Source of the DNA: Posidonia oceanica
Lineage: Eukaryota > Streptophyta > Magnoliopsida > Alismatales > Posidoniaceae
DNA: 64,000 nucleotides
Assembly (NCBI GenBank): GCA_037176725.1
Contig: JAZBRS010000013.1
Span: forward strand, 8,249,001 to 8,313,000
Direction of reading: 5' to 3'
The translations under genes were made by a program, and so were the position numbers. Positions within the stretch are counted from its first letter, which is position 1. Each line of letters starts with the position of its first letter. Under the pieces are notes generated by a model. The model had not been told where the DNA came from. It saw only the letters and a program-made list of their open reading frames with translations, and made no database searches. This document shows positions 1 through 64,000 of this stretch, piece by piece.

Positions 1-3000
1 GAAAAATCCAGCTAAAAAGCAACTAAAAAAACTAAGAATGCAATCCAAAAATATAAAACAAACAAGAGGAAAATGCTATTAAAAAACAAACAAAAGAAAA
101 ATATAATCCAAACAAACAAAAAGAAAGAACCCTTTTAAAAGTAATAACAATCAAAAGCAAATCCTAGGAAAGAAGAAACAATCAAAGAACCTAGAATGAG
201 TAATTAAAAATCAACAGCAAATAATTAACAAATCTAAAGAAACAATTAAAAACACAAACTTAAAACAATTTAAAAGGCTTAATTAAAAAGAAAAAAGAGG
301 AAAAACTTGATAAGTAAAACTTAACTTAAAGATAACTAAAAAACCTAACAAACATTTAAAATAAACTTAAAAAACAATTTAAAGAAAAACTTAAGAAAAA
401 TTATAAAAACTTAAACCAGAACCCCGCTTAACCCAAATTTAAAAAATTAAAAACAATCCTTTAAACCCTAACTAAAAATCTTAACTTAAAAATAACTACT
501 CTAAAATATTTCCAAATCCCTCTTTTTATTTCAATCTTTCTTCTTCTTTTTTTTCTCTCTCCCAATTTCCCCATCTCCTTTCTTTTTCTTTCTTCTTTTT
601 CTTTTCTTTTCTTTTAATCCGGCCCGGCCCACTGCGTCCTCTCCCTCCTTTCCTTCTTTTTCCTTTCTTTTTTCCTTTTTTTTCCCACAACCCAGCCCAC
701 CTGCAGCCCGCACCTCCTCCTTCCCTTCTCTTCCTTTCTTCTTCTTCTTCCTTCTCTTCTCTCCTGCGAGCGGCAGCAACAACCCATCTTCCCCCCGTTT
801 TCGAATCCAAATTTTTCCCCTCCACCTGCATCAGCCTCCTGCCACCTCTGCTCTCACGCCCTCTCTCAGCCCTCCCATCCTTGGCAGCTCACCCCTTCGG
901 CGGCATTTACTCGTGCGTCGCCTCGCCGGTCAGCACTCCCCTCAGCTGCAGTTGCCCCGCGTCTGTGGATTCAAATCCACCGCTCGCGCTCAACTCCCCA
1001 GCCTCCTGATAAAACCAGCATCCACTCTTCTCCTCCTTCACCTATGGCCAATTGAGAGAATGAGAGAGAGAGCATAAGAGCCAGAATCCACCCTCCTTCT
1101 TCCTCTGAAAAAATCCAATCTCCCTTCTCCCAGCCATCAGACCTCCAAACTCTCCCGAATCCTTCCCCAATCCTCGCCCAATCATCCAGCATCAACCTCC
1201 ACTCCTTCTACGCCCAGCCTTCTCCCAGAATCACCCCAAACACCCCAGCCTCCATTCACAGAACCCATCTCCCTCCACCTCCAAATTCCCCACACCACAG
1301 ACCACAGAATCCCCTCCAAATCATCCCCAGAACTGACCCAACCACCACCTTCCCAGACCATCCGCTACTTCGCCTTCAGACGCACCACAGCCCAAACACT
1401 CCACAACAAACTCCTGCATCCGTTTCTGCCCAAAATCCACCAAATCTGCAAACACCCAGCACAGCCTCCACCAGCCCAATTCGAAGCCTCCTTCACCTTC
1501 ACCAAGCCTCCAGCAACTCACCGGAAGGCTCCACCCAGCCCAGGGAGCGAAAGAACACCACCCCCACCTCCGGCTGAACCAGCAACACCCAAAAAGTCAT
1601 TCTCCTTCCTCCAGCCCGCGAGCTTGCTTCTGTGCAGCCTCTGAGCTCCGGAGGACCTCCAAGAGTCGAACCGGATCGCCACGTGCCACCGGGAGTGCCG
1701 GCAGCAGCTGCACCAACGCCGGCGTCTTCTGCTCAACCCACCGACGTCGGGGGAGCACACTAGCCGCAGAAAAAGGTAACTCTCACTGCCATTAGCTTAG
1801 TTTCTTCCCCCTCTTGCTTCCCAACCCATTAGAGTTAGGTTCCGCCCCCTGTCGCCGCCGTTGACCCTTCTTCTCCGGTGAGCTCTCTGCGCGGACGTCC
1901 GCATGCTTCGCCGATCGTCCTCCGAGCATCGTGGAGGTTCCAGGAACCTCACCCTGCCCTCCGCTTCTGCCGAGAACGCCTCCAACTCCGGGCCCGACTC
2001 CAGCACCTCCTGCAGAGCTCCGCCGCCGCCTCCGATGCGCTCTGGCCTCTGTCATGGCTCGCCGACTAGCCTCCGACCTCCGAGGACATCCCACGCAGCC
2101 CGCCAGTCCTCCAGCTCCGCCGGATCGGGCTTCCTCCTCCGGCACAGGCGCTCTGCAACTCCTGCTACAGTGTTTTCTTTATTTTATTGCCGTACGTTTC
2201 GTTTCGTTTTATTTTTCTGTTAACTTAGTAATTTTACTATCATATTGCATCTCTGCCTTGTAGTTTTATTTATGTGCTTTCCGGTCCAGCCACAGTTTAA
2301 GTTTGATTTAATTCTGAATAAAAACTATATAACATTGCATGAAAAATATGTAGTTTCTTTTATTTGCATGTCAGTCCTGCTATAGTTTAAAAACTTCTGA
2401 TATCATTTACTTTTAGCTCAGCCATTTATTTTTATTACATGTTAGTCCTCTGTAGTTCAAAGCTTTTTAGTTTTCTTTAGTTTTAGCCTAGTTATTTCTT
2501 TTATTTGCATGTTGATCCTGCTGTAGTTCAAAATACTTTACTGTCTCTTAGCTTTTAGCCCAGTAGTTTATTTATTTTGCATCTAAGTCCTCCAGTTGTT
2601 AAATGTCATTTAAATGCCTGCTTTTACCTTATTACATTGCTCTCAAGTCCTGCTGTTTATTTTATTTGCAAATCAGTCCTCTGTTCAGTTGTTGAATTTA
2701 TTTAATTTCGTATTTTACCATATTGCATTGCACTTTTATCCAGTTTTATTTTATTATTGCTTTTCAGTCCTCTGCATGTTAGAAAAATCATTTAGTTGCA
2801 TACTTTACCATATTAAATTGCATTTTAGCCCCTGCATGTTTTTAATTTGCATTTTAGTCCACTACATGCATTCACAGCATTCATTTAATTTGCATTTTTT
2901 CCATACTGCATTGCATTTCAGACCCTGCATTTTATTGCATTTACATTTAGATCCTTAGTCCATTCAGATTTCATTTAATCCCTGTTTTAAACCTTATTGC

Positions 3001-3030
3001 ATTATTAAAAAACCCAGAAACTTGTTTTTA

Positions 3031-3265
3031 TTGCATCTAGACCCCCAGGTTTTCAAAAACATTGCATTTAGGTCCCTAACTTTTCAAAACATTGCATTTA
3101 GGTCCCCAGGTTTTCAAAAGTATTGCATTTAGGTCCCTGGTTTTGCATTTAGTTGCATCTAGGTCCCTAACTTTTCAAAATCATTGCATATAGGTCCCTA
3201 ACTTTTCAAAATCATTGCATATAGGTCCCTAACTTTTCAAAATCATTGCATCCAGGTCCCTAGGT
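3031..3265 (+). repeat. Tandem repeat of about 31 bp in the 5' LTR of A
   Basis: About seven degenerate copies of a unit built on ATTGCATATAGGTCCC plus TAACTTTTCAAAATC. The last three copies (about 3180-3265) are nearly identical. The same array is at 16694-16927 in the right LTR. Confidence 0.75.
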
Positions 3266-4080
3266 TTGCATGTTAGTCACATTTAGGTCCTTTTTCTTGC
3301 ATCTTTGCATGCATTACCCCCATACCTCATTGCACTTTGCATTTTAGCACACTTTAAAGCACTTTTAGCTCCCATGTATGTGGGAGGACCTATTCTGCAC
3401 ACCCCTAGGACCCTTTTACACTTAGATCCCTTCTCCTCCCTTGGTTCTTGGGTCTTCTGATCTTGAGGCCTGTGCAACGCCCGATCGGACCGCCGGATCT
3501 TCGCAACCAAGTTACCCGGACCACCCTGGTGGAGTGGACTCCCATGCTGACCAAGTTCACCTCTGATCAGGCCTTAGATCTCCGAGGTAAGTCCTTCTGA
3601 ACTCCTGCATAGCACTTTGTTACATATCATTTGCATTGCATGCATTGTTTTCGTACCGCGTTTGCCATGCATGTAGACTAGGACTTCCCCTCTTGCCTAT
3701 CCACTCTACTTCCTCTTTTCGCGTACTCTTAGTGTCTTTGGGTTGAGTTTCCCTTGGATTCACTACTGATTGTGACCTTCTTCCCCCTTTTCCACGATCC
3801 GATTGCACTACGAGCTTTTGGCAGCGTGCGAGACACATCACGGGACGGTTTAGTGGGAAACAGTCACAGGATAGTGGTGATCCCTCTGCTTGCTTTCTTT
3901 CCCCTTTGTAGGTCTTCACACCTGCATTGTGTGGTCCATAAGCAGTGTTTGTTTTCACACTTACACCGATTGCCTCTCCTTACTTCTCTTGCTTTCCCCC
4001 TTTGCATGTTTTTACATCTGTATTGCACGATTTTTACGATGTTTTGTTTCCGCACTTGCATCGCCTGTTTTTGCTTGCTT

Positions 4081-4340
4081 TTGCACCGTTTTGTGTGCCT
4101 GCTTTGTTTCTTGCACCGTTTTGCGTGCCTGCTTTGTTTCTTGCACTGTTTTGCGTGCTTGCTTTGTTTCTTGCATCGTTTTACGTGCCCGCGTTGTTTC
4201 TTGCACCGTTTGGCGTGCCCACTTTGTTTCTTGCATTGTTTTGCGTGCCTGCTTCGTTTCTTGCACCGTTTTGTGTGCCTGCTTTGTTTCTTGCACCATT
4301 TTGCACGCCTGCTTTCGTTTCTCGCACCGTTTTGCATGTT
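4081..4340 (+). repeat. 30-bp tandem repeat in the 5' LTR of A, 8 full copies plus a partial
   Basis: Units of exactly 30 bp, TTGCACCGTTTTGCGTGCCT followed by GCTTTGTTTC, start at 4081, 4111, 4141, 4171, 4201, 4231 and 4261, then a 31-bp unit at 4291 and a partial unit. Because 30 is divisible by three, every frame through the array is open on both strands. Those apparent proteins are artefacts. Confidence 0.9.
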
Positions 4341-4852
4341 TGACGTTGTTTTCCTTTGCATGTCGCCTGCATTGCCTGGTTTTATCGATGTTTTGTTTTA
4401 TCGCTTGCATTTGCATTTAGGGCAGTGATGCTTACTGTCTGGAGTTCTCACGGACCAAGGTTCACCCGGTTCGGAACATAGACTGCGTTGCTGAGCACTT
4501 AGATTGCACGTTTAATTCCTTGCACGCATTTCATCACTTAGAGCACACCTATGAGCATCTAATTAGGCATTCATGGCACTTAGGCATTCAAAGTATGCAT
4601 TTCCCTGTGTATACGAGCGTAAGCCTAGAAAGACCGATTCTCGAGCGTGTCGAGGGTGCCTAGCACCTTCCCCGCACGTAACAGGAGTCCTTGCCCTTTC
4701 TCTTGGCCCGCAATGACCATATTGCCCTTTATCCTAGGCACAAGTCACATCATTTGCATCTCATTTCATTTGCATTGCATCTTTTGCTTGGTTTTGCGTG
4801 TTTATTCATGCATTTCCCCGATTTTCCTTGTCTCCCGACTTAATAGACACGG

Positions 4853-4866
4853 TGGCGACTCTGATT
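4853..4866 (+). other. Fossil PBS-like sequence inside the LTR of A
   Basis: GTGGCGACTCTG here is identical to the start of the real PBS at 5027-5038, and the same word recurs in the right LTR near 18494. It lies about 170 bp inside the LTR end, so the LTR may have grown by taking up old PBS and leader sequence. Confidence 0.5.
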
Positions 4867-5027
4867 TGTCTTATCTTCTTCTTTTCTTTCCTTTTTCCCT
4901 TTTTTTAATTGTTTTCGAGTTAAGTCTTCTTTCTCGGACATAGCCGCTAATAGTGAACCTGATTCTGATCGGTGCACGCGAGCTTTGGCATCGTGCATGG
5001 ACGATCTGAACACCGGGATTACTACAG

Positions 5028-5046
5028 TGGCGACTCTGCTGGGGAT
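5028..5046 (+). other. Primer-binding site of element A
   Basis: TGGCGACTCTGCTGGGGAT begins two bases after the LTR end and starts with TGG, complementary to the CCA end of a tRNA. Ogre elements are known to use tRNA-Arg, and this sequence looks like that class. The exact tRNA was not checked. Confidence 0.75.
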
Positions 5047-5048
5047 AC

Positions 5049-6334
5049 TAGACTCTGGCTTTCGCTTTTGGCTTTTGTTCGCTTGCATTTTGCGTCTTTG
5101 TCTGCCTCTATGTTTTGTTTGCCTGTTTGTTTGCTCCTCTGTGCCAACTCCTAGCGAGTCGCATTGTGCCAACTCTGCTTGGGTTTTGCACTTCTTTGCC
5201 TGCTTTGCCCTGGCATGCCTTATTGTTTGCTCTGCTTTGTCTATTTTGACATTCTTGCTTGTTTACTTGCTTTATCGTTGCTCTATTTTTAATTGCTTTA
5301 CTGCTTACCTGTCTTTACTTTCTTTATCTGTTGGCTTATTACTGCTTTATTTATCGCATAATGCATGTCTACGTACTTGTTTGGCAATAATACATGCTTT
5401 TTGAGTGATGAATGCTTCTTTTACACACTTGCTATGCCACTACACATGCACATGCCTTGCATACTTGTATTTTGATGTGATAAGTGTTTTTCTTTTCACA
5501 ATCGTGTCCACAAACACTTGCACATGCCATGTGCATGCCTTTTGCCTTGTTGCGTGATTGTTTGCATGCCATGTTTGTCTGTCTCTTTCCCCTTTTGCAT
5601 ATGCCATGCCTAGGACAATAGAAACATGCTTACTTCCCCTTTGCTTAATCTAAAAGCTACAATAAAGCCAAGCAATAACATCTAAGCACAACTAGAGCCA
5701 ATAACTTGTAATTTTCCCCTTTTGGTTAATAAAACGCAAGTAAAAGACTCTAAAGCATTTTGCATGTTTGATCCATTTTAGAAAGCATGCATCCTCTCTT
5801 CTGAGTCCACCCACAGTCTGCGAAGGACGGTCCCGGCCTCTTGTTCCACTGCTTTGGCATGGCGCAAGTCAGTCGGTCTGTCCCCCCTTGTCCAGGGGTC
5901 GTGTCGGTGTTAGTGGAGGGTACCACCCACGCTTTTGGCGGGGTCAAGGCCAGCAACGCACCACCCTGTTACTACCTAAGCTCTGGCTAGGATCTAGACG
6001 AGGAACCACTTTCTTTTGACCTGGAGTCTGTCCAAACCCATTACCCATGAGTGCATCCTAGTAGGCCATCTACTTAGGACATGCATGGTGAGAGAGTGCA
6101 TTTTAGGGCATTCATATGCACGTATGTCATTCATGCCACTTATAATAACTCTTTATTGCATTCAAGCTCTAACGCCTTTACTCTTTTTGAAGGTAGGTGC
6201 GGGATCTGCTGCCCGGACCCTGAGCGTCCATCCTCTGTCTTTGAGCTACTCGTCGCTTTCGGCAGTAGCTCTCCTATAGGCTTTGCATCTTCGTTTTCTC
6301 GTCACAGCCTCCCCTCACTTAGACTCGGTCAGCA
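5049..6334 (+). other. Leader of element A, non-coding
   Basis: Sequence between PBS and gag. It is T-rich and full of TTGCATGC-type words to about 5800, then more even in composition. Only short open frames are present and none resembles a known protein. The gag-like frame opens just after this leader. Confidence 0.6.
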
Positions 6335-8380
6335 ATGGCCCAGTCTGTCGGTGAGCTTCGCTTTTCTGTTGACTCGGAGGGGTTTACCACTTGGGTCCCT
6401 CCGGATTTCACTTCCACTCGCTCTGTGCCCTCTGTGACATCAGGATTCCACCCTCGGGTGTCTAGGGCACCCCAGTTTGCTGCGGGGCATTGGCAGACAT
6501 GCGCCCCTCTGGATCCGGTCGTCGAGTCAGTCTCGATGGCCGCCCCTTGCGTTCCGGAGGCGCCTCTGACCCCTTCATCCCAGGGTTATGTTGCTCCCGA
6601 CATCCCTTCTACTACAGCGACCTTTACCTTAGGTTCTCGATCTCTTGAGTCTGCCCCCTGGCCGATCCTGCAATTCAGTGTTCCCACTCATGGGTCCCCT
6701 GAAGTGCGGTATCGGCACCTGATGGAGCTTGCCCACACACTGCAGGGTATGGCTCTATCGGTTCGCCCCTCTTGTGTTCCTGCTACCCCTGAGGTTCCTC
6801 TACGGCCTGCTTCTGCACACACTACACTCCCGCCCAGACCATCGCCCCAGCTACACACTGCTCCAGTGATGGGGGCACGGCATCTGTCTCCTGCTTCTGC
6901 ACAGCACTATGCACTGCATGCAACTCCATTTCCTAGTGATCAGTCCTTCTAGCTGGTTGGAGCACAGTACCCCACTAGCTCGCTGCCCGGCATCGCGCCT
7001 GTGCAGCAACTGTTGCTCCAGCACTCTGCACTACGCACTGCACAACATATTATCTACCCATCCCCCTTGCATCAGGTTCAGAACCCAGCATACTTTCCTG
7101 CCTACACAGCACCACTACACGGATACGCTGGCCATCTTGTCGCTCCACCAAGCGACGCGATGGTGGATTCGGAGGAGCACTTAGGTGCGACCCACTCGAC
7201 GTATGTGCTCGCTACCCCTGCCGATCCCTCTCTTGCGGTAGCAAATCTAGACCCCATCAATAACGGGATGGACGACTTGGAGAATGCACTACGACTAGTG
7301 CAGGGTACTGAGCACCAGTCTTACCAGTTTCGCGACCTCTGTCTCTTTCCCGAGGCCGCACTCCGTTCGAAGTTCCGCATCCCGGTCTTCGATAAATACA
7401 ATGGTAAAGGCTGTCCAATTTCGCATCTGAAAATGTACTACGGGGACCTTGCTCAGCTTCAGGCTGATGAAAGGCTCCTTATCCGCCTGTTTCAGAAGAG
7501 TTTGACCGGCCCCGCGCTCAAGTGGTTCACTTCCCTTGACATGGCTACGGTTCGAACTTGGACTGATCTTTCTTAGGCCTTTCTTGAGCAGTATGCTTTC
7601 AACCTCGACCTGATCCCCAAGAGGGAGGATCTCGTCGCCATCCGGTAGAGGCCCCAAGAGCCATTTGGGGAGTATGTCGGTCGCTGGCGCTCTTTAGCCG
7701 CCTAGGTCAAAGATAGACCCTCCAAGGAGGATTCTATCGAGATGATCGTTAAAGGGGCGCTACCAGCGACTGGGACTCTACTTTGCATTCAGCACATCAC
7801 TAGCCCTGCATCGCTGATTAGGGCTGGCGTCTGCGTGGAAAGCTCGCTGTGAAGTGGGCATTTCCCCGCACTTTCTGTATTGGCTAGGCAGGCCAACACC
7901 TCCAGCAATCGCCGCAGCAGCAACAACAACAACAACTCCACTCCTGACTACTCCAAACAGCTCACCGAAGCATGCACTGATCCCCCCAAAGAGTCTGCGT
8001 ATGTAGAGAGTCAACTAGACCCTTTTCTGCTAGAGCACGCACCTAATTTTGCACCCACTTTGCACACTGTCACCATCAAGCCCGTGCATCAAGTTGCACC
8101 CACTCGGCAAGGACTCCATCCAGGGCAAAGACGACTTCGTCAGGCTGAGTGTGATTACACGCCTCTCCCCGAACCACTGAGCGTCATCTTCCCTCAAGTT
8201 GAGTCACTCCTGAGACTCCCGACTGTCTATCCGTCACCAAACCCCCCTCCGTGGTGGCATGATACGGATCGATTCTGCAGTTTTCATCGGGCCACCGGGC
8301 ACTCGATGGACAACTGCCTCACTCTCCGGGATGCCGTTCAACGCCTGATCGACCGTAGGATCATCAACGTTGGCGAGTAG
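6335..8380 (+). pseudogene. gag-like gene of element A, broken by nonsense codons only
   Basis: One frame can be read from ATG 6335 to TAG 8378 with no frameshift, interrupted at 6950 (TAG), 7574 (TAG), 7646 (TAG), 7703 (TAG) and 7850 (TGA). Each stop is one C-to-T change from CAG or CGA. The N-terminal third is rich in Pro, Ser and Ala. The middle (about 7300-7800) has the retrotransposon gag core, with FRIPVFDKYNGKG, LIRLFQKSLTGPALKWF and, after a stop, FLEQYAF. The end has the knuckle-like CSFHRATGHSMDNC (about 8272-8316), close to the CxxHxxxGHxxxxC seen in Tat gag. No protease follows. The product would be the capsid protein of the virus-like particle. Confidence 0.85.
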
Positions 8381-8958
8381 GAGCCAGCACTTACACATAC
8401 ACCTGCACCTGCACTTGCACACCCTAGTATAGCTAACCCTTCCTCTTCCGAGCCAGCAGGCTTCGCAGTTGCCGGAACCTCGGGGGTCTATACCAGACTT
8501 TTCTGAGTCCAACTCTGCCCCGATGGATCCTTCTAATCCCATCGACGTAATCCCCTTTTCCTGTCCTTCCTATCTCGTCTAAGGGACGCTCGGAGATGCA
8601 ACGGCAGCGTCGACAGTAAAACCAGTCATAGCGTCACCCAGGTTAGCTCCTCCTCCAACTTTTGCAGTCCCGGTGCTCCCTGCACTGCCGTCAGCAGCCC
8701 CAGTGCTCCCTGCACTGCCAACAGTGGACCTCGTCGACAGCATCAACAGCGTAGGAGCGAACCCAGCGCCTCCCTCCCGAGATTGCTGATAGGTAAGTCC
8801 TTCTTACCTCTCTTTTGTTTCCTGCATTGTCTTTTCTTTTCGTTTTGTTTTGTTTTTGTGTTTTCTCGCCTTGCCTGAAAATCATAAAAAGCATAAAATC
8901 AACAAAACCCATCAAAAAACATGCATCCCTTTCTACTTCTTGCATTCATTCCCTCACC
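8381..8958 (+). other. Post-gag stretch of A, no recognisable coding
   Basis: The gag frame stays open a little beyond its TAG (Pro/Ala/Ser-rich) and then ends. A short duplication built on GTGCTCCCTGCACTGCC occurs near 8665-8720. A strong splice-donor-like AGGTAAGTCCTTCT occurs at about 8790 and shares this word with about 3588 in the LTR. No pol domain was found. Confidence 0.5.
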
Positions 8959-8959
8959 A

Positions 8960-9112
8960 TCGGGCTGGCAACCCTAACTGCTTAGCGATAGCTCTGTTAA
9001 CCTATCACTCTCGGGCTGGCAACCCTAACAGCTCGGCGATAGGTTTGTTAACCTATCACTCCCGGGCTGATATCCCTAACTATTCGGTGGTAGGTCTGTC
9101 AACCTATCACTC
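8960..9112 (+). repeat. 51-bp tandem repeat, 3 copies, with internal inverted repeat
   Basis: Three units with the core GGGCTGGCAACCCTAAC, then GCGATAGGTTTGTTAACC and TATCACTC. Each contains a small stem such as GATAGGT/ACCTATC. The same core recurs in the arrays at 10556 and 11001. Confidence 0.75.
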
Positions 9113-10555
9113 TGCACATTCTTCTGCACATTTATGCCATCCTGCACATATCATTTTCTGCACATACATGTCATTTCTTGCATCCTATAAAAGACAAAAG
9201 CACTAAAAAAATCAAGAAAATCAAAAAACGTAAAAATATTTTCTCACCTTGCTACTGGTTTTCCCTTTTTATGATTTCTTAAACCAAAAACCATAAAAAA
9301 ATACAAAACCAATGCAAAAACCTAAAAACATGCTTGTCCCTTCCCCTTCTAAAATATACAAAACCCATAAACATTTGTATAATAAGAAACCTGGCTACGG
9401 ACAAACAAGCAACGCCTGGAGGATGTTAAGCAGTGACAATCTCAGGCAGAACTCACCCGAGCAGCGCCATCTCTTGCATGTGGCCACAAAATGAGACTGA
9501 GAGCAGAATAAAGCATCTCGCTGAGTTTCAGAAAACTAGAAGCGAGATCCACCCTATCAAAAGAGTCCACCAGACATGGAGAGGACCAAGGCAGAGCAGA
9601 GCATAGCCAGAGGTTGCAAGCACACATTGCAGAGGCTGAAGGTGTACGCCGATCAGTTGAACTCTTAACGCCTCTTCCAGGACTGCTACCCCAAGAGGGC
9701 GAAGACATGCATATCCAAAAGAATAGAGATCATGTGAGCAAAAGAATATGATAACATGATATGCATGCTGAGCATAAAAGAAAAATGAAGACAGAAGTTG
9801 AAGAAAGAAGGCACTCAAGAGAGGAGTGACTCGAACGAGTATCGAAGCCCCCTTAGTTATCAACATCAAGCGCCACACTGGCAAATGCATGGGATACTTG
9901 ATCGGGAGGACCTGGCCCCACCCTCCGAGCGCAGCAGCACGCTCCAATCCCCTGTGCAGATAATACTTACTTCTCTGGCAAGCTAGATGCAAATTCGGTC
10001 ACTCATGAGGGGAAAAGAGATATCATTCTATGAGCGTTAAAAGCGGTGGTCGGTCCCTGAGGAATTAAGACGGAGGCTGTGAAGCTACGTCCAACGCTTC
10101 TGCTACCTGCATGCAGCCAAAGGCTATACTCTGCAAAGCTGAGGCCTCATCCTGAGCCAAGAATGAGAATGAGAGCCATCGACTACAACTCGGCATGGCG
10201 TTGTGCGAGGATCGAATCTCCTGAGTCAGAAAGTGCAGAAGCACCCTCTCGGCACAGTTGCTCTTAAGTCCAAAGCCACCAAAACATGCATGCTGTAATA
10301 TATTGTTATCTTCTTCCCTTCACCCTATTTTCGAAAACCGGAGCTGAGGATGAACACCTTTTGCCTGACCTCGCTCAGAGGCTCTGCGCTTTTCAAAGTT
10401 TTGCCGCCCACCGCGTTGGGCAGGTCCGTGATGACCAGCATGTCCCTTGTATGTAACCTCAGGACACCACGAAGCATGCCTGCGCTGAGACCATTGCACA
10501 CCCACCAAAGGGGGTTTCCTGTTTTCTCTGCATCATTTTGCATTCCTCACTTTCT
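9113..10555 (+). other. Non-coding interior of element A
   Basis: An A-rich stretch at 9180-9400 is followed by more complex sequence at 9400-10260. Short open stretches rich in Glu, Arg and Gln occur around 9590-9760 and could be a decayed coiled-coil coding region, but I cannot assign a family. Nothing here resembles RT, protease or integrase. Confidence 0.45.
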
Positions 10556-10913
10556 TGCATTCGGGCTGGCACCCCTAACTGCTCGGCAATAGGTTCGTCA
10601 ACCTATCATCCATTCATCTATCCATCCTCGCATTTCGGTGCCAGGGGCACTTCGGCTATCCCCTGGTATCACCCTGATACCAAGGGCATCTTTTTTGCTG
10701 CCCCATGGTATCGCCCCCCTCATCTCATTGGGTTGGTAGCCCTAACTGCTCGGCGATGGGTCCGTCAACCTATCACCTCGCATCCATTCCTCCATTCACT
10801 CATCCACCTTGCATTTTGATGCCATGGGCGCTTCAGCTGTCCCCTGGTATCGTTCACCGATACCAGGGGCATCTTTTTTGCTGTCCCATGGTATCCCATT
10901 TCCATTTGCATTG
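10556..10913 (+). repeat. Tandem repeat of about 175 bp, 2 copies, each with a hairpin
   Basis: Two units (about 10556-10730 and 10731-10913). Each starts with the GGGCTGGCA...CCTATCA module and ends with a CCCCTGGTATC inverted repeat followed by GGCATCTTTTTTGCTG. In the second copy the arms CCCCTGGTATCG (10841-10852) and CGATACCAGGGG (10858-10869) pair perfectly over a 5-nt loop. Confidence 0.75.
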
Positions 10914-11000
10914 AGCTGACATCCCCAACTGTCACGGGAGCGTCTCCGGACTTCTGCCGCACCTTCCGATTCGGTATCCCCGCCCCCTTTCCACCCTCAT

Positions 11001-11580
11001 TCAGGCTGATAGCCCTAACTATCCGGTGATGAGTCCGTTAACTCCTCATCGAGCTGATAGCCCTAACTATCCGGTGATGAGTCTGTTAACTCCTCATCGG
11101 GCTGATAGCCCTAACTATCCAGCGATAAGTCCGTTAACTCCTCGTCGGGCTGATAGCCCTAACTATCCGATGATGAGTCCGTTAACTCCTCATCGGGCTG
11201 ATAGCCCTAACTATCCGATGATGAGTCCGTTAACTCCTCGTCGGGCTGATAGCCCTAACTATCCGGTGATGAGTCCGTTAACTCCTCGTCGAGCTAATAG
11301 CCCTAACTATCCGGTGATGAGTCCGTTAACTCTTCATCGGGTTGATAGCCCTAACTATCTGGTGATGAGTCCATTAACTCCTCGTCGGGCTGATAGCCCT
11401 AACTATCCGGTGATGAGTCCGTTAACTCCTCATCTGGGCTGATAGCCCTAACTATCCGGTGATGAGTCCGTTAACTCCTCATCGGACTAATAGCCCTAAT
11501 TATCCGGTGATGAGTCCGCCAACTCCTCAGAGGGCCGATACTCCCTAACTATCCGGCGATAAGTCCGTTAACTTATCACC
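11001..11580 (+). repeat. 48-bp tandem repeat, about 12 copies, in the 3' UTR of A
   Basis: Units of 48 bp begin GGGCTGATAGCCCTAACTAT and continue with CCGGTGATGAGTCCGTTAAC and TCCTCATC. The unit length is a multiple of three, so an artefactual MSPLTPHRADSPNYPV-type frame runs through it. The last unit has GATAAGT/ACTTATC where most copies have GATGAG/CTCATC. Confidence 0.92.
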
Positions 11581-11639
11581 CTTTTGTCGTAGTGTAATAG
11601 CATTCTGTTGCATGGCATTAGCATTTCATCATCACCTGA

Positions 11640-12430
11640 GCATCGCGCGCTTAGGATTCGAACCCCTGGCTCGCGTATTGCCTAAGGTAGCATCCTCAGC
11701 ACCCGCAAGACTTTCGCAGCTTGCCAGCTTTGGATGATACTCGCAGTAGTGCGTGGCCTCGGGATCGCCTTCTTGGTTTCGCATGCCCGGCGCTCCATTG
11801 TCTATACACTGCATTCCACTGCATAACATTAGCATTTCATCGCATAACATCATATAGCTTTCTTGTATCCTCTATAGAGTCAGTCCTAGCATAGCATCTC
11901 ATCATTACACGGACATGGCGTGCTTAGGATCCGATCCCCTGGCTCGCGTATTGCTTAAGGTACCATTCTCGGTGCCCGTAAGACTTTCGCAGCTTGCCCG
12001 CTTCGGATGGCACCCGCAGCAGTGTGCGGCCTTGGTATCGTTTTCTCGATTCCGCATGCCCGGTATTCCACTATTTATACTCTGCATTTCACTGCATAGC
12101 ATCGCGCGCCTAGGATTCAAATCCTTCGTTCGCGTACTGCCTAAGGTAGCATCCTCGGCACCCGCAAGACTTTCGCAGCTTGTCGGCTTTGGATGATACT
12201 CGCAGTAGTGTGCGGCTTAGGACCGTTTTCTCGATTTCGCGTGCCCCATTGCATAACATTGCATTCTTATTGTGCTGCTACTCCTCTGTAGTCATTACAT
12301 CAACTTCCACATCCCATTTCCTTGTCATGGCTTGCCTAGGAAATCGAACCCCTGATCGCACATTGCTAAGGTGACATCCTCGACACCCGCAAGACTTTCG
12401 CAGCTTGCCGGCTTAAGATGACACCCGCGG
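11640..12430 (+). repeat. Long degenerate tandem repeat (about 180-275 bp), 4 copies
   Basis: Four units, recognised by CTTAGGATTCGAACCCCTGG followed by CTCGCGTATTGCCTAAGGT and then CCCGCAAGACTTTCGCAGCTT, begin near 11645, 11920, 12103 and 12325. Spacing is uneven because of internal indels. The sequence is non-coding. Confidence 0.8.
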
Positions 12431-12917
12431 CAGTGCATGGCCAGGATCGCTTCCTTGGCATTACATGCCTGCCATCACATGCACATTCACAGCATCTCTC
12501 TTTCAACATCCTTCCTGTAGCCTTTCACTTTCAACACTTGCATCGCCTATGCCTATAGCAAAAGCTTGGCAAACGGCGCCCCCGCGCTAGAGCTGTACAC
12601 CACTCAGTGCACCCAATCGTCCGGCTCTCCCGAAGTATTGCTCGACGATGTTGCATTGCATTTTTTCGCCTTTTCCACGTGCATGCTTCACCCGCTTTCC
12701 GCTAGAGGAGTACAGCACAATGAGCATTAGCGTAGGCATCACATTTGCATTAGCGTAAGCATTACATCAACATTCATCTGCATTTGGCGACGAGTCATGA
12801 CTTTCGGTGCATCCGTCGAATAAGTGACTCACGTCTATAGCAATGTCTGGCTCTCTCTGGTTAGATGGGGTGTCTTGTCAACCCTGAGCAGCGGCCTCGC
12901 TTCGCTTAACCTCGCAC
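12431..12917 (+). other. 3' UTR of A upstream of the polypurine tract, with a conserved stem-loop
   Basis: No gene. Positions 12792-12830 can fold: outer stem GAGTCA (12792-12797) with TGACTC (12825-12830), and an inner stem TTCGG with CCGTCGAA. The homologous site in element D is 63146-63184. The following stretch CCCTGAGCAGCGGCCTCGCT is also shared with D. Confidence 0.5.
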
Positions 12918-12930
12918 AAGGAGGGGCATC
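12918..12930 (+). other. Polypurine tract of element A
   Basis: AAGGAGGGGCATC ends exactly at the right LTR start. The matching site of element D is GGGAGGAGCATC at 63274-63285. It would prime plus-strand DNA synthesis. Confidence 0.75.
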
Positions 12931-15900
12931 AGTAGACACCCCATTTTGACAGGCTGAATTGGTGGAATCTCTCTCTCTGGTGGCTTCTGGACCAAACCTT
13001 AACCCAAACCCAAAATCACACTCTTCTTTTCTAACCCAAAAACCATCCAAAAACAAACCTAGAACTACACCCATTTTCTAACCTAGAAAACCCTCCAAAA
13101 ACCCTTAGGATCTCCCACCAAAACTACTCCCAAAAACTCTAGAAAACCAAGGTAAAACCACCCTTTTTCTAGACCCAAAAACCCTTCCAAAAACCTTCCA
13201 AAACCCCACTCCAAATCCTAGGTTAAACCATAGAAATCCTAGGTCACACACTCACCCAATCCCACTCCAAATCCAAGCCTTTATCCTTCTCATCTCTCCA
13301 AATTATCCTTTTCTCTCTCCAAATTATTCTTTTCTCTCTCCTCTTTATCCTCCTTCTCATTCTCCTTCTTTTCCTTTCCTTCCTTCTCCTTTTCTTGCTC
13401 TCCAGTGGGCCCACCTTATGCCTCTTTCTTCCCTTTATTTTATCTTTATTTTTATTGCATTTTATTCTATCCCATGTTATTTAATCTTTAATTTCTTTCC
13501 TCCCCACCCTTTCTTTCTTTCTTTATCCCTTTCTCTCTTTCTTTCTTTCCTTCTTCCTCTCCTTTTTTCTTTTCCTTTCTTCCACATTAAACCCCTAAAA
13601 CTCCAAATAAAAAGGAAAACACAAGAAGAAACAAATCAAAGCCTAAAGAAATAATTAAAAAACTTGGACAAACAATTAAAAGAAAAATCCAGCTAAAAAG
13701 CAACTAAAAAAACTAAGAATGCAATCCAAAAATATAAAACAAACAAGAGGAAAATGCTATTAAAAAACAAACAAAAGAAAAATATAATCCAAACAAACAA
13801 AAAGAAAGAACCCTTTTAAAAGTAATAACAATCAAAAGCAAATCCTAGGAAAGAAGAAACAATCAAAGAACCTAGAATGAGTAATTAAAAATCAACAACA
13901 AATAATTAACAAATCTAAAGAAACAATTAAAAACACAAACTTAAAACAATTTAAAAGGCTTAATTAAAAAGAAAAAAGAGGAAAAACTTGATAAGTAAAA
14001 CTTAACTTAAAGATAACTAAAAAACCTAACAAACATTTAAAATAAACTTAAAAAACAATTTAAAGAAAAACTTAAGAAAAATTATAAAAACTTAAACCAG
14101 AACCCCTCTTAACCCTAATTTAAAAAATTAAAAACAATCCTTTAAACCCTAACTAAAAATCTTAACTTAAAAATAACTACTCTAAAATATTTCCAAATCC
14201 CTCTTTTTATTTCAAACTTTCTTCTTCTTTTTTTCTCTCTCCCAATTTCCCCATCTCCTTTCTTTTTCTTTCTTCTTTTTCTTTTCTTTTAATCCGGCCC
14301 GGCCCACTGCATCCTCTCCCTCCTTTCCTTCTTTTTCCTTTCTTTTTTCCTTTTTTTTCCCACAGCCCAGCCCACCTGCAGCCCGCACCTCCTCCTTCCC
14401 TTCTCTTCCTTTCTTCTTCTTCTTCCTTCTCTTCTCTCCTGCGAGCGGCAGCAGCAACCCATCTTCCCCCCGTTTTCGAATCCAAATTTTCCCCCTCCAC
14501 CTGCATCAGCCTCCAGCCACCTCTGCTCTCAGCCCTCCCATCCTTGGCAGCTCACCCCTTCGGCGGCATTTACTCGTGCGTCGCCTCGCCGGTCAGCTCT
14601 CCCCTCAGCTGCAGTTCCCCCGCGTCTGTGGATTCAAATCCACCGCTCGCGCTCAACTCCCCAGCCTCCTGATAAAACCAGCATCCACTCTTCTCCTCCT
14701 TCACCTATGGCCAATTGAGAGAATGAGAGAGAGAGCATGAGAGCCAGAATCCACCCTCCTTCTTCCTCTGAAAAAATCCAATCTCCCTTCTCCCAGCCAT
14801 CAGACCTCCAAACTCTCCCGAATCCTTCCCCAATCCTCGCCCAATCATCCAGCATCAACCTCCACTCCTTCTACGCCCAGCCTTCTCCCAGAATCACCCC
14901 AAACACCCCAGCCTCCATTCACAGAACCCATCTCCCTCCACCTCCAAATTCCCCACACCACAGACCACAGAATCCCCTCCAAATCATCCCCAGAACTGAC
15001 CCAACCACCACCTTCCCAGACCATCCGCTACTTCGCCTTCAGACGCACCACAGCCCAAACACTCCACAACAAACTCCTGCATCCGTTTCTGCCCAAAATC
15101 CACCAAATCTGCAAACACCCAGCACAGCCTCCACCAGCCCAATTCGAAGCCTCCTTCACCTTCACCAAGCCTCCAGCAACTCACCGGAAGGCTCCACCCA
15201 GCCCGGGGAGCAACAGAACACCACCCCCACCTCTGGCTGAACCAGCAACACCCAAAAAGTCGTTCTCCTTCCTCCAGCCCGCGAGCTTGCTTCTGTGCAG
15301 CCTCTGAGCTCCGGAGGACCTCCAGGAGTCGAACCGGATCGCCGCGTGCCACCGGGAGCGCCGGCAGCAGCTGCACCAACGCCGGCGTCTTCTGCTCAAC
15401 CCACCGACGTCGGGGGAGCACACCAGCCGTAGAAAAAGGTAACTCTCACTGCCATTAGCTTAGTTTCTTCCCCCTCTTGCTTCCCAACCCATTAGAGTTA
15501 GGTTCCGCCCCCTGTCGCCGCCGTTGACCCTTCTTCTCCGGTGAGCTCTCTGCGCGGACGTCCGCATGCTTCGCCGATCGTCCTCCGAGCATCGTGGAGG
15601 TTCCAGGAACCTCACCCTGCCCTCCGCTTCTGCCGAGAATGCCTCCAACTCCGGGCCCGACTCCAGCACCTCCTGCAGAGCTCCGCCGCCGCCTCCGATG
15701 CGCTCTGGCCTCTGTCATGGCTCGCCGACTAGCCTCCGACCTCCGAGGACGTCCCGTGCAGCCCGCCAGTCCTCCAGCTCCGCCGGATCGGGCTTCCTCC
15801 TCCGGCACAGGCGCTCTGCAACTCCTGCTACAGTGTTTTCTTTATTTTATTGCCGTACGTTTCGTTTCGTTTTATTTTTCTGTTAACTTAGTAATTTTAC

Positions 15901-18667
15901 TATCATATTGCATCTCTTCCTTGTAGTTTTATTTATGTGCTTTCCGGTCCAGCCACAGTTTAAGTTTGATTTAATTCTGAATAAAAACTATATAACATTG
16001 CATGAAAAATATGTAGTTTCTTTTATTTGCATGTCAGTCCTGCTATAGTTTAAAAACTTCTGATATCATTTACTTTTAGCTCAGCCATTTATTTTTATTA
16101 CATGTTAGTCCTCTGCAGTTCAAAGCTTTTTAGTTTTCTTTAGTTTTAGCCCAGTTATTTCTTTTATTTGCATGTTGATCCTGCTGTAGTTCAAAATACT
16201 TTACTGTCTCTTAGCTTTTAGCCCAGTAGTTTATTTATTTTGCATCTAAGTCCTCCAGTTGTTAAATGTCATTTAAATGCCTGCTTTTACCTTATTACAT
16301 TGCTCTCAAGTCCTGCTGTTTATTTTATTTGCAAATCAGTCCTCTGTTCAGTTGTTGAATTTATTTAATTTCGTATTTTACCATATTGCATTGCACTTTT
16401 ATCCAGTTTTATTTTATTATTGCTTTTCAGTCCTCTGCATGTTAGAAAAATCATTTAGTTGCATACTTTACCATATTAAATTGCATTTTAGCCCCTGCAT
16501 GTTTTTAATTTGCATTTTAGTCCACTACATGCATTCACAGCATTCATTTAATTTGCATTTTTTCCATACTGCATTGCATTTCAGACCCTGCATTTTATTG
16601 CATTTACATTTAGATCCTTAGTCCATTCAGATTTCATTTAATCCCTGTTTTAAACCTTATTGCATTATTAAAAAACCCAGAAACTTGTTTTTATTGCATC
16701 TAGACCCCCAGGTTTTCAAAAACATTGCATTTAGGTCCCTAACTTTTCAAAACATTGCATTTAGGTCCCCAGGTTTTCAAAAGTATTGCATTTAGGTCCC
16801 TGGTTTTGCATTTAGTTGCATCTAGGTCCCTAACTTTTCAAAATCATTGCATATAGGTCCCTAACTTTTCAAAATCATTGCATATAGGTCCCTAACTTTT
16901 CAAAATCATTGCATCCAGGTCCCTAGGTTTGCATGTTAGTCACATTTAGGTCCTTTTTCTTGCATCTTTGCATGCATTACCCCCATACCTCATTGCACTT
17001 TGCATTTTAGCACACTTTAAAGCACTTTTAGCTCCCATGTATGTGGGAGGACCTATTCTGCACACCCCTAGGACCCTTTTACACTTAGATCCCTTCTCCT
17101 CCCCTGGTTCTTGGGTCTTCTGATCTTGAGGCCTGTGCAACGCCCGATCGGACCGCCGGATCTTCGCAACCAAGTTACCCAGACCACCCTGGTGGAGTGG
17201 ACTCCCATGCTGACCAAGTTCACCTCTGATCAGGCCTTAGATCTCCGAGGTAAGTCCTTCTGAACTCCTGCATAGCACTTTGTTGCATATCATTTGCATT
17301 GCATGCATTGTTTTCGTACCGCGTTTTCCATGCATGTAGACTATGACTTCCCCTCTTGCCTATCCACTCTACTCCCTCTTTTCGCGTACTCTTAGTGTCT
17401 TTGGGTTGAGTTTCCCTTGGATTCACTACTGATCGCGACCTTCTTCCCCCTTTTCGACGATCCGATTGCACTGCGAGCTTTTGGCAGCATGCGAGACACA
17501 TCGTGGGACGGTTAGTGGGAAACAGTCACAGGATAGTGGTGATCCCTCTACTTGCTTTCTTTCCCCTTTGCAGGTCTTCACACCTGCATTGTGTGGTCCA
17601 TATGCAGTGTTTGTTTTCACACTTACACCGCTTGCCTCTCCTTACTTCTCTTGCTCTCCCCCTTTGCATGTTTTTACATCTGTATTGCACGATTTTTACG
17701 ATGTTTTGTTTCCGCACTTGCATCGCCTGTTTTCGCTTGCTTTTGCATCGTTTTGCATGCCTGCTTTGTTTCTTGCACCGTTTTGTGTGCCTACTTTGTT
17801 TCTTACACCGTTTTGCATGCCCACTTTGTTTCTTACACCGTTTTGAGTGCCTACTTTGTTTCTTGCACCATTTTGCGTGCCTACTTCGTTTCTTGCACCA
17901 TTTTGGGTGCCTGCTTTGTTTCTTGCACCGTTTTGCGCGTCTGCTTTCGTTTCTCGCACCGTTTTGCGTGTTTGACGTTGTTTTACTTTGCATGTCGCCT
18001 GCATTGCTTGGTTTTACTGTTGTTTTGTTTTATCGCTTGCATTTGCATTTAGGGCAGTGATGCTTACAGCCTGGAGTTCTCACGGACCAGTGTTCGCCCG
18101 GTTCAAAACACAGACAGCGTTGCTGTGCACTTAGATTGCATGTTTAATTCCTTGCACGCATTTCATCACTTAGAGCACACCTATGAGCATCTAATTAGGC
18201 ATTCATGGCACTTAGGCATTCAAAGTATGCATTTCCCTGCATATGCGAGCGTTAGCCTAGAAAGATCGATTCTCGGACGTGTCGGGGGTGCCTAACACTT
18301 TCCCCGCACGTAACAGGAGTCTTTGCCCTTTCTCTTGGCCTACAATGATCATATTGCCCTTATCCTAGGCATGAGTCACATCATTTGCATCTCATTTCAT
18401 TTGCATTGCATCGCATTGCATCTTTTGCTTGGTTTTGCGTGTTTATTCACGCATTTCCCCGATTTTCCTTGTCTCCCGACTTTATAGACACAGTGGCGAC
18501 TCTGATTTGTCTTATCTTATTCTTTTCTTTCATTTTTCCCTTTTTTTAAGTGTTTTCGAGTTAAGTCTTCCTTCTCGGACACAGCCGCTAATAGTGAACC
18601 TGATTCTGATCGGTGCACGCTAGCTTTGGCATCGTGCATGGACGATCTGAACACCGGGATTACTACT
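12931..18667 (+). repeat. Element A 3' LTR (complete, 5737 bp)
   Basis: Starts AGTAGACACCCCATTTTGAC and ends GGATTACTACT. From 13682 on it matches the left LTR. The LTR of element D starts TGTAGACACC and the left LTR here ends ACTACA, so the first and last bases of this LTR appear changed (T to A, A to T). It carries seven full 30-bp units at 17743-17960 where the left LTR has eight. The flank after 18667 belongs to element B. Confidence 0.9.
17743..17975 (+). repeat. 30-bp tandem repeat in the 3' LTR of A, 7 full copies plus a partial
   Basis: Same array as 4081-4340 with one unit fewer. Units start near 17743, 17773, 17803, 17833, 17863, 17893 and 17923. Confidence 0.88.
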
Positions 18668-19676
18668 CCTGGCATAGGACGCTCTGCTGGTAATTTCCTC
18701 TTCCTCTATGTCCAGGTAGTCAAGAGTGGTTATCGAGCACGCACTCCGACTGGCCCCGGTATCTACAAGTGTGCTGGGAAGTAGGTAACCATTAATGTCC
18801 ACAGTGATAATCAAAGGGCGCAGGCGTTCTTCCAGAGCAGGTAATTCTGAGTCCTTGAAGACTACATTCCTTCGCTCGAATCCTGTGATGATTTCCTGAG
18901 ACAGTACAAAAGGATTTGCCTCATTGTCAAGCTCCTGTGGTGGTTCCCCTCCTGGGAGGAAGTTGAAGTGCCGAGGAGTGCAAGGTCATTCGTAGCTTTC
19001 TCTTCATCCGACATTTCCTCATATTCCATCTAGAAATCCCAATCTGTGGACCCCTGTTCAGAGTGTATTTCCTGAATATCTGGTTCCCTGCTTTCTGCAT
19101 CTGAAAGGACTAGCTCCAGATCTGATTCTAGAAGATGAATGGCCACTAGCTCGGACTCAGCCCCTGACAGACTGTCCCTTGCTTCCAGGTGTGCTACCGG
19201 ATGGTTGGGTAAGGGATTCTGATGGATCTGCAGCTTGTGCTGTCCTGTTCGGACCTCCCTTAGTCTGTCCTTGAGGGCTGGCCACATTATCTCCCCTTTA
19301 TCATTCAGGTCATAAATGTTATCCTTCAACACAAAACATTCGTCAAGGGTATGTCCATTTTTCAGATGGTACGCATAGTACTTTGACATGTTTGTGTTGG
19401 GAGCATTGGGCTTAGGAATCGGGAGCTGCAAATCCCCACTCTCGACTAGCATCCTGAAGATGTCCGGGAGTGCTTTAGGGAGTGGTGGATAGTTCTGCCT
19501 TCTCAGACCCCTGTGTACCTACGGTGGAGGAACATTGTTGTAGCTCCTCTGCCCCGATGGTGGTCCCCTGTACTGATTATTTGCTTGCCCCTGTTGGGCA
19601 TTCATGGGGAAATTTGGGTGTTGGGGTTGGAACTGCTGAGGCGGCTGCCTTGGTGGTTCTGCCTGCTGTGGATATG
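18668..19676 (-). pseudogene. Element B: C-terminal gag and protease-like fragment
   Basis: Minus-strand remnant of a Tat-type polyprotein. Positions 19452-19030 encode a gag C-terminus with the knuckle-like stretch YYAYHLKNGHTLDECF followed by an acidic tail. Further on (18814-18668) is an aspartic-protease-like stretch with LVDTGASRSACS. Frames change between the two parts, so the gene is decayed. It is cut on one side by element C (at 19676/60335, with target duplication) and on the other by element A (at 18667). The N-terminal half is at 60335-61829. Confidence 0.85.
19672..19676. repeat. Target-site duplication of element C, left copy
   Basis: CCTGC directly before the LTR start TGTGGATA. 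The same five bases follow the other LTR at 60335-60339. A 5-bp duplication is normal for Ty3/gypsy integration. Confidence 0.9.
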
Positions 19677-20475
19677 GGGTTTTTGGAGTGAGGTGAAGAG
19701 GAAGATGATGAGGGAGGTTTGGGGAAGAAGAGGCTTCTTTTGGCTCTCTCTTGCTCGCTCTATCTTCTTCTTTCTCGGGGTCCCCTTCTTTGTATCCGAC
19801 TCCGTCACTCCACGTGTGATGGAATCGGTGTGATCACCACTCTCGGTTCGCTTTCGCCGGCCCTCGAGACGCCTTTGGAGAGATGTAGTGTGGTTGCAGG
19901 TTCAGCTACCTTGGGACAACGCCAGCGTTGCCCAAGAGTGCCCATGCTTGGTAAGCTCTTTCTTCTTTCTTCCTCCTTGTATGACAAACGTTAGCAAAGC
20001 AAAACAAACAAAACAATATAAAGATGGATCAATATGTGTAGTAACCTATCCAGGATTAGTAGAAAAGAAAATAAAGAAAGCGTAGCGAGATACGTACCCG
20101 AGGGGTTTGATCCCCCCGATTTCAACTAAAAGAGATGTATGCCTAGTTAACAATATATGAACTTGAAATAGCAATGCTTGATTATGCTACAGAATTAAAC
20201 ATGTGATATCAGAAATGAAAAGGAAATGAATGAAATAGAGTCTCCTCTGTCTATGCACAAGGTGCAAACTGTGTTGACATGAAGCCAACAACAACAAAAG
20301 TATCCTCAAGCTTCGAAGACTCTCCTTCTTTCAAAATCTCTCTTCTCTCTTTCAATTCTTAAGGACCTCACTTCTCTAAGATTTTTAATCTCAAGAGAGC
20401 ATGTGAGTTCCAAAAATTCCTTGACTACTTTTCTCTCTCAAAATTCCAGCCTTGAACTCTGTGGGGGTACCCTTG

Positions 20476-20484
20476 CTTTTATAG
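20476..20484 (-). promoter_or_regulatory. TATA box of element C LTR (3' copy)
   Basis: On the minus strand this reads CTATAAAAG, close to the plant consensus, and it is conserved at 59741-59749 in the other LTR. It would place the transcript start, and the U3/R border, about 30 bp further along the minus strand. Confidence 0.7.
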
Positions 20485-20566
20485 AAGTAAGAGAGGAACA
20501 AAAAAGGACACAAATGCCAAGTCAGCAAAGTTTCCTATTTCAAAGGTGTTATATGCTGGAAAACCA

Positions 20567-20841
20567 ACGTATAACGTTATAAGCGAGAGTACCCATGTAT
20601 AACGACCTCCGAGGCATAACTGCCAGGATCAAAGAAGATTCTCCAATTAAGGAGTCTTTAAGTGTGATTAAACTCGGCTTTGATGGCTTTGACCGGTCAA
20701 CAAGTTCCAAAGAAGGCAAAAACATGATTTTCGGATTAGGCCAAATAAGGAAAGCTTTGGCTGACTGGGTTGCCACGTTGGACGCTGGAAAACAAGCGGC
20801 CAATGTTAGCCGCTGGAGAACAAGCGGCCAATGTTGTACGC
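20567..20841. promoter_or_regulatory. Palindrome cluster in U3 of C 3' LTR
   Basis: Sites of the GCGTMYAACGTTRKACGC family lie at 20567-20584 (ACGTATAACGTTATAAGC), 20776-20785 (half), 20796-20813 (GCGGCCAATGTTAGCCGC) and 20824-20841 (GCGGCCAATGTTGTACGC). The last two are 28 bp apart. On the minus strand the cluster lies about 80-360 bp upstream of the TATA box. Confidence 0.7.
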
Positions 20842-21069
20842 TGAGAAGCCAGTGGACAACACCCTTAATCAGTTTAACTTCCAAATTTGGTCAGGATGTG
20901 AAGAGCACTCAGGTTGCCAACATTTGGGGCTTAGATAAGGATAGCACTTTGGACTTGAGAGGAACATTTGGCTCAAGTGAGATTCAGGAATGGGTGGAAA
21001 GTTTCTAAGAGCGACCTAATGCAAGAGACTATCCTAACATGAAAGGAGTGCCAAAACGGGGTATCTACA

Positions 21070-21083
21070 GATTGCACCTCCTT
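21070..21083 (-). other. Polypurine tract of element C
   Basis: On the minus strand, AAGGAGGTGCAATC ends exactly at the LTR. This confirms that C points leftwards. Confidence 0.75.
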
Positions 21084-21257
21084 GAAGATGGCTTCGGCAT
21101 GAAGCTATCTACAAGGTGAGACGATACCCCCGTGTGGCGCTACCTGGGGGCCCTAAATGAAATCCAATGCCTGCTACCATCAGACTTGGATGGGACACAA
21201 AGAGGGTCGGCTAAAGAAACACGGCCAAGGGGATTGCCCAAGGGGAACAAACTAACG

Positions 21258-21440
21258 ACATGCCACGGGGATGGCCCGTGGGGGTCAAACTAAAAGACAC
21301 TACCGCGGGGATGGCCCGCGGGTGTCAAACTAAAAGACATGCCACGGGAATTGCCCGCAGGGGTCAAACTAAAGACATGCCACGGGGATTGCCTGTGGGG
21401 GTCAAACTAAAAGACATGCCGTGGGGATGGCCCACGAATG
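21258..21440. repeat. 39-bp tandem repeat in the 3' UTR of C, about 4.6 copies
   Basis: Units read GACATGCCACGGGGATGGCC then CGTGGGGGTCAAACTAAAA. Paired changes such as CCGCGGGGATGGCCCGCGG keep a short inverted repeat in most copies. Confidence 0.8.
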
Positions 21441-21639
21441 CAGTACAATGCAAATGCAATACAATGCGCTATGCATGGATGCGTGCTGACGGGAATGCAA
21501 AAAGGGGTCATGATATGCAATGCATGACCCAAGGTAATGAGGTTCCTCCATCATCGTCGGCTTTAATTTGTATATCGGGTTGGCTCAGGAATTTTTCTTA
21601 CCACCCAAGGCGGACTGATACATGCATGTATGCAATTTG

Positions 21640-22020
21640 CCATGATCAAGTGCCCTTTCCTCGAGTGTAGCCTACACTCTCCCAGGGGACCGTCGTCTCA
21701 TGATACGCGGGTTGGTGAGCGAGAGGTCCATGATGCTCCCAGGCAAAAGGGGAAATGATCTCTTCTCTGCCGGCCACGTTGGCTCTATTCGTCACAATTA
21801 GGTGTCCTTTCAATGAATGTTGCCTACATTCTCGACAGAGACCGTCATCTCGTGACCCAGAATTAATGAACAATGAGTCCATCGATACCGTTGGCGTTAT
21901 TCGTCAGAATCAAGTGTCCTTTCATTGAATGTTGCCTACATTCTCGGTGGGAACCATCATCTTCTGACCCGGGAATTAGTGAATAGTGGGTTCACTAATA
22001 CCGTTGGCTTTGATTTGTTG
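21640..22020. repeat. Degenerate repeat of about 115-130 bp, 3 copies
   Basis: Copies near 21650, 21805 and 21910 share GTGTCCTTTCATTGAATGTT followed by GCCTACATTCTCG and a later ATACCGTTGGC. The sequence is non-coding. Confidence 0.65.
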
Positions 22021-22029
22021 ACCCGGTTA

Positions 22030-22805
22030 TGCTCCAGGGATCTTTCTGCTGATTGGTTTTGCTTTGTTTTTCCGATTGTGCTCCGGGGTTGCTTTGTTTG
22101 TCCAGTCGTGCTCCGGGGTTTGCTTTGTTGTCCGATTGTGCTCCGGGGTACCTACTTTTGATTGGCTTGCTTTGTTTGTCCGGTTGTGCTTTGGGGATCT
22201 TTGCTTTGGTATCCTGGCTATGCTCCAGGGTTCTTTGCTTTGATGTCCCGGTTATGCTCTGAGGATCTTTGCTTGGGTGTCCCGGTTATGCTCCGGGGAT
22301 CTTTACTTTGGTGTCCCGGTTATGCTCCGGGGATCTTTGAGATTGGTTTGCTTTGTTATCCCGGTTGTGCTCCGGGGATCTTTGCTTTGGTGTCCCAGTT
22401 ATGCTCCAGGGATCTTTGCTTTGGTGTCCCGGTTATGCTCCGAGGTTCTTTCTTTGATTGGTTTGCTTTGCTATCCCGATTGTGCTCTGGGGATCTTTGC
22501 TTTGGTGTCCCAGTTATGCTCTAGCGATCTTTACTTTGGTGTCCTGGTTATGCTCCAGGGATCTTTGCTTTGGTGTCCCGGTTATGCTCTGGGGATCTTT
22601 GAGATTGGTTTGCTTTGTTATCCCAGTTGTGCTCTGGGGATCTTTGCTTTGGTGTCCCGGTTATGCTCCGGGGATCTTTCTTGATTGGTTTGCTTTGTTA
22701 TCCCGGTTATGCTCCGGGGATCTTTGCTTTGGTGTCTCGGTTATGCTCTGGGGTTCTTTCTTTGATTGGTTTGCTTTGTTATCCCAGTTGTGCTCCGGAG
22801 ATCTT
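22030..22805. repeat. 34-bp tandem array with higher-order variants
   Basis: Units such as TTATGCTCCGGGGATCTTTG followed by CTTTGGTGTCCCGG alternate with a variant containing GATTGGTTTGCTTTGTTATC. A related stub is at 39890-39930, on the far side of the CACTA insertion. Long open frames through it reflect the repeat only. Confidence 0.88.
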
Positions 22806-22815
22806 CCTTTGATTT

Positions 22816-23345
22816 GCCGAGGGGATTGTCCAAGGGGGTCGGAAACAAAAACATGACATGCCTAGGGGATGGCCCAAGGGAGTCGAAAATAAAGACATGA
22901 TGTGCCTAGGGGATGGCCCAAGGGAGTCGAAAAATAAAAATATGACGTGCCTAGGGGGATGGCCTAAGGAAGTCAAAAATAAAAACATAACGTGCCTAGG
23001 GGATGGCCCAAGGGAGTTGAAAACAATAACATGACGTGCCTAGCGGATGGCCTAAGGGAGTCGAAAATAAAAACTTGACGTGCCTAGGGGATGGCCCAAG
23101 GGAGTCGAAAATAAAGCATGACGTGCCTTGGGGATGACCCAAGGGAGTCGAAAATAAAAACATGACGTGCCTAGGGGATGGCCCAAGGGAGTCGAAAACA
23201 AAAATATGACGTGCCTAGGGGATGGCCCAAAGGAGTCGAAAATAAAAACATGACGTGCCTAGGGGATGGCCCAAGGGACTCGAAAATAAAAACATGACGT
23301 GCCTAGGGGATGGCCCAAGGGAGTCGAAAATAAAAACATGACGTG
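22816..23345. repeat. 44-bp tandem array (left part), about 12 copies
   Basis: The unit is GCCTAGGGGATGGCCCAAGG followed by GAGTCGAAAATAAAAACATG and ACGT. The array is interrupted within a unit by the CACTA element and resumes at 39621. Confidence 0.92.
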
Positions 23346-23835
23346 CACTACTAGAAAAATAGGAAATCGCGGGGACAAATGTCCTCGCTAAATCCTCACG
23401 AAGTCCTCGCAATCTCCTCGCTAATGGCTTTAGCAAGGACTTTGCGAGGATATCAAGTCCTCGCATAATGCTACGTCGTTAAAAGCCATTTGCGAGGATA
23501 TTTCCTAGCAAATTCCTCGCTAAATCATTGCGAGGACTTCGCGAGGAAATAAAGTCCTCGCAATATCCTTGTTATTACTCGCTATCTCCTCGCAAAGTCA
23601 ACGTTATATCCTCGCAAAAATATTAAAAAAAATAAAAATAAATAAATCTTGCGAGGACATAGCGAGGATAATTCCTCGTAATTTACTCATTATATATTAG
23701 CGAGGATATTGCGTGGAATATGTTCCTCGTAATATCCTCGCAAAGACCTCGTTATTACCTCGCTATGTGCTCGCTCCTGTGCATACCACAGTTTTAGCGA
23801 GGACTTAGTGAGGAAATATCCTCGCTAATTCTGGG
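23346..23835. repeat. CACTA left terminal and subterminal repeats
   Basis: Terminal inverted repeat CACTACTAGAAA followed by dense copies, in both orientations, of TCCTCGC/GCGAGGA. In En/Spm, such subterminal repeats bind TNPA. Confidence 0.88.
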
Positions 23836-24345
23836 CAGTGGGAAAAAAAATAAAATGATTACATCCACATCCACGAAAAATAAGATTAATATACCAGTTA
23901 AAATGACATTCATATGCATTCACAAAAATAAAATTACACATCCACCAATTTAAAAAAAATATATCAATTAATATTACGACATAATTAAGATTTTACATAT
24001 CCATTTGTTCACAACATTCATGATATTACAACACTGAAATGATATAATACAAGTCACTCGTCTCCATACAAGTCAAAACGACATAATACAAATCATTTTC
24101 TTCTTCTACTGACTTGCTTTCCTTTACCTTTTGAGAAATATACATGAATAGAATGACGATCACGTCTGTACTCCTCGTAATCCTCCTCCTCGTCATTCAA
24201 CAAATCAACTTCCTGCTCGTCCGGGTATCTTCTGATTATAAAAAACAAACTTACAAATATGTTATGATGGATAATGATTATATTATAATGTTAAATTCAA
24301 TATAACAATTAATGCATATCAAAAAATTTATAACTGCATAAAACT

Positions 24346-26790
24346 TTACCTTATAAGTCGGTCCTCCAAAGTATGTATTTCATCCGTTATTTTTGTGGTT
24401 ATTTTGGCACTTAAACTCTCCTCCAATGTAGTCTTCATATGTGACAACTGGGAACTGAAAAAATTTGGATCAATTGAAGTAGAGCGCTGAGTTGAAAATG
24501 GATACTGCGCCGTAGAACCCGTAGAAGAACCAATAATAAACTCTTCTGAGTTGTATGGATCAAGACCACCTAAGCCTTGCTTCCTTGATGAACAACCCAC
24601 ATTCCTTTCCAACGAAACTTGTTTCCAAAGTTTCTTGTCAAGGGCTGATTGTTCAGCGACATCAGTGTCCCTATATTTTTCTTGGAACAAGAAGATGTAC
24701 CTATCCTGTAAAAATAAACACAAGAAGTTAGTTAGAGATGATATAAGATTGAAGTGTATATTATTAAAACAACTTTAATTCTAACCATGATTACTTACAA
24801 GTACATCCTTTGCAAATGGGGTTGACCAATTCGGTTCTGACCCACTAGTATGGGATGCAGTCCACTACTCTACCACTGTAGGTTCTCTGCATAATTTAGC
24901 GGCCTGTAACAATTGAAATGTACTTTATTAATTTAATATCAAGATCTTGTGGGTGTAGCCTACACGGAAGAGGAGACAAAAGCTATGGCTGATGAGATTG
25001 AAGTTGTTGATGGTCCAAATGAGACACTATCATTACCTTAAATTAACAAATGTCCTGAAACACTTTAAAAAATATAGGGAAATTCTAAACCAACTAACAA
25101 CTGCACGAAATATCCCTTCTAAAACCGAATGCCTAGTGAAATCCTATCCAAATCAGAAAAACTGTAGATCATGTTATTAGCATATATATCAGCAACAAAG
25201 AGGGAAGAAAAGGCAAATCACAACCCAACTTTATATATATTTTCATGGTCTTTGAATGACATATTCAATGAGAATCTCCTCAAAGACAAGGTATGAAATA
25301 CGAAGTCTTATGACCAACTGAGAGCTTGTTAATATATATATATTTTCTCTTTTCTTAGTAGCCTTGGAATCATGGGTTTTAGTTAGGTGCTCTGGATTCT
25401 CTTAAAAAAATAACCATTTTGATTGGCAGTGTCTTTTTCCAAGCGTCGGACCTTGCTTTTGATTTAAGTCATCTATTGTTAAGAAAGTCACTAAGACTAC
25501 CATCATATGAAACCTTTCTTATATGAATATTCTATTTTAACAAACATAATCCTATAATGAAACATCTAAAATTCATATGTGATATGCATAAGATTTTGAT
25601 CAAATACCAGCAATGATCCTAGTATGATTCAAAGCAAAAACTCAAATCATGGAAGATAAAAGTATCCTTACCAACTTAGCTCGAAGGTCGTTGTGGCTTC
25701 TTGATCCGCTCGTAGAACGAATTTCCTGCTTTCCGCGATTTGACATCCCCGCTGTGGATCTTTTTTGAAACTCTACATCTGTGGCAAAAAGATCACAGAG
25801 TCCATTCCACCTAGTTGTAACATTAAACATCAATATATGCGTTAATTCCTATATATACAATAATAAACATAACTTTAATTTAGTATAAATATTAATTACC
25901 TCTCTTGTGTACACCAGTGTGGAGGAAATGCCTTGGCTGCCTGATAATCATCGTGAGGGTCAGGGCATTTTGCCAATGCAAGTGTCCTTGCCCTATAGTA
26001 AATATCGTTCATCCTTTTCTTAATTAATTTTGTAAAAGGAACACGATAATCTTCCTTAGTGTACCCAGGTGAAAGCGTAAACTTACTCTGTAAAAATCCA
26101 ACATCATTGTTAATTTAATATACTAATTACTTACACTAAAGATAAAGATAAGGATTACTTATTACCAATAGCGCATCAAACATTCTTTCTTTCTCATCTG
26201 AATGCAAATGCGACCACCGGTACTCAATGGTCGATGCATAAGATCTAAAAATTCTTGTGATCTCGAACGAGATCCTGTTACTCCTCTTGAAGTTACTGCA
26301 TTTAAATCAAGTTAAGTACAGAAAATAAGTACAATGTTGACTAACACCAAATTAAAAAGAAAAATGACTTACCCGTCCAACTCAAGCTCTAGAAGAGGTC
26401 GTGATCCTTGAGAAACTTGAGCATATCCTCGTCCTTGTTGTTGTTCTTATTAATTATCATTAAAATTACGCATATATCAGTAAGTATATTTAATATCAAG
26501 ACTAAAAACTACAAATTCATAATATTATTTACCTGCTGTTGCTGGAGGTGTAGGCAACTCAGGCTGGACCTGACGTGTAGCACTACTCTGTGGAGTAGTA
26601 CTATGCCTAATCACAGGAGGAGAGGTGGGAGCCTCAACATAAGTGGTCTGAGGTAGTGGTATACCATGTGTACGTATGTGCTCAATCAACTAAGCCGTGG
26701 TAAAAACACTAGGATCGATCTCTCGATTCTCCGATGAACCACGTCCATCGGATCCACTAGAGCGTTGACCACCTCTACCAAATCCGGTCA
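24346..26790 (-). pseudogene. CACTA TNPA-like (plant En/Spm family) gene, several exons
   Basis: Minus-strand exon-like blocks, in order: 26790-26533, starting MTGFGRGGQRSSGSDGRGSS and containing IEHIRTHGIPLPQTTYVEAP, with an in-frame TAG; about 26270-26160 (EITRIFRSYASTIEYRWSHL); about 26100-25910 (SKFTLSPGYTKEDYRVPFTK, ARTLALAKCPDPHDDY); about 25830-25660 (TRWNGLCDLFATDVEFQKRS); about 24905-24800; and 24720-24346, with a final stretch LSAKITTKITDEIHTLEDRL that looks like a coiled coil. The blocks match the second gene typical of CACTA elements, a DNA-binding accessory protein. Splice borders are approximate. Confidence 0.75.
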
Positions 26791-27075
26791 TCTAATATCG
26801 TAAACAATACATTAAAATAGTCATGTAAGATTCATCTAATTTGCTGAATAAATAAGGAATCAATATGAAAATCATATCTGAATTTAAACAAGTTACTTGA
26901 TTGTACTTACAAGCACAATAACGACGATGATGCTGAGAAAGAAAGCCATGATGAACCTGAATTTAAACTAAGTGGTTAGTTTTCTATATCATCTTAAATG
27001 GTTGGTATGTATTAAAATTCCGAAACAAAAATATATTCAAAAAACATATCGATATATCACTATCAGTATACATCT
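26545..27075 (-). repeat. Duplicated segment flanking the captured gene, copy 1
   Basis: The first exon and upstream sequence of the TNPA-like gene, repeated with few differences at about 29985-30365. Copy 2 lacks about 150 bp (about 26920-27065). The two copies flank the captured DUF1336 fragment. Confidence 0.8.
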
Positions 27076-29975
27076 ATAGAATGCAAGTGCATAAGGACTC
27101 TTGTGCATCCTATCTATCAAAAACTTCATTCACACTGAATCTTCTAGCAATTTGAAGGCTTGGGAAGGTAGATTCTATGCTCAAGGATTCCATATTCCTC
27201 TTTGATAAAAGCTATAACGTGTCTATGTGTATATCTAGATGTTCGAAGCCAGAAAAGAAACAACTTTGGCCACCTATTGCAATCAACAATACACATTATG
27301 GAGGTTTCTGCACTCTACATGAAAAAAGGATGAAGCTCAATGCTTTACATAGCTGCAAGAGTTGATTAACAAATGAAAAAAATCATCCAATTCATGTCCA
27401 TAATTTTTCACTGTAGTACTTGACTCTCTAAATGTTATGGCCTTTTAGGGCTGTGATCCTCTTGTAGTTTTACATGTCTTACACAGATCATTTTCTCTAC
27501 TTTGTTTTTCTATTTTTAGACTTCTGAATGCCCTTATTGTGATGAAAACAACAGGTCATTTCTTTACTTGAATCACATATTCCATGCCAAATTTTGGCTA
27601 AAGAGTATTGTATGACAATCTATACTACATGTTAGTATAACTTGAGCTGTCCTATTATGGGTGCTTGTGTGTCTACATCAAATAGAAGGACTAGACTTCA
27701 AAAAAAGCAATATTACAGTTCAACGGAATGCCATGGAAGGATATCAGCTTCTGATGCACCTAAAGCCCAGATAAGCAATGCTGCTAATTGCTTGACAGAT
27801 TTCACGCACAGTGTCTATGTTCAGGTTGATTTTGAGACATCTGTTGTAACTCACCGGAAATCCGAAGTGTCCAATTTAACATTTCATCTCACCCAGCTGC
27901 AATGGCACCACAGCCAGATGGATACAGAGGGTACTTTATTTCAAAATTTAGGCTTTTACTTGCTTTACCGACAATAGAAATTTAATTTCTTCATTTCAGA
28001 ATGTTTCAGGACACCATTCTTAACCTTGAAGTATAGATTGATTTCTTTATGAAAAAATAGCAGAAATCCTCATGCCTAGTACAGATACGAAAATAAGAAA
28101 ATTTGGCATTTTAAGTTAAACATTAGTTATTGTTTTAATACAGTACAACATGTAAGAAAATTGTTTCCTGATTCTTGTACGTGCTTTTTCTCTTGACTCC
28201 CTTATTTATTACCCATTATAGTCAATGGTCAATACTTAGTTGTTCTTTACTGCATAATATTTATAGTGATGTTTACCACCTCAGATATAAGACAAACTTA
28301 TGACATAAATCAATCAATTGATGTGGAAATTTTATGTGCTTATAGTGGTGTGCAAAGAGGAAGTCTGGTTTGATTCTGTCAGTATTTTGGAATCTAATTC
28401 TGATGATGAATTCAGCAGTGTGCATGGAGGTACTATAAAACATTCCATTCATGTTATTGTCTGAATCAGGTTTTTTTCAGCTGTGGACTAACTCCTAGTA
28501 TTTTACGTTGATAGACTGCTTTCCATCTGTAAGCAATGCAATGGATACAGTGGGGAATTTTACTGATACTCAATTGCTGCAGTATGAGAATGCTTCTTGC
28601 TTTGTAGATTCCATGTGCAAGTTTGATGAATTCCATGATGGAAATCCAATTACATTTGCTGTTGAACAATATCTAAAAACGGATTTAGGTAAAAGTGGGA
28701 AACAATTGAACAGAGATGATCGCATGGAAGGGGATAAATTCACTGTTGTAGGTGGACTTGATTATGAGCATTCTTGCCTAGAAAAGAATGATGATGCAAA
28801 AGCTAATGCTCTCAACACAGAACCTCTTGGGAAAAGAAAAAGGGTACTAGATAATCTCTACAATAGCTTCAAAGGTCTTAAACAGGAGAAAGTGAAAATT
28901 GAAGGAGATTCTTATAAAAGTAATACGAAGGTGATGGCTGCATCTTGTTTGCCATGGCTGCTTCCGACTGTCAGTTTTAATGATAAAATCCAACCATTGC
29001 CATGTGTTAGCCCAACATCTCAGAAAAAAAAGTCAGCCATTATTCAACTCTCTTTCAAAAGAAGATCGCTTGATGGGGATGAAGCTACTGAGTTTTGTAA
29101 GTACCACCTTCTTTTGACTTCAACGATAAATAACATAGTGCATCATAATACCATCCATTTCTATATGATTGGGTCTTGAATGTTTAAAGTTCAAAATGTT
29201 TCAGGGATTTTTCTATCTAGTTTGGACAAGCCATAGACAATATTCATTAGATCATTTCCCTCTATTTATTGTTCTCTTAAGATTAAAATGTAAATGAGTC
29301 TTAATTAAGAACTCATGCTTGGTGTTACTTGCTTGCCCCTTATATTGTATGTTACAGTCGCTTTTCTTTCTATTGCTTTGAAAATGATCTTCTAGCTTTC
29401 CTAACAAGATGCTGCTTGGAAGTATGATGGAAATTGCTTCATTTATTTCGTAGTGTCTTGGGCACAAATACCAACTTCTTCTGTTGCCCATACTATGCAG
29501 TTATAGATAATAGAAGTACATGTTTTCTTCTCATGTTTTGGCCTTTTTATATGCGTATCCTTACATCTGTAACGATTGCCATGGGTAGCCCATATCAATC
29601 CACGTCTCCTTATAGTTCATGCTTTCTTCTCTTTATTTATGACTAAAAAAACTAGCCTTTTACTATGTTATACATGCAAGTAGGTGCTTCTAAAAGATTC
29701 TTGTACCAGCCTCGAGCAGGCCTCTCGATTCCAAGTTCAGTAGGGAAAAAGCCAAATGCAGGAAGCTGGTCTACAGTTGAGCCTTCAAGCTTCAAGCTTC
29801 GTGGACAGAGCTATTTTAGGTAGGAGTTAGTTTCAGCAAAATATGTTTATTCCTATTCTAAGCTAATTCATGGATTTCTTAAATCTATTATTTACTTTTC
29901 ATATGCCACATGTAAGGATAAGAGGAAAGCTCCAGCCTTAAATCAAGTTCCTTATATGCCAATTGGTGTTAGCGA
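27076..29975 (+). pseudogene. Captured host gene fragment: DUF1336/EDR2-like protein, 5' part with introns
   Basis: Plus-strand exons opposite to the transposase genes. Exon 1: ATG 27657 to 27930, starting MGACVSTSNRRTRLQKKQYY. Exon 2: 28346-28429, with [10 protein letters not shown] and [12 protein letters not shown]. Exon 3: 28515-29096, with LLQYENASCFVDSMCKFDEF and a basic KKKSAIIQLSFKRRS, donor GTAAGT. Exon 4: 29684-29819, with [18 protein letters not shown] and [12 protein letters not shown]. Exon 5 from about 29897 (KRKAPALNQVPYMPIGV), cut at about 29975. This order fits plant DUF1336 proteins, whose C-terminal EDR2-C domain starts near exon 4. Most of that domain is missing. Kept introns show capture from genomic DNA. 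The first exons hold few lesions. 27076-27656 is probably captured 5' sequence. Confidence 0.82.
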
Positions 29976-30370
29976 CGTTGGTGGAGGCAACACAGGCTGG
30001 ACCTAACGTGCAACACTACTCTGTGGAGTAGTACTATGCCTAATCACAGGAGGGGAGGTGGGAGCCTCAACATAAGTGGTCTGGGGTAGTGGTATACCAT
30101 GTGTACGTATGTGCTCAATCAACTGAGCCATGGTAAAAGCACTAGGATCGATCTCTCGATTCTCCGATGAACCACGTCCACCGGATCCACTAAAGCGTTG
30201 ACCACCTCTACCAAATCCAGTCATCTAATACCGAAAACAATACATTAAAATAGTCATGTAAGATTCATCCAATTTGCTGAATAAATAAGGAATCAATATG
30301 AAAATCATATCTGAATTTAAACAAGTTACTTGATTGTACTTACAAGTATATATCTATAGAATGCAAGTGC
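29976..30370 (-). pseudogene. Second copy of the TNPA-like first exon
   Basis: Encodes MTGFGRGGQRFSGSGGRGSS followed by IDPSAFTMAQLIEHIRTHGI and PPVIRHSTTPQSSVAR (30224-30003). It lacks the internal TAG seen in the 26.7-kb copy. It ends abruptly at the captured gene, so it is a truncated duplicate. Confidence 0.8.
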
Positions 30371-30422
30371 ATAAGGAGTTTACAAAGCAATATAAAAAAG
30401 GTATATACCAAAATGACAAAAA

Positions 30423-33400
30423 AATCTCCTTAATCTTCGTCACTATAGTCAACACTCTCTTCTTGTTCATTTTCTTCATCATCTTCACATTCATCTTCTA
30501 CAAATGTTCCTTCTTCATCCTCAGTTTGCCACAACACTGAATTTGGTGGAATTATAGAGACTTGATCAAGAGCATGGTCTACAACTATCGGTCATGGAGG
30601 CTCGTAATCAGGTTGATACAACTCTTCAAACTCGTTAATTGTAGCTTCACTAGCCATAGCAATGTAGGCACATGCTTTGATCTTCATCACAGTGAAAACT
30701 TCATCTTTCTTCCTCTTTCTTGAAACTTGAGGTACATAACAGACTTGATCAGCTTGTGAAGTTAACACAAATGGCACAAATCTCCTCAAGTACTTAGTTG
30801 GTATAATGTCTACAATATCATGCCTGAAGTCATGTGTGACTCCCTCCTTAGGGTCATACCAATCACAATGAAACAATATCACTTTATTTGCACCGGAATA
30901 TTCCAACTCGATGATCTCTTTTAAGATACCATAATAGTCAATATGGTTTTCTCCATAACATGATCCGTTCACCATAACCCCTGAATTTTGAGTAATCAAT
31001 CCCCCACCATATTCTTGTGTGTGAAATCGATATCCATTTGCAAAGCATGCTCCATATGACTTTACTTGGAAAATCGGACCATAAGCCAAGTCCTTTAAGA
31101 GATTTTGCTTAGGACCAGGATCAAGTTGGTTTACATGACTTCTAAACCACTCAGGAAATGTCTTCCTGAATAAGTCTAAGATATCATCATCTTTTAGACT
31201 AGGACGGTCGATCATTAATTGTTCTCTGAATTGCCTACAATTGAAAATTTATAACATAGTAAGATAATACATTATTTAAATTTATTGAATGGACATATCG
31301 AGAAAGATAGCGATAAATACTCGACAAATGGTTTGACTTCATCGCAATTGTCAAGAACATATAACTCTGCAGCATCTTTCTCGCTCCAGGTTAGTAGGCG
31401 TTCTTTCGCCTTTCCAAAAGGACGAGCACTAGAACAAAAGACAGAAAGTATATTCTTTTGTTCCTCAATGACCATATCATCATTCCTCTATGCTTAATTA
31501 TGCATTGTGTCAACCTCCAGTGAGAATTATCTCGAACAAAAAGTGGCAATCTCTTCGTAGATATATTGTGCACTTATTGAACCTTCCACTCTATTCTTAT
31601 TCCGAACTTTTCGTTTCAAGAAAAGCATGTACCTATTAAAAATGTGGATAAATTAGATAAAAATGCTCGCAATAACAATTGATAGAACAAACTTTCTTTA
31701 AAATAGCATATACCTCTCAAAAGGATACATCCATCGATATTGCACTGGTCCACCAACTTTGGCTTCGTAAGGCAAGTGGATCAAGAGATGTTCCATCGAG
31801 TCGAAGAAGGCAGGCAGAAATATCTTTTCAAGATTGCACAATATGGGAACAATATTTCCCTCTAAAGTCTCCATGTCTTTCATAGAAAATTTGGAGGAGC
31901 AAATGGCCTTGAAGAAATTACTTAGATCTGTGAGTACGTTTACAATAGGCTGAGGTAGCAAACCTCTAAATGCAAGGGGAAGCAGTCTCTCCATAAACAC
32001 ATGACAATCATGGCTTTTCATTCCCTTGAAAGTGTATTTCTTGAAATCCACAAGTTTTGATATATTCGATGCATATCTGTCTGGAAATTTCAAGTTGCTT
32101 ACCCACTCACACACTTCCTTTATCTGATTCTTATCTAGTGTGTACTTTCCCTTGACCATTACAGTCTTTCCATTGGCATGATCTATCAGGTGCAAGTCCT
32201 TACGACTACAAAGCAACTTCAAATCTCTACGTGCATTCTCTGTGTCCTTTGTCTTGTCCTTGACATCCAATATTGTGTATAACACATTGTCAAATACATT
32301 CTTCTCGATATGCATAACATCTAAGTTGTGCCGAATTAAGAGCTTCAACCAATACGGTAACTCCAAGAATATGCTGATTTTTGTCTAATTGTGAATATTC
32401 CCGAATCCCTCTAATGTTTGTGAACCAACACCATGCCCAAAAATGATCTACTCAAACTTTGACAATCGACTAAATAATTGCTCTCCCGACAACCTAGGAG
32501 GTGAGTTTGACAATTCGACTATATTCTTCTTGAAAGCTTGTTTCTATCTTCGATATGGGTGGTCCATGGACAGGAATTGATGATGACAGTCAAAGAAACA
32601 CGGCTTGTGACCATATTGAAGCTGAAATGACTTTGTTTCTTCCATACAATAAGGACAGCTCATCTTTCCATGTGTGCTCCAACCAGACAACATCCCATAT
32701 GCAGGGAAATCACTTATAGTCCAAAGCAAAGCAACCTTCATGATGAAAGTTTGCCGCTTGCATGCATCGTATGTCTCAACCCCAGTGTCCCAAAGCAACT
32801 TCAGCTCGTCTATAAGAGGCCTCAAGTACACGTCAATGTGTTTACCAGGATGACTTGGACCAGGAATGAGCAAAGACAAAAACATGTACGGCCGCTTATT
32901 ACACATAGAAAGAGGTAGATTGTATGGTGTAATCATGATAGGCCAACACGAATAATCTTTTCCTCTACCATGTGGATTGAATCCATCACTAGAAAGACCG
33001 ACAACAACATTACGGCTTTCTGTAGCAAATGAAAGGAAGGACTCCTTCAGAACTTGCCAACACTTGGTGTCAGAAGGATGCTCCATATCAGTGTCCAGTG
33101 TATGATCTGCATGCCATGTCATATCTTTTGCAGTCTCTCTGCAATAGTACAACCTCTTCAGTCTCGGTGCTAAAGGAAAATAAGGAAGCACCTTCTGAGC
33201 TACACATGTCTTTGAGTCACTTTTGTAACGGGTCTCGTGACATTCTGGACACTCTAATTTGTTTCCGTGTTCCTTGTAATACAAGATGTGATGTTTTGAG
33301 CAAGCATCAATCTTCACCTCTGCCAATCCCATCTTTCTCATCATCTTCTTCGTCTCGTAGTAGTTCTTCGGCAATTCATGGCTCTCTGGCGGCATTTTCT

Positions 33401-33868
33401 TGATTTTACCTATCATGGCATCAAAACAGCTATCTGTCATGTTGTAGTCGATTTTTAAAGCCAATAACTCATACACTGCCGATAACTTTGTGTAATTCTG
33501 GCAACCTGGCCACAACGGCTCCTCCGCCTTTCTTAGCAACTGATAAAATTCTTGAGATTCCCCATGTGGCTCTTCATCAGCAGACGCGTCGAAATCAGGA
33601 CCTGCCACATCCATCACCATGTCGCAACATTCACATGACAAGGAAATGCCTCTCCATGTTTAAACCAACACTTGTAGCCTTCCACAAATCCCTTCTTACA
33701 TAAATGTAATTCCACATCCCTTCTCGATTGTTTTTTCAATAGTGCACATTTTTTACAAGGACATATAATCCTTCCATCCCTTTCTACAATACCCGGACCT
33801 TGACCATATGCAAAATCCACAAACTCCTGAACCTCATGCTGAAAACTCATACACACTTTTCCATCCAC
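30423..33868 (-). pseudogene. CACTA TNP2-like transposase gene, decayed
   Basis: Minus-strand blocks in family order. 33868-33614: transposase-associated domain with ICPCKKC and CWFKHGEAF. 33641-32544: TNP2 core with SKHHILYYKEH, CPECHETRYKS, VVVGLSSDGFNPHG and WTISDFPAYGMLSGWSTHGK. In-frame stops follow at about 32544, 32450 and 32390. 32366-31698: LPYWLKLLIRHNLDVMHIEKN, then a DUF4218-like part with KSHDCHVFMERLLPLAFRG, ending at a GTATATG donor. About 31628-31300: end of that domain, with stops. 31245-30592: DUF4216-like part with GILKEIIELEYSG and VILFHCDWYDP. 30590-30423: an acidic tail. The protein would cut the element at its CACTA ends, but stops and a frame change near 33640 make it inactive. 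Confidence 0.9.
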
Positions 33869-35168
33869 AACTCATGTATACATTCAATCACGATGACAAG
33901 ACATTTCTTTCTACACAATAAAGAAATGATAAGATGTCTAGATAGAAAAAAAAATCATGATGTCTAGATAGGAAAAAAAATCATGGTATTTTAAAGTAAA
34001 TGTTTTAAAAGAACAATAACATTAAATATATTATGGTGTCAAAATCTAAACAGACCCTTAGGATTATTCAACTAGTTCTTAACAAGATAAATGGAGAAGC
34101 AAAACCACAACTATAACCTTAGCAAGAAAAAGTTACTATCCTAATTATTTATCTTGCACGTTTTATTAACTGCAAGGGGATGCAGGTGTATTGCAGTCTC
34201 TAGTTGCTCCTAGAGTTGATTTTTCCTAAAGTTAAATCTTGATAGCTTAAGATTTGAATGCAATGCAAGCTTTCCAATGTTATTATATTGCCTAGTCCAT
34301 CTTTTTTGAAGATGGGTCATAACATCATTGTACCCACCATCGCCCAAGGCTGGGTTAGATGGCTGGCTTCCATGATGAACGTGGAAAATTCTACCAAGCT
34401 GTGCTTGGAGGTGCAGTAGTGGACTGATGTTGATGGTGTATGGCAGCACAAACTGTATCCCAATTTTGGCAGCAAAATTCAACTTTGAATGAATATATTT
34501 CAAAAAAATTGTAGTATGAATGAATATATTTCAAAAAAATTACTAGCTTAAATGAAGATACACATCTACAAGTAACTTTGTTCCCCCATTCTTTATTCCA
34601 TAAAATCACCAACTTTTTTTTTATTGAAAGAATCATGCTAACTAGTTGTTGTTGTTGAACCATATTTAGATGGCAAACATTGGGTATTTGGGTGAATGGA
34701 AAGCAAAGGGTGAGCAAAAAATTTGAAACATCAAAACATCTAGACACTATTTGTTTATATCACATAAATGGCTCCACCAAGATCATTAAAAAATTAGAAT
34801 GACTTGTAAATTTATGAATAAATAAAAACCAAAGATAATCACAAAAGATATCATCTATTCAGCATTTACTCAAAATCTTATAGCATAATAGTTTATATTG
34901 TTTATTAGCATAATTTTATTCTACTGCTATTTTATTCTTATTGTTTATTAGCATAATTTGATATTATAATAAAAGGTTGACAAAAGTATTGTCAATCCTT
35001 CAAGGACCCAGTAAAATGAGATAAGATGAGAAACTGGGAATTTCTAAAAGAAAAGCACCATGCCTATAACATGATGAGATGAGAAACTACACCTTTTTTT
35101 AATATGGTTGAAGTTGATTAGTGAGATTTAGTTTGATTAGCCCCTTCTTTCCTATATATCTAAGGTAT

Positions 35169-35207
35169 TCCTAAAACTAGACAGCTAAGAGCTGTCTACT
35201 TTTAGGA
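35169..35207. repeat. Fold-back with 18-bp arms
   Basis: TCCTAAAACTAGACAGCT (35169-35186) and AGCTGTCTACTTTTAGGA (35190-35207) pair with one mismatch around a 3-nt loop. Confidence 0.7.
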
Positions 35208-36323
35208 TTAGTGAGTCCTTAAGGGCCGATGTCTACATTCATTTTATTACTGGTCTTAGGACACCTAATGATTTGGATAGTTATATGGTTTGTAGGCAAA
35301 GGAAAGGGTGATGAAATCCCCACCTCATCTTGTTTAATAGGTGATGCCCCCTAGTATATGACTTTTACTGTATTTTTGGAATGATATGCAATGCTATTGA
35401 TGAATGCACGCATAAATAAAAACATAGCAAATATTTATGATACATGATCAGGATTGCAAGCATTTAATCGAATACAACAACGTAAAAGAAATATATGTGT
35501 GTAAATCAGTCTAAAATGACGAATGATGCATGATTAGCATTTTAGGGTAATTTAATTTTGATTATCACTTTCATTATCGCATTTGTAATGGTTGTATAAG
35601 TTCTGTGTAATTTTTAGAAATTAATGCCAACCTCAACGAGTGAGCGACCACACTCGTGATGATAGACATTTTAATTAGTTCAAGTATGATTTTAATATCT
35701 AAATCCTAGTCCTAAATTCTAAATCCTAACCCCTAATAAACCCCAGCTGCACCTGCAAGAAAACACATCCACAAAAAAAAAGGAAAACGTGCACCGATGT
35801 GAGCGGTGATGAAATCCCCCCACAGCACTCAAAAAACCACATGAAAGGTGATGAAATCCCTTCATGTAGTGCACACACACACCTGGTGTGCAAAGGACGC
35901 ATACTTGGCATCTGATATGCGATTTATTATAGTGCGCGTGTGTGCATAGTGCATCTTGATGTATTATGCAATTATTTTTTAATTATCCTACTCTTCGATC
36001 TATTACAAAGTAATATAATAATAAGCAAGTACACATATTCAAAAGTATTTAGAAAGAATAATGTCACATTCATAATAGTTGGATCAATGCTAGAATAAAC
36101 TGTTGGAAAAGGGATTGACCCTTTTTATTTAACAAGTTTCATGAAAGTGTTACTCAACAAGTTTAATGTCACATTCATAATACATTTAAAAAGAGAACTC
36201 GCATACAAATGATGCATGCAAGTACAACATCGTTTGTCAATCACTGATTCTCTTTCTTTTTTTACTGTAAGTTTATGAACTACTACAAAATTTTAAAAAA
36301 AAGAGAACTAAGAGAAACAATAA

Positions 36324-36728
36324 GGGCCCATTTGGATGCCCTTATAAACTATGTTATTAAACCGTTACAATTGTGTAAAAAATTGTATTTTGTAATACTA
36401 ATTTAAAGTGTTTGGATGATCAAAAGAAACTTTGTTTTATTCCAAAGTTTATGTATAGAATGTGGTTTCTAAGAAAGAAGTCAATACTTCTTTTTTTCTT
36501 AAAATTTTATTTTTAGAGTGTGTCTCTCACATTGTGTACATTCACAGTTGGTAAGAACTCTGGATTAAATTTTTGATTAAAAAAGAAATAAACAACAAGA
36601 CTACTGTCATAGAGTTACAAATGAAGACATGAGGTTGCATGGAGCAGATTTTAACATAATCCAAAGTGAATGAGATTTTTTGGATTATTTGAAAGCATAC
36701 CTACTGAGATTATTTGTCAAACATGCCC
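36324..36728. mobile_element. Possible MITE, about 405 bp
   Basis: Starts GGGCCCATTTGGATGCCC and ends in TTGTCAAACATGCCC, an imperfect terminal inverted repeat (GGGC..RTTTG) like that of some hAT or PIF/Harbinger MITEs. I see no clear target duplication, so this is tentative. Confidence 0.35.
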
Positions 36729-37710
36729 ATAGTTTCATTGTGTTGTTTCCATCTCACAACTACTAGATCAAGATTTATAAGTACTTGCTAACACTAACAC
36801 CATTTTGAACTTTCTAACCATAACGTCGTTTCTAAATTGAACTGGTCGCATATGGGTTGCTTCATCATATCCCATGATGGCATTACTGGTCTCTTTCAAA
36901 GTTTCTTTATTGAAAAAAAAATGATGATCATTTCACGTCTGTCAAGAAAATACGAATAAAAAATAGATGGAACGAAGGATGATCTTGTGGTCTACTCATC
37001 TTCCTTCAAAATTAAATTCATCAATTTGTGGATGTAAATATAATTGATTAAAATATAAACACAGACTGAAGAACATTATGTATGTGAGTCTTCTCTAAAG
37101 AAATGGTACAATTCTTTATTCCTTGGGGGAAAGAACAGAATAGGATGCACGAAGTGGAATTTGAAATTGTAAGAAAGGTTTACAAATTTAGCTCCTTGCA
37201 AATGATTGATTTTTCTAACCTTATTTATTTATTATTTGCAGAGATTATTTCTTGTTTGATTCTGTTTGACATTGGATCTTGGGTTTACTGTCTACTGCTT
37301 GTATTTGTTTTAGACTTCTATTGCATATACGGTTATTATTTCCAACAACATTACTCCAAATTCTTCATGATCACGAACAGACTCTTTAAATTTTCTAATA
37401 GCAAATTCTTTAGAATCTGTAGTTTTTCGTAATAACCTGGGCTAGAAACTTTCTTGGCATGCATGATCACGAACAGACTCTTCTCACCACTTTACGGTGC
37501 TAGTAGTCCAATCAACTTTCCCCTAATTTATCATGTTCATTTATTCCTTGTGACAGATTGATATAACAACTCACAGAGCTCCTTTTCAAAAGAAAACTCC
37601 TCACAAGCTACGACTTTTTCCTATATATATTTGGACCTTCAAAATGAGCAATATCAGATGGTGCCATGTGATCTTGGACTGCCAGTGTTGAAAAAGTAAA
37701 AATGCTCCAA

Positions 37711-37834
37711 ATATATGCCTCGCCAGTTAAGTGATGGCAGGGCTGTTCACTTCCAATTCACTTCTTCCGACAATGTTTCACCAAAGTGGTGTCAGGAACT
37801 GCATATATCTGCAAATGTACTTCTTCAACCTTTA
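37711..37834 (+). pseudogene. Candidate captured exon of unknown gene
   Basis: An open stretch reading MPRQLSDGRAVHFQFTSSDN then VSPKWCQELHISANVLLQPL ends exactly at AG|GTAAAG, a good splice donor. Codon use looks more like coding DNA than the AT-rich surroundings. I do not recognise the family. A stop lies just upstream. Confidence 0.35.
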
Positions 37835-39394
37835 AGGTAAAGGGAAGATGCTCTTATTTGTTGAAATAAGGTGTTTATATATTCTTTTAGAATAAGAGGG
37901 TGTGAAATCTACTTTCCTTAATAAACTTAAGTTGTTTAAATTGGTTGGAAAGATGTTGTTATTGAAATACGATAGCATTGGTCGCCATCAAACTTCTTTG
38001 TTATTTTTCAAATGTTTTCTTTTTTTTTTAAACGGTAATAGCATTAATATTAAAATCTTAACTATGAAACCACCACCATGTCAAAAAACAAACATAATGT
38101 ATCATACCCGAAAGGTATTAGAATGATACAGTAAATTGTAGATACTAATTTATCTTCAAAAAACAGAAAGTACTTAGAGTACTAAAATTAGGAAAATAAA
38201 GATTTCCTAAGATAAGAAGCAATACAGCACATTAGACTACGCTATCCTCTCATCTACTCCATTCGGCATTTGGATCAATAGGTAAGCCTTGATCTGAGAT
38301 GGGAGTCAGAATCAAGTCAACAATAGTTTGACCCAATAAGCTACTATGAATGTCCTAGTTGACATTATTTATCAAATGTTTTCTGCTAGATACAATTTGA
38401 TAAAGGAGGAAAGTGAAGATCAATCTTTACTTGCATTAGAAATTATCAAAATATCTTACGTGCATTACTGTTTATAACCAATACGAGCACAAGTGGATCA
38501 TATATGTACGTACATAGGTGTTCCATATCTATATATTTTTTGAAATAAGGATACAGAACTCATACGAATATAAAGAATACAATGTATGGATATTTAAAAG
38601 ATGGATATCTATAAAGAAAAATATATTTGTATAATGATAACGAATGATACCTTTATCAACAAAGGATGATCATATATGTATAATATCATGAAAAAATGAA
38701 AAATAATATCGATCATATCTGTATTTATATCTGCTTAAAACAATATAAATAATCCATTCCTATTGAAAATTGTTATGAACAAAGATATGGAATTGTTATC
38801 TTGTATCCGTTTACACTCCCAATGAAAAATCATGAGCCATTTTAAGCGTAAAGAAATTACAATCTGGAACTGGAACCAAAAAAAAAGGTCCACAGGGAAT
38901 CTATTTTGACTGCAGTCTGGCCGTAATGGACCAGGCAGTTGCAACAGAAGTAAAAAAAAAATAGAAAACAGAAAAGCAAAATGGCAAAAAAACGACTGTA
39001 GCTGTGAGTGCACCATAACAATGTGACGTTCATGGTCCTAACACAGTAGAAAACTCCCCATATTAATAACTACATTTGTAGTTGAGAAACGTTCATGGGC
39101 ATACACAGTGAGAGAGAGAGAGAGAGAGAGTAGTGACCAATCTTGAAGAAACGTTGAAGGATGAAGAGGAGGTTCTGCCGGCGAAGTTACGACTGAGGAT
39201 GAGGAGGAGCCGGCTGTGCTCGAATGGAGGATGAGGAGGAGGAAGCAACCCGGCCATCGGAGGAGGACGTAGTGAGAGGGAGAGACGAGGAGGCAGCCAT
39301 CGGAGGAGGACGCAACGAGAGGGAGAGATGAGAGGGAGAGACGAAAGGGAGAGACAAAAGGGTGAAGTCGCCCGCAGGCCGATATTTTAGGGCA

Positions 39395-39617
39395 GATTTA
39401 GCAAGGACAAATAACGAGGATATGTCCTCACTATCTCCTCGCTAAATAAAAAGCGAGGACATAGCGAGGCTATTTCCTCGTAAAATCCTCGTAATATTAT
39501 TGCGAGGAAATATCCTCGCTATGTCCATGCTATTTAGCCTCGTTAAACTATTGCAAGGACAAGTCCTTGCCATGTCCTCGCGACATGTCCTCACAAAATC
39601 ATGAATTTCTAGTAGTG
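39395..39617. repeat. CACTA right subterminal and terminal repeats
   Basis: Repeated GCGAGGA/TCCTCGC-type words end in TTTCTAGTAGTG, the inverted complement of the left terminus. Confidence 0.88.
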
Positions 39618-39620
39618 TGT

Positions 39621-39870
39621 GCCTAGGGGATGGCCCGAGGGAGTCGAAAACAAAAATATGACGTGCCTACGGGGTGGCCCAAGGGAGTCGAAAATAAAAA
39701 CATGACGTGCTTAGGGGATGGCCCAAGGGAGTCGAAAATAAAAACATGACGTGCCTAGGGGATGGCCCAAGGGAGTCGAAAATAAAGACATGACGTGCCT
39801 TGGGGATGGCCCAAGGGAGTCGAAAATAAAAACATGACGTGCCTTGGGGATGACCCAAGGGAGTCGAAAA
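39621..39870. repeat. 44-bp tandem array (right part), about 5.7 copies
   Basis: Continues the array of 22816-23345 across the CACTA insertion, with the same unit GCCTAGGGGATGGCCCAAGG and following bases. A stub of the 34-bp family follows at about 39890. Confidence 0.9.
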
Positions 39871-39974
39871 GGATACTTCTTTGGCTTTGCTTGCTTTGTT
39901 GACCCGATTGTGCTCCGGGGTTCTTGCTGTTCTGCTCTTAATTCTGCTTTGACCTGTTGGACGCTTGATTGCTA

Positions 39975-40040
39975 GCGTTCAACGTTGGACGGCTAAAGAA
40001 CCACGGCTAATGTTGGACGGCATTGCGGCCGCGTATAACG
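39975..40040. promoter_or_regulatory. Palindrome cluster upstream of PMD gene 1
   Basis: Sites GCGTTCAACGTTGGACGG (39975-39992), ACGGCTAATGTTGGACGG (40003-40020, 28 bp after the first) and the half-site GCGTATAACG (40031-40040). The cluster ends 100 bp before the TATA-like box at 40141. Confidence 0.7.
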
Positions 40041-40140
40041 TCGCGAGACAAGCTGCTGTCTTTCCTGTTCGGGCACCACCATTTTGGCAGTAAATCTCCA
40101 ATTTTCTTTGGGTTTCCATTCCGATGAAGGCTCCACGGCC

Positions 40141-40147
40141 TATATTA
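40141..40147 (+). promoter_or_regulatory. TATA-like box of PMD gene 1
   Basis: TATATTA, 95 bp before the start codon at 40236 and 100 bp after the palindrome cluster. The same arrangement is seen at the other two PMD genes. Confidence 0.5.
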
Positions 40148-40235
40148 GACCTCCTCTTGGCTTGAATCTTGTAGTTCAAACATTTATCTTCCTTCCCTTA
40201 TTGAGTTTTGCTTGCTAGGGCTTGTGCTTCTCCTC

Positions 40236-41560
40236 ATGGATTTGAGTGATATCCCACGTCATGCTTTCCAGGTGGCCGTCTTCTCCTCTCCTTCTGACAT
40301 GGTGCAACTCCGGCTGGAGGCTATACCCAACCATTTGGCGAACCTGTTGGTGCATGAGAAGGTACTCCCTGTTTTCATCATTTCCCCATACTCCCATTCT
40401 CGTACTTCTGCTGATTTTTCCTTACTTTATAGCCCCTATCTTCTGCCAACAACGACCATGACTCGAAAGCTTATTAGTTGAATTGGGTTCAACAATTCCG
40501 CTCTTGGGCTTTGAAGAAGTATCGGGAGCGCTTGGAGGAGGCTGGTCTCTGTCAGGCCCTTCGCCAGCTGCGGCAGCCTGTTGACTAGAACGTGCTCTTC
40601 GGCCTCTGTAGGCTGTGGAATCCTTTGACCCACACGTTCTTTTCTTTTTCGGGGGAATTGACCATTCTTTTGGAGGAGGTGAGTGCCCTCCTAGGTACCC
40701 GACATGCCGACCCATCCATTTACTGCAGGGATGCCTACCTTTTGCCAATTGGGGTGGTAGGTTCTTTTTCTCTCTTAAAGCGCATCTTCGGCTCTGTTGT
40801 TGTGCCGGAGGACCTGGTGCTGGATGACTGTATCAAACTCTCCTCCTTGTCGAAATTTTTCTGGAAACAGCACGACAGCATCCGCTCTGAGGCTTCTTGC
40901 TTGGAATGCGTCTTTATTCTGATCGGGGGGCTGGTGCTCTTCCCAAATGAAGCTCTGACTATTAGTGCCTACCATGCTGAGCTCATGTGCATCTACGTGC
41001 GCAACCTGGAGAAATGTTTGAGTCAGTCTATTTTGGCTTTTACCATCCGGGGCTTATCCAGTGCCTGCCTTGGTGGGCCATTCTTTGGCTCGCCATTCCT
41101 AGTTCTACGCTGGCTAGAGGAGCATTTTCTTCTGCCTGCTCTTGATGCTAGCATTCCCTTGGAGGAGCTCATTCGCCGTTCATGCGCTTGCGAGGTCAAG
41201 TCCCAGATGGACTCCTTCAGTCCCCCCTCGTCTTTCAGGACAATGTCTGACCTGGAGTATTTACTGATGCTGATTGGGGCGACCGAGTTTGTGAGGTACA
41301 ATCCTCAGCAATGCTTCTCAATGCTAGGTACTCCTCGGGCCATACCTCCCTTACCGCGCTTCTCTGATATGATTCTCCCGTGCTTGAGGGACACCCCTGG
41401 GGACATCATCCAGGTCTTCTATCAGGCTGGTACTTGGGACGGGAAGGGGCGAAACCAAGTCCTTTCTGCATGCGAGAACTCGAATGCGGACCGTGAAGCC
41501 ATCTCTCTTGTGACTTATGACGCTTGGTACGAGGGCGTACGTCCTAAATTGTTCATTTAA
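40236..41560 (+). pseudogene. PMD gene 1: plant mobile domain protein, antisense within element C
   Basis: Exon 1 is 40236-40361 (42 codons, starting MDLSDIPRHAFQVAVF). A 71-bp phase-0 GT-AG intron follows, then one frame from 40433 to 41560. That frame has TAG at 40475 and 40586 and is then open for 322 codons. The PMD-type core begins LCRLWNPLTHTFFSFSGELT with LLEEVSALLG, followed by FFWKQH, CVFILIGGLVLFPNEA and FFGSPFLVLRWLEEHF. The family (aminotransferase-like plant mobile domain, PF10536-type) includes the nuclear plant proteins MAIN/MAIL1 and many transposon copies; it is not a proven enzyme. Exon layout matches PMD gene 3. Both stops could be single transitions. Confidence 0.8.
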
Positions 41561-41705
41561 TTTCCTTCAAAAAGACAGAAAATGTAGTTAGAAATGTATC
41601 ATTTATCATTAATAAAATTTATTTCGTCTCTTTGGTCTCTTTTGAATGAATTTGTATGAGTTGAATGAGAGTATCAGAATTCAGAACACTTCCCTGAACT
41701 TAAAG

Positions 41706-41861
41706 CGTTGTACGCTCAAAATGGGTGTCCAACGTTATACACTGAAAAACCAGTGGCTAACGTTTTAACTTGCAAAACGTTGAACGCGTCATATGGTGTG
41801 TATAACAATCTTTCTTCCCGAGGCGTTGGACACTGGGATTCACGCGTACAACGTTGAAAGG
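41706..41861. promoter_or_regulatory. Palindrome cluster upstream of PMD gene 2
   Basis: Sites: GCGTTGTACGC (41705-41715), GTGTCCAACGTTATACAC (41725-41742), GTGGCTAACGTTTTAACT (41753-41770, 28 bp later), CGTTGAACGC (41778-41787), CGTTGGACAC (41824-41833) and GCGTACAACGTTGAAAGG (41844-41861). The last overlaps the start of the TATA box. This is the densest cluster in the window. Confidence 0.72.
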
Positions 41862-41868
41862 TATAAAG
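41861..41868 (+). promoter_or_regulatory. TATA box of PMD gene 2
   Basis: GTATAAAG, about 110 bp upstream of the likely start codon at 41979 and directly after the palindrome cluster. Confidence 0.6.
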
Positions 41869-41978
41869 CCCTCATCCTACGCCGTGGGTGGCCATCTGCT
41901 CCTCCTTTCTTCTTCTTCTTCTCCAGTGCCAGCATCCTCTCCGGCGACTTTCCTCCCCATTCCGGCAAACTTACCTTG

Positions 41979-44900
41979 ATGGAGAAGCGGATCTCGCACT
42001 TTTACACTAGGGCGGCTAAAAGGGCTGGGACCGGCCCTTCCCCCTACGGCGAGGCAGCGTCGAAGGCGGCGGCTGGGGTTGCTACGGCGCGGGAAACGGC
42101 GGCGAGGCTGCGGGAGGCGCCGGCGAGGCCGTGGCCGGCGGGGGCAGGGGCTGTCCCTGGGCTGGGCGCTGGGGTGGCCATGGTGGCCGGTCGGACTAGG
42201 GTAGGGGTGGTGGAGGCTGTGGTGCCGTGGCGGGGCTTGGGGCGACGTCCGGTGGCGATGCCGAGGCTGTGGGAGCGAAAACGGGGGCTGCCGTTGGTGG
42301 TACCGCGGAGGCCGAGGTGGCAGTTGATGACGACACCGTGGAGGCGGAGGCGACGGCCAGTGAGGCCACCGTAGGGGAGGACTTTGGTTCCAGGGAGGCC
42401 GTAGAGACGACGACGGAGGCGGTCTCCGGTTCCAGCAATTCCTTCAGCTTGGAGGATTCAGAGGAGACGGTCTCAGAGACGAGGCTTGAGATCAGCCTAG
42501 ATGAGGCGGGGCCCTCGGAGGTGCCCGAGGCGAGGCCAGTCGACCCCTTCCTTGCGCAGTTTGGCGAGGACGATGGCTGGTGGCGGAACATGGTTGACTT
42601 CGTCTGACGGGAGGTCGAGGATGATGCGACGGATCCCCCGGACTACTGGCGGGAGTAGATACCCAGAGACGAGGTGCAAGCATCGAGACCGCATAGGGAC
42701 TTGTCCCGATCAGAGTATGCCACTACTACACTGGCCTCTAGGGGGCAGGTATACATTTTTCATTCTTTATTTCCTTATTTTGTTCAATTATTTCTTCCTG
42801 ACTGATAGTTCTCCTGCTTGCTTGTAGAGTCGAGCACAGGCCATGACCCGCTGCTACTAGGGTCAGGTCCGTCGGTCCTACGCTTTGTTGACTTCTTTCC
42901 AGCAGGAGCGTCTGGATCGGATGGGATTTGGGCATTTCCTGTCCATCCCGGACATTCCCCTCCGTCTGATGTTCTTGGAGGTGGTTGCAGAGCGGTGGAG
43001 CTTCTGGACGAGCTCGATCGTCACGAGGGCGGGCGAGTTTGTCCTCTCCCTTGAGGACATGGCCCGGCTGACTGGTCTCCAGGTCACGAGCAGACCAGTG
43101 ACAGGGTGGGTGCGCCCGGGTTACTCGGCTTTGGCGTAGGAGCTTGTTGGACGTCAGTTAGCCATGAGCGGGGAGCATCTCGTGGTGATCACTTCCGCGG
43201 CTCACCGGGTGAGTGAGCTGGCGGAGACAATAGCCGGGCCGGGTGTGGAGGCTGACCAGCAGCTGCGGGCCTTCCTCCTAGTGCTATTCGGGGAGGTGCT
43301 CTTCTCGCACTCCTCCTCGAAGCTCTCAACGTGGTTCCTTCCTCTTCTGGCGGACTTGGAGCGCGTGGGAGAGTACGCCTGGGGTGCGGCCAGCTTGGCG
43401 CACCTGTACTCCACCCTATTCCGCTTCACCGACAGCAGTTCTCGCCAACTGGGCGGGAACCTACCCTTCCTTCAGGTAAATCTGCATATTTAAGCTTGCA
43501 TGGGATATTATATTCTTGCTAACAGCTTCCTTGTTTTGCGTGCAGATGTGGGCGTGGGACCACTTCACCTTTCTGCGACCTGCCCCTCCTCTGATTCCTC
43601 CTACCGGTGTCCCCTTTCCTCGAGGACTATTTTGGGCTACTGCTAAGCAGACCCTCGAGCCTGCAAATAACAATCGCTATGTCGATCGTCTGCTTTTCGA
43701 GCTCCTTGTCCCAGCTCAGGTAACTAGCTTCTTTTAATTTCAACTTCTGTTTATTTGTTTATGCTGTTTGCTGACATGTATTGCTCCTTTCAGGTGGTTT
43801 GGCGTCCCTATGCTGAGGGAGAGCATGCGGACATCCCCGAGATTGCCCGTGATCGGGCCATTTTCGACCGGGACGTATGGATCCACTGCTGGAACCACTG
43901 TCACTTCCAGCAGATTGGCAGTGCGCTACGACAGCTGGAGCACCGGCAGGCTCAGCCTTCACCTCCTCCTCACCGAGTTTGGTGAGAGACAAGTGGCAGG
44001 GGCAGCCGTGCTCGCCACTGGGTGGATGTCTACGGTCCACAGCTCCTGGACTAGGCCCGTCGTGGTTCCCCCGCTCCGACGGATGCTACAGAGGAGGACG
44101 AGGTGGTGTGGGCTGAGTGGATAGACCGGGAGTTTTCTTCTCTGATGATCTTCCACCGGTCCCACTTCCTTAGGCGCGGGAACCTTCCATTAGGGGACAC
44201 AGATCCCGGGGAGGCAGTGGTGTCCCGCGCGGCCCTGCTGGAGGAGGTTCAGTCTTCCCGAGCCCAGCTAGAGATTGCGGTGAGCTTTTGAATTTCAGTT
44301 TGTAGACTGTTAATTCAATTTGGCTAACTTGCTTTCTTTCTTTTGCAGCTCAAAGCGGCTGATGAGCGGGCTCAGCAGGAGCGCCACCTGACCCAGCAGC
44401 TCTCCGTCCTGACAGGGAGATTGATCGTCTACGTGCCTCTGCCTCTCAAGTATTTTCACAAGTAGCTTTTATAGTCTGGTTATGAATTGTAACTGACTTG
44501 AATCTTCCTTTTCAGCCTTCGACTAGCAGTGCTCCTCCTCCAAACCGCTCAGAGGAGATCTCCCATCTCCAGGAGAAGGTAAACATGCTTTTATTTTATT
44601 TCTGCTTTTGAAATTCCCTTGGTCCTAACGCCATTGCTTGTAGGTCGCTTATCTAGAGGGCAAGCTGAGGGAGCAGGCTGGTGACTTCATAGCTGCCAGC
44701 TCTGTCGGGAGGTTAAAGGAGCTGGAGGGAACAGTGGCCGCTAGCAGCGCTCGGATCTGGGAGCTGGAGCAGCAGGTTGCTGATAGGGACGCTGAGATTG
44801 CCCAATCTCAGGTGGTACGATTTAATTCAGCGTTTCTTTATGTCTTCCATGTCCTCGCTTATATCTGATATTTTGGGCTGCTTCTCTCCTCAAGGTACGA

Positions 44901-45214
44901 CGGGCGTTATCTCCCAACTTAAGCATGAGCTTGGGCACTACCGGAGGTTTGCTTTTTCAGCTGGTGCCAGGCTCGAGGTGCCTGTTCCTTCTATACCGAG
45001 CCGTCGGTCAAGTAGCCACTATTCTCGATCTGTCTCCAGGGCCCCGTCAGGCGTTTCGGTTCGACAGTCGCCTCATCCCCCTACTGCCCTTCTCCAGCTC
45101 CTACTTCAGCTCCTACTTCAGCTCCTGAGTGGGAGGGAGAGAGTGCTCCCTAGCTTTTGTACTTCAGGGGTATGCCCAGGTGACCTTGTAGAACAGTTGT
45201 ATATTTTGAAATGA
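41979..45214 (+). pseudogene. PMD gene 2: PMD protein with Ala/Glu-rich N-terminus and coiled-coil C-terminus, 8 exons
   Basis: Exon model with GT-AG borders: 41979-42748, 42828-43475, 43546-43719, 43794-44279, 44349-44449, 44516-44578, 44644-44811, and 44895 to about 45214. Exon 1 starts MEKRISHFYTRAAKRAG and is GC-rich, coding Ala/Val/Glu-rich sequence with an apparent frame change near 42220. Exons 2-4 hold the PMD: FGHFLSIPDIPLRLMFLEVV, FVLSLEDMARLTGLQV, STWFLPLLADLERVGEYAWG, then MWAWDHFTFLRP and VVWRPYAEGEH. Exons 5-7 encode heptad-like sequence such as LKELEGTVAASSARIWELEQ. Exon 8 is Ser/Arg/Pro-rich. In-frame stops (about 43137, 43983, 44055) fit C-to-T changes. The PMD-plus-coiled-coil layout suggests an oligomeric nuclear protein, which is inference. 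Confidence 0.78.
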
Positions 45215-45631
45215 TATAGATTTCTACACACTCAGTAAACTTGTCAAATACTTCTTTTAAATTACCTTTCTCAAAGCTAAAGCGAGCTTAAGCGACCAAT
45301 ATGGTAAAATAATGGCCCTTAATCCAAATTAACTTAATCCAGCATATTCAAGTGAAATAGTATGTAAATGACATAGTTATAAGGAAAGATTTCACCTGTA
45401 AGCTTAAAATTTGAATTTTGAAGTCGTCAACGCCTTAACGAGCCATTTACTTGATGAAACGAGAAACCAGAGATTCCGATTGGCTCAGATGTCTAAAAAA
45501 TATGAAACCAACGCTCACACATGTATTTCAACTTAGTTAAACCTCTGGAATGGGCAAAACAGGCGCATGCAACTCAATTACGGATTAGGGGGCAACCCAG
45601 CCAAGTTTAGTAACTTAAGTCACTGATAAAA

Positions 45632-45764
45632 CGTTATATGCCTCATCTGCTGCGTCCAACGTTATCCGCTTGAATGTCTGCGTCCAATGCCGGTAGCTGC
45701 TCTAAACGTTATACACTTCAAATGGCGCGGCCAACGTTGGACATGCCCCGTCTCGCGTACAACG
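45632..45764. promoter_or_regulatory. Palindrome cluster upstream of PMD gene 3
   Basis: Sites: CGTTATATGC (45632-45641), GCGTCCAACGTTATCCGC (45652-45669), GCGTCCAATG (45680-45689), CGTTATACAC (45707-45716), GCGGCCAACGTTGGACAT (45727-45744, 28 bp period again against the next site) and GCGTACAACG (45755-45764). The TATA box follows at 45876. Confidence 0.72.
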
Positions 45765-45875
45765 AAGCGAGCCCAGAAACTTTTCTTTCCTTTCCTGTTC
45801 TTGGCTAATCTTCCAGAATGCATGCAAAATTTTTTCAATGCCCGCGTGAAGGATTTCCGACGACCCTCCTGTGCT

Positions 45876-45882
45876 TATAAAA
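45876..45882 (+). promoter_or_regulatory. TATA box of PMD gene 3
   Basis: TATAAAA within GCTTATAAAAGC, about 100 bp upstream of the start codon at 45980 and about 110 bp after the palindrome cluster. Confidence 0.7.
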
Positions 45883-45979
45883 GCTTCGCCACCCCTTTGA
45901 TTTCCATGCATACTTGCCCCCTTTATCTCTACTGATTTCTTCCTGATTTGTGCTTCTTCCTTCCCTCTCTTTTGCTTTC

Positions 45980-47324
45980 ATGGCTTCTAGTTCAGTCCCC
46001 AATGTCTTCATGCACAACAAGAAGGGGATCGTGAAACCTTTGGAAGAGATTAAAGGGCATATGATGTCCCTTATCAAGACGGGGAAGGTATGATCTTCTT
46101 CATTGGTCCCTTCACACTCCTTTGTTCCTCATGCTTCTGAATTTCTTTGCAGGAAATCCTCAATTTTACCAAAACACCTTGCTTTGACAATGACTTCCCC
46201 TACTACTCCACTTGGGTGAAGGATTTGTGCTTTGGGCTCGAGAGAGGAAATCTGTTTTGGCCCATACGTGCTTTGATGGACTTTTGGATTTATTGGGCAC
46301 AAACTTGGACTGGCCCCTGCTTCATGCCTCATGCGCCTTCTGGAGTCCTGAGACTCATACTTTCTTCTTTGGGGGTTGTGAGGCGACAATCCTAGTAGAG
46401 GATGTTCATGGCCTGCTTGGTGTAACTCAGATTGGAGCGGCCCGGCCAGATATTGACTTCCCATTACCATACGGAACAGCAGATATGCAAACATATATAG
46501 AGCGTATCTTCACCCTTCCGCCTACCTTCCCAGTGATCAGAGGTCGCAGACTCAACTTGGCGCATTTGTACTTCAGTTTCCAGCGGATTGAGGACTCTGC
46601 CTCTCAGGATCAGCTGCTGGTGTGTCTGCATTTACTAATTGGAGGCCTCACTTTATTTGTCACCAAGGATTTCTCCTTGGATGTCTATCATACTGAGTTC
46701 TTGATAGGCCTTACTGAGCATTTCTGGCGCTCTCCTTCAGTCACCATTCTCGCTGCCACATATCTCGGTCTGACCAGTGTCTCCACTGGAGGGGATTTTG
46801 TAGGCACTCCTTTCCTTCTTTCCCAGTGGCTGTAGGTCCATTTCCCGAGGCTCGGGCCCATGAAGACTGATTTGATTGAGGAAAGGGTTTGCTCTTTGTC
46901 CGCTACCCCTATTGACATTTCCGCGCCTTCCACGTCCCTTTCTCAAAAGCACAAGGCGCGAGGTTCTTCAGTTGAGTTGGAGCTGATAGGGCCCACCCAC
47001 TTTGTAGTGTACAACTCTCATCGTTGCTTTGAGATGGTGGGGCAAAAGAAAGAGGTGCCACCTCGGCTGAGCCTTATTCCCCGTATTCGAGTTTGGGAGC
47101 GCAGTCTTCCATCTGATGCAGTAATGGTATACTACATTCGGGCTCTCTGGTCGTCTCTGGACCGCCATGATGATTCAGAGGGGCCATCAACTACTCCTTC
47201 GACTTGCTGCCTACCACAGGAGGATGCGCACTGGAAGTGGTATTCAAAGCTACTGCCCAAGCCCGAGGAGTGGGTTGAAGCAACGGGCGTGCTGCACAGG
47301 AAAAGGAAGAAGATGATTAGATAG
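45980..47324 (+). pseudogene. PMD gene 3: plant mobile domain protein, antisense within element C
   Basis: Exon 1 is 45980-46087 (36 codons, MASSSVPNVFMHNKKGIVKP). A 65-bp phase-0 intron (46088-46152) ends TTTGCAG. Exon 2 starts EILNFTKTPCFDNDFPYYST and then changes frame between about 46210 and 46300. From there one frame runs to 47324, broken only by a TAG at 46833. Core motifs are CAFWSPETHTFFFGGCEATI, LVEDVHGLLG, LHLLIGGLTLFVTKDFSLDV and FVGTPFLLSQWL. The C-terminal part includes ELELIGPTHFVVYNSHRCFE and ends in the basic HRKRKKMIR, which could be a nuclear localisation signal. Intron position and order match PMD gene 1, so the two are probably duplicates. Confidence 0.8.
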
Positions 47325-47507
47325 GCAATTATTGTAATCTTTTATCTTTGGGGACCATGTATCTTTTCAAGAGAATATATATATATTTCATTTTTCATCC
47401 TTGTTCATGTGTTTTGGACTGTTCTGAGTTTAGGAATACTCCCTGGTGGCTTTGATATTTGATCAAGGGCCCCTTTTCCACATTCAGCAGTTTAAGTCAC
47501 AGTTAAA

Positions 47508-47617
47508 ACGTAAGACGCTCAAACTGGCACTTATAACATAAGACGCAAAATATTAGGCGTCCAATATCCCTCTGTTGATCGTTATACGCTTCAGATGTCG
47601 CGTCCAACGTTGGACGC
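47508..47617. promoter_or_regulatory. Orphan palindrome cluster beyond PMD gene 3
   Basis: Includes CGTTATACGC (47580-47589) and the perfect 18-bp palindrome GCGTCCAACGTTGGACGC (47600-47617). No PMD-like frame follows on the plus strand, and I see no clear TATA box nearby. It may mark a lost fourth gene or an unknown transcript. Confidence 0.65.
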
Positions 47618-49079
47618 TGATTTTTGCTTGTTTAACGCCCCTGAACTGTTTTCCTACATTACCTCAGCAAACTTGTTAGTTCATCTAAGGGTATTATTGC
47701 CCCTAGTCCAAAGTGACTTCTGGAAGCTCAGAAACATCCTTAACATTGCGAAATCAAAAAGGTTACGGAAAACTTGTTAACAACCTATATACAATGCATA
47801 TTTTAAGCAAACCTAATGCTATGAATGGGAAAGAAGTCTTAATGCAATGGAGAAGTTAAGGGAAACATAGGTTTTGAATAACAAGTATTGGCCTCAGCTT
47901 TGTTGTCTAAAGATGATATGTCAGACAAGGGACTGTCTCTTCTTGAGATCCCAGTCTTATCTCATAGGCGAATACCAAGCGACCGTCCTAAATAGGAGGG
48001 GTCGAGTACGACACGGAGTCGTAAAATGTCCTAGAGTTTTAGCATCACTAGCCTTTACTTGTTATCAATTTCATGAGATGATGTTGGTTGGGTAGATTTT
48101 ACCCTACTCACTATTTTTGGATTTTTGATTTTATCATTTTTTTGGATTTTTGACTTTATCATTTTTTTTGGATTTTTGACTTTATCATTTTTTTGAATTT
48201 TTTATTTTATCATTTTTTTGGATTTTTGACTTTATCATTTTTTGGATTTTTGATTTTATCATTTTTTTTATTTTTTATTTTATCATTTTTTTGATTTTTG
48301 ATTTTATGGGAGATGAAGAATCCTCCGGGAAGTTGGGAAACTGGAGACCTTATGGTTGGAAAACCTTAACAGTTTGGTCCCTTGTGCATCCTAGAGTCAG
48401 AAAATACCACGGGCTTGCCTTGACACCTAACTGCCCCTAGACCTAGGTCTCTGCCCCTTGCTTCTAATGTGTACAGTGCAGGATGTGGGTAGAAGGAAAG
48501 TCCATACCCTATCCTAAGATGTCGGCTGAAGATTTGAAACCTAAACCCCTCCTAATCCAAGGTTGATTCCAACTGCACTTAATATTCCCCAGCTTTTCAG
48601 TTTTGACTCTTGGACAGCTTCTTTGCTGCCGTCTTTTCCACTCTCTTTCTTTTTCCTTGCACATGGACAGCTTCTTTGCTGCCTTCTTTTCTGCCCCCTT
48701 TTTTTTGCTTTTCTTTTCTAGGTACTTTGGCAAGTAGTCTCACCCTTTCTGAGTGCTCGGTCAATGGATACTCGTTCTTTGATGAACCGAGACACTCTTT
48801 TTATTTGGTACACTCTCCTCTTTTCTGCGCTTCTAGGTTTTGGCCTTAGATGCCTACCCAATTTGTACTAGGGTAATGCGTCTGACTCGAGGGATGTGTG
48901 TGGACTTGTTATTCATGAACTGGGAGGGGGCTCCTTATGATTTTGCCTCTATCTCAGTGTAGGACCATTTCCTTTCCTTCTCCCACAAGGTGTTTGTGGG
49001 GTGAGGCTAAGGCATGATTCCTAGGCTTCAACAGTAGAGGGCCCTTGAGCACGGGTAGTCTAATGGCTCAGTGTGCATA
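47618..49079. other. Spacer between integrase and the orphan cluster
   Basis: No gene seen. At about 48100-48310 lies a T-rich microrepeat, roughly nine copies of TTTTGGATTTTTGACTTTATC with variants. The remaining sequence is of mixed composition with only short open frames. It separates the end of the sense genes from the antisense gene block. Confidence 0.55.
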
Positions 49080-50359
49080 TCAAGGGTAGTACCTTTTGAG
49101 GTACAATGCATTCCAAGGATATTCAAGCCTAGTGCCATCCTCTCTGGCCAAACAATAGGCATTGCCCGGATATGCCTCAACCACCAAGTATGTTCCTTCC
49201 CAATTTGGTCTCAGTTTCCCATGCTTGCGAGGAAGGATTTCTTTAAGCACCCATTCACCAATATTGAATTTACGTTCAATTACTTTCTTCTTATATGCTC
49301 TTGCAAGTCGTTCTTGTAGAGGCGTGCATGCTCAGCTGCTTGCAACCGCTTCTCATCTAGCAAATCCAACTGTAGACTTAATAATTGCCTCTTATCCTCG
49401 GCAGTTATCTCATTGTCGAGTTGTATCCTGGATGAGGGGACCATGACCTCAAATGGGACTACCGTCTCCATACCATAAGTAAGCGCAAACGGGGTTTGGC
49501 CCGTAGGCGTTCTTATGGAGGTTTGATAGGCCCACAAGGTATCAATTAGCTTATCTGTCCAGTCATGTCCCTTGGCTCCTTCTACCGTTTTCTTAAGGAT
49601 TCGGATTAATGTTTTATTAGTAGCTTCAGCTTGCCCATTACCTTGGGGGTAATATGGCGATGAATGATGCAAATCGATCTTAAACTTCTTACAGAGCTTT
49701 TTGAAGTCTTGGGATACGAAGATTGCACCATTGTCTACTACCAATTTCTTTGGGATCCCGAACCTTGAGAGGATATACTTCCGCACGAACTTGCAAAGAT
49801 TTGAAGCTTTGATTTCAGTGAACGCCTCCGCTTCAGCCCATTTGGTGAAGTACTCAGTGGCTGTGAGGATGAACCTATTCTGCTTTTCAGTGTCGAATGG
49901 TCCCACGACATCAAATGCCCACATGGAGAAAGGCCACACCGCTTGAGTCGGATTCAACTCTAATGCAGGCGCATGTATTCTGTCTGCATGGATCTGGTAC
50001 TGCTTGCACCTTCTCACTTTGTTTGCGCAATCTGCCTCCATTGTGGGCCAGTAGTACCCTCTACGCAGTATCATTTTTGCCATGAACTGAGAACTGATGT
50101 GTCCTCCACATATGCCTTCATGCATTTCTCCGATGATAACTTCAACCTCCTCATAAGTGACATAGTGTAGCTCTATTCCGCTGAAAGACCTTTTGAAAAG
50201 GACCCCGGCTCTCATGAAGTATCTTGTAGCCATCCTCCGAACTGCCTCTTTGTCCTGTGAAGTTGCGTAGTTGGGGAAGATCCCGTCTTGAATGTAGTTC
50301 TGGATGTCAAAGAACCATGGGTTCCCGTCATCCTCTATGTTGTAGCAAACTTCAAACAT
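49080..50359 (-). pseudogene. int: Integrase of element C
   Basis: Minus-strand frame from 50359 to 49280. The N-terminal zinc-binding part has HEGICGGH and VRRCKQYQ, with Tyr where the last zinc ligand Cys is expected. The catalytic core has all three acidic residues: Asp in MWAFDVVGPF, Asp in LVVDNGAIF and Glu in GNGQAEATNK, the last two with 35 residues between them, as in Ty3/gypsy D,D35E integrases. The frame stops at 49280 after an apparent one-base loss. The C-terminal part continues in another frame to about 49080. The enzyme would insert the cDNA. The zinc-ligand change and frame break suggest a dead copy. Confidence 0.92.
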
Positions 50360-50417
50360 GCCTACCCTTGATTCCCCAACTTTTCATCTAAGCTCCACGG
50401 CCCATGGCTCAGTTGAG

Positions 50418-51419
50418 TCAATGGCAGGTATCCCGTGCTGCTGAACCATTATTGTTTGCTCCCGAATATTGATGGGGAACCCAATTGAGGAAGCCAGCGA
50501 AGCGAGCATCCGCTAGTAGGTTATGACTCCGAAGGGTGTGGACGTACACCACTTGCTGAAACCGTGCCAATAGGAGGCGTGCAATGCCTTTGTATTCTTC
50601 TAGCCTTAGGTTGAGGGTTCTATATTTGTTCAGAACTTGTCTTAGAACCAATTGGGAGTCTCCGATAAGTTTCAACCGCTTTGCCCCTAGCTCTAGTGCT
50701 AGGCGTAGTCCGAGGATCAAGGCCTCGTATTCTGCAACATTATTGGTATTTGCGGCGAAGTTTAGCTGTACGGCTCGAGGAATGAGAACTCTTTCAAGAG
50801 TGAGAAATGCTACTCCGATGCCTGCCCCTTGTCTGTTGAGTGCTCCATCAAAGTAGAGAGTCCATTGTTGAGTGGGAGACTCGGTGGCTTGTATTTCCAG
50901 TATCTCCTCATCGGGGAAGTCTGTTCGGACTGGTTGATAATCTTCTATTGGTAGTTCTGCCAGGTGATCTGCGATGGCTTGCCCCTTGACTGCCTTCTGG
51001 GACACATATTGCAAGTCGAATTCAGTGAGGAGGAGTTGCCACCTTGACAATCTTCCAGAGAGGGCTGGCTTCTCGAACATATATTTGATTGGGTCCATTT
51101 TGCCAATGTAACAGACTTTATGGGCTAGGAAGTAGTGTCTCAACTTTTGAGATGCCCATACCAAGGCCAAGCAGTGCTTTTCTATGACTGTATACTTCTC
51201 TTCATAACCCAGGAAAGTTCTACTCAGATAGTAGATAGCTTTTTCCTTCTTCCCATCCTCATCATGTTGAGCTAGCACTACCCCTATTGATGATGCAGTG
51301 GCTACCACATAGAGTAGCAAACGCTTCCCTGACATAGGCGCTGACAAGACTGGGACAGTCATGAGATATGCTTTGAGTTCATCAAAAGCTTTCTGGCATT
51401 TCTCATCCCAGGTGAATTC
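50418..51419 (-). pseudogene. RT-linked RNase H plus second (archaeal-type) RNase H of element C
   Basis: Open from 51362 to 50418. The first part (LLLYVVATASSIGVVLAQHD, ALVWASQKLRHYF) is the RNase H that normally follows Ty3/gypsy RT, followed by a linker (FDLQYVSQKAVKGQAIADHL). The second part has WTLYFDGALNRQGAGIGVAF, NVAEYEALILGL and LKLIGDSQLVLRQV, with Asp, Glu and Asp at catalytic positions; this is the extra RNase H that marks the Tat lineage. It degrades the RNA strand in reverse transcription. Stops separate it from RT above and integrase below. Confidence 0.9.
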
Positions 51420-52300
51420 CCTTCCTCCCTTCAGTAACTCATAAAATGGCTTACATCAATCTGCATGCTGTGAGATGAATCTCCTGATGAACTGTAAGCG
51501 GCCAATAAGTCCCCTGAGTTCCTTGATGTTTCGGGGCAGAGGCATCTATGCTATTGCTCTGGCCTTCTGTGGGTCCACCTCGATTCCTCTTTTACTGATG
51601 ATGAAGCCCAGTAGCTTCCTAGCAGTTACCCCAAACACACATTTCTTTAAGTTCATTTTCAGCTGATATTGCCTTGCTCTACTCAGTACCCTTCTTAGTG
51701 CCTCAAAGTGTGCCTCCCTTGTTCTTGATTTGACCAAGATATCGTCAACATACACTTCCATGCAATCGTGCATCATGTCGTGGAAGATGGCCATCATCGC
51801 TCTCTGACATGTTGCGTCGGCGTTCTTGAGACCGAATGGCATGACTACGTAGCAGTATGTCCCCCATGGTGTGATGAACGACGTCTTCTCTTGGTCCTCC
51901 TCTGCTAGCTTAATCTGGTTGTAACCGGAGAAACCATCCATGAAAGATAGTATCTCAAATCCTGCTGTATTGTCTACTATCAAGTCAATATGTGGCAAAG
52001 GGAAGTCATCCTTGGGACAGGCGGCGTTGAGGTTGCGATAGTCAATGCAAACCCGAACCTTCCCGTCCTTTTTGGCCACTGGTACTATATTTGAGACCCA
52101 ACTGGGGTACACAACCACTCTGATGAATTTTGCTTTGTGGAGCTTGTCAATTTCTTCTTTGACTTTGAGGGCGAGTTCTAGCCTTAGCTTCTACTTGACG
52201 GGCTTGGTTCCAGAGTTTAGTTGAAGCAAGTGTTCCACTAGGGCTGATTGCAGTCCAGGCATATCCTCATATTTCAAGGCTAGTACATCCACAAATTCTT
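51420..52300 (-). pseudogene. Reverse transcriptase of element C
   Basis: Motifs in order on the minus strand: EDMPGL (about 52270), a TAG at 52191-52193, then YPSWVSNIVPVAKKDGKVRV, CIDYRNLNAACPKDDFPLP, FMDGFSGYNQI, TPWGTYCYVVMPFGLKNADA and the catalytic EVYVDDILVKS, ending near FGVTARKLLGF. A stop at 51546 and another near 51455 break the frame before RNase H. It would copy element RNA into DNA. All catalytic motifs remain, but the nonsense codons make it inactive as read. Confidence 0.92.
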
Positions 52301-52892
52301 TCAAGATTTGGACCATTTCCCCCTGCTCTTTTGAGCTCAGGCTTGCACTTATGAGTATTAGTCTTGGCTCTTCGGTGGTTCCCAGATTGACCTCCACGGT
52401 CTCTTCTTCAGCTGCCTTAGTTTGCTCATCATATTTGTCCATGAGGTGCTTAAGGAGGTCTGAGTCGGCCTCATGATCTTCTTCCTCATCACTGCAGCTA
52501 ACCAGCTCATACGCCTCTATTCCTGCACACCTCCCAAATCGATCAAACTCTTCTACTAGGAAGACAATGTTAGCAGTAGCCAGCTCCTGAGGCAATGCCT
52601 CTGTGTATTGACACACGCGCACAGTTTTGGAAGCGATGGTCGAAGTTGACCGCGAGCTACTAGAACTAACATGGTGATCCTCTCCCTTATTGAAAATAGA
52701 AAGTAAATTACCTTTATTCCTAGGAAATGAAAACAATGCAAAATTAAACAAAGTTTTATTTACAGCATCTAGGGGGATGCCCCTAGAGTTACCTCCATTA
52801 GTAGAGGTAGGAGCCTCTCTAGGCGGACTCGTCAGGATTGACGTTCCCATCATCTTCGAGAAGCTCATAGTCGGCCCCGGGATCGGGGTCAA
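52301..52892 (-). pseudogene. Protease-RT linker of element C, possible intron region
   Basis: Open frame upstream of RT with acidic stretches (SCSDEEEDHEADSDLLKHLM) and no known domain. It overlaps the end of the protease frame (stop at 52819) in a different frame. T-rich sequence ending TTTCATTTCCTAG lies near 52719-52735 and a GGAGGTAACTC donor-like site near 52796. Ogre elements are known to have an intron between protease and RT, so the frame change here may be an intron, not decay. Confidence 0.5.
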
Positions 52893-54393
52893 CTTCAGGT
52901 CTCTGAGGTTGTAGCCCTTCAGAGAGATCAGCCGTGAGGCGGCGGACCCTGTCTACAAGTCGTTGTGATTGCCCCGGCCTTTGCTCCAAAGAGGAAGAGA
53001 TGTCTGGAGCTGGAGGAGGCGGAGGCTTGGAAGCGGCGGTGCCGGAAGAGGAGGGAGAAGAAGAAAGAGGTGGCCGATCCGGAGGTTCGAGGGCCGGTGC
53101 GCCTAACAGTGGTGGCAGCGATATTGCAGTCTGACCTTCGTGAGGTTTTGCTGGCAACTCTTCTACAGTCTGACCTTCGTGAGGTTTTGCTGCTACAATC
53201 TGGCCTTCATGTGGCTCTGCTGTCAATTCCCTTGCAGTCTGACCTTTGTGAGGCTCTGCTGGTAATTCAAGTGTTTGGAATAAGCCGAAAATGTTTACGT
53301 CGACTGTGTCCTCTGCACTTTGGAGAGTGTGTTTGGTTGATTGCGCCAAAATAATATTTCGCAGGGGGGATGAAATCGGGTCAAATATCCCTATGCTGGT
53401 AAAATGTCCTTGTAGATTCCACTGTAGTGGTCGTCCGTCGGGGAACTGGTTGAAACCGAGTCCTCCCCTTCCTTCTCTGTCACAGGCCTTCACTGGCTCC
53501 TTCATTCCCTTTCCTTCTGGGCCTAAGCCCTGGCCTTTCTTGTAGGCAATTCTCCTCATGATTTCCCATCCCACATTAATGGACGGTCTTTTGCTTTTGG
53601 AGGGTTCCTTCTTCTTGTGAAATAGCCTAGGCCTGGCCCACTTGTCCCTCAGCTCGACTATAGACACTACATTCTTACCTTTTTCGGTGCGGGTCAGCTT
53701 CTCTCGCACACTGAACTGGTGCGGCAGGTATATCACATTTGCCTCTGCTTCTTGGCTTGGTGTGTCTCCTGCTATCTTGATGATTTTCCCATCGTGTGGG
53801 AATTTTAGGCATTGGTGCCAAGGATGTCTCCCCAGGATGATCTGATATGGGACATTGACGTTTATGACGATTAGTTGGGTTAGAACTTGAGCTGGTCCTA
53901 TCCCTATCTTTGTGGTCCACTTGCCATGCGCTTTTCTTTTGCTGTCATCATACCCGGCAATCGTCATATCAATGGGGGTTAAGGAGGCCTCATTCACGCT
54001 CAAGGCTCGTATTGTATTCAACGAGCAAATGTTCATTGATGCACCAATATCTATGAGCACTTCAAAAATTAAGTGATTGTTTATAGAAATGGTTACATTC
54101 AATGGAGCTTTTCTCCTCTCTATTGGTGCCAACTCGCTATCAGCAAAGGTAATGATTGGTTCTACAAAGGCTGCTGTAGTTATGATATGGAGTTCCTCTG
54201 CTGGCATGTCTGGGGCAACTTGGGCCTTCTCTAGCACTTCTAGCAGAGCTTTCCGGTGTTCGTTTGAGCTGTTTATGAGGTCATAGATCGAGATCTTGGC
54301 CTGCGTCTTCTTCAATTGCTCTTGGATGTCATATTCTGCCGACCTGGGTCCTACTTCAGGTCTGACCGGCTCTGCTTGCTCTGCTGGTGGCAT
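52819..54393 (-). pseudogene. Aspartic protease and G-patch region of element C
   Basis: 524-codon open frame. About residues 20-60 match the conserved Tat linker (YDIQEQLKKTQAKISIYDLI). About residues 100-200 are an aspartic protease, with active-site-like VLIDIGASMNICS and the later VPYQIILGRHPW. About residues 265-310 are a G-patch-like stretch: NVGWEIMRRIAYKKGQGLGP, then KGMKEPVKACDREGRGGLGF. The C-terminal part is Pro/Ser-rich, with several copies of AEPHEGQT-type repeats. The protease would cut the polyprotein; G-patches bind RNA or helicases in other proteins. The frame is intact, unlike most of C, but the usual DTG/DSG triad reads DIG, so activity is doubtful. Confidence 0.85.
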
Positions 54394-54537
54394 GATTCAA
54401 TTTGACAGCCTCCCTCCTCTGGTGATGGGTGCAGCAGCCTCATTTCCTTTAGATGCTCCCTTCTTGAGCGGCCAGGCGAAGATGGACTCCCTCCGTATAG
54501 ATCCGTCGAGCTCTAGTGGCTTTGTGGCCCTAGCTTG

Positions 54538-55281
54538 CTACTCTGTTGGCACTCGAAAGATTGGGGATGATGGAGTAGTAGTGCTCCGAAGTACTGAAGT
54601 GCTGAGAGCCGATAATTGACTTGATGGTGGCCTTGCTGCTTTGAAGATTGGGGAGACTGGTGGTGATAGCAACTTGGGATCCCATAGCGGTGATTTTCTC
54701 CATGGCAGATGTTGTGACTCCTCCTCTTCCCGAAGGATTGCAATTTGTGGCTCTGGCATCTTGAATGTGCATAGAATCCCTGGTCGGTTGGCTGGAATGC
54801 TAACAACTGCTCCTTGGTATTTGAATTTTAGCATTTGATGAACCGAAGATGCTACAGCCCCGACCTCTGCTAGCCAAGACCTCCCTAGGATGAGTCACTC
54901 CAGGACTTCCTCCTTCATAATGATCACTAAAGTAATACTGGTAAAAGGACCGACTGTGATTTCCATGGGTATTGTTCCTAGTGCCAATTTCTCTTTCTGA
55001 TCAAACCCAGTGCATATAAAGGGAGTCCTATCTAGCTCGCCCTCATTTAGCCCTAAGCTCCGGAGTGTGGAGAGAGAACTGAGGCTTCGGCTTGCTCCAG
55101 TGTCAACCAATACTCCTTGCAGTACATTATCATTGATGCCCACTATGATGACAAGAGGCAGCTCTTGCTTATGTGGGGGCGGAAGCTCCGAATCTTTGAA
55201 GACAATATTTTCCCGTTCAAATTGCTGATTGGCTTTTTGAACTTGGCTTTCCTCCTCTATGTCTTCTTGTGGTTCCTCCAC
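54538..55281 (-). pseudogene. Extra upstream protease-like domain of element C
   Basis: Frame 55281-54895 contains VIIVGINDNVLQGVLVDTGA with SRSLSSLSTLRSL, a textbook DTG(A) aspartic-protease active site. It is followed after one in-frame TGA (54895) by ILGRSWLAEVGA, the usual C-terminal ILGR motif of this fold, and then runs to 54538. It lies between gag and the canonical protease at 54.0 kb, so C has two protease-like domains in tandem. Element B has the same one (LVDTGASRSACS, 18.7 kb). The second copy may have a structural role, or may be the active one given DTG here and DIG in the other. Confidence 0.8.
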
Positions 55282-55299
55282 TACTGCTGTGAGGTTGAA

Positions 55300-57221
55300 C
55301 TAGCTAAGGAGCTCCTTCACTGTCAGTCCCTCGTCTGCCTCATTGTCCCAATCATCATCCGAGATTATTCCCCAGTGTTCAGCTTGACTGTCCCAGTCCT
55401 CTTCTAGTACGACATGGTTGTCCCAGTCCTTTAATGTTAGCAGATTAGGGAGTTGCTCGTCCTGGAATGCCATGACTTGGTGCTTGGGGAGAGGGTCGCT
55501 GTAGACTTGTTGAGACATCCCTGTCTGCTTTCTTTGTTTGGCTCTTTTGACCAGGACATCCCATTCAAACACATCTGCCTCCACCATGTCATAGACTATG
55601 TCCCTGAAAATCCAGCAGTCACTGATGTTGTGGCCATGCATTCTATGGAACGGGCAGTATTTCTTCCGGTCACAATTCAGCAATTCAGGCCTAGCTGGCA
55701 GGAATTCGAGTGCTTTTGTTTTTTCTAGTTCTATGAACATATCTGCCAGCGTGACTGGTAGAGGAGGGTAATGGTCTCTTCTTCCCTTTTTGTGTGGTAA
55801 TGGAGCGGGAACATTATGATAACCGTTCCCATTCCCAGTGTTGTTGGGGGGATTTCTGTGTTGGCCTGGCCATTTTGATTACCCCTAGTCCATTGCTGCC
55901 GGGGAGCATTCCACATAGGGCGGATCTGTTGCTGAGGGGGAGTGTTATTCCATGCCTGCTGCTGCTGAGGAGGGCGGCCCCATGTTTGCTGTTGCTGAGG
56001 AGAAGGGTGGCTCCATGGTGGCTGCTGCTGAGGAGGAGGGTGGCTCCATGGTGGCTGCTGTGAAGCTAGTATAGCCCTTTGTTCAAACGGCCTGGGTGCG
56101 GGGCTCATCTTGTTGACGACTTCGGTCACTCCCTCTACCACCTGTGCTTTTCGGCTTTTCTTTGGCTCCTCCATGAATTCATGCAGATTTTCTTTGACGG
56201 AAGCCGCCACTTCGTACAAAACCGTTACATTGGGGCAATAGGCATTCACTAGCCCCTTCTTCATTGGTCCAGTGGTGTTTGCAATGAGGGTCTGGACCAC
56301 TTGTCTCTCCGGATTGGTCAGCCCTGATCTGACCGCCATTTCCAGCCACCTGTTGGCAAATGTTACCCAGCTTTCGCCTTGCTTCATGACCTCCTTGCTT
56401 AGGTCATGGAAGGTTGGCTTGGGGTCTATCTTGTGCTGGTATTTTGTGAGGAAGCTCTCTCTGATTTTATCAAAGCTGCTGAGGTCTTCCTTGGAGAGAG
56501 TGAGAAACCAATCCATGGGCTCTCCCTCAAGTGAGTAGAAGAATAGGTGTACCACAAGCCCCAAATCATGAAAGTAGGGGGCGGACTCCATTTGGAACCG
56601 CACTAGGTGACTGAGTGGGTTAGTGGTTCCGTTGAACTTGGGAGTCTTCAGGTACTTGAAGCCTAGAGGTAATCTGAACGGGGGAAATCGGCTCATGTCA
56701 AAGTTTGCCGGAGCTTGGGTATGTACCCCTAATGCACTGAGCATTTTTCTCATCTCATCCAAATTTGTTATCCCAGCTGATGGGGTCGGGACATGTGAAT
56801 TGAAGGACGGATGGTTCTGCTGCTGATGGAGGTAGCTGTTGCAGAAATGTTGAGGTGCGACATGCTCGTATCGCGGGGGAGATGCCTGGTGGTAGTGATG
56901 ATCTGGCCAAAGCTGATTGCTTGGCAGAGGTGGTTGGGGATGTCTTAGATAGACTCCTTCCTTGTATTTGCCATGTGGCATGTAATTGTGTTCCTGAATC
57001 AAGGGGTTGGCCCTTGAGTTATAAGCTCCGTTGAGCGCTGTGCCCTGACCTGGGTGGTTTGTGTCCGGCGGTGGGTTGCCATTTTGTCCCTGGTATAGAT
57101 CTTCAGGGGTATGGTCCGCAACTAGCCTTCGTTGTCCTTCACCGAGATGGGGTGGCTGCTGGAGGTTGTTTAGAAATGGCCTCGTTTGGGCTGCTGTCTC
57201 TTCGTTTAAGAACTGGTACAT
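55300..57221 (-). pseudogene. gag: gag of element C
   Basis: Starts MYQFLNEETAAQTRPFLNNL at 57221. The N-terminal 170 residues are rich in Pro, His and Asn. The gag core (about residues 180-340) has FDMSRFPPFRLPLGFKYLKT, GLVVHLFFYSLEGEPMDWF and FLTKYQHKIDP. A Gln/Pro/Trp-rich repeat (WSHPPPQQQP type, about 56070-55900) follows. One frame change near 55820 moves into the frame 55740-55300, with the knuckle-like YCPFHRMHGHNISDCW and an acidic tail. A TAG at 55300 ends it before the first protease-like domain. It is homologous to the gag of element B (60.3-61.8 kb). It would form the particle shell. Confidence 0.9.
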
Positions 57222-58911
57222 GGCTCTATACTAGATTGAGTCCGGATCTAAGGCTTCTCCGGTGATTGGGTGGTAGATTGTAGGCTCCTCTCCCGAGGTA
57301 CTTGCTGAGTCTGACCTCTCTCTTTCTAGCTGATCAGCTTCATGGATTTGGTTCATCATTGCTGCAGCGTTTGAGATGGAATTGGCTTCAGGACGTAATA
57401 CGCCTCAGGGTATGGCGTATAATGTTGGACGCACAATTTCAAGCGTACAACCCCCTTAACAGTATTCCTCCTGTCTGCTCCTGTCTTTTCTTTTCTGCTT
57501 TTCCTTTCTCTCCTTTTCCTCTCTTTTTTCCTATTTTCTTTTTTTTTCTGCTCTCTTTTTTTTCTGATTTTTTTTTTCCTCTCTTTTTTTTTATATGATT
57601 TTTCTTTTTTTGTGTTTTGGCTTTTCTCTTTTTTTTTCTCTTTTTGAAGGATTTACAAATGCAAAGGAAAAGAAATTACAAAAACTTGGAAATTTTAATA
57701 CAGATTCCTAAAAAAAAGGAAGTAAAAATAAAACAAAACTGTCACTGTTATGGGTTTTTCCAATGTCTTCCCCTGTCAAACAAATCACAAAGGAGTTAAA
57801 AATATAACTGCCACACAAAGAATGCGTTAGACGCTTGACCTTCTGCGTATAACGTTAAACGCAGAGATCTTAGCGGCCAGCGCCCTCTTTCAGAGAACTG
57901 CACAGAAACACTTTCAAACAGCGATTTAAGGTTTTAAGTTTTGTTTTCACTTTGAGATTAGTGCTTTAAACCTGTTGTAGCTCTCTGGGTTCCTTAAGGC
58001 TTAGGTATGGCTTTTTTTGGAATTTCTAAGGCTCCTCACAAGATAGGTGAATATGATTGGTACTACCCCTACCTCAACTCCTGAGGATGCTAGGGGGAGC
58101 CTGAATACACTTAGGTCCCTACCCCGTAGAGGTAGAGCCCAGTGCACTCGGGATTGATCGGGTCACTCACGTATCCACACACAAATGCAATAAACAAACC
58201 ACTGAAAGGGGGAGGGAGGAATACAAGTCAAGGCTTGAGGTTCTAATTATCTTTTCACAAATGGCCAAGGAAGAAGAAGGGCCCTAGTAAAAGATAATGA
58301 CAATACAACTACCTTTCCTAAGCCCTTTGCAACAGAGGTGCTTGGGACCTAGATGATTACTTATATAACCCAAGAAATGACACAAGCAATTAGTTCCCAA
58401 TGAGGGCCATGCAAGTCATATAAAAAGATTTGATTTTTTTGTTATTTTTTGCAAAGCACCCAAAGAAACTGAAGTTCCGGTCCCTACGGCAGAGCCGATC
58501 ACCTCACACCTCAATTCTTCGGGCCAGTTATAACAAGGAAAACTAAAAGAAATTTTAAAACAGAAGGGTTTCTGTTCAGTAGTCGTTAGACGCGGATATT
58601 GCAGCGTCCAATGTTAGACACGCCAGATCACGCGTATAACGTACTGACAATATTTTTTCAGAAAAAGCAGTAATTTTTACAGATCACCCCCACGCTCGAG
58701 AATCCAGAGAGAAGGGGGAGGTGATTTCAGTTATTGAAACGTAGAAAACAAACGGAAAAGATCACGACGCCTCAAAACACTACGAGGAATTTCGCCGCTT
58801 CTTTAAAACATACGAGAAAATAAGAAACTAAAACTAAACTAAGAATGTCAATAACGAAGGAGGAAGAAGAAAGGAAGGGTTTACTTACCTTGCATGGGGG
58901 CACATTTAGCC
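57222..58911 (-). other. Leader of element C with three palindrome clusters
   Basis: Non-coding stretch between PBS and gag with a long T-rich run (57480-57650). Palindrome-family sites: GACGTAATACGC (57392-57403), GCGTATAATGTTGGACGC (57415-57432), GCGTACAAC (57443-57451); GCGTTAGACGC (57824-57834), GCGTATAACGTTAAACGC (57845-57862); CGTTAGACGC (58584-58593), GCGTCCAATGTTAGACAC (58604-58621), GCGTATAACG (58632-58641). A strong splice donor CAAG|GTAAGTA lies on the minus strand at 58892-58881, close to the PBS. Confidence 0.65.
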
Positions 58912-58931
58912 GTCCCATCGTGATCGCCAGA
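58912..58931 (-). other. Candidate primer-binding site of element C
   Basis: On the minus strand, directly after the right LTR, CTGGCGATCACGATGGGACG begins two bases from the LTR end. TGGCGA is complementary to a tRNA CCA end. I cannot name the tRNA. Confidence 0.5.
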
Positions 58932-58932
58932 C

Positions 58933-60334
58933 TGTGGATATGGGGTTTTTGGAGTGAGGTGAAGAGGAAGATGATGAGGAAGGTTTGGGGAAGAAGAGGC
59001 TTCTTTTGGCTCTCTCTTGCTCGCTCTATCTTCTTCTTTCTCGGGGTCCGCTTCTTTGTATCCGACTCCGTCACTCCACGTGTGATGGAATCGGCGTGAT
59101 CACCACTCTCGGTTCGCTTTCACCGGCCCTCGAAACGCCTTTGGGGAGATGTAGTGTGGTTGCGGGTTCAGCTACCTTGGGACAACGCCAGCGTTGCCCA
59201 AGGGTGCCCGTGCTTGGTAAGCTCTTTCTTCCTTCTTCCTCCTTGTATGACAAACGTTAGCAAAGCAAAACAAACAAAATAATATAAAGATGGATCAATA
59301 TGTGTAGTAACCTATCCAGGATTAGTAGAAAAGAAAATAAAGAAAGCATAGCAAGATACATACCCGAGGGGTTTGATCCCCCCGGTTGCAACTAAAAGAG
59401 ATGTATGCCTAGTTAACAATATATGAACTTGAAATAAAATGCTTGATTATGCTACGGAATTAAACATGTGATATCAGAAATGAAAAGGAAATGAATGAAA
59501 TAGAGTCTCCTCTGTCTATGCACAAGGTGCAAACTGTGTTGACATGAAGCCAACGACAACAAAAGGATCCTCAAGCTTCGAAGACTCTCCTTCTTTCAAA
59601 ATCTCTCTTCTCTCTTTCAATTCTTAAGGACCTCACTTCTCTAAGATTTTTAATCTCAAGAGAGCATGTGAGTTCCAAAAATTCCTTGACTACTTTTCTC
59701 TCTCAAAATTCCAGCCTTGAACTCTATGGGGGTACCCTTGCTTTTATAGAATCAAGGGAGGAACAAAAAAGGACACAAATGCCAAGTCAGCAGAGTTTCC
59801 TGTTTCAGAGGTGTTATATGCTGGAAAACCAGCGTATAACGTTATAAGCGAGAGTATCCGCGTATAACCACCTCCGAGGCATAACTGCCAGGATTAAAGA
59901 AGATTCTCCAATTAAGGAGTCTTTAAGTGTGATTAAACTCGGCTTTGATGGCTTTGACTGGTCAACAGGTTCCAAAGAAGGCAAAAACATGATTTTTGGA
60001 TTAGGCCAAATAAGAAAAGCTTTGGCTGACTGGGTTGCCACGTTGGACGCAGGAAAACAAGCAGCCAATGTTAGCCGCTGGAGAACCAGCGGCCAACGTT
60101 GTACGCTGAGAAGCCAGGGGACAACACCCTTAATCAGTTTAACTTCCAAATTTGGTCAGGATGTGAAGAACACTCAGGTTGCCAACATTTGGGGCTTAGA
60201 TAAGGATAGTACTTTGGACTTGAGAGGAACATTTGGCTCAAGTGAGATTCAGGAATGGGTGGAGGGCTTCTAAGAGCGACCTAATGCATGAGACTATCCT
60301 AACATGAAGGGAGTGCCAAAACGGGGTATCTACA
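58933..60334 (-). repeat. Element C 5' LTR (1402 bp)
   Basis: Same sequence as 19677-21069 with about 10 differences in the first 320 bp. It ends TATCTACA and is followed by CCTGC, the target duplication. The TATA box CTATAAAAG is on the minus strand at 59741-59749. Palindrome-family sites upstream of it (higher coordinates) are GCGTATAACGTTATAAGC (59832-59849), CGTTGGACGC (60041-60050), GCAGCCAATGTTAGCCGC (60061-60078) and GCGGCCAACGTTGTACGC (60089-60106). Confidence 0.93.
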
Positions 60335-61829
60335 CCTGCTGGAACTGAGGCTGCTGAAAGTGCTAGCCCTTCCATCCCTTCTGGTTTTGTTGCGTGGATA
60401 GCTGTGCCACGCTTCCTGTGACACCCTCCACTGTGTGTCCCGCAGTCTTCTTTCTATTCTTCCCCTCAAGCTCTAGGAATGGCAACTCTTCCCTGTTGCA
60501 CATGACCTTAGCAGCCCGCTCGTATAGCTGCGGGTAAGTGTGGAAGTCACCCACCAATAGCCCAGCCCTGAGCATCCCCGTGGTATTTCTGGCTATGATT
60601 TCCACGGCCTATCCCTTGGGTATGTAGCATTCTGACTGAGCGGCCATGTCCCTCCATCTGCTTGCAAAGGTAACGAAATCTTTGTTGGGCCTCATCCTCT
60701 CAACAATGAGGTCGCTGGCAGTGGGTTTATATGGCACCCGATGGCTATATTGGTTCAGGAATTTTCCTTCAACTACCCTGAAATCCTGAAGATCATAGAT
60801 GGTGAGGGTGTCGAACCATTTTAGAGCTTCTCCTTCAAGGGTCTTGAAGAAGAGATATACAACCAGCCCCGTATCATAACGGTACGGCAGAGTATCCATG
60901 GGGAAAGCAGCCAGATGATTCCTAGGATCCTCTGTTCCATTGTACCTCCTCATCTTCGGCAATTTAAACCCTGGGGGAAGGGTGAAGTGAGGGAACTTGG
61001 AAGTGTCGTAGCCAATCGGCGCTTTCGATGTGACCGCGGCCTCTGCTAGTTCTTCGGCGATCATTCTCTTGAGGTCCGACCCTGGTGCGGTGTGTGGCCC
61101 CTAGCTTGGGTGCCCAAGTGTTTGATGAAGTAGTGATGGGTTATGTGGTGGAGGGAAGAGTGAGGATTGGGGTGGAGTATGGTAGTATTGCATGTTAGTG
61201 GGATGTTGTGGTGGGTATGATATTCCGGGATATGATGTTCCGGGATATTGCGGGACGTAATGAGTCGTGTAAGGTGGGGTTGGATGGATGGAAGGGTAGG
61301 TGGGTGTTGCGTGGTATTGTGGGAATGAACCTTGGGTAGGGAAATTTATGGTGGGATTTGGTGTGGCATGTGTGTAAGTGGGCGTGGTGAATGAGCCGCA
61401 GTGGTAGTTTGGGCAGTAGTGCCCGTGGATGTTTGAGGTTTGTGGGTCTTTACATGCAAGGTGTTGCCCAGCCAGGGATTGCCGCACCTCGTCGGTCTCT
61501 TCTTCGATTGGATAAGAAGCAGTCACGACGGGGGGTACAACAAGGGAAGTCGCCTCAGGATGTGAATGCTCAGGCGGGGTGTTCCGTGCTTGAGAGTGAT
61601 TTGCCTCTCTTCCTTCTTCATATGTTGAACTCTTGTTGAGTTCTGGATCAGTGTTGTAATCGAAGGGGATGGAGGCGTGTGGGAACTTTCGCCGACCTAC
61701 CACTTTCGGGAAACCCGGGGTTCCTAGCGCTTCTGTCTGAGAAGTTGGAGGGTCAAGGAAGAACCCATTCGGGCCCCAGCCCGGTTGTTCTGTGGAGGTA
61801 GAGGTGGAAGATGTGCCAATACGCTCCAT
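60335..61829 (-). pseudogene. gag: Element B: N-terminal gag half
   Basis: One minus-strand frame from ATG 61829 (MERIGTSSTSTSTEQPGWGP) down to about 60363, broken by TAG at 61101 and 60607, both explainable by C-to-T change. The N-terminal part is rich in Pro, Tyr and Thr. The gag core (61064-60609) has PIGYDTSKFPHFTLPPGFKL, RRYNGTEDPRNHLAAF, TGLVVYLFFKTLEGEALKWF and FVTFASRWRDMAAQSE. It is clearly homologous to the gag of C. At 60335 it is cut by the C insertion; the rest of the gene is at 19676-18668. The first five bases here are the right copy of the target duplication. Confidence 0.88.
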
Positions 61830-62759
61830 TATAAAACTGTTCTTTAAACTATTATAGATAACTAGAAAAGGAAATTATAGACTCAATGACACTACTTAAT
61901 ATAGACTCGATGAAAGTAAAAGAGAATAAACCAAAAGAAGCAGTCGCTGTTCTGATGCTCTTGCAACCTGTTAATGGTGACAGTTAAATCCCTGCAAACA
62001 ATGCACACTGGAACGGAACGTCTACCTTGCCGTCGCCTGTAAGTCAGGCAACCAAACAAGTCGCCGGTTTTAATGGCGGCTGAGCGAGATGCCTTCTGAA
62101 CAGGCGGCTCAGTACCTGTTCTTCCAGCAGCCAAGGTCTGTTCTGGACAGACTGCGCAACAAACAGGAAAATAAAAACAGAGCAAGTTTCAGACAGGTCG
62201 CATATTTTTACTTGTTGAAGTGAATAATTAATCAATTAATTAAACCTGCATGTTCACAATTAATGGGATTTTTGCTTATGGGTACCACTCTTTGACCTTC
62301 GTTCAAGGTCTACCAAGAGGGCCTAGGCGGCGGGTTTGTCTCTCTAAAGAGGAGCCCACCACCTAGGATTCTGTCCTTAAGATCGGTCCTTATCAAACCA
62401 TAAAACAGTAAATAAACAAGGAATACCAAAGTATCAAGTATCTACTAAGGATTATTTTTGACTTATGGAAGAGGATGAGTCAAAAATAAAACTCTAGGAC
62501 ACCTTGAGTTCTTAATCTAACTATCCTAACCAAACAGAGTATGGGTGAGCGACTTGCACTGGCCCGGTTCGCTCTGTATGACTATTCTAGTTAGAGAAAG
62601 AGATCTCAAGGAACTCTAATTTTAATAACAAAGAAATAGTTTCCACCTTAAGGGTGGACACAAGCAAGCCTAAAATCCGAATAAAAGCCAAAAATAATTA
62701 CAGTGGACAGGATTTAATTAGATTTTAAGCTACTGCAGACCTAAAAAACAGTTTACGCT
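61830..62759. other. Sequence upstream of element B gag, no gene seen
   Basis: Probably leader and perhaps LTR of B, but no PBS or LTR border is clear. It holds inverted repeats, for example TTATTTTTGACT (62452-62463) with AGTCAAAAATAA (62478-62489), and CCTAGGCGGCGGG with CCCACCACCTAGG (62321-62367). Only short open frames are present. Confidence 0.4.
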
Positions 62760-63285
62760 GCTTCTTCTCCATGCATCACTCTACACTGCCCCAGCATTAG
62801 CACAAGCACGCACGGCATTAGCACTCTCAAGCATTAGCATTCAAGCACCAGCACCAAAGCATTAGCACTCACAAGTATTAGCCAGCACTAGCACTCTCAA
62901 GCATTAGCATCTGCAATGTAGCAAGCCCCATGCATCAGCATCGGCCTTAGTGCCAGCACTCACCATGCATAGCATCTCCCCATGCACAGCACTCACACGT
63001 GCACTAGTTCATACTAGTTCAATGTCGGCATTCGCATCGCATACCAGTTCTGCACTAACATCTAACCTAACATCTGCACTAGCTTCTGCATTAGCATGCA
63101 TTGCATTGCATTAGCATCTTGCATCTGCATTTGCATTGTGGCATCGAGTCATGATTTCCGGTGCATCCGCCGGATAAGTGACTCATGCCAATAGCAATTT
63201 GCGCTCCTGCCGGCGTCAGGTAGGGTGTCTTCTCTACCCTAAGCAGCGGTCTCGCTACGCTTAACCTTACTCAGGGAGGAGCATC

Positions 63286-64000
63286 TGTAGACACCCCATT
63301 CTGACAACCCGAAAGTTGGTTGTTTTCTCCTGCAGGCTCGTGTGGACTCTGGAATGGCACTTCTTTTTTCTAACCCATTTCTACCCCCAAAACCAAGCCT
63401 AAAACCTCACCTAAATCCCAAGCCTTAACCCAAGCCTTTTTGCATCTTTTTAAACCCTTCTAGCCCAAGCCCAAGCCCTTTTGCAGCCTCTTGCCAACTA
63501 AGTGCGTTGTACGCTGAAATAGGCAGCGTCCAATGTTGGACGTGTCCTGTGCCAGCGTCCAACGTTGGACGCCTTCTGCTCCAGTGTCCAACGACTCGGT
63601 TGCAGCAGCGGCTGCTCCACCTCCTTCGGCTCACCTCCCGTCCACTCCACCGCCTCCCTGCACTTACTACCTGTCCCCTCTCACACTCCACACCATCCAC
63701 TACCTTCCAAGCCCCAGTTACAGCCCATCCCCTCCTCATCAGCACCATTCCCGCTCTCTCTTCTCCTCACTGCCAACCTGCCGCCTCTGTCAACCACCAG
63801 CGGCTCCCACGCCGGCCGACTGACATGCCCACGCCCCCTCCTGCCATCCTCGTGGCTTCTCCTCTCTCAAAGCCCCTGCCAAAGCCTGCCAATTTCCCTC
63901 TGAGCCGCTGCAATTCGGCAGCAAACCCAAGCAACCCATCACACAAAACCAACCCAAGCAGCCATCTTCCTCAGAACACACAGACCAGCACAGCCCTCTC
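63286..64000 (+). repeat. Element D LTR (first 715 bp)
   Basis: Begins TGTAGACACC immediately after the polypurine tract. The first 20 bases match the LTR of A with two differences, and later sequence differs, so D is a different subfamily. Confidence 0.8.
63504..63593. promoter_or_regulatory. Palindrome cluster in the LTR of element D
   Basis: GCGTTGTACGC (63504-63514), GCGTCCAATGTTGGACGT (63526-63543), the perfect GCGTCCAACGTTGGACGC (63555-63572, 29 bp after the previous site) and GTGTCCAACG (63584-63593, again 29 bp later). The first 1.4 kb of the LTR of A shows no such cluster. Confidence 0.7.

What the first reader, a model, noticed from the sequence alone, without database searches (positions are those of the whole stretch)
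39975..60106. One palindrome family clustered before the TATA box of every promoter I can find in element C
Sites of the form GCGTMYAACGTTRKACGC lie upstream of TATA boxes of PMD gene 1 (39975-40040, TATA 40141), PMD gene 2 (41706-41861, TATA 41861), PMD gene 3 (45632-45764, TATA 45876) and, on the other strand, the LTR U3 (59832-60106, TATA 59741; also the 3' LTR). Several neighbouring sites are about 28 bp apart. Seen directly: the sites, their positions, the TATA-like words. Inference: they are operators for one factor, either host or the element's own PMD proteins, giving the retrotransposon a shared control circuit, perhaps an anti-silencing one as known for VANDAL transposons, whose VANC proteins bind short motifs in their own DNA.
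Basis: partly seen in the sequence, partly recalled or inferred. Interest (0 to 1): 0.9.

Follow-up and report, generated by a model that had tools for sequence, protein, structure and literature searches.

The report
Four-part palindrome control module in retrotransposons
A DNA module of about 58 bases, built from four mirrored copies of one ten-letter word at fixed spacings, stands in front of the LTR promoter and the three extra (PMD) genes of this plant retrotransposon, and its core occurs tens of thousands of times in the genome; it is likely the docking site of a single protein, possibly one the element itself encodes, that would let these jumping genes control their own expression.

Summary
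The unit is not the 18-bp palindrome but an inverted pair of ten-base half-sites, GCGT[C/A][C/T]AAC[G/A], 10 or 11 bp apart; two overlapping pairs usually make a module of about 58 bp (67 of 95 modules). In the 2.96-Gb genome the exact pair occurs 51,065 times (control 2) and the 18-mer 69,825 times (control 2). All 50 listed pairs have spacer 10 or 11 although 0-30 was allowed. In element C (40.7-kb Ty3 element) modules precede the TATA boxes of three antisense PMD genes and of the LTR; others lie in the leader, behind PMD gene 3, and in another LTR outside C. Pooled over C relatives, half-sites are better conserved than spacers and flanks, not in every comparison. Arms do not covary, so an RNA hairpin is unlikely. 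Best reading: sites of one trans-acting protein, slightly favouring the element's own PMD2-type protein: it weakly resembles DUF1985, the domain of VANC anti-silencing proteins, and a second PMD-bearing element carries variant pairs before its LTR TATA box. A host factor is nearly as likely. No binding was tested.

The parts
19667..60334 (-). Element C, Ty3/gypsy LTR retrotransposon with antisense PMD genes
   Evidence: LTRs read; target-site duplication CCTGC at 19662-19666 and 60335-60339; RNase H and integrase above Pfam cut-off, gag and protease below it
58933..60334 (-). 5' LTR of C
   Evidence: 96.4% identical to the 3' LTR over 1399 bp
19667..21069 (-). 3' LTR of C
39955..40040 (.). Module A, 6 half-sites (one with 3 mismatches), before PMD gene 1
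   Evidence: aligned in L004, L016, L025
40141..40147 (+). TATA-like word (TATATTA) of PMD gene 1
   Evidence: same word in L004, L016, L025
40236..41560 (+). PMD gene 1 (exon 1 from ATG 40236 inferred; main ORF 40589-41560)
   Evidence: Pfam PMD E=2.8e-4, below cut-off; relative in L005 3.8e-5
41706..41853 (.). Module group B, 8 half-sites, before PMD gene 2
41862..41867 (+). TATA box (TATAAA) of PMD gene 2
41979..45214 (+). PMD gene 2, several exons (limits inferred), coiled-coil-like C-terminal part
   Evidence: PMD E=2.6e-6 and 1.1e-15 (the latter above cut-off), DUF1985 0.0012 below cut-off, coiled-coil family hit 6.1e-5 below cut-off at 44644-44865
45632..45764 (.). Module group D, two modules of 4 half-sites, before PMD gene 3
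45876..45882 (+). TATA box (TATAAAA) of PMD gene 3
45980..47324 (+). PMD gene 3 (start inferred; reading frame interrupted)
   Evidence: PMD E=4.6e-7, below cut-off; frames
47509..47637 (.). Module group E, behind PMD gene 3; no TATA box assigned
   Evidence: close variants of its 39-bp end recur among the places listed on contig C1
57394..57452 (.). Module F, leader between 5' LTR and gag
   Evidence: aligned in L007, L017, L022, L024, L026
57825..57882 (.). Module G, leader
58584..58641 (.). Module H, leader
59812..59869 (.). Module I, U3 of 5' LTR (copy 20547-20604 in 3' LTR)
60041..60126 (.). Module J, U3 of 5' LTR (copy 20776-20861 in 3' LTR)
59742..59748 (-). TATA box (TATAAAA) of the 5' LTR
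63505..63593 (.). Module K, 6 half-sites, 11-bp spacers, in the U3 of another LTR starting near 63288, outside C
   Evidence: related LTR sequence in L009, L014, L021

Best explanation
The sites form a module of four mirrored half-sites at fixed spacings, present before the LTR promoter and the three PMD genes of element C and in other LTR retrotransposons of the genome, and it is likely bound as a dimer or pair of dimers by one trans-acting protein, most likely a PMD protein encoded by the elements, which would keep their promoters active or unsilenced. Shown: sequence, geometry, positions, numbers, pooled conservation. Inferred: that a protein binds; that it is the PMD2-type protein (PMD domain with weak DUF1985 similarity and a coiled-coil-like tail); that its effect resembles that of VANC proteins. 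Proposed working: PMD2-type protein is made from its own module-bearing promoter, binds modules in U3, leader and PMD promoters of all copies in trans, and offsets silencing. LTR elements without PMD genes that carry many modules would profit from the protein without paying for it.
For: Fixed geometry: 51,065 exact pairs vs 2 control, all 50 listed with spacer 10 (38) or 11 (12) though 0-30 was allowed; 67 of 95 modules have exactly four half-sites, and the free pair histogram peaks at 20/21 and 8 bp, the next peaks being their sums. Pooled conservation against C relatives: half-sites 89.4%, spacers 77.1%, flanks 87.1%; CpG positions kept 84.3% vs 73.9% in flanks. Upstream of four TATA boxes that are themselves conserved. 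Shared spacers: 6 of 252 pairs at >=8 of 10 vs 0.3 in shuffles, three of the six between U3 and PMD2 modules. 11 flank contexts with no BLAST link at the threshold used. PMD2-DUF1985: 0.0012; 16 of 19 sequences at E<=0.1, best 2.2e-4; colinear over DUF1985 25-136 of 141 in P0007. VANC proteins have DUF1985 and VANC21 binds a short motif in non-coding regions (PMC5735166, passages). VANC6 motif AGTTGTAC fits YGTTRKACGC at 7 of 8 (about 1-2% of random or shuffled 8-mers).
Against: No binding data. All DUF1985 matches are under Pfam's cut-off and the homologs scanned are not independent. Both structure predictions had low confidence (mean pLDDT 34.6 and 43.5), so no DNA-binding fold is shown. Conservation is not uniform: half-sites beat flanks in 16 of 25 alignments and spacers in 16 of 25 (1 tie); in module H (6 of 6 rows) and I (2 of 2) the spacers are the better kept. 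49 of 95 modules lie in contexts not found in C, mostly in elements whose fetched parts show no PMD match. Three PMD-bearing copies, two confirmed as MULE, lack the module within 2.1 kb. Modules E-H have no assigned TATA box. Other VANC motifs fit less well: VANC6 CC-type 6 of 8 (11% of random 8-mers reach 6), VANC21 types 6 and 5 of 9. L013 has a weak PMD match (36 residues, 2.6e-4) and no module in its 10 kb. Spacers within one module are more alike than shuffles (0.45 vs 0.32), so tandem-duplication history explains part of the regularity.
Confidence: 0.44

Rival explanations
1. The module is bound by a host transcription factor that several LTR families have come to exploit; the PMD genes are passengers of the same promoters.
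For: Modules occur in LTR elements whose fetched parts show no PMD match (L001, L002, L009, L014, L015, L018, L019, L020, L021). Many plant retrotransposons use host factors through U3 repeats (recalled). The half-site contains YAAC followed by G or A, like the core bound by plant MYB proteins (recalled, not tested).
Against: Four half-sites in this overlap match no plant factor site known to me (recall only). Modules also sit in the leader and behind PMD3, away from any assigned TATA box. The one further PMD-bearing Ty3-like stretch seen, L012, also has pairs, in a variant form.
Confidence: 0.4
2. The modules are merely a degenerate minisatellite spread by slippage and copied with the elements, with no bound factor.
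For: 28-29 bp periodicity; Tandem Repeats Finder calls parts of it; within-module spacers are mildly alike; spread every ~230 bp in some long LTRs; spacers of modules H and I are kept better than the half-sites.
Against: Pooled, spacers differ while half-sites stay; 67 of 95 modules have exactly four half-sites; 11 flank contexts; spacer 10 or 11 in all 50 listed places.
Confidence: 0.08
3. The inverted arms act in RNA as a hairpin (packaging, stability or small-RNA precursor).
For: Each pair could form a 10-bp stem with a 10-11 base loop; PMD genes of tea give phased small RNAs (PMC10673657, passages).
Against: The two variable arm positions do not match: 8 of 43 distinct pairs complementary, 13.8 expected if independent. 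U3 and promoter modules A, B, D lie upstream of their TATA boxes.
Confidence: 0.05

Closest known systems
VANC / VANDAL anti-silencing system of Arabidopsis (PMC5735166, PMC10398659; passages seen, not whole texts)
   Same: Short motif accumulated in the non-coding regions of a transposon that also encodes candidate regulator proteins; targets in repeat arrays; related elements with differing targets; weak DUF1985 similarity of PMD2; VANC6 AC-type motif close to the half-site.
   Different: VANDALs are DNA transposons and this is a Ty3 LTR retrotransposon; the published VANC motifs are 8-9 bp, and the words 'palindrom' and 'dimer' do not occur in PMC5735166; here no binding or demethylation is shown.
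Retand/Tat elements with antisense genes between pol and the 3' LTR (PMC11963269, abstract and passages; PMC7264820, passages)
   Same: [quoted passage not shown] maize Grande gene23 has its own promoter.
   Different: Those mostly carry TRP28 domains (97% of clusters), here PMD genes; 'mobile domain' and 'PMD' do not occur in either text and the passages seen describe no shared promoter motif.
PMD-A proteins of Gypsy elements, and MAIN/MAIL1 (PMC5418596, PMC7156037, PMC9899485; passages)
   Same: PMD domain; host PMD proteins act in transposon silencing; TE-encoded PMDs have been suggested as a counter-silencing strategy (PMC8616336, passage).
   Different: The DOWN motif linked to MAIN/MAIL1 (MORC1 copy CATGCAGTTT) is unrelated to the half-site (4 matching letters).
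U3 enhancer repeats of plant LTR retrotransposons such as the Tnt1 BII box (recalled, nothing read)
   Same: Short repeated sites in U3 upstream of TATA.
   Different: Here the same module also stands before internal antisense genes and in several LTR contexts.

Membership tests
VANC-type sequence-specific anti-silencing system | Element-encoded protein with a DUF1985 domain | tested here: inconclusive
   PMD2 exon E=0.0011-0.0012; 16 of 19 sequences at E<=0.1; all below the curated cut-off
[quoted passage not shown]
   Modules of C lie outside the gag-pol ORFs and the inferred PMD coding parts
VANC-type sequence-specific anti-silencing system | Protein binds the motif | not testable with these tools
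   needs gel shift, DAP-seq or ChIP
VANC-type sequence-specific anti-silencing system | Binding causes loss of DNA methylation | not testable with these tools
   needs methylome data
VANDAL transposons | MULE DNA transposon | tested here: not met
   C has LTRs, a 5-bp target duplication, RNase H and integrase
Retand lineage | Ty3 gag-pol with antisense ORFs between pol and 3' LTR | tested here: met
   PMD genes on + strand, gag-pol on - strand
Retand lineage | TRP28 (PF04195) antisense protein | tested here: not met
   no PF04195 match in the antisense ORF pieces scanned; not every small exon was scanned
Retand lineage | Reverse-transcriptase phylogeny | not tested
   no tree was built
PMD-A (Gypsy-encoded PMD) | PMD domain encoded by a Ty3/gypsy element | tested here: met
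   gene 2 above Pfam's cut-off (58.1 vs 34.9 bits); genes 1 and 3 only below it (20.6 and 29.8 bits)
PMD-A (Gypsy-encoded PMD) | Placement in the PMD-A clade | not tested
   no tree was built
MAIN/MAIL1 DOWN motif | CATGCAGTTT-like promoter motif | tested here: not met
   best overlap 4 letters

The most novel reading that the evidence does not exclude
Ty3 retrotransposons of this plant carry their own sequence-specific anti-silencing system: a PMD protein distantly related to VANC recognises four-half-site modules in its own promoter, in the LTR and across the non-coding DNA; word and protein change together between element families; and gag-only LTR elements have multiplied the modules to parasitise the system, leaving tens of thousands of copies in the genome.
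Probability: 0.3. Interest if true: 0.9.

Novelty: new variant of a known kind. Interest (0 to 1): 0.75.

Why it matters
The function of PMD proteins is an open question, both for the element-encoded ones and for MAIN/MAIL1, and so is the function of antisense genes in plant Ty3 elements. A defined, very abundant DNA module beside these genes gives one directly testable target. If an element-encoded PMD binds it, sequence-specific self-control of the VANC type would extend from DNA transposons to LTR retrotransposons, and PMD and DUF1985 would join as one recognition family. If a host factor binds it, one regulator would have tens of thousands of candidate sites in a plant genome.

Tried and rejected
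RNA hairpin: disfavoured by lack of arm complementarity. Simple minisatellite: disfavoured, though within-module spacers are mildly similar. MAIN/MAIL1 DOWN motif: passages read, unrelated. PMD domain alone as predictor of the module: not borne out; three places of the list were opened upstream, two match MULE transposase in Pfam (the third was not scanned), and 3 of 3 hold no module in 2.1 kb; the single best PMD match was not opened. Structure of the PMD1 ORF and of a PMD2 homolog: too low in confidence to search. Solved structures: no match. Homologs of the PMD1 ORF: 3. Viral contigs: 30 stretches with one exact pair each, read as background, not studied. Motif in print: 50 papers hold one of six ten-letter words; 20 were listed and none looked relevant. 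'plant mobile domain' with 'DUF1985': 0 papers in the held library. Not obtained because the genome server stayed busy: separate counts for spacers 10 and 11, DUF1985 genes in this genome, and the genome count of the variant pair of L012.

Limits of the counts: the 50 strings are the first listed, all from the start of contig C1. L001-L008 and L015-L026 were fetched because they hold the motif, L057-L059 for their PMD match; only L009-L014 are random. The chaining admitted only steps of 19-22 and 7-9 bp; the free pair histogram of the same call had no such limit up to 60 bp. One module was counted twice by overlap (94 unique places), and one H row repeats a place (L007/L008). Searches have no row for module E. 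One search used only the 24 spacers of exactly 10 bp. C relatives share ancestry, so the p-values are too optimistic. Half-site mismatch limits differ between scripts.


Full report
What was checked. The 64-kb window lies at 8.249-8.313 Mb of contig C5 of an unnamed plant genome of 2.96 Gb. Element C is a Ty3/gypsy retrotransposon on the minus strand, 19667-60334, bounded by LTRs of 1.4 kb (96.4% identical) and a 5-bp target duplication CCTGC. Its minus-strand ORFs match RNase H and integrase above Pfam's cut-offs, and gag and aspartic protease below them. On the plus strand, between pol and the 3' LTR, are three PMD genes (PF10536: gene 1 E=2.8e-4, gene 2 1.1e-15, gene 3 4.6e-7; only gene 2 exceeds the cut-off). 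Gene 3 is interrupted in this copy.

The observation. The half-site GCGTMYAACG has 19 exact matches in the window against a mean of 0.15 in 20 dinucleotide shuffles, and the 18-mer has 13 matches at <=2 mismatches against 0. Reading the strands gave the first new point. A standard cluster runs minus half, 20 or 21 bp, plus half, 8 bp, minus half, 20 or 21 bp, plus half. In the window and 29 loci (188,411 bases) I found 95 modules: 67 have four half-sites, 8 six, 1 eight, 10 two, and 9 are odd-numbered or +- fragments; in the window alone 16, of which 10 have four. Free distances between half-sites with at most one mismatch peak at (-+) 20 and 21 and (+-) 8, and the next peaks (28, 29, 48-50) are their sums.

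Genome-wide. AACGTTNNACGC: 121,431 and 121,680 matches on the two strands against 5,718 and 5,734 for the reversed control. The pair CGTTNNACGC-N{0,30}-GCGTNNAACG: 51,065 against 2, and all 50 listed places have a spacer of 10 (38) or 11 (12). The opposite order GCGTNNAACG-N{0,30}-CGTTNNACGC: 10,142 against 3; many of the listed strings contain a whole 18-mer. The 18-mer: 69,825 against 2.

Where the modules lie. In C: U3 of both LTRs (two groups each), the leader (three), before PMD1, PMD2 and PMD3, and behind PMD3; none in gag-pol. The gap from module to TATA is 100 bp (PMD1), 8 bp (PMD2), 111 bp (PMD3) and 63 bp (U3, 5' LTR). The TATA words are the same in the relatives fetched for each promoter: L004, L016 and L025 for PMD1, L005 for PMD2, L006 for PMD3, L003 and L008 for U3. 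A second C copy at C1:396-423 kb, mostly about 90% identical, has modules at the corresponding places in the parts fetched (L003-L008). Outside C, an LTR starting near 63288 has a module of six half-sites with 11-bp spacers. L009, L015, L018 and L021 carry modules about every 230 bp over a kilobase or more. In L009 a gag gene lies between two LTR starts, so this may be a non-autonomous element (inference). tblastn with seven PMD queries finds no PMD match in the fetched parts of L001, L002, L009, L014, L015, L018-L021. Masking the modules and comparing flanks gives 11 contexts; 49 of 95 modules lie in contexts not found in C.

A second PMD-bearing family. The random stretch L012 was first scored as holding one weak pair. 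It lies just before an LTR-start word at 3720 on the plus strand, the same topology as in C. Inside that presumed LTR are two pairs with the 21-bp step, at 4224/4245 and 4296/4317, in a 72-bp repeat. Their minus arms resemble GCGTCTAACR and their plus arms read [G/A]CGACTAACG, one letter off the usual word. Further single half-sites of the variant lie at 4120, 4148 and 4389, three more elsewhere in the 10 kb, and a TATA box (CTATAAATA) stands at 4479. One locus is no proof, but it is what joint change of protein and target would look like.

Conservation. Against C relatives, pooled, half-sites are 89.4% identical (1000 of 1118), spacers 77.1% (495 of 642), flanks 87.1% (10,483 of 12,038). By row, half-sites exceed flanks in 16 of 25 alignments and spacers in 16 of 25 (1 tie); module H (6 rows) and I (2 rows) go the other way on spacers. 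CpG positions are kept at 84.3% in half-sites and 73.9% in flanks; other positions 92.7% against 89.7% in flanks and 78.6% in spacers. Letters T4, A7 and A8 are kept at 0.96, 0.99 and 0.95. Spacers are shared between distant modules of C: 6 of 252 pairs match at >=8 of 10 against 0.3 in shuffles; three link U3 and PMD2 modules, two the U3 modules with each other, one PMD3 with module E. So modules have been copied between promoters of the same element (inference).

What acts on it. The two arms do not covary (8 of 43 complementary, 13.8 expected), which speaks for double-stranded DNA and a protein. Half-sites 20-21 bp apart lie on one face of the helix (established geometry), as expected of a dimer. 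The factor acts in trans if elements without PMD genes respond to it (inference). Candidate one is PMD2. Its second PMD exon also matches DUF1985 (E=0.0012), as do 16 of 19 sequences scanned, colinearly in P0007. DUF1985 is a domain of VANC proteins (PMC5735166, figure legend); VANC21 binds YAGTATTAY, and AGTTGTAC/AGTTGTCC are the motifs found for VANC6, in non-coding regions (passages). AGTTGTAC fits the half-site YGTTRKACGC at 7 of 8 letters; 1.1% of random and 2.1% of shuffled 8-mers do as well. The other published motifs fit at 6 of 8, 6 of 9 and 5 of 9, so this is only a hint. The C-terminal part of gene 2 looks like a coiled coil (sub-threshold hit), which could dimerise. Candidate two is a host factor; nothing here excludes it.

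Against the favoured reading. DUF1985 matches are all sub-threshold; structure predictions had low confidence. Three PMD-bearing copies opened elsewhere (two confirmed as MULE) have no module upstream. About half of the modules lie in elements with no PMD seen in the fetched part. Four module groups of C have no assigned TATA box. So the safe claim is one protein-binding module shared by LTR families and PMD promoters. Which protein, and whether it activates, represses or unsilences, is open.

Literature. In the held library no paper joins 'plant mobile domain' and 'DUF1985', and a search for six half-site words listed nothing relevant among 20 of 50 papers. A review passage suggests that TE-encoded PMDs may counter silencing (PMC8616336). 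PMD genes of tea give phased small RNAs (PMC10673657, passages). The species of the window was not given; tea came to mind from genome size and that paper, and this was not tested.

Noticed in passing
window 23400-39530: A CACTA-type DNA transposon (tnp2 Transposase_21 E=2.1e-68 at 32547-33659, DUF4218, DUF4216) lies between the two halves of the 44-bp tandem array of element C (22815-23346 and 39619-39870); its exact ends were not determined.
   Followed up: partly
G000:C62:360000-1865000: PMD matches recur about every 25.4 kb (e.g. 1750083, 1775552, 1801007, 1826466, 1851961): apparently a long tandem array carrying PMD genes.
   Followed up: no
L012:458-4490: A second antisense-PMD element type with variant half-site pairs in a 72-bp repeat upstream of a TATA box.
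   Followed up: partly
L009, L015, L018, L021: LTR elements in which the four-part module recurs about every 230 bp; in L009 a gag gene lies between two LTR starts, so it may be non-autonomous.
   Followed up: partly
window 1-18670: Another LTR element with ~5-kb LTRs (1-5025 and 13682-18666), related to the L009 type in part of its body but with no module found; its LTRs hold 30- and 31-bp tandem repeats.
   Followed up: partly
window 52822-54396; L014:4076-4624: A G-patch domain in the polyprotein of C (E=2.7e-7) and also in the L014 element next to its protease (1.6e-6).
   Followed up: no
PF10536 and PF09331: PMD and DUF1985 look like distant relatives: a peanut PMD protein (P0047) also gives a weak DUF1985 match (0.021).
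   Followed up: partly
L023:1010-1536: An LTR about 70% identical to the C LTR in part of its length carries modules with 11-bp instead of 10-bp spacers, so spacer length seems to switch between related elements.
   Followed up: no
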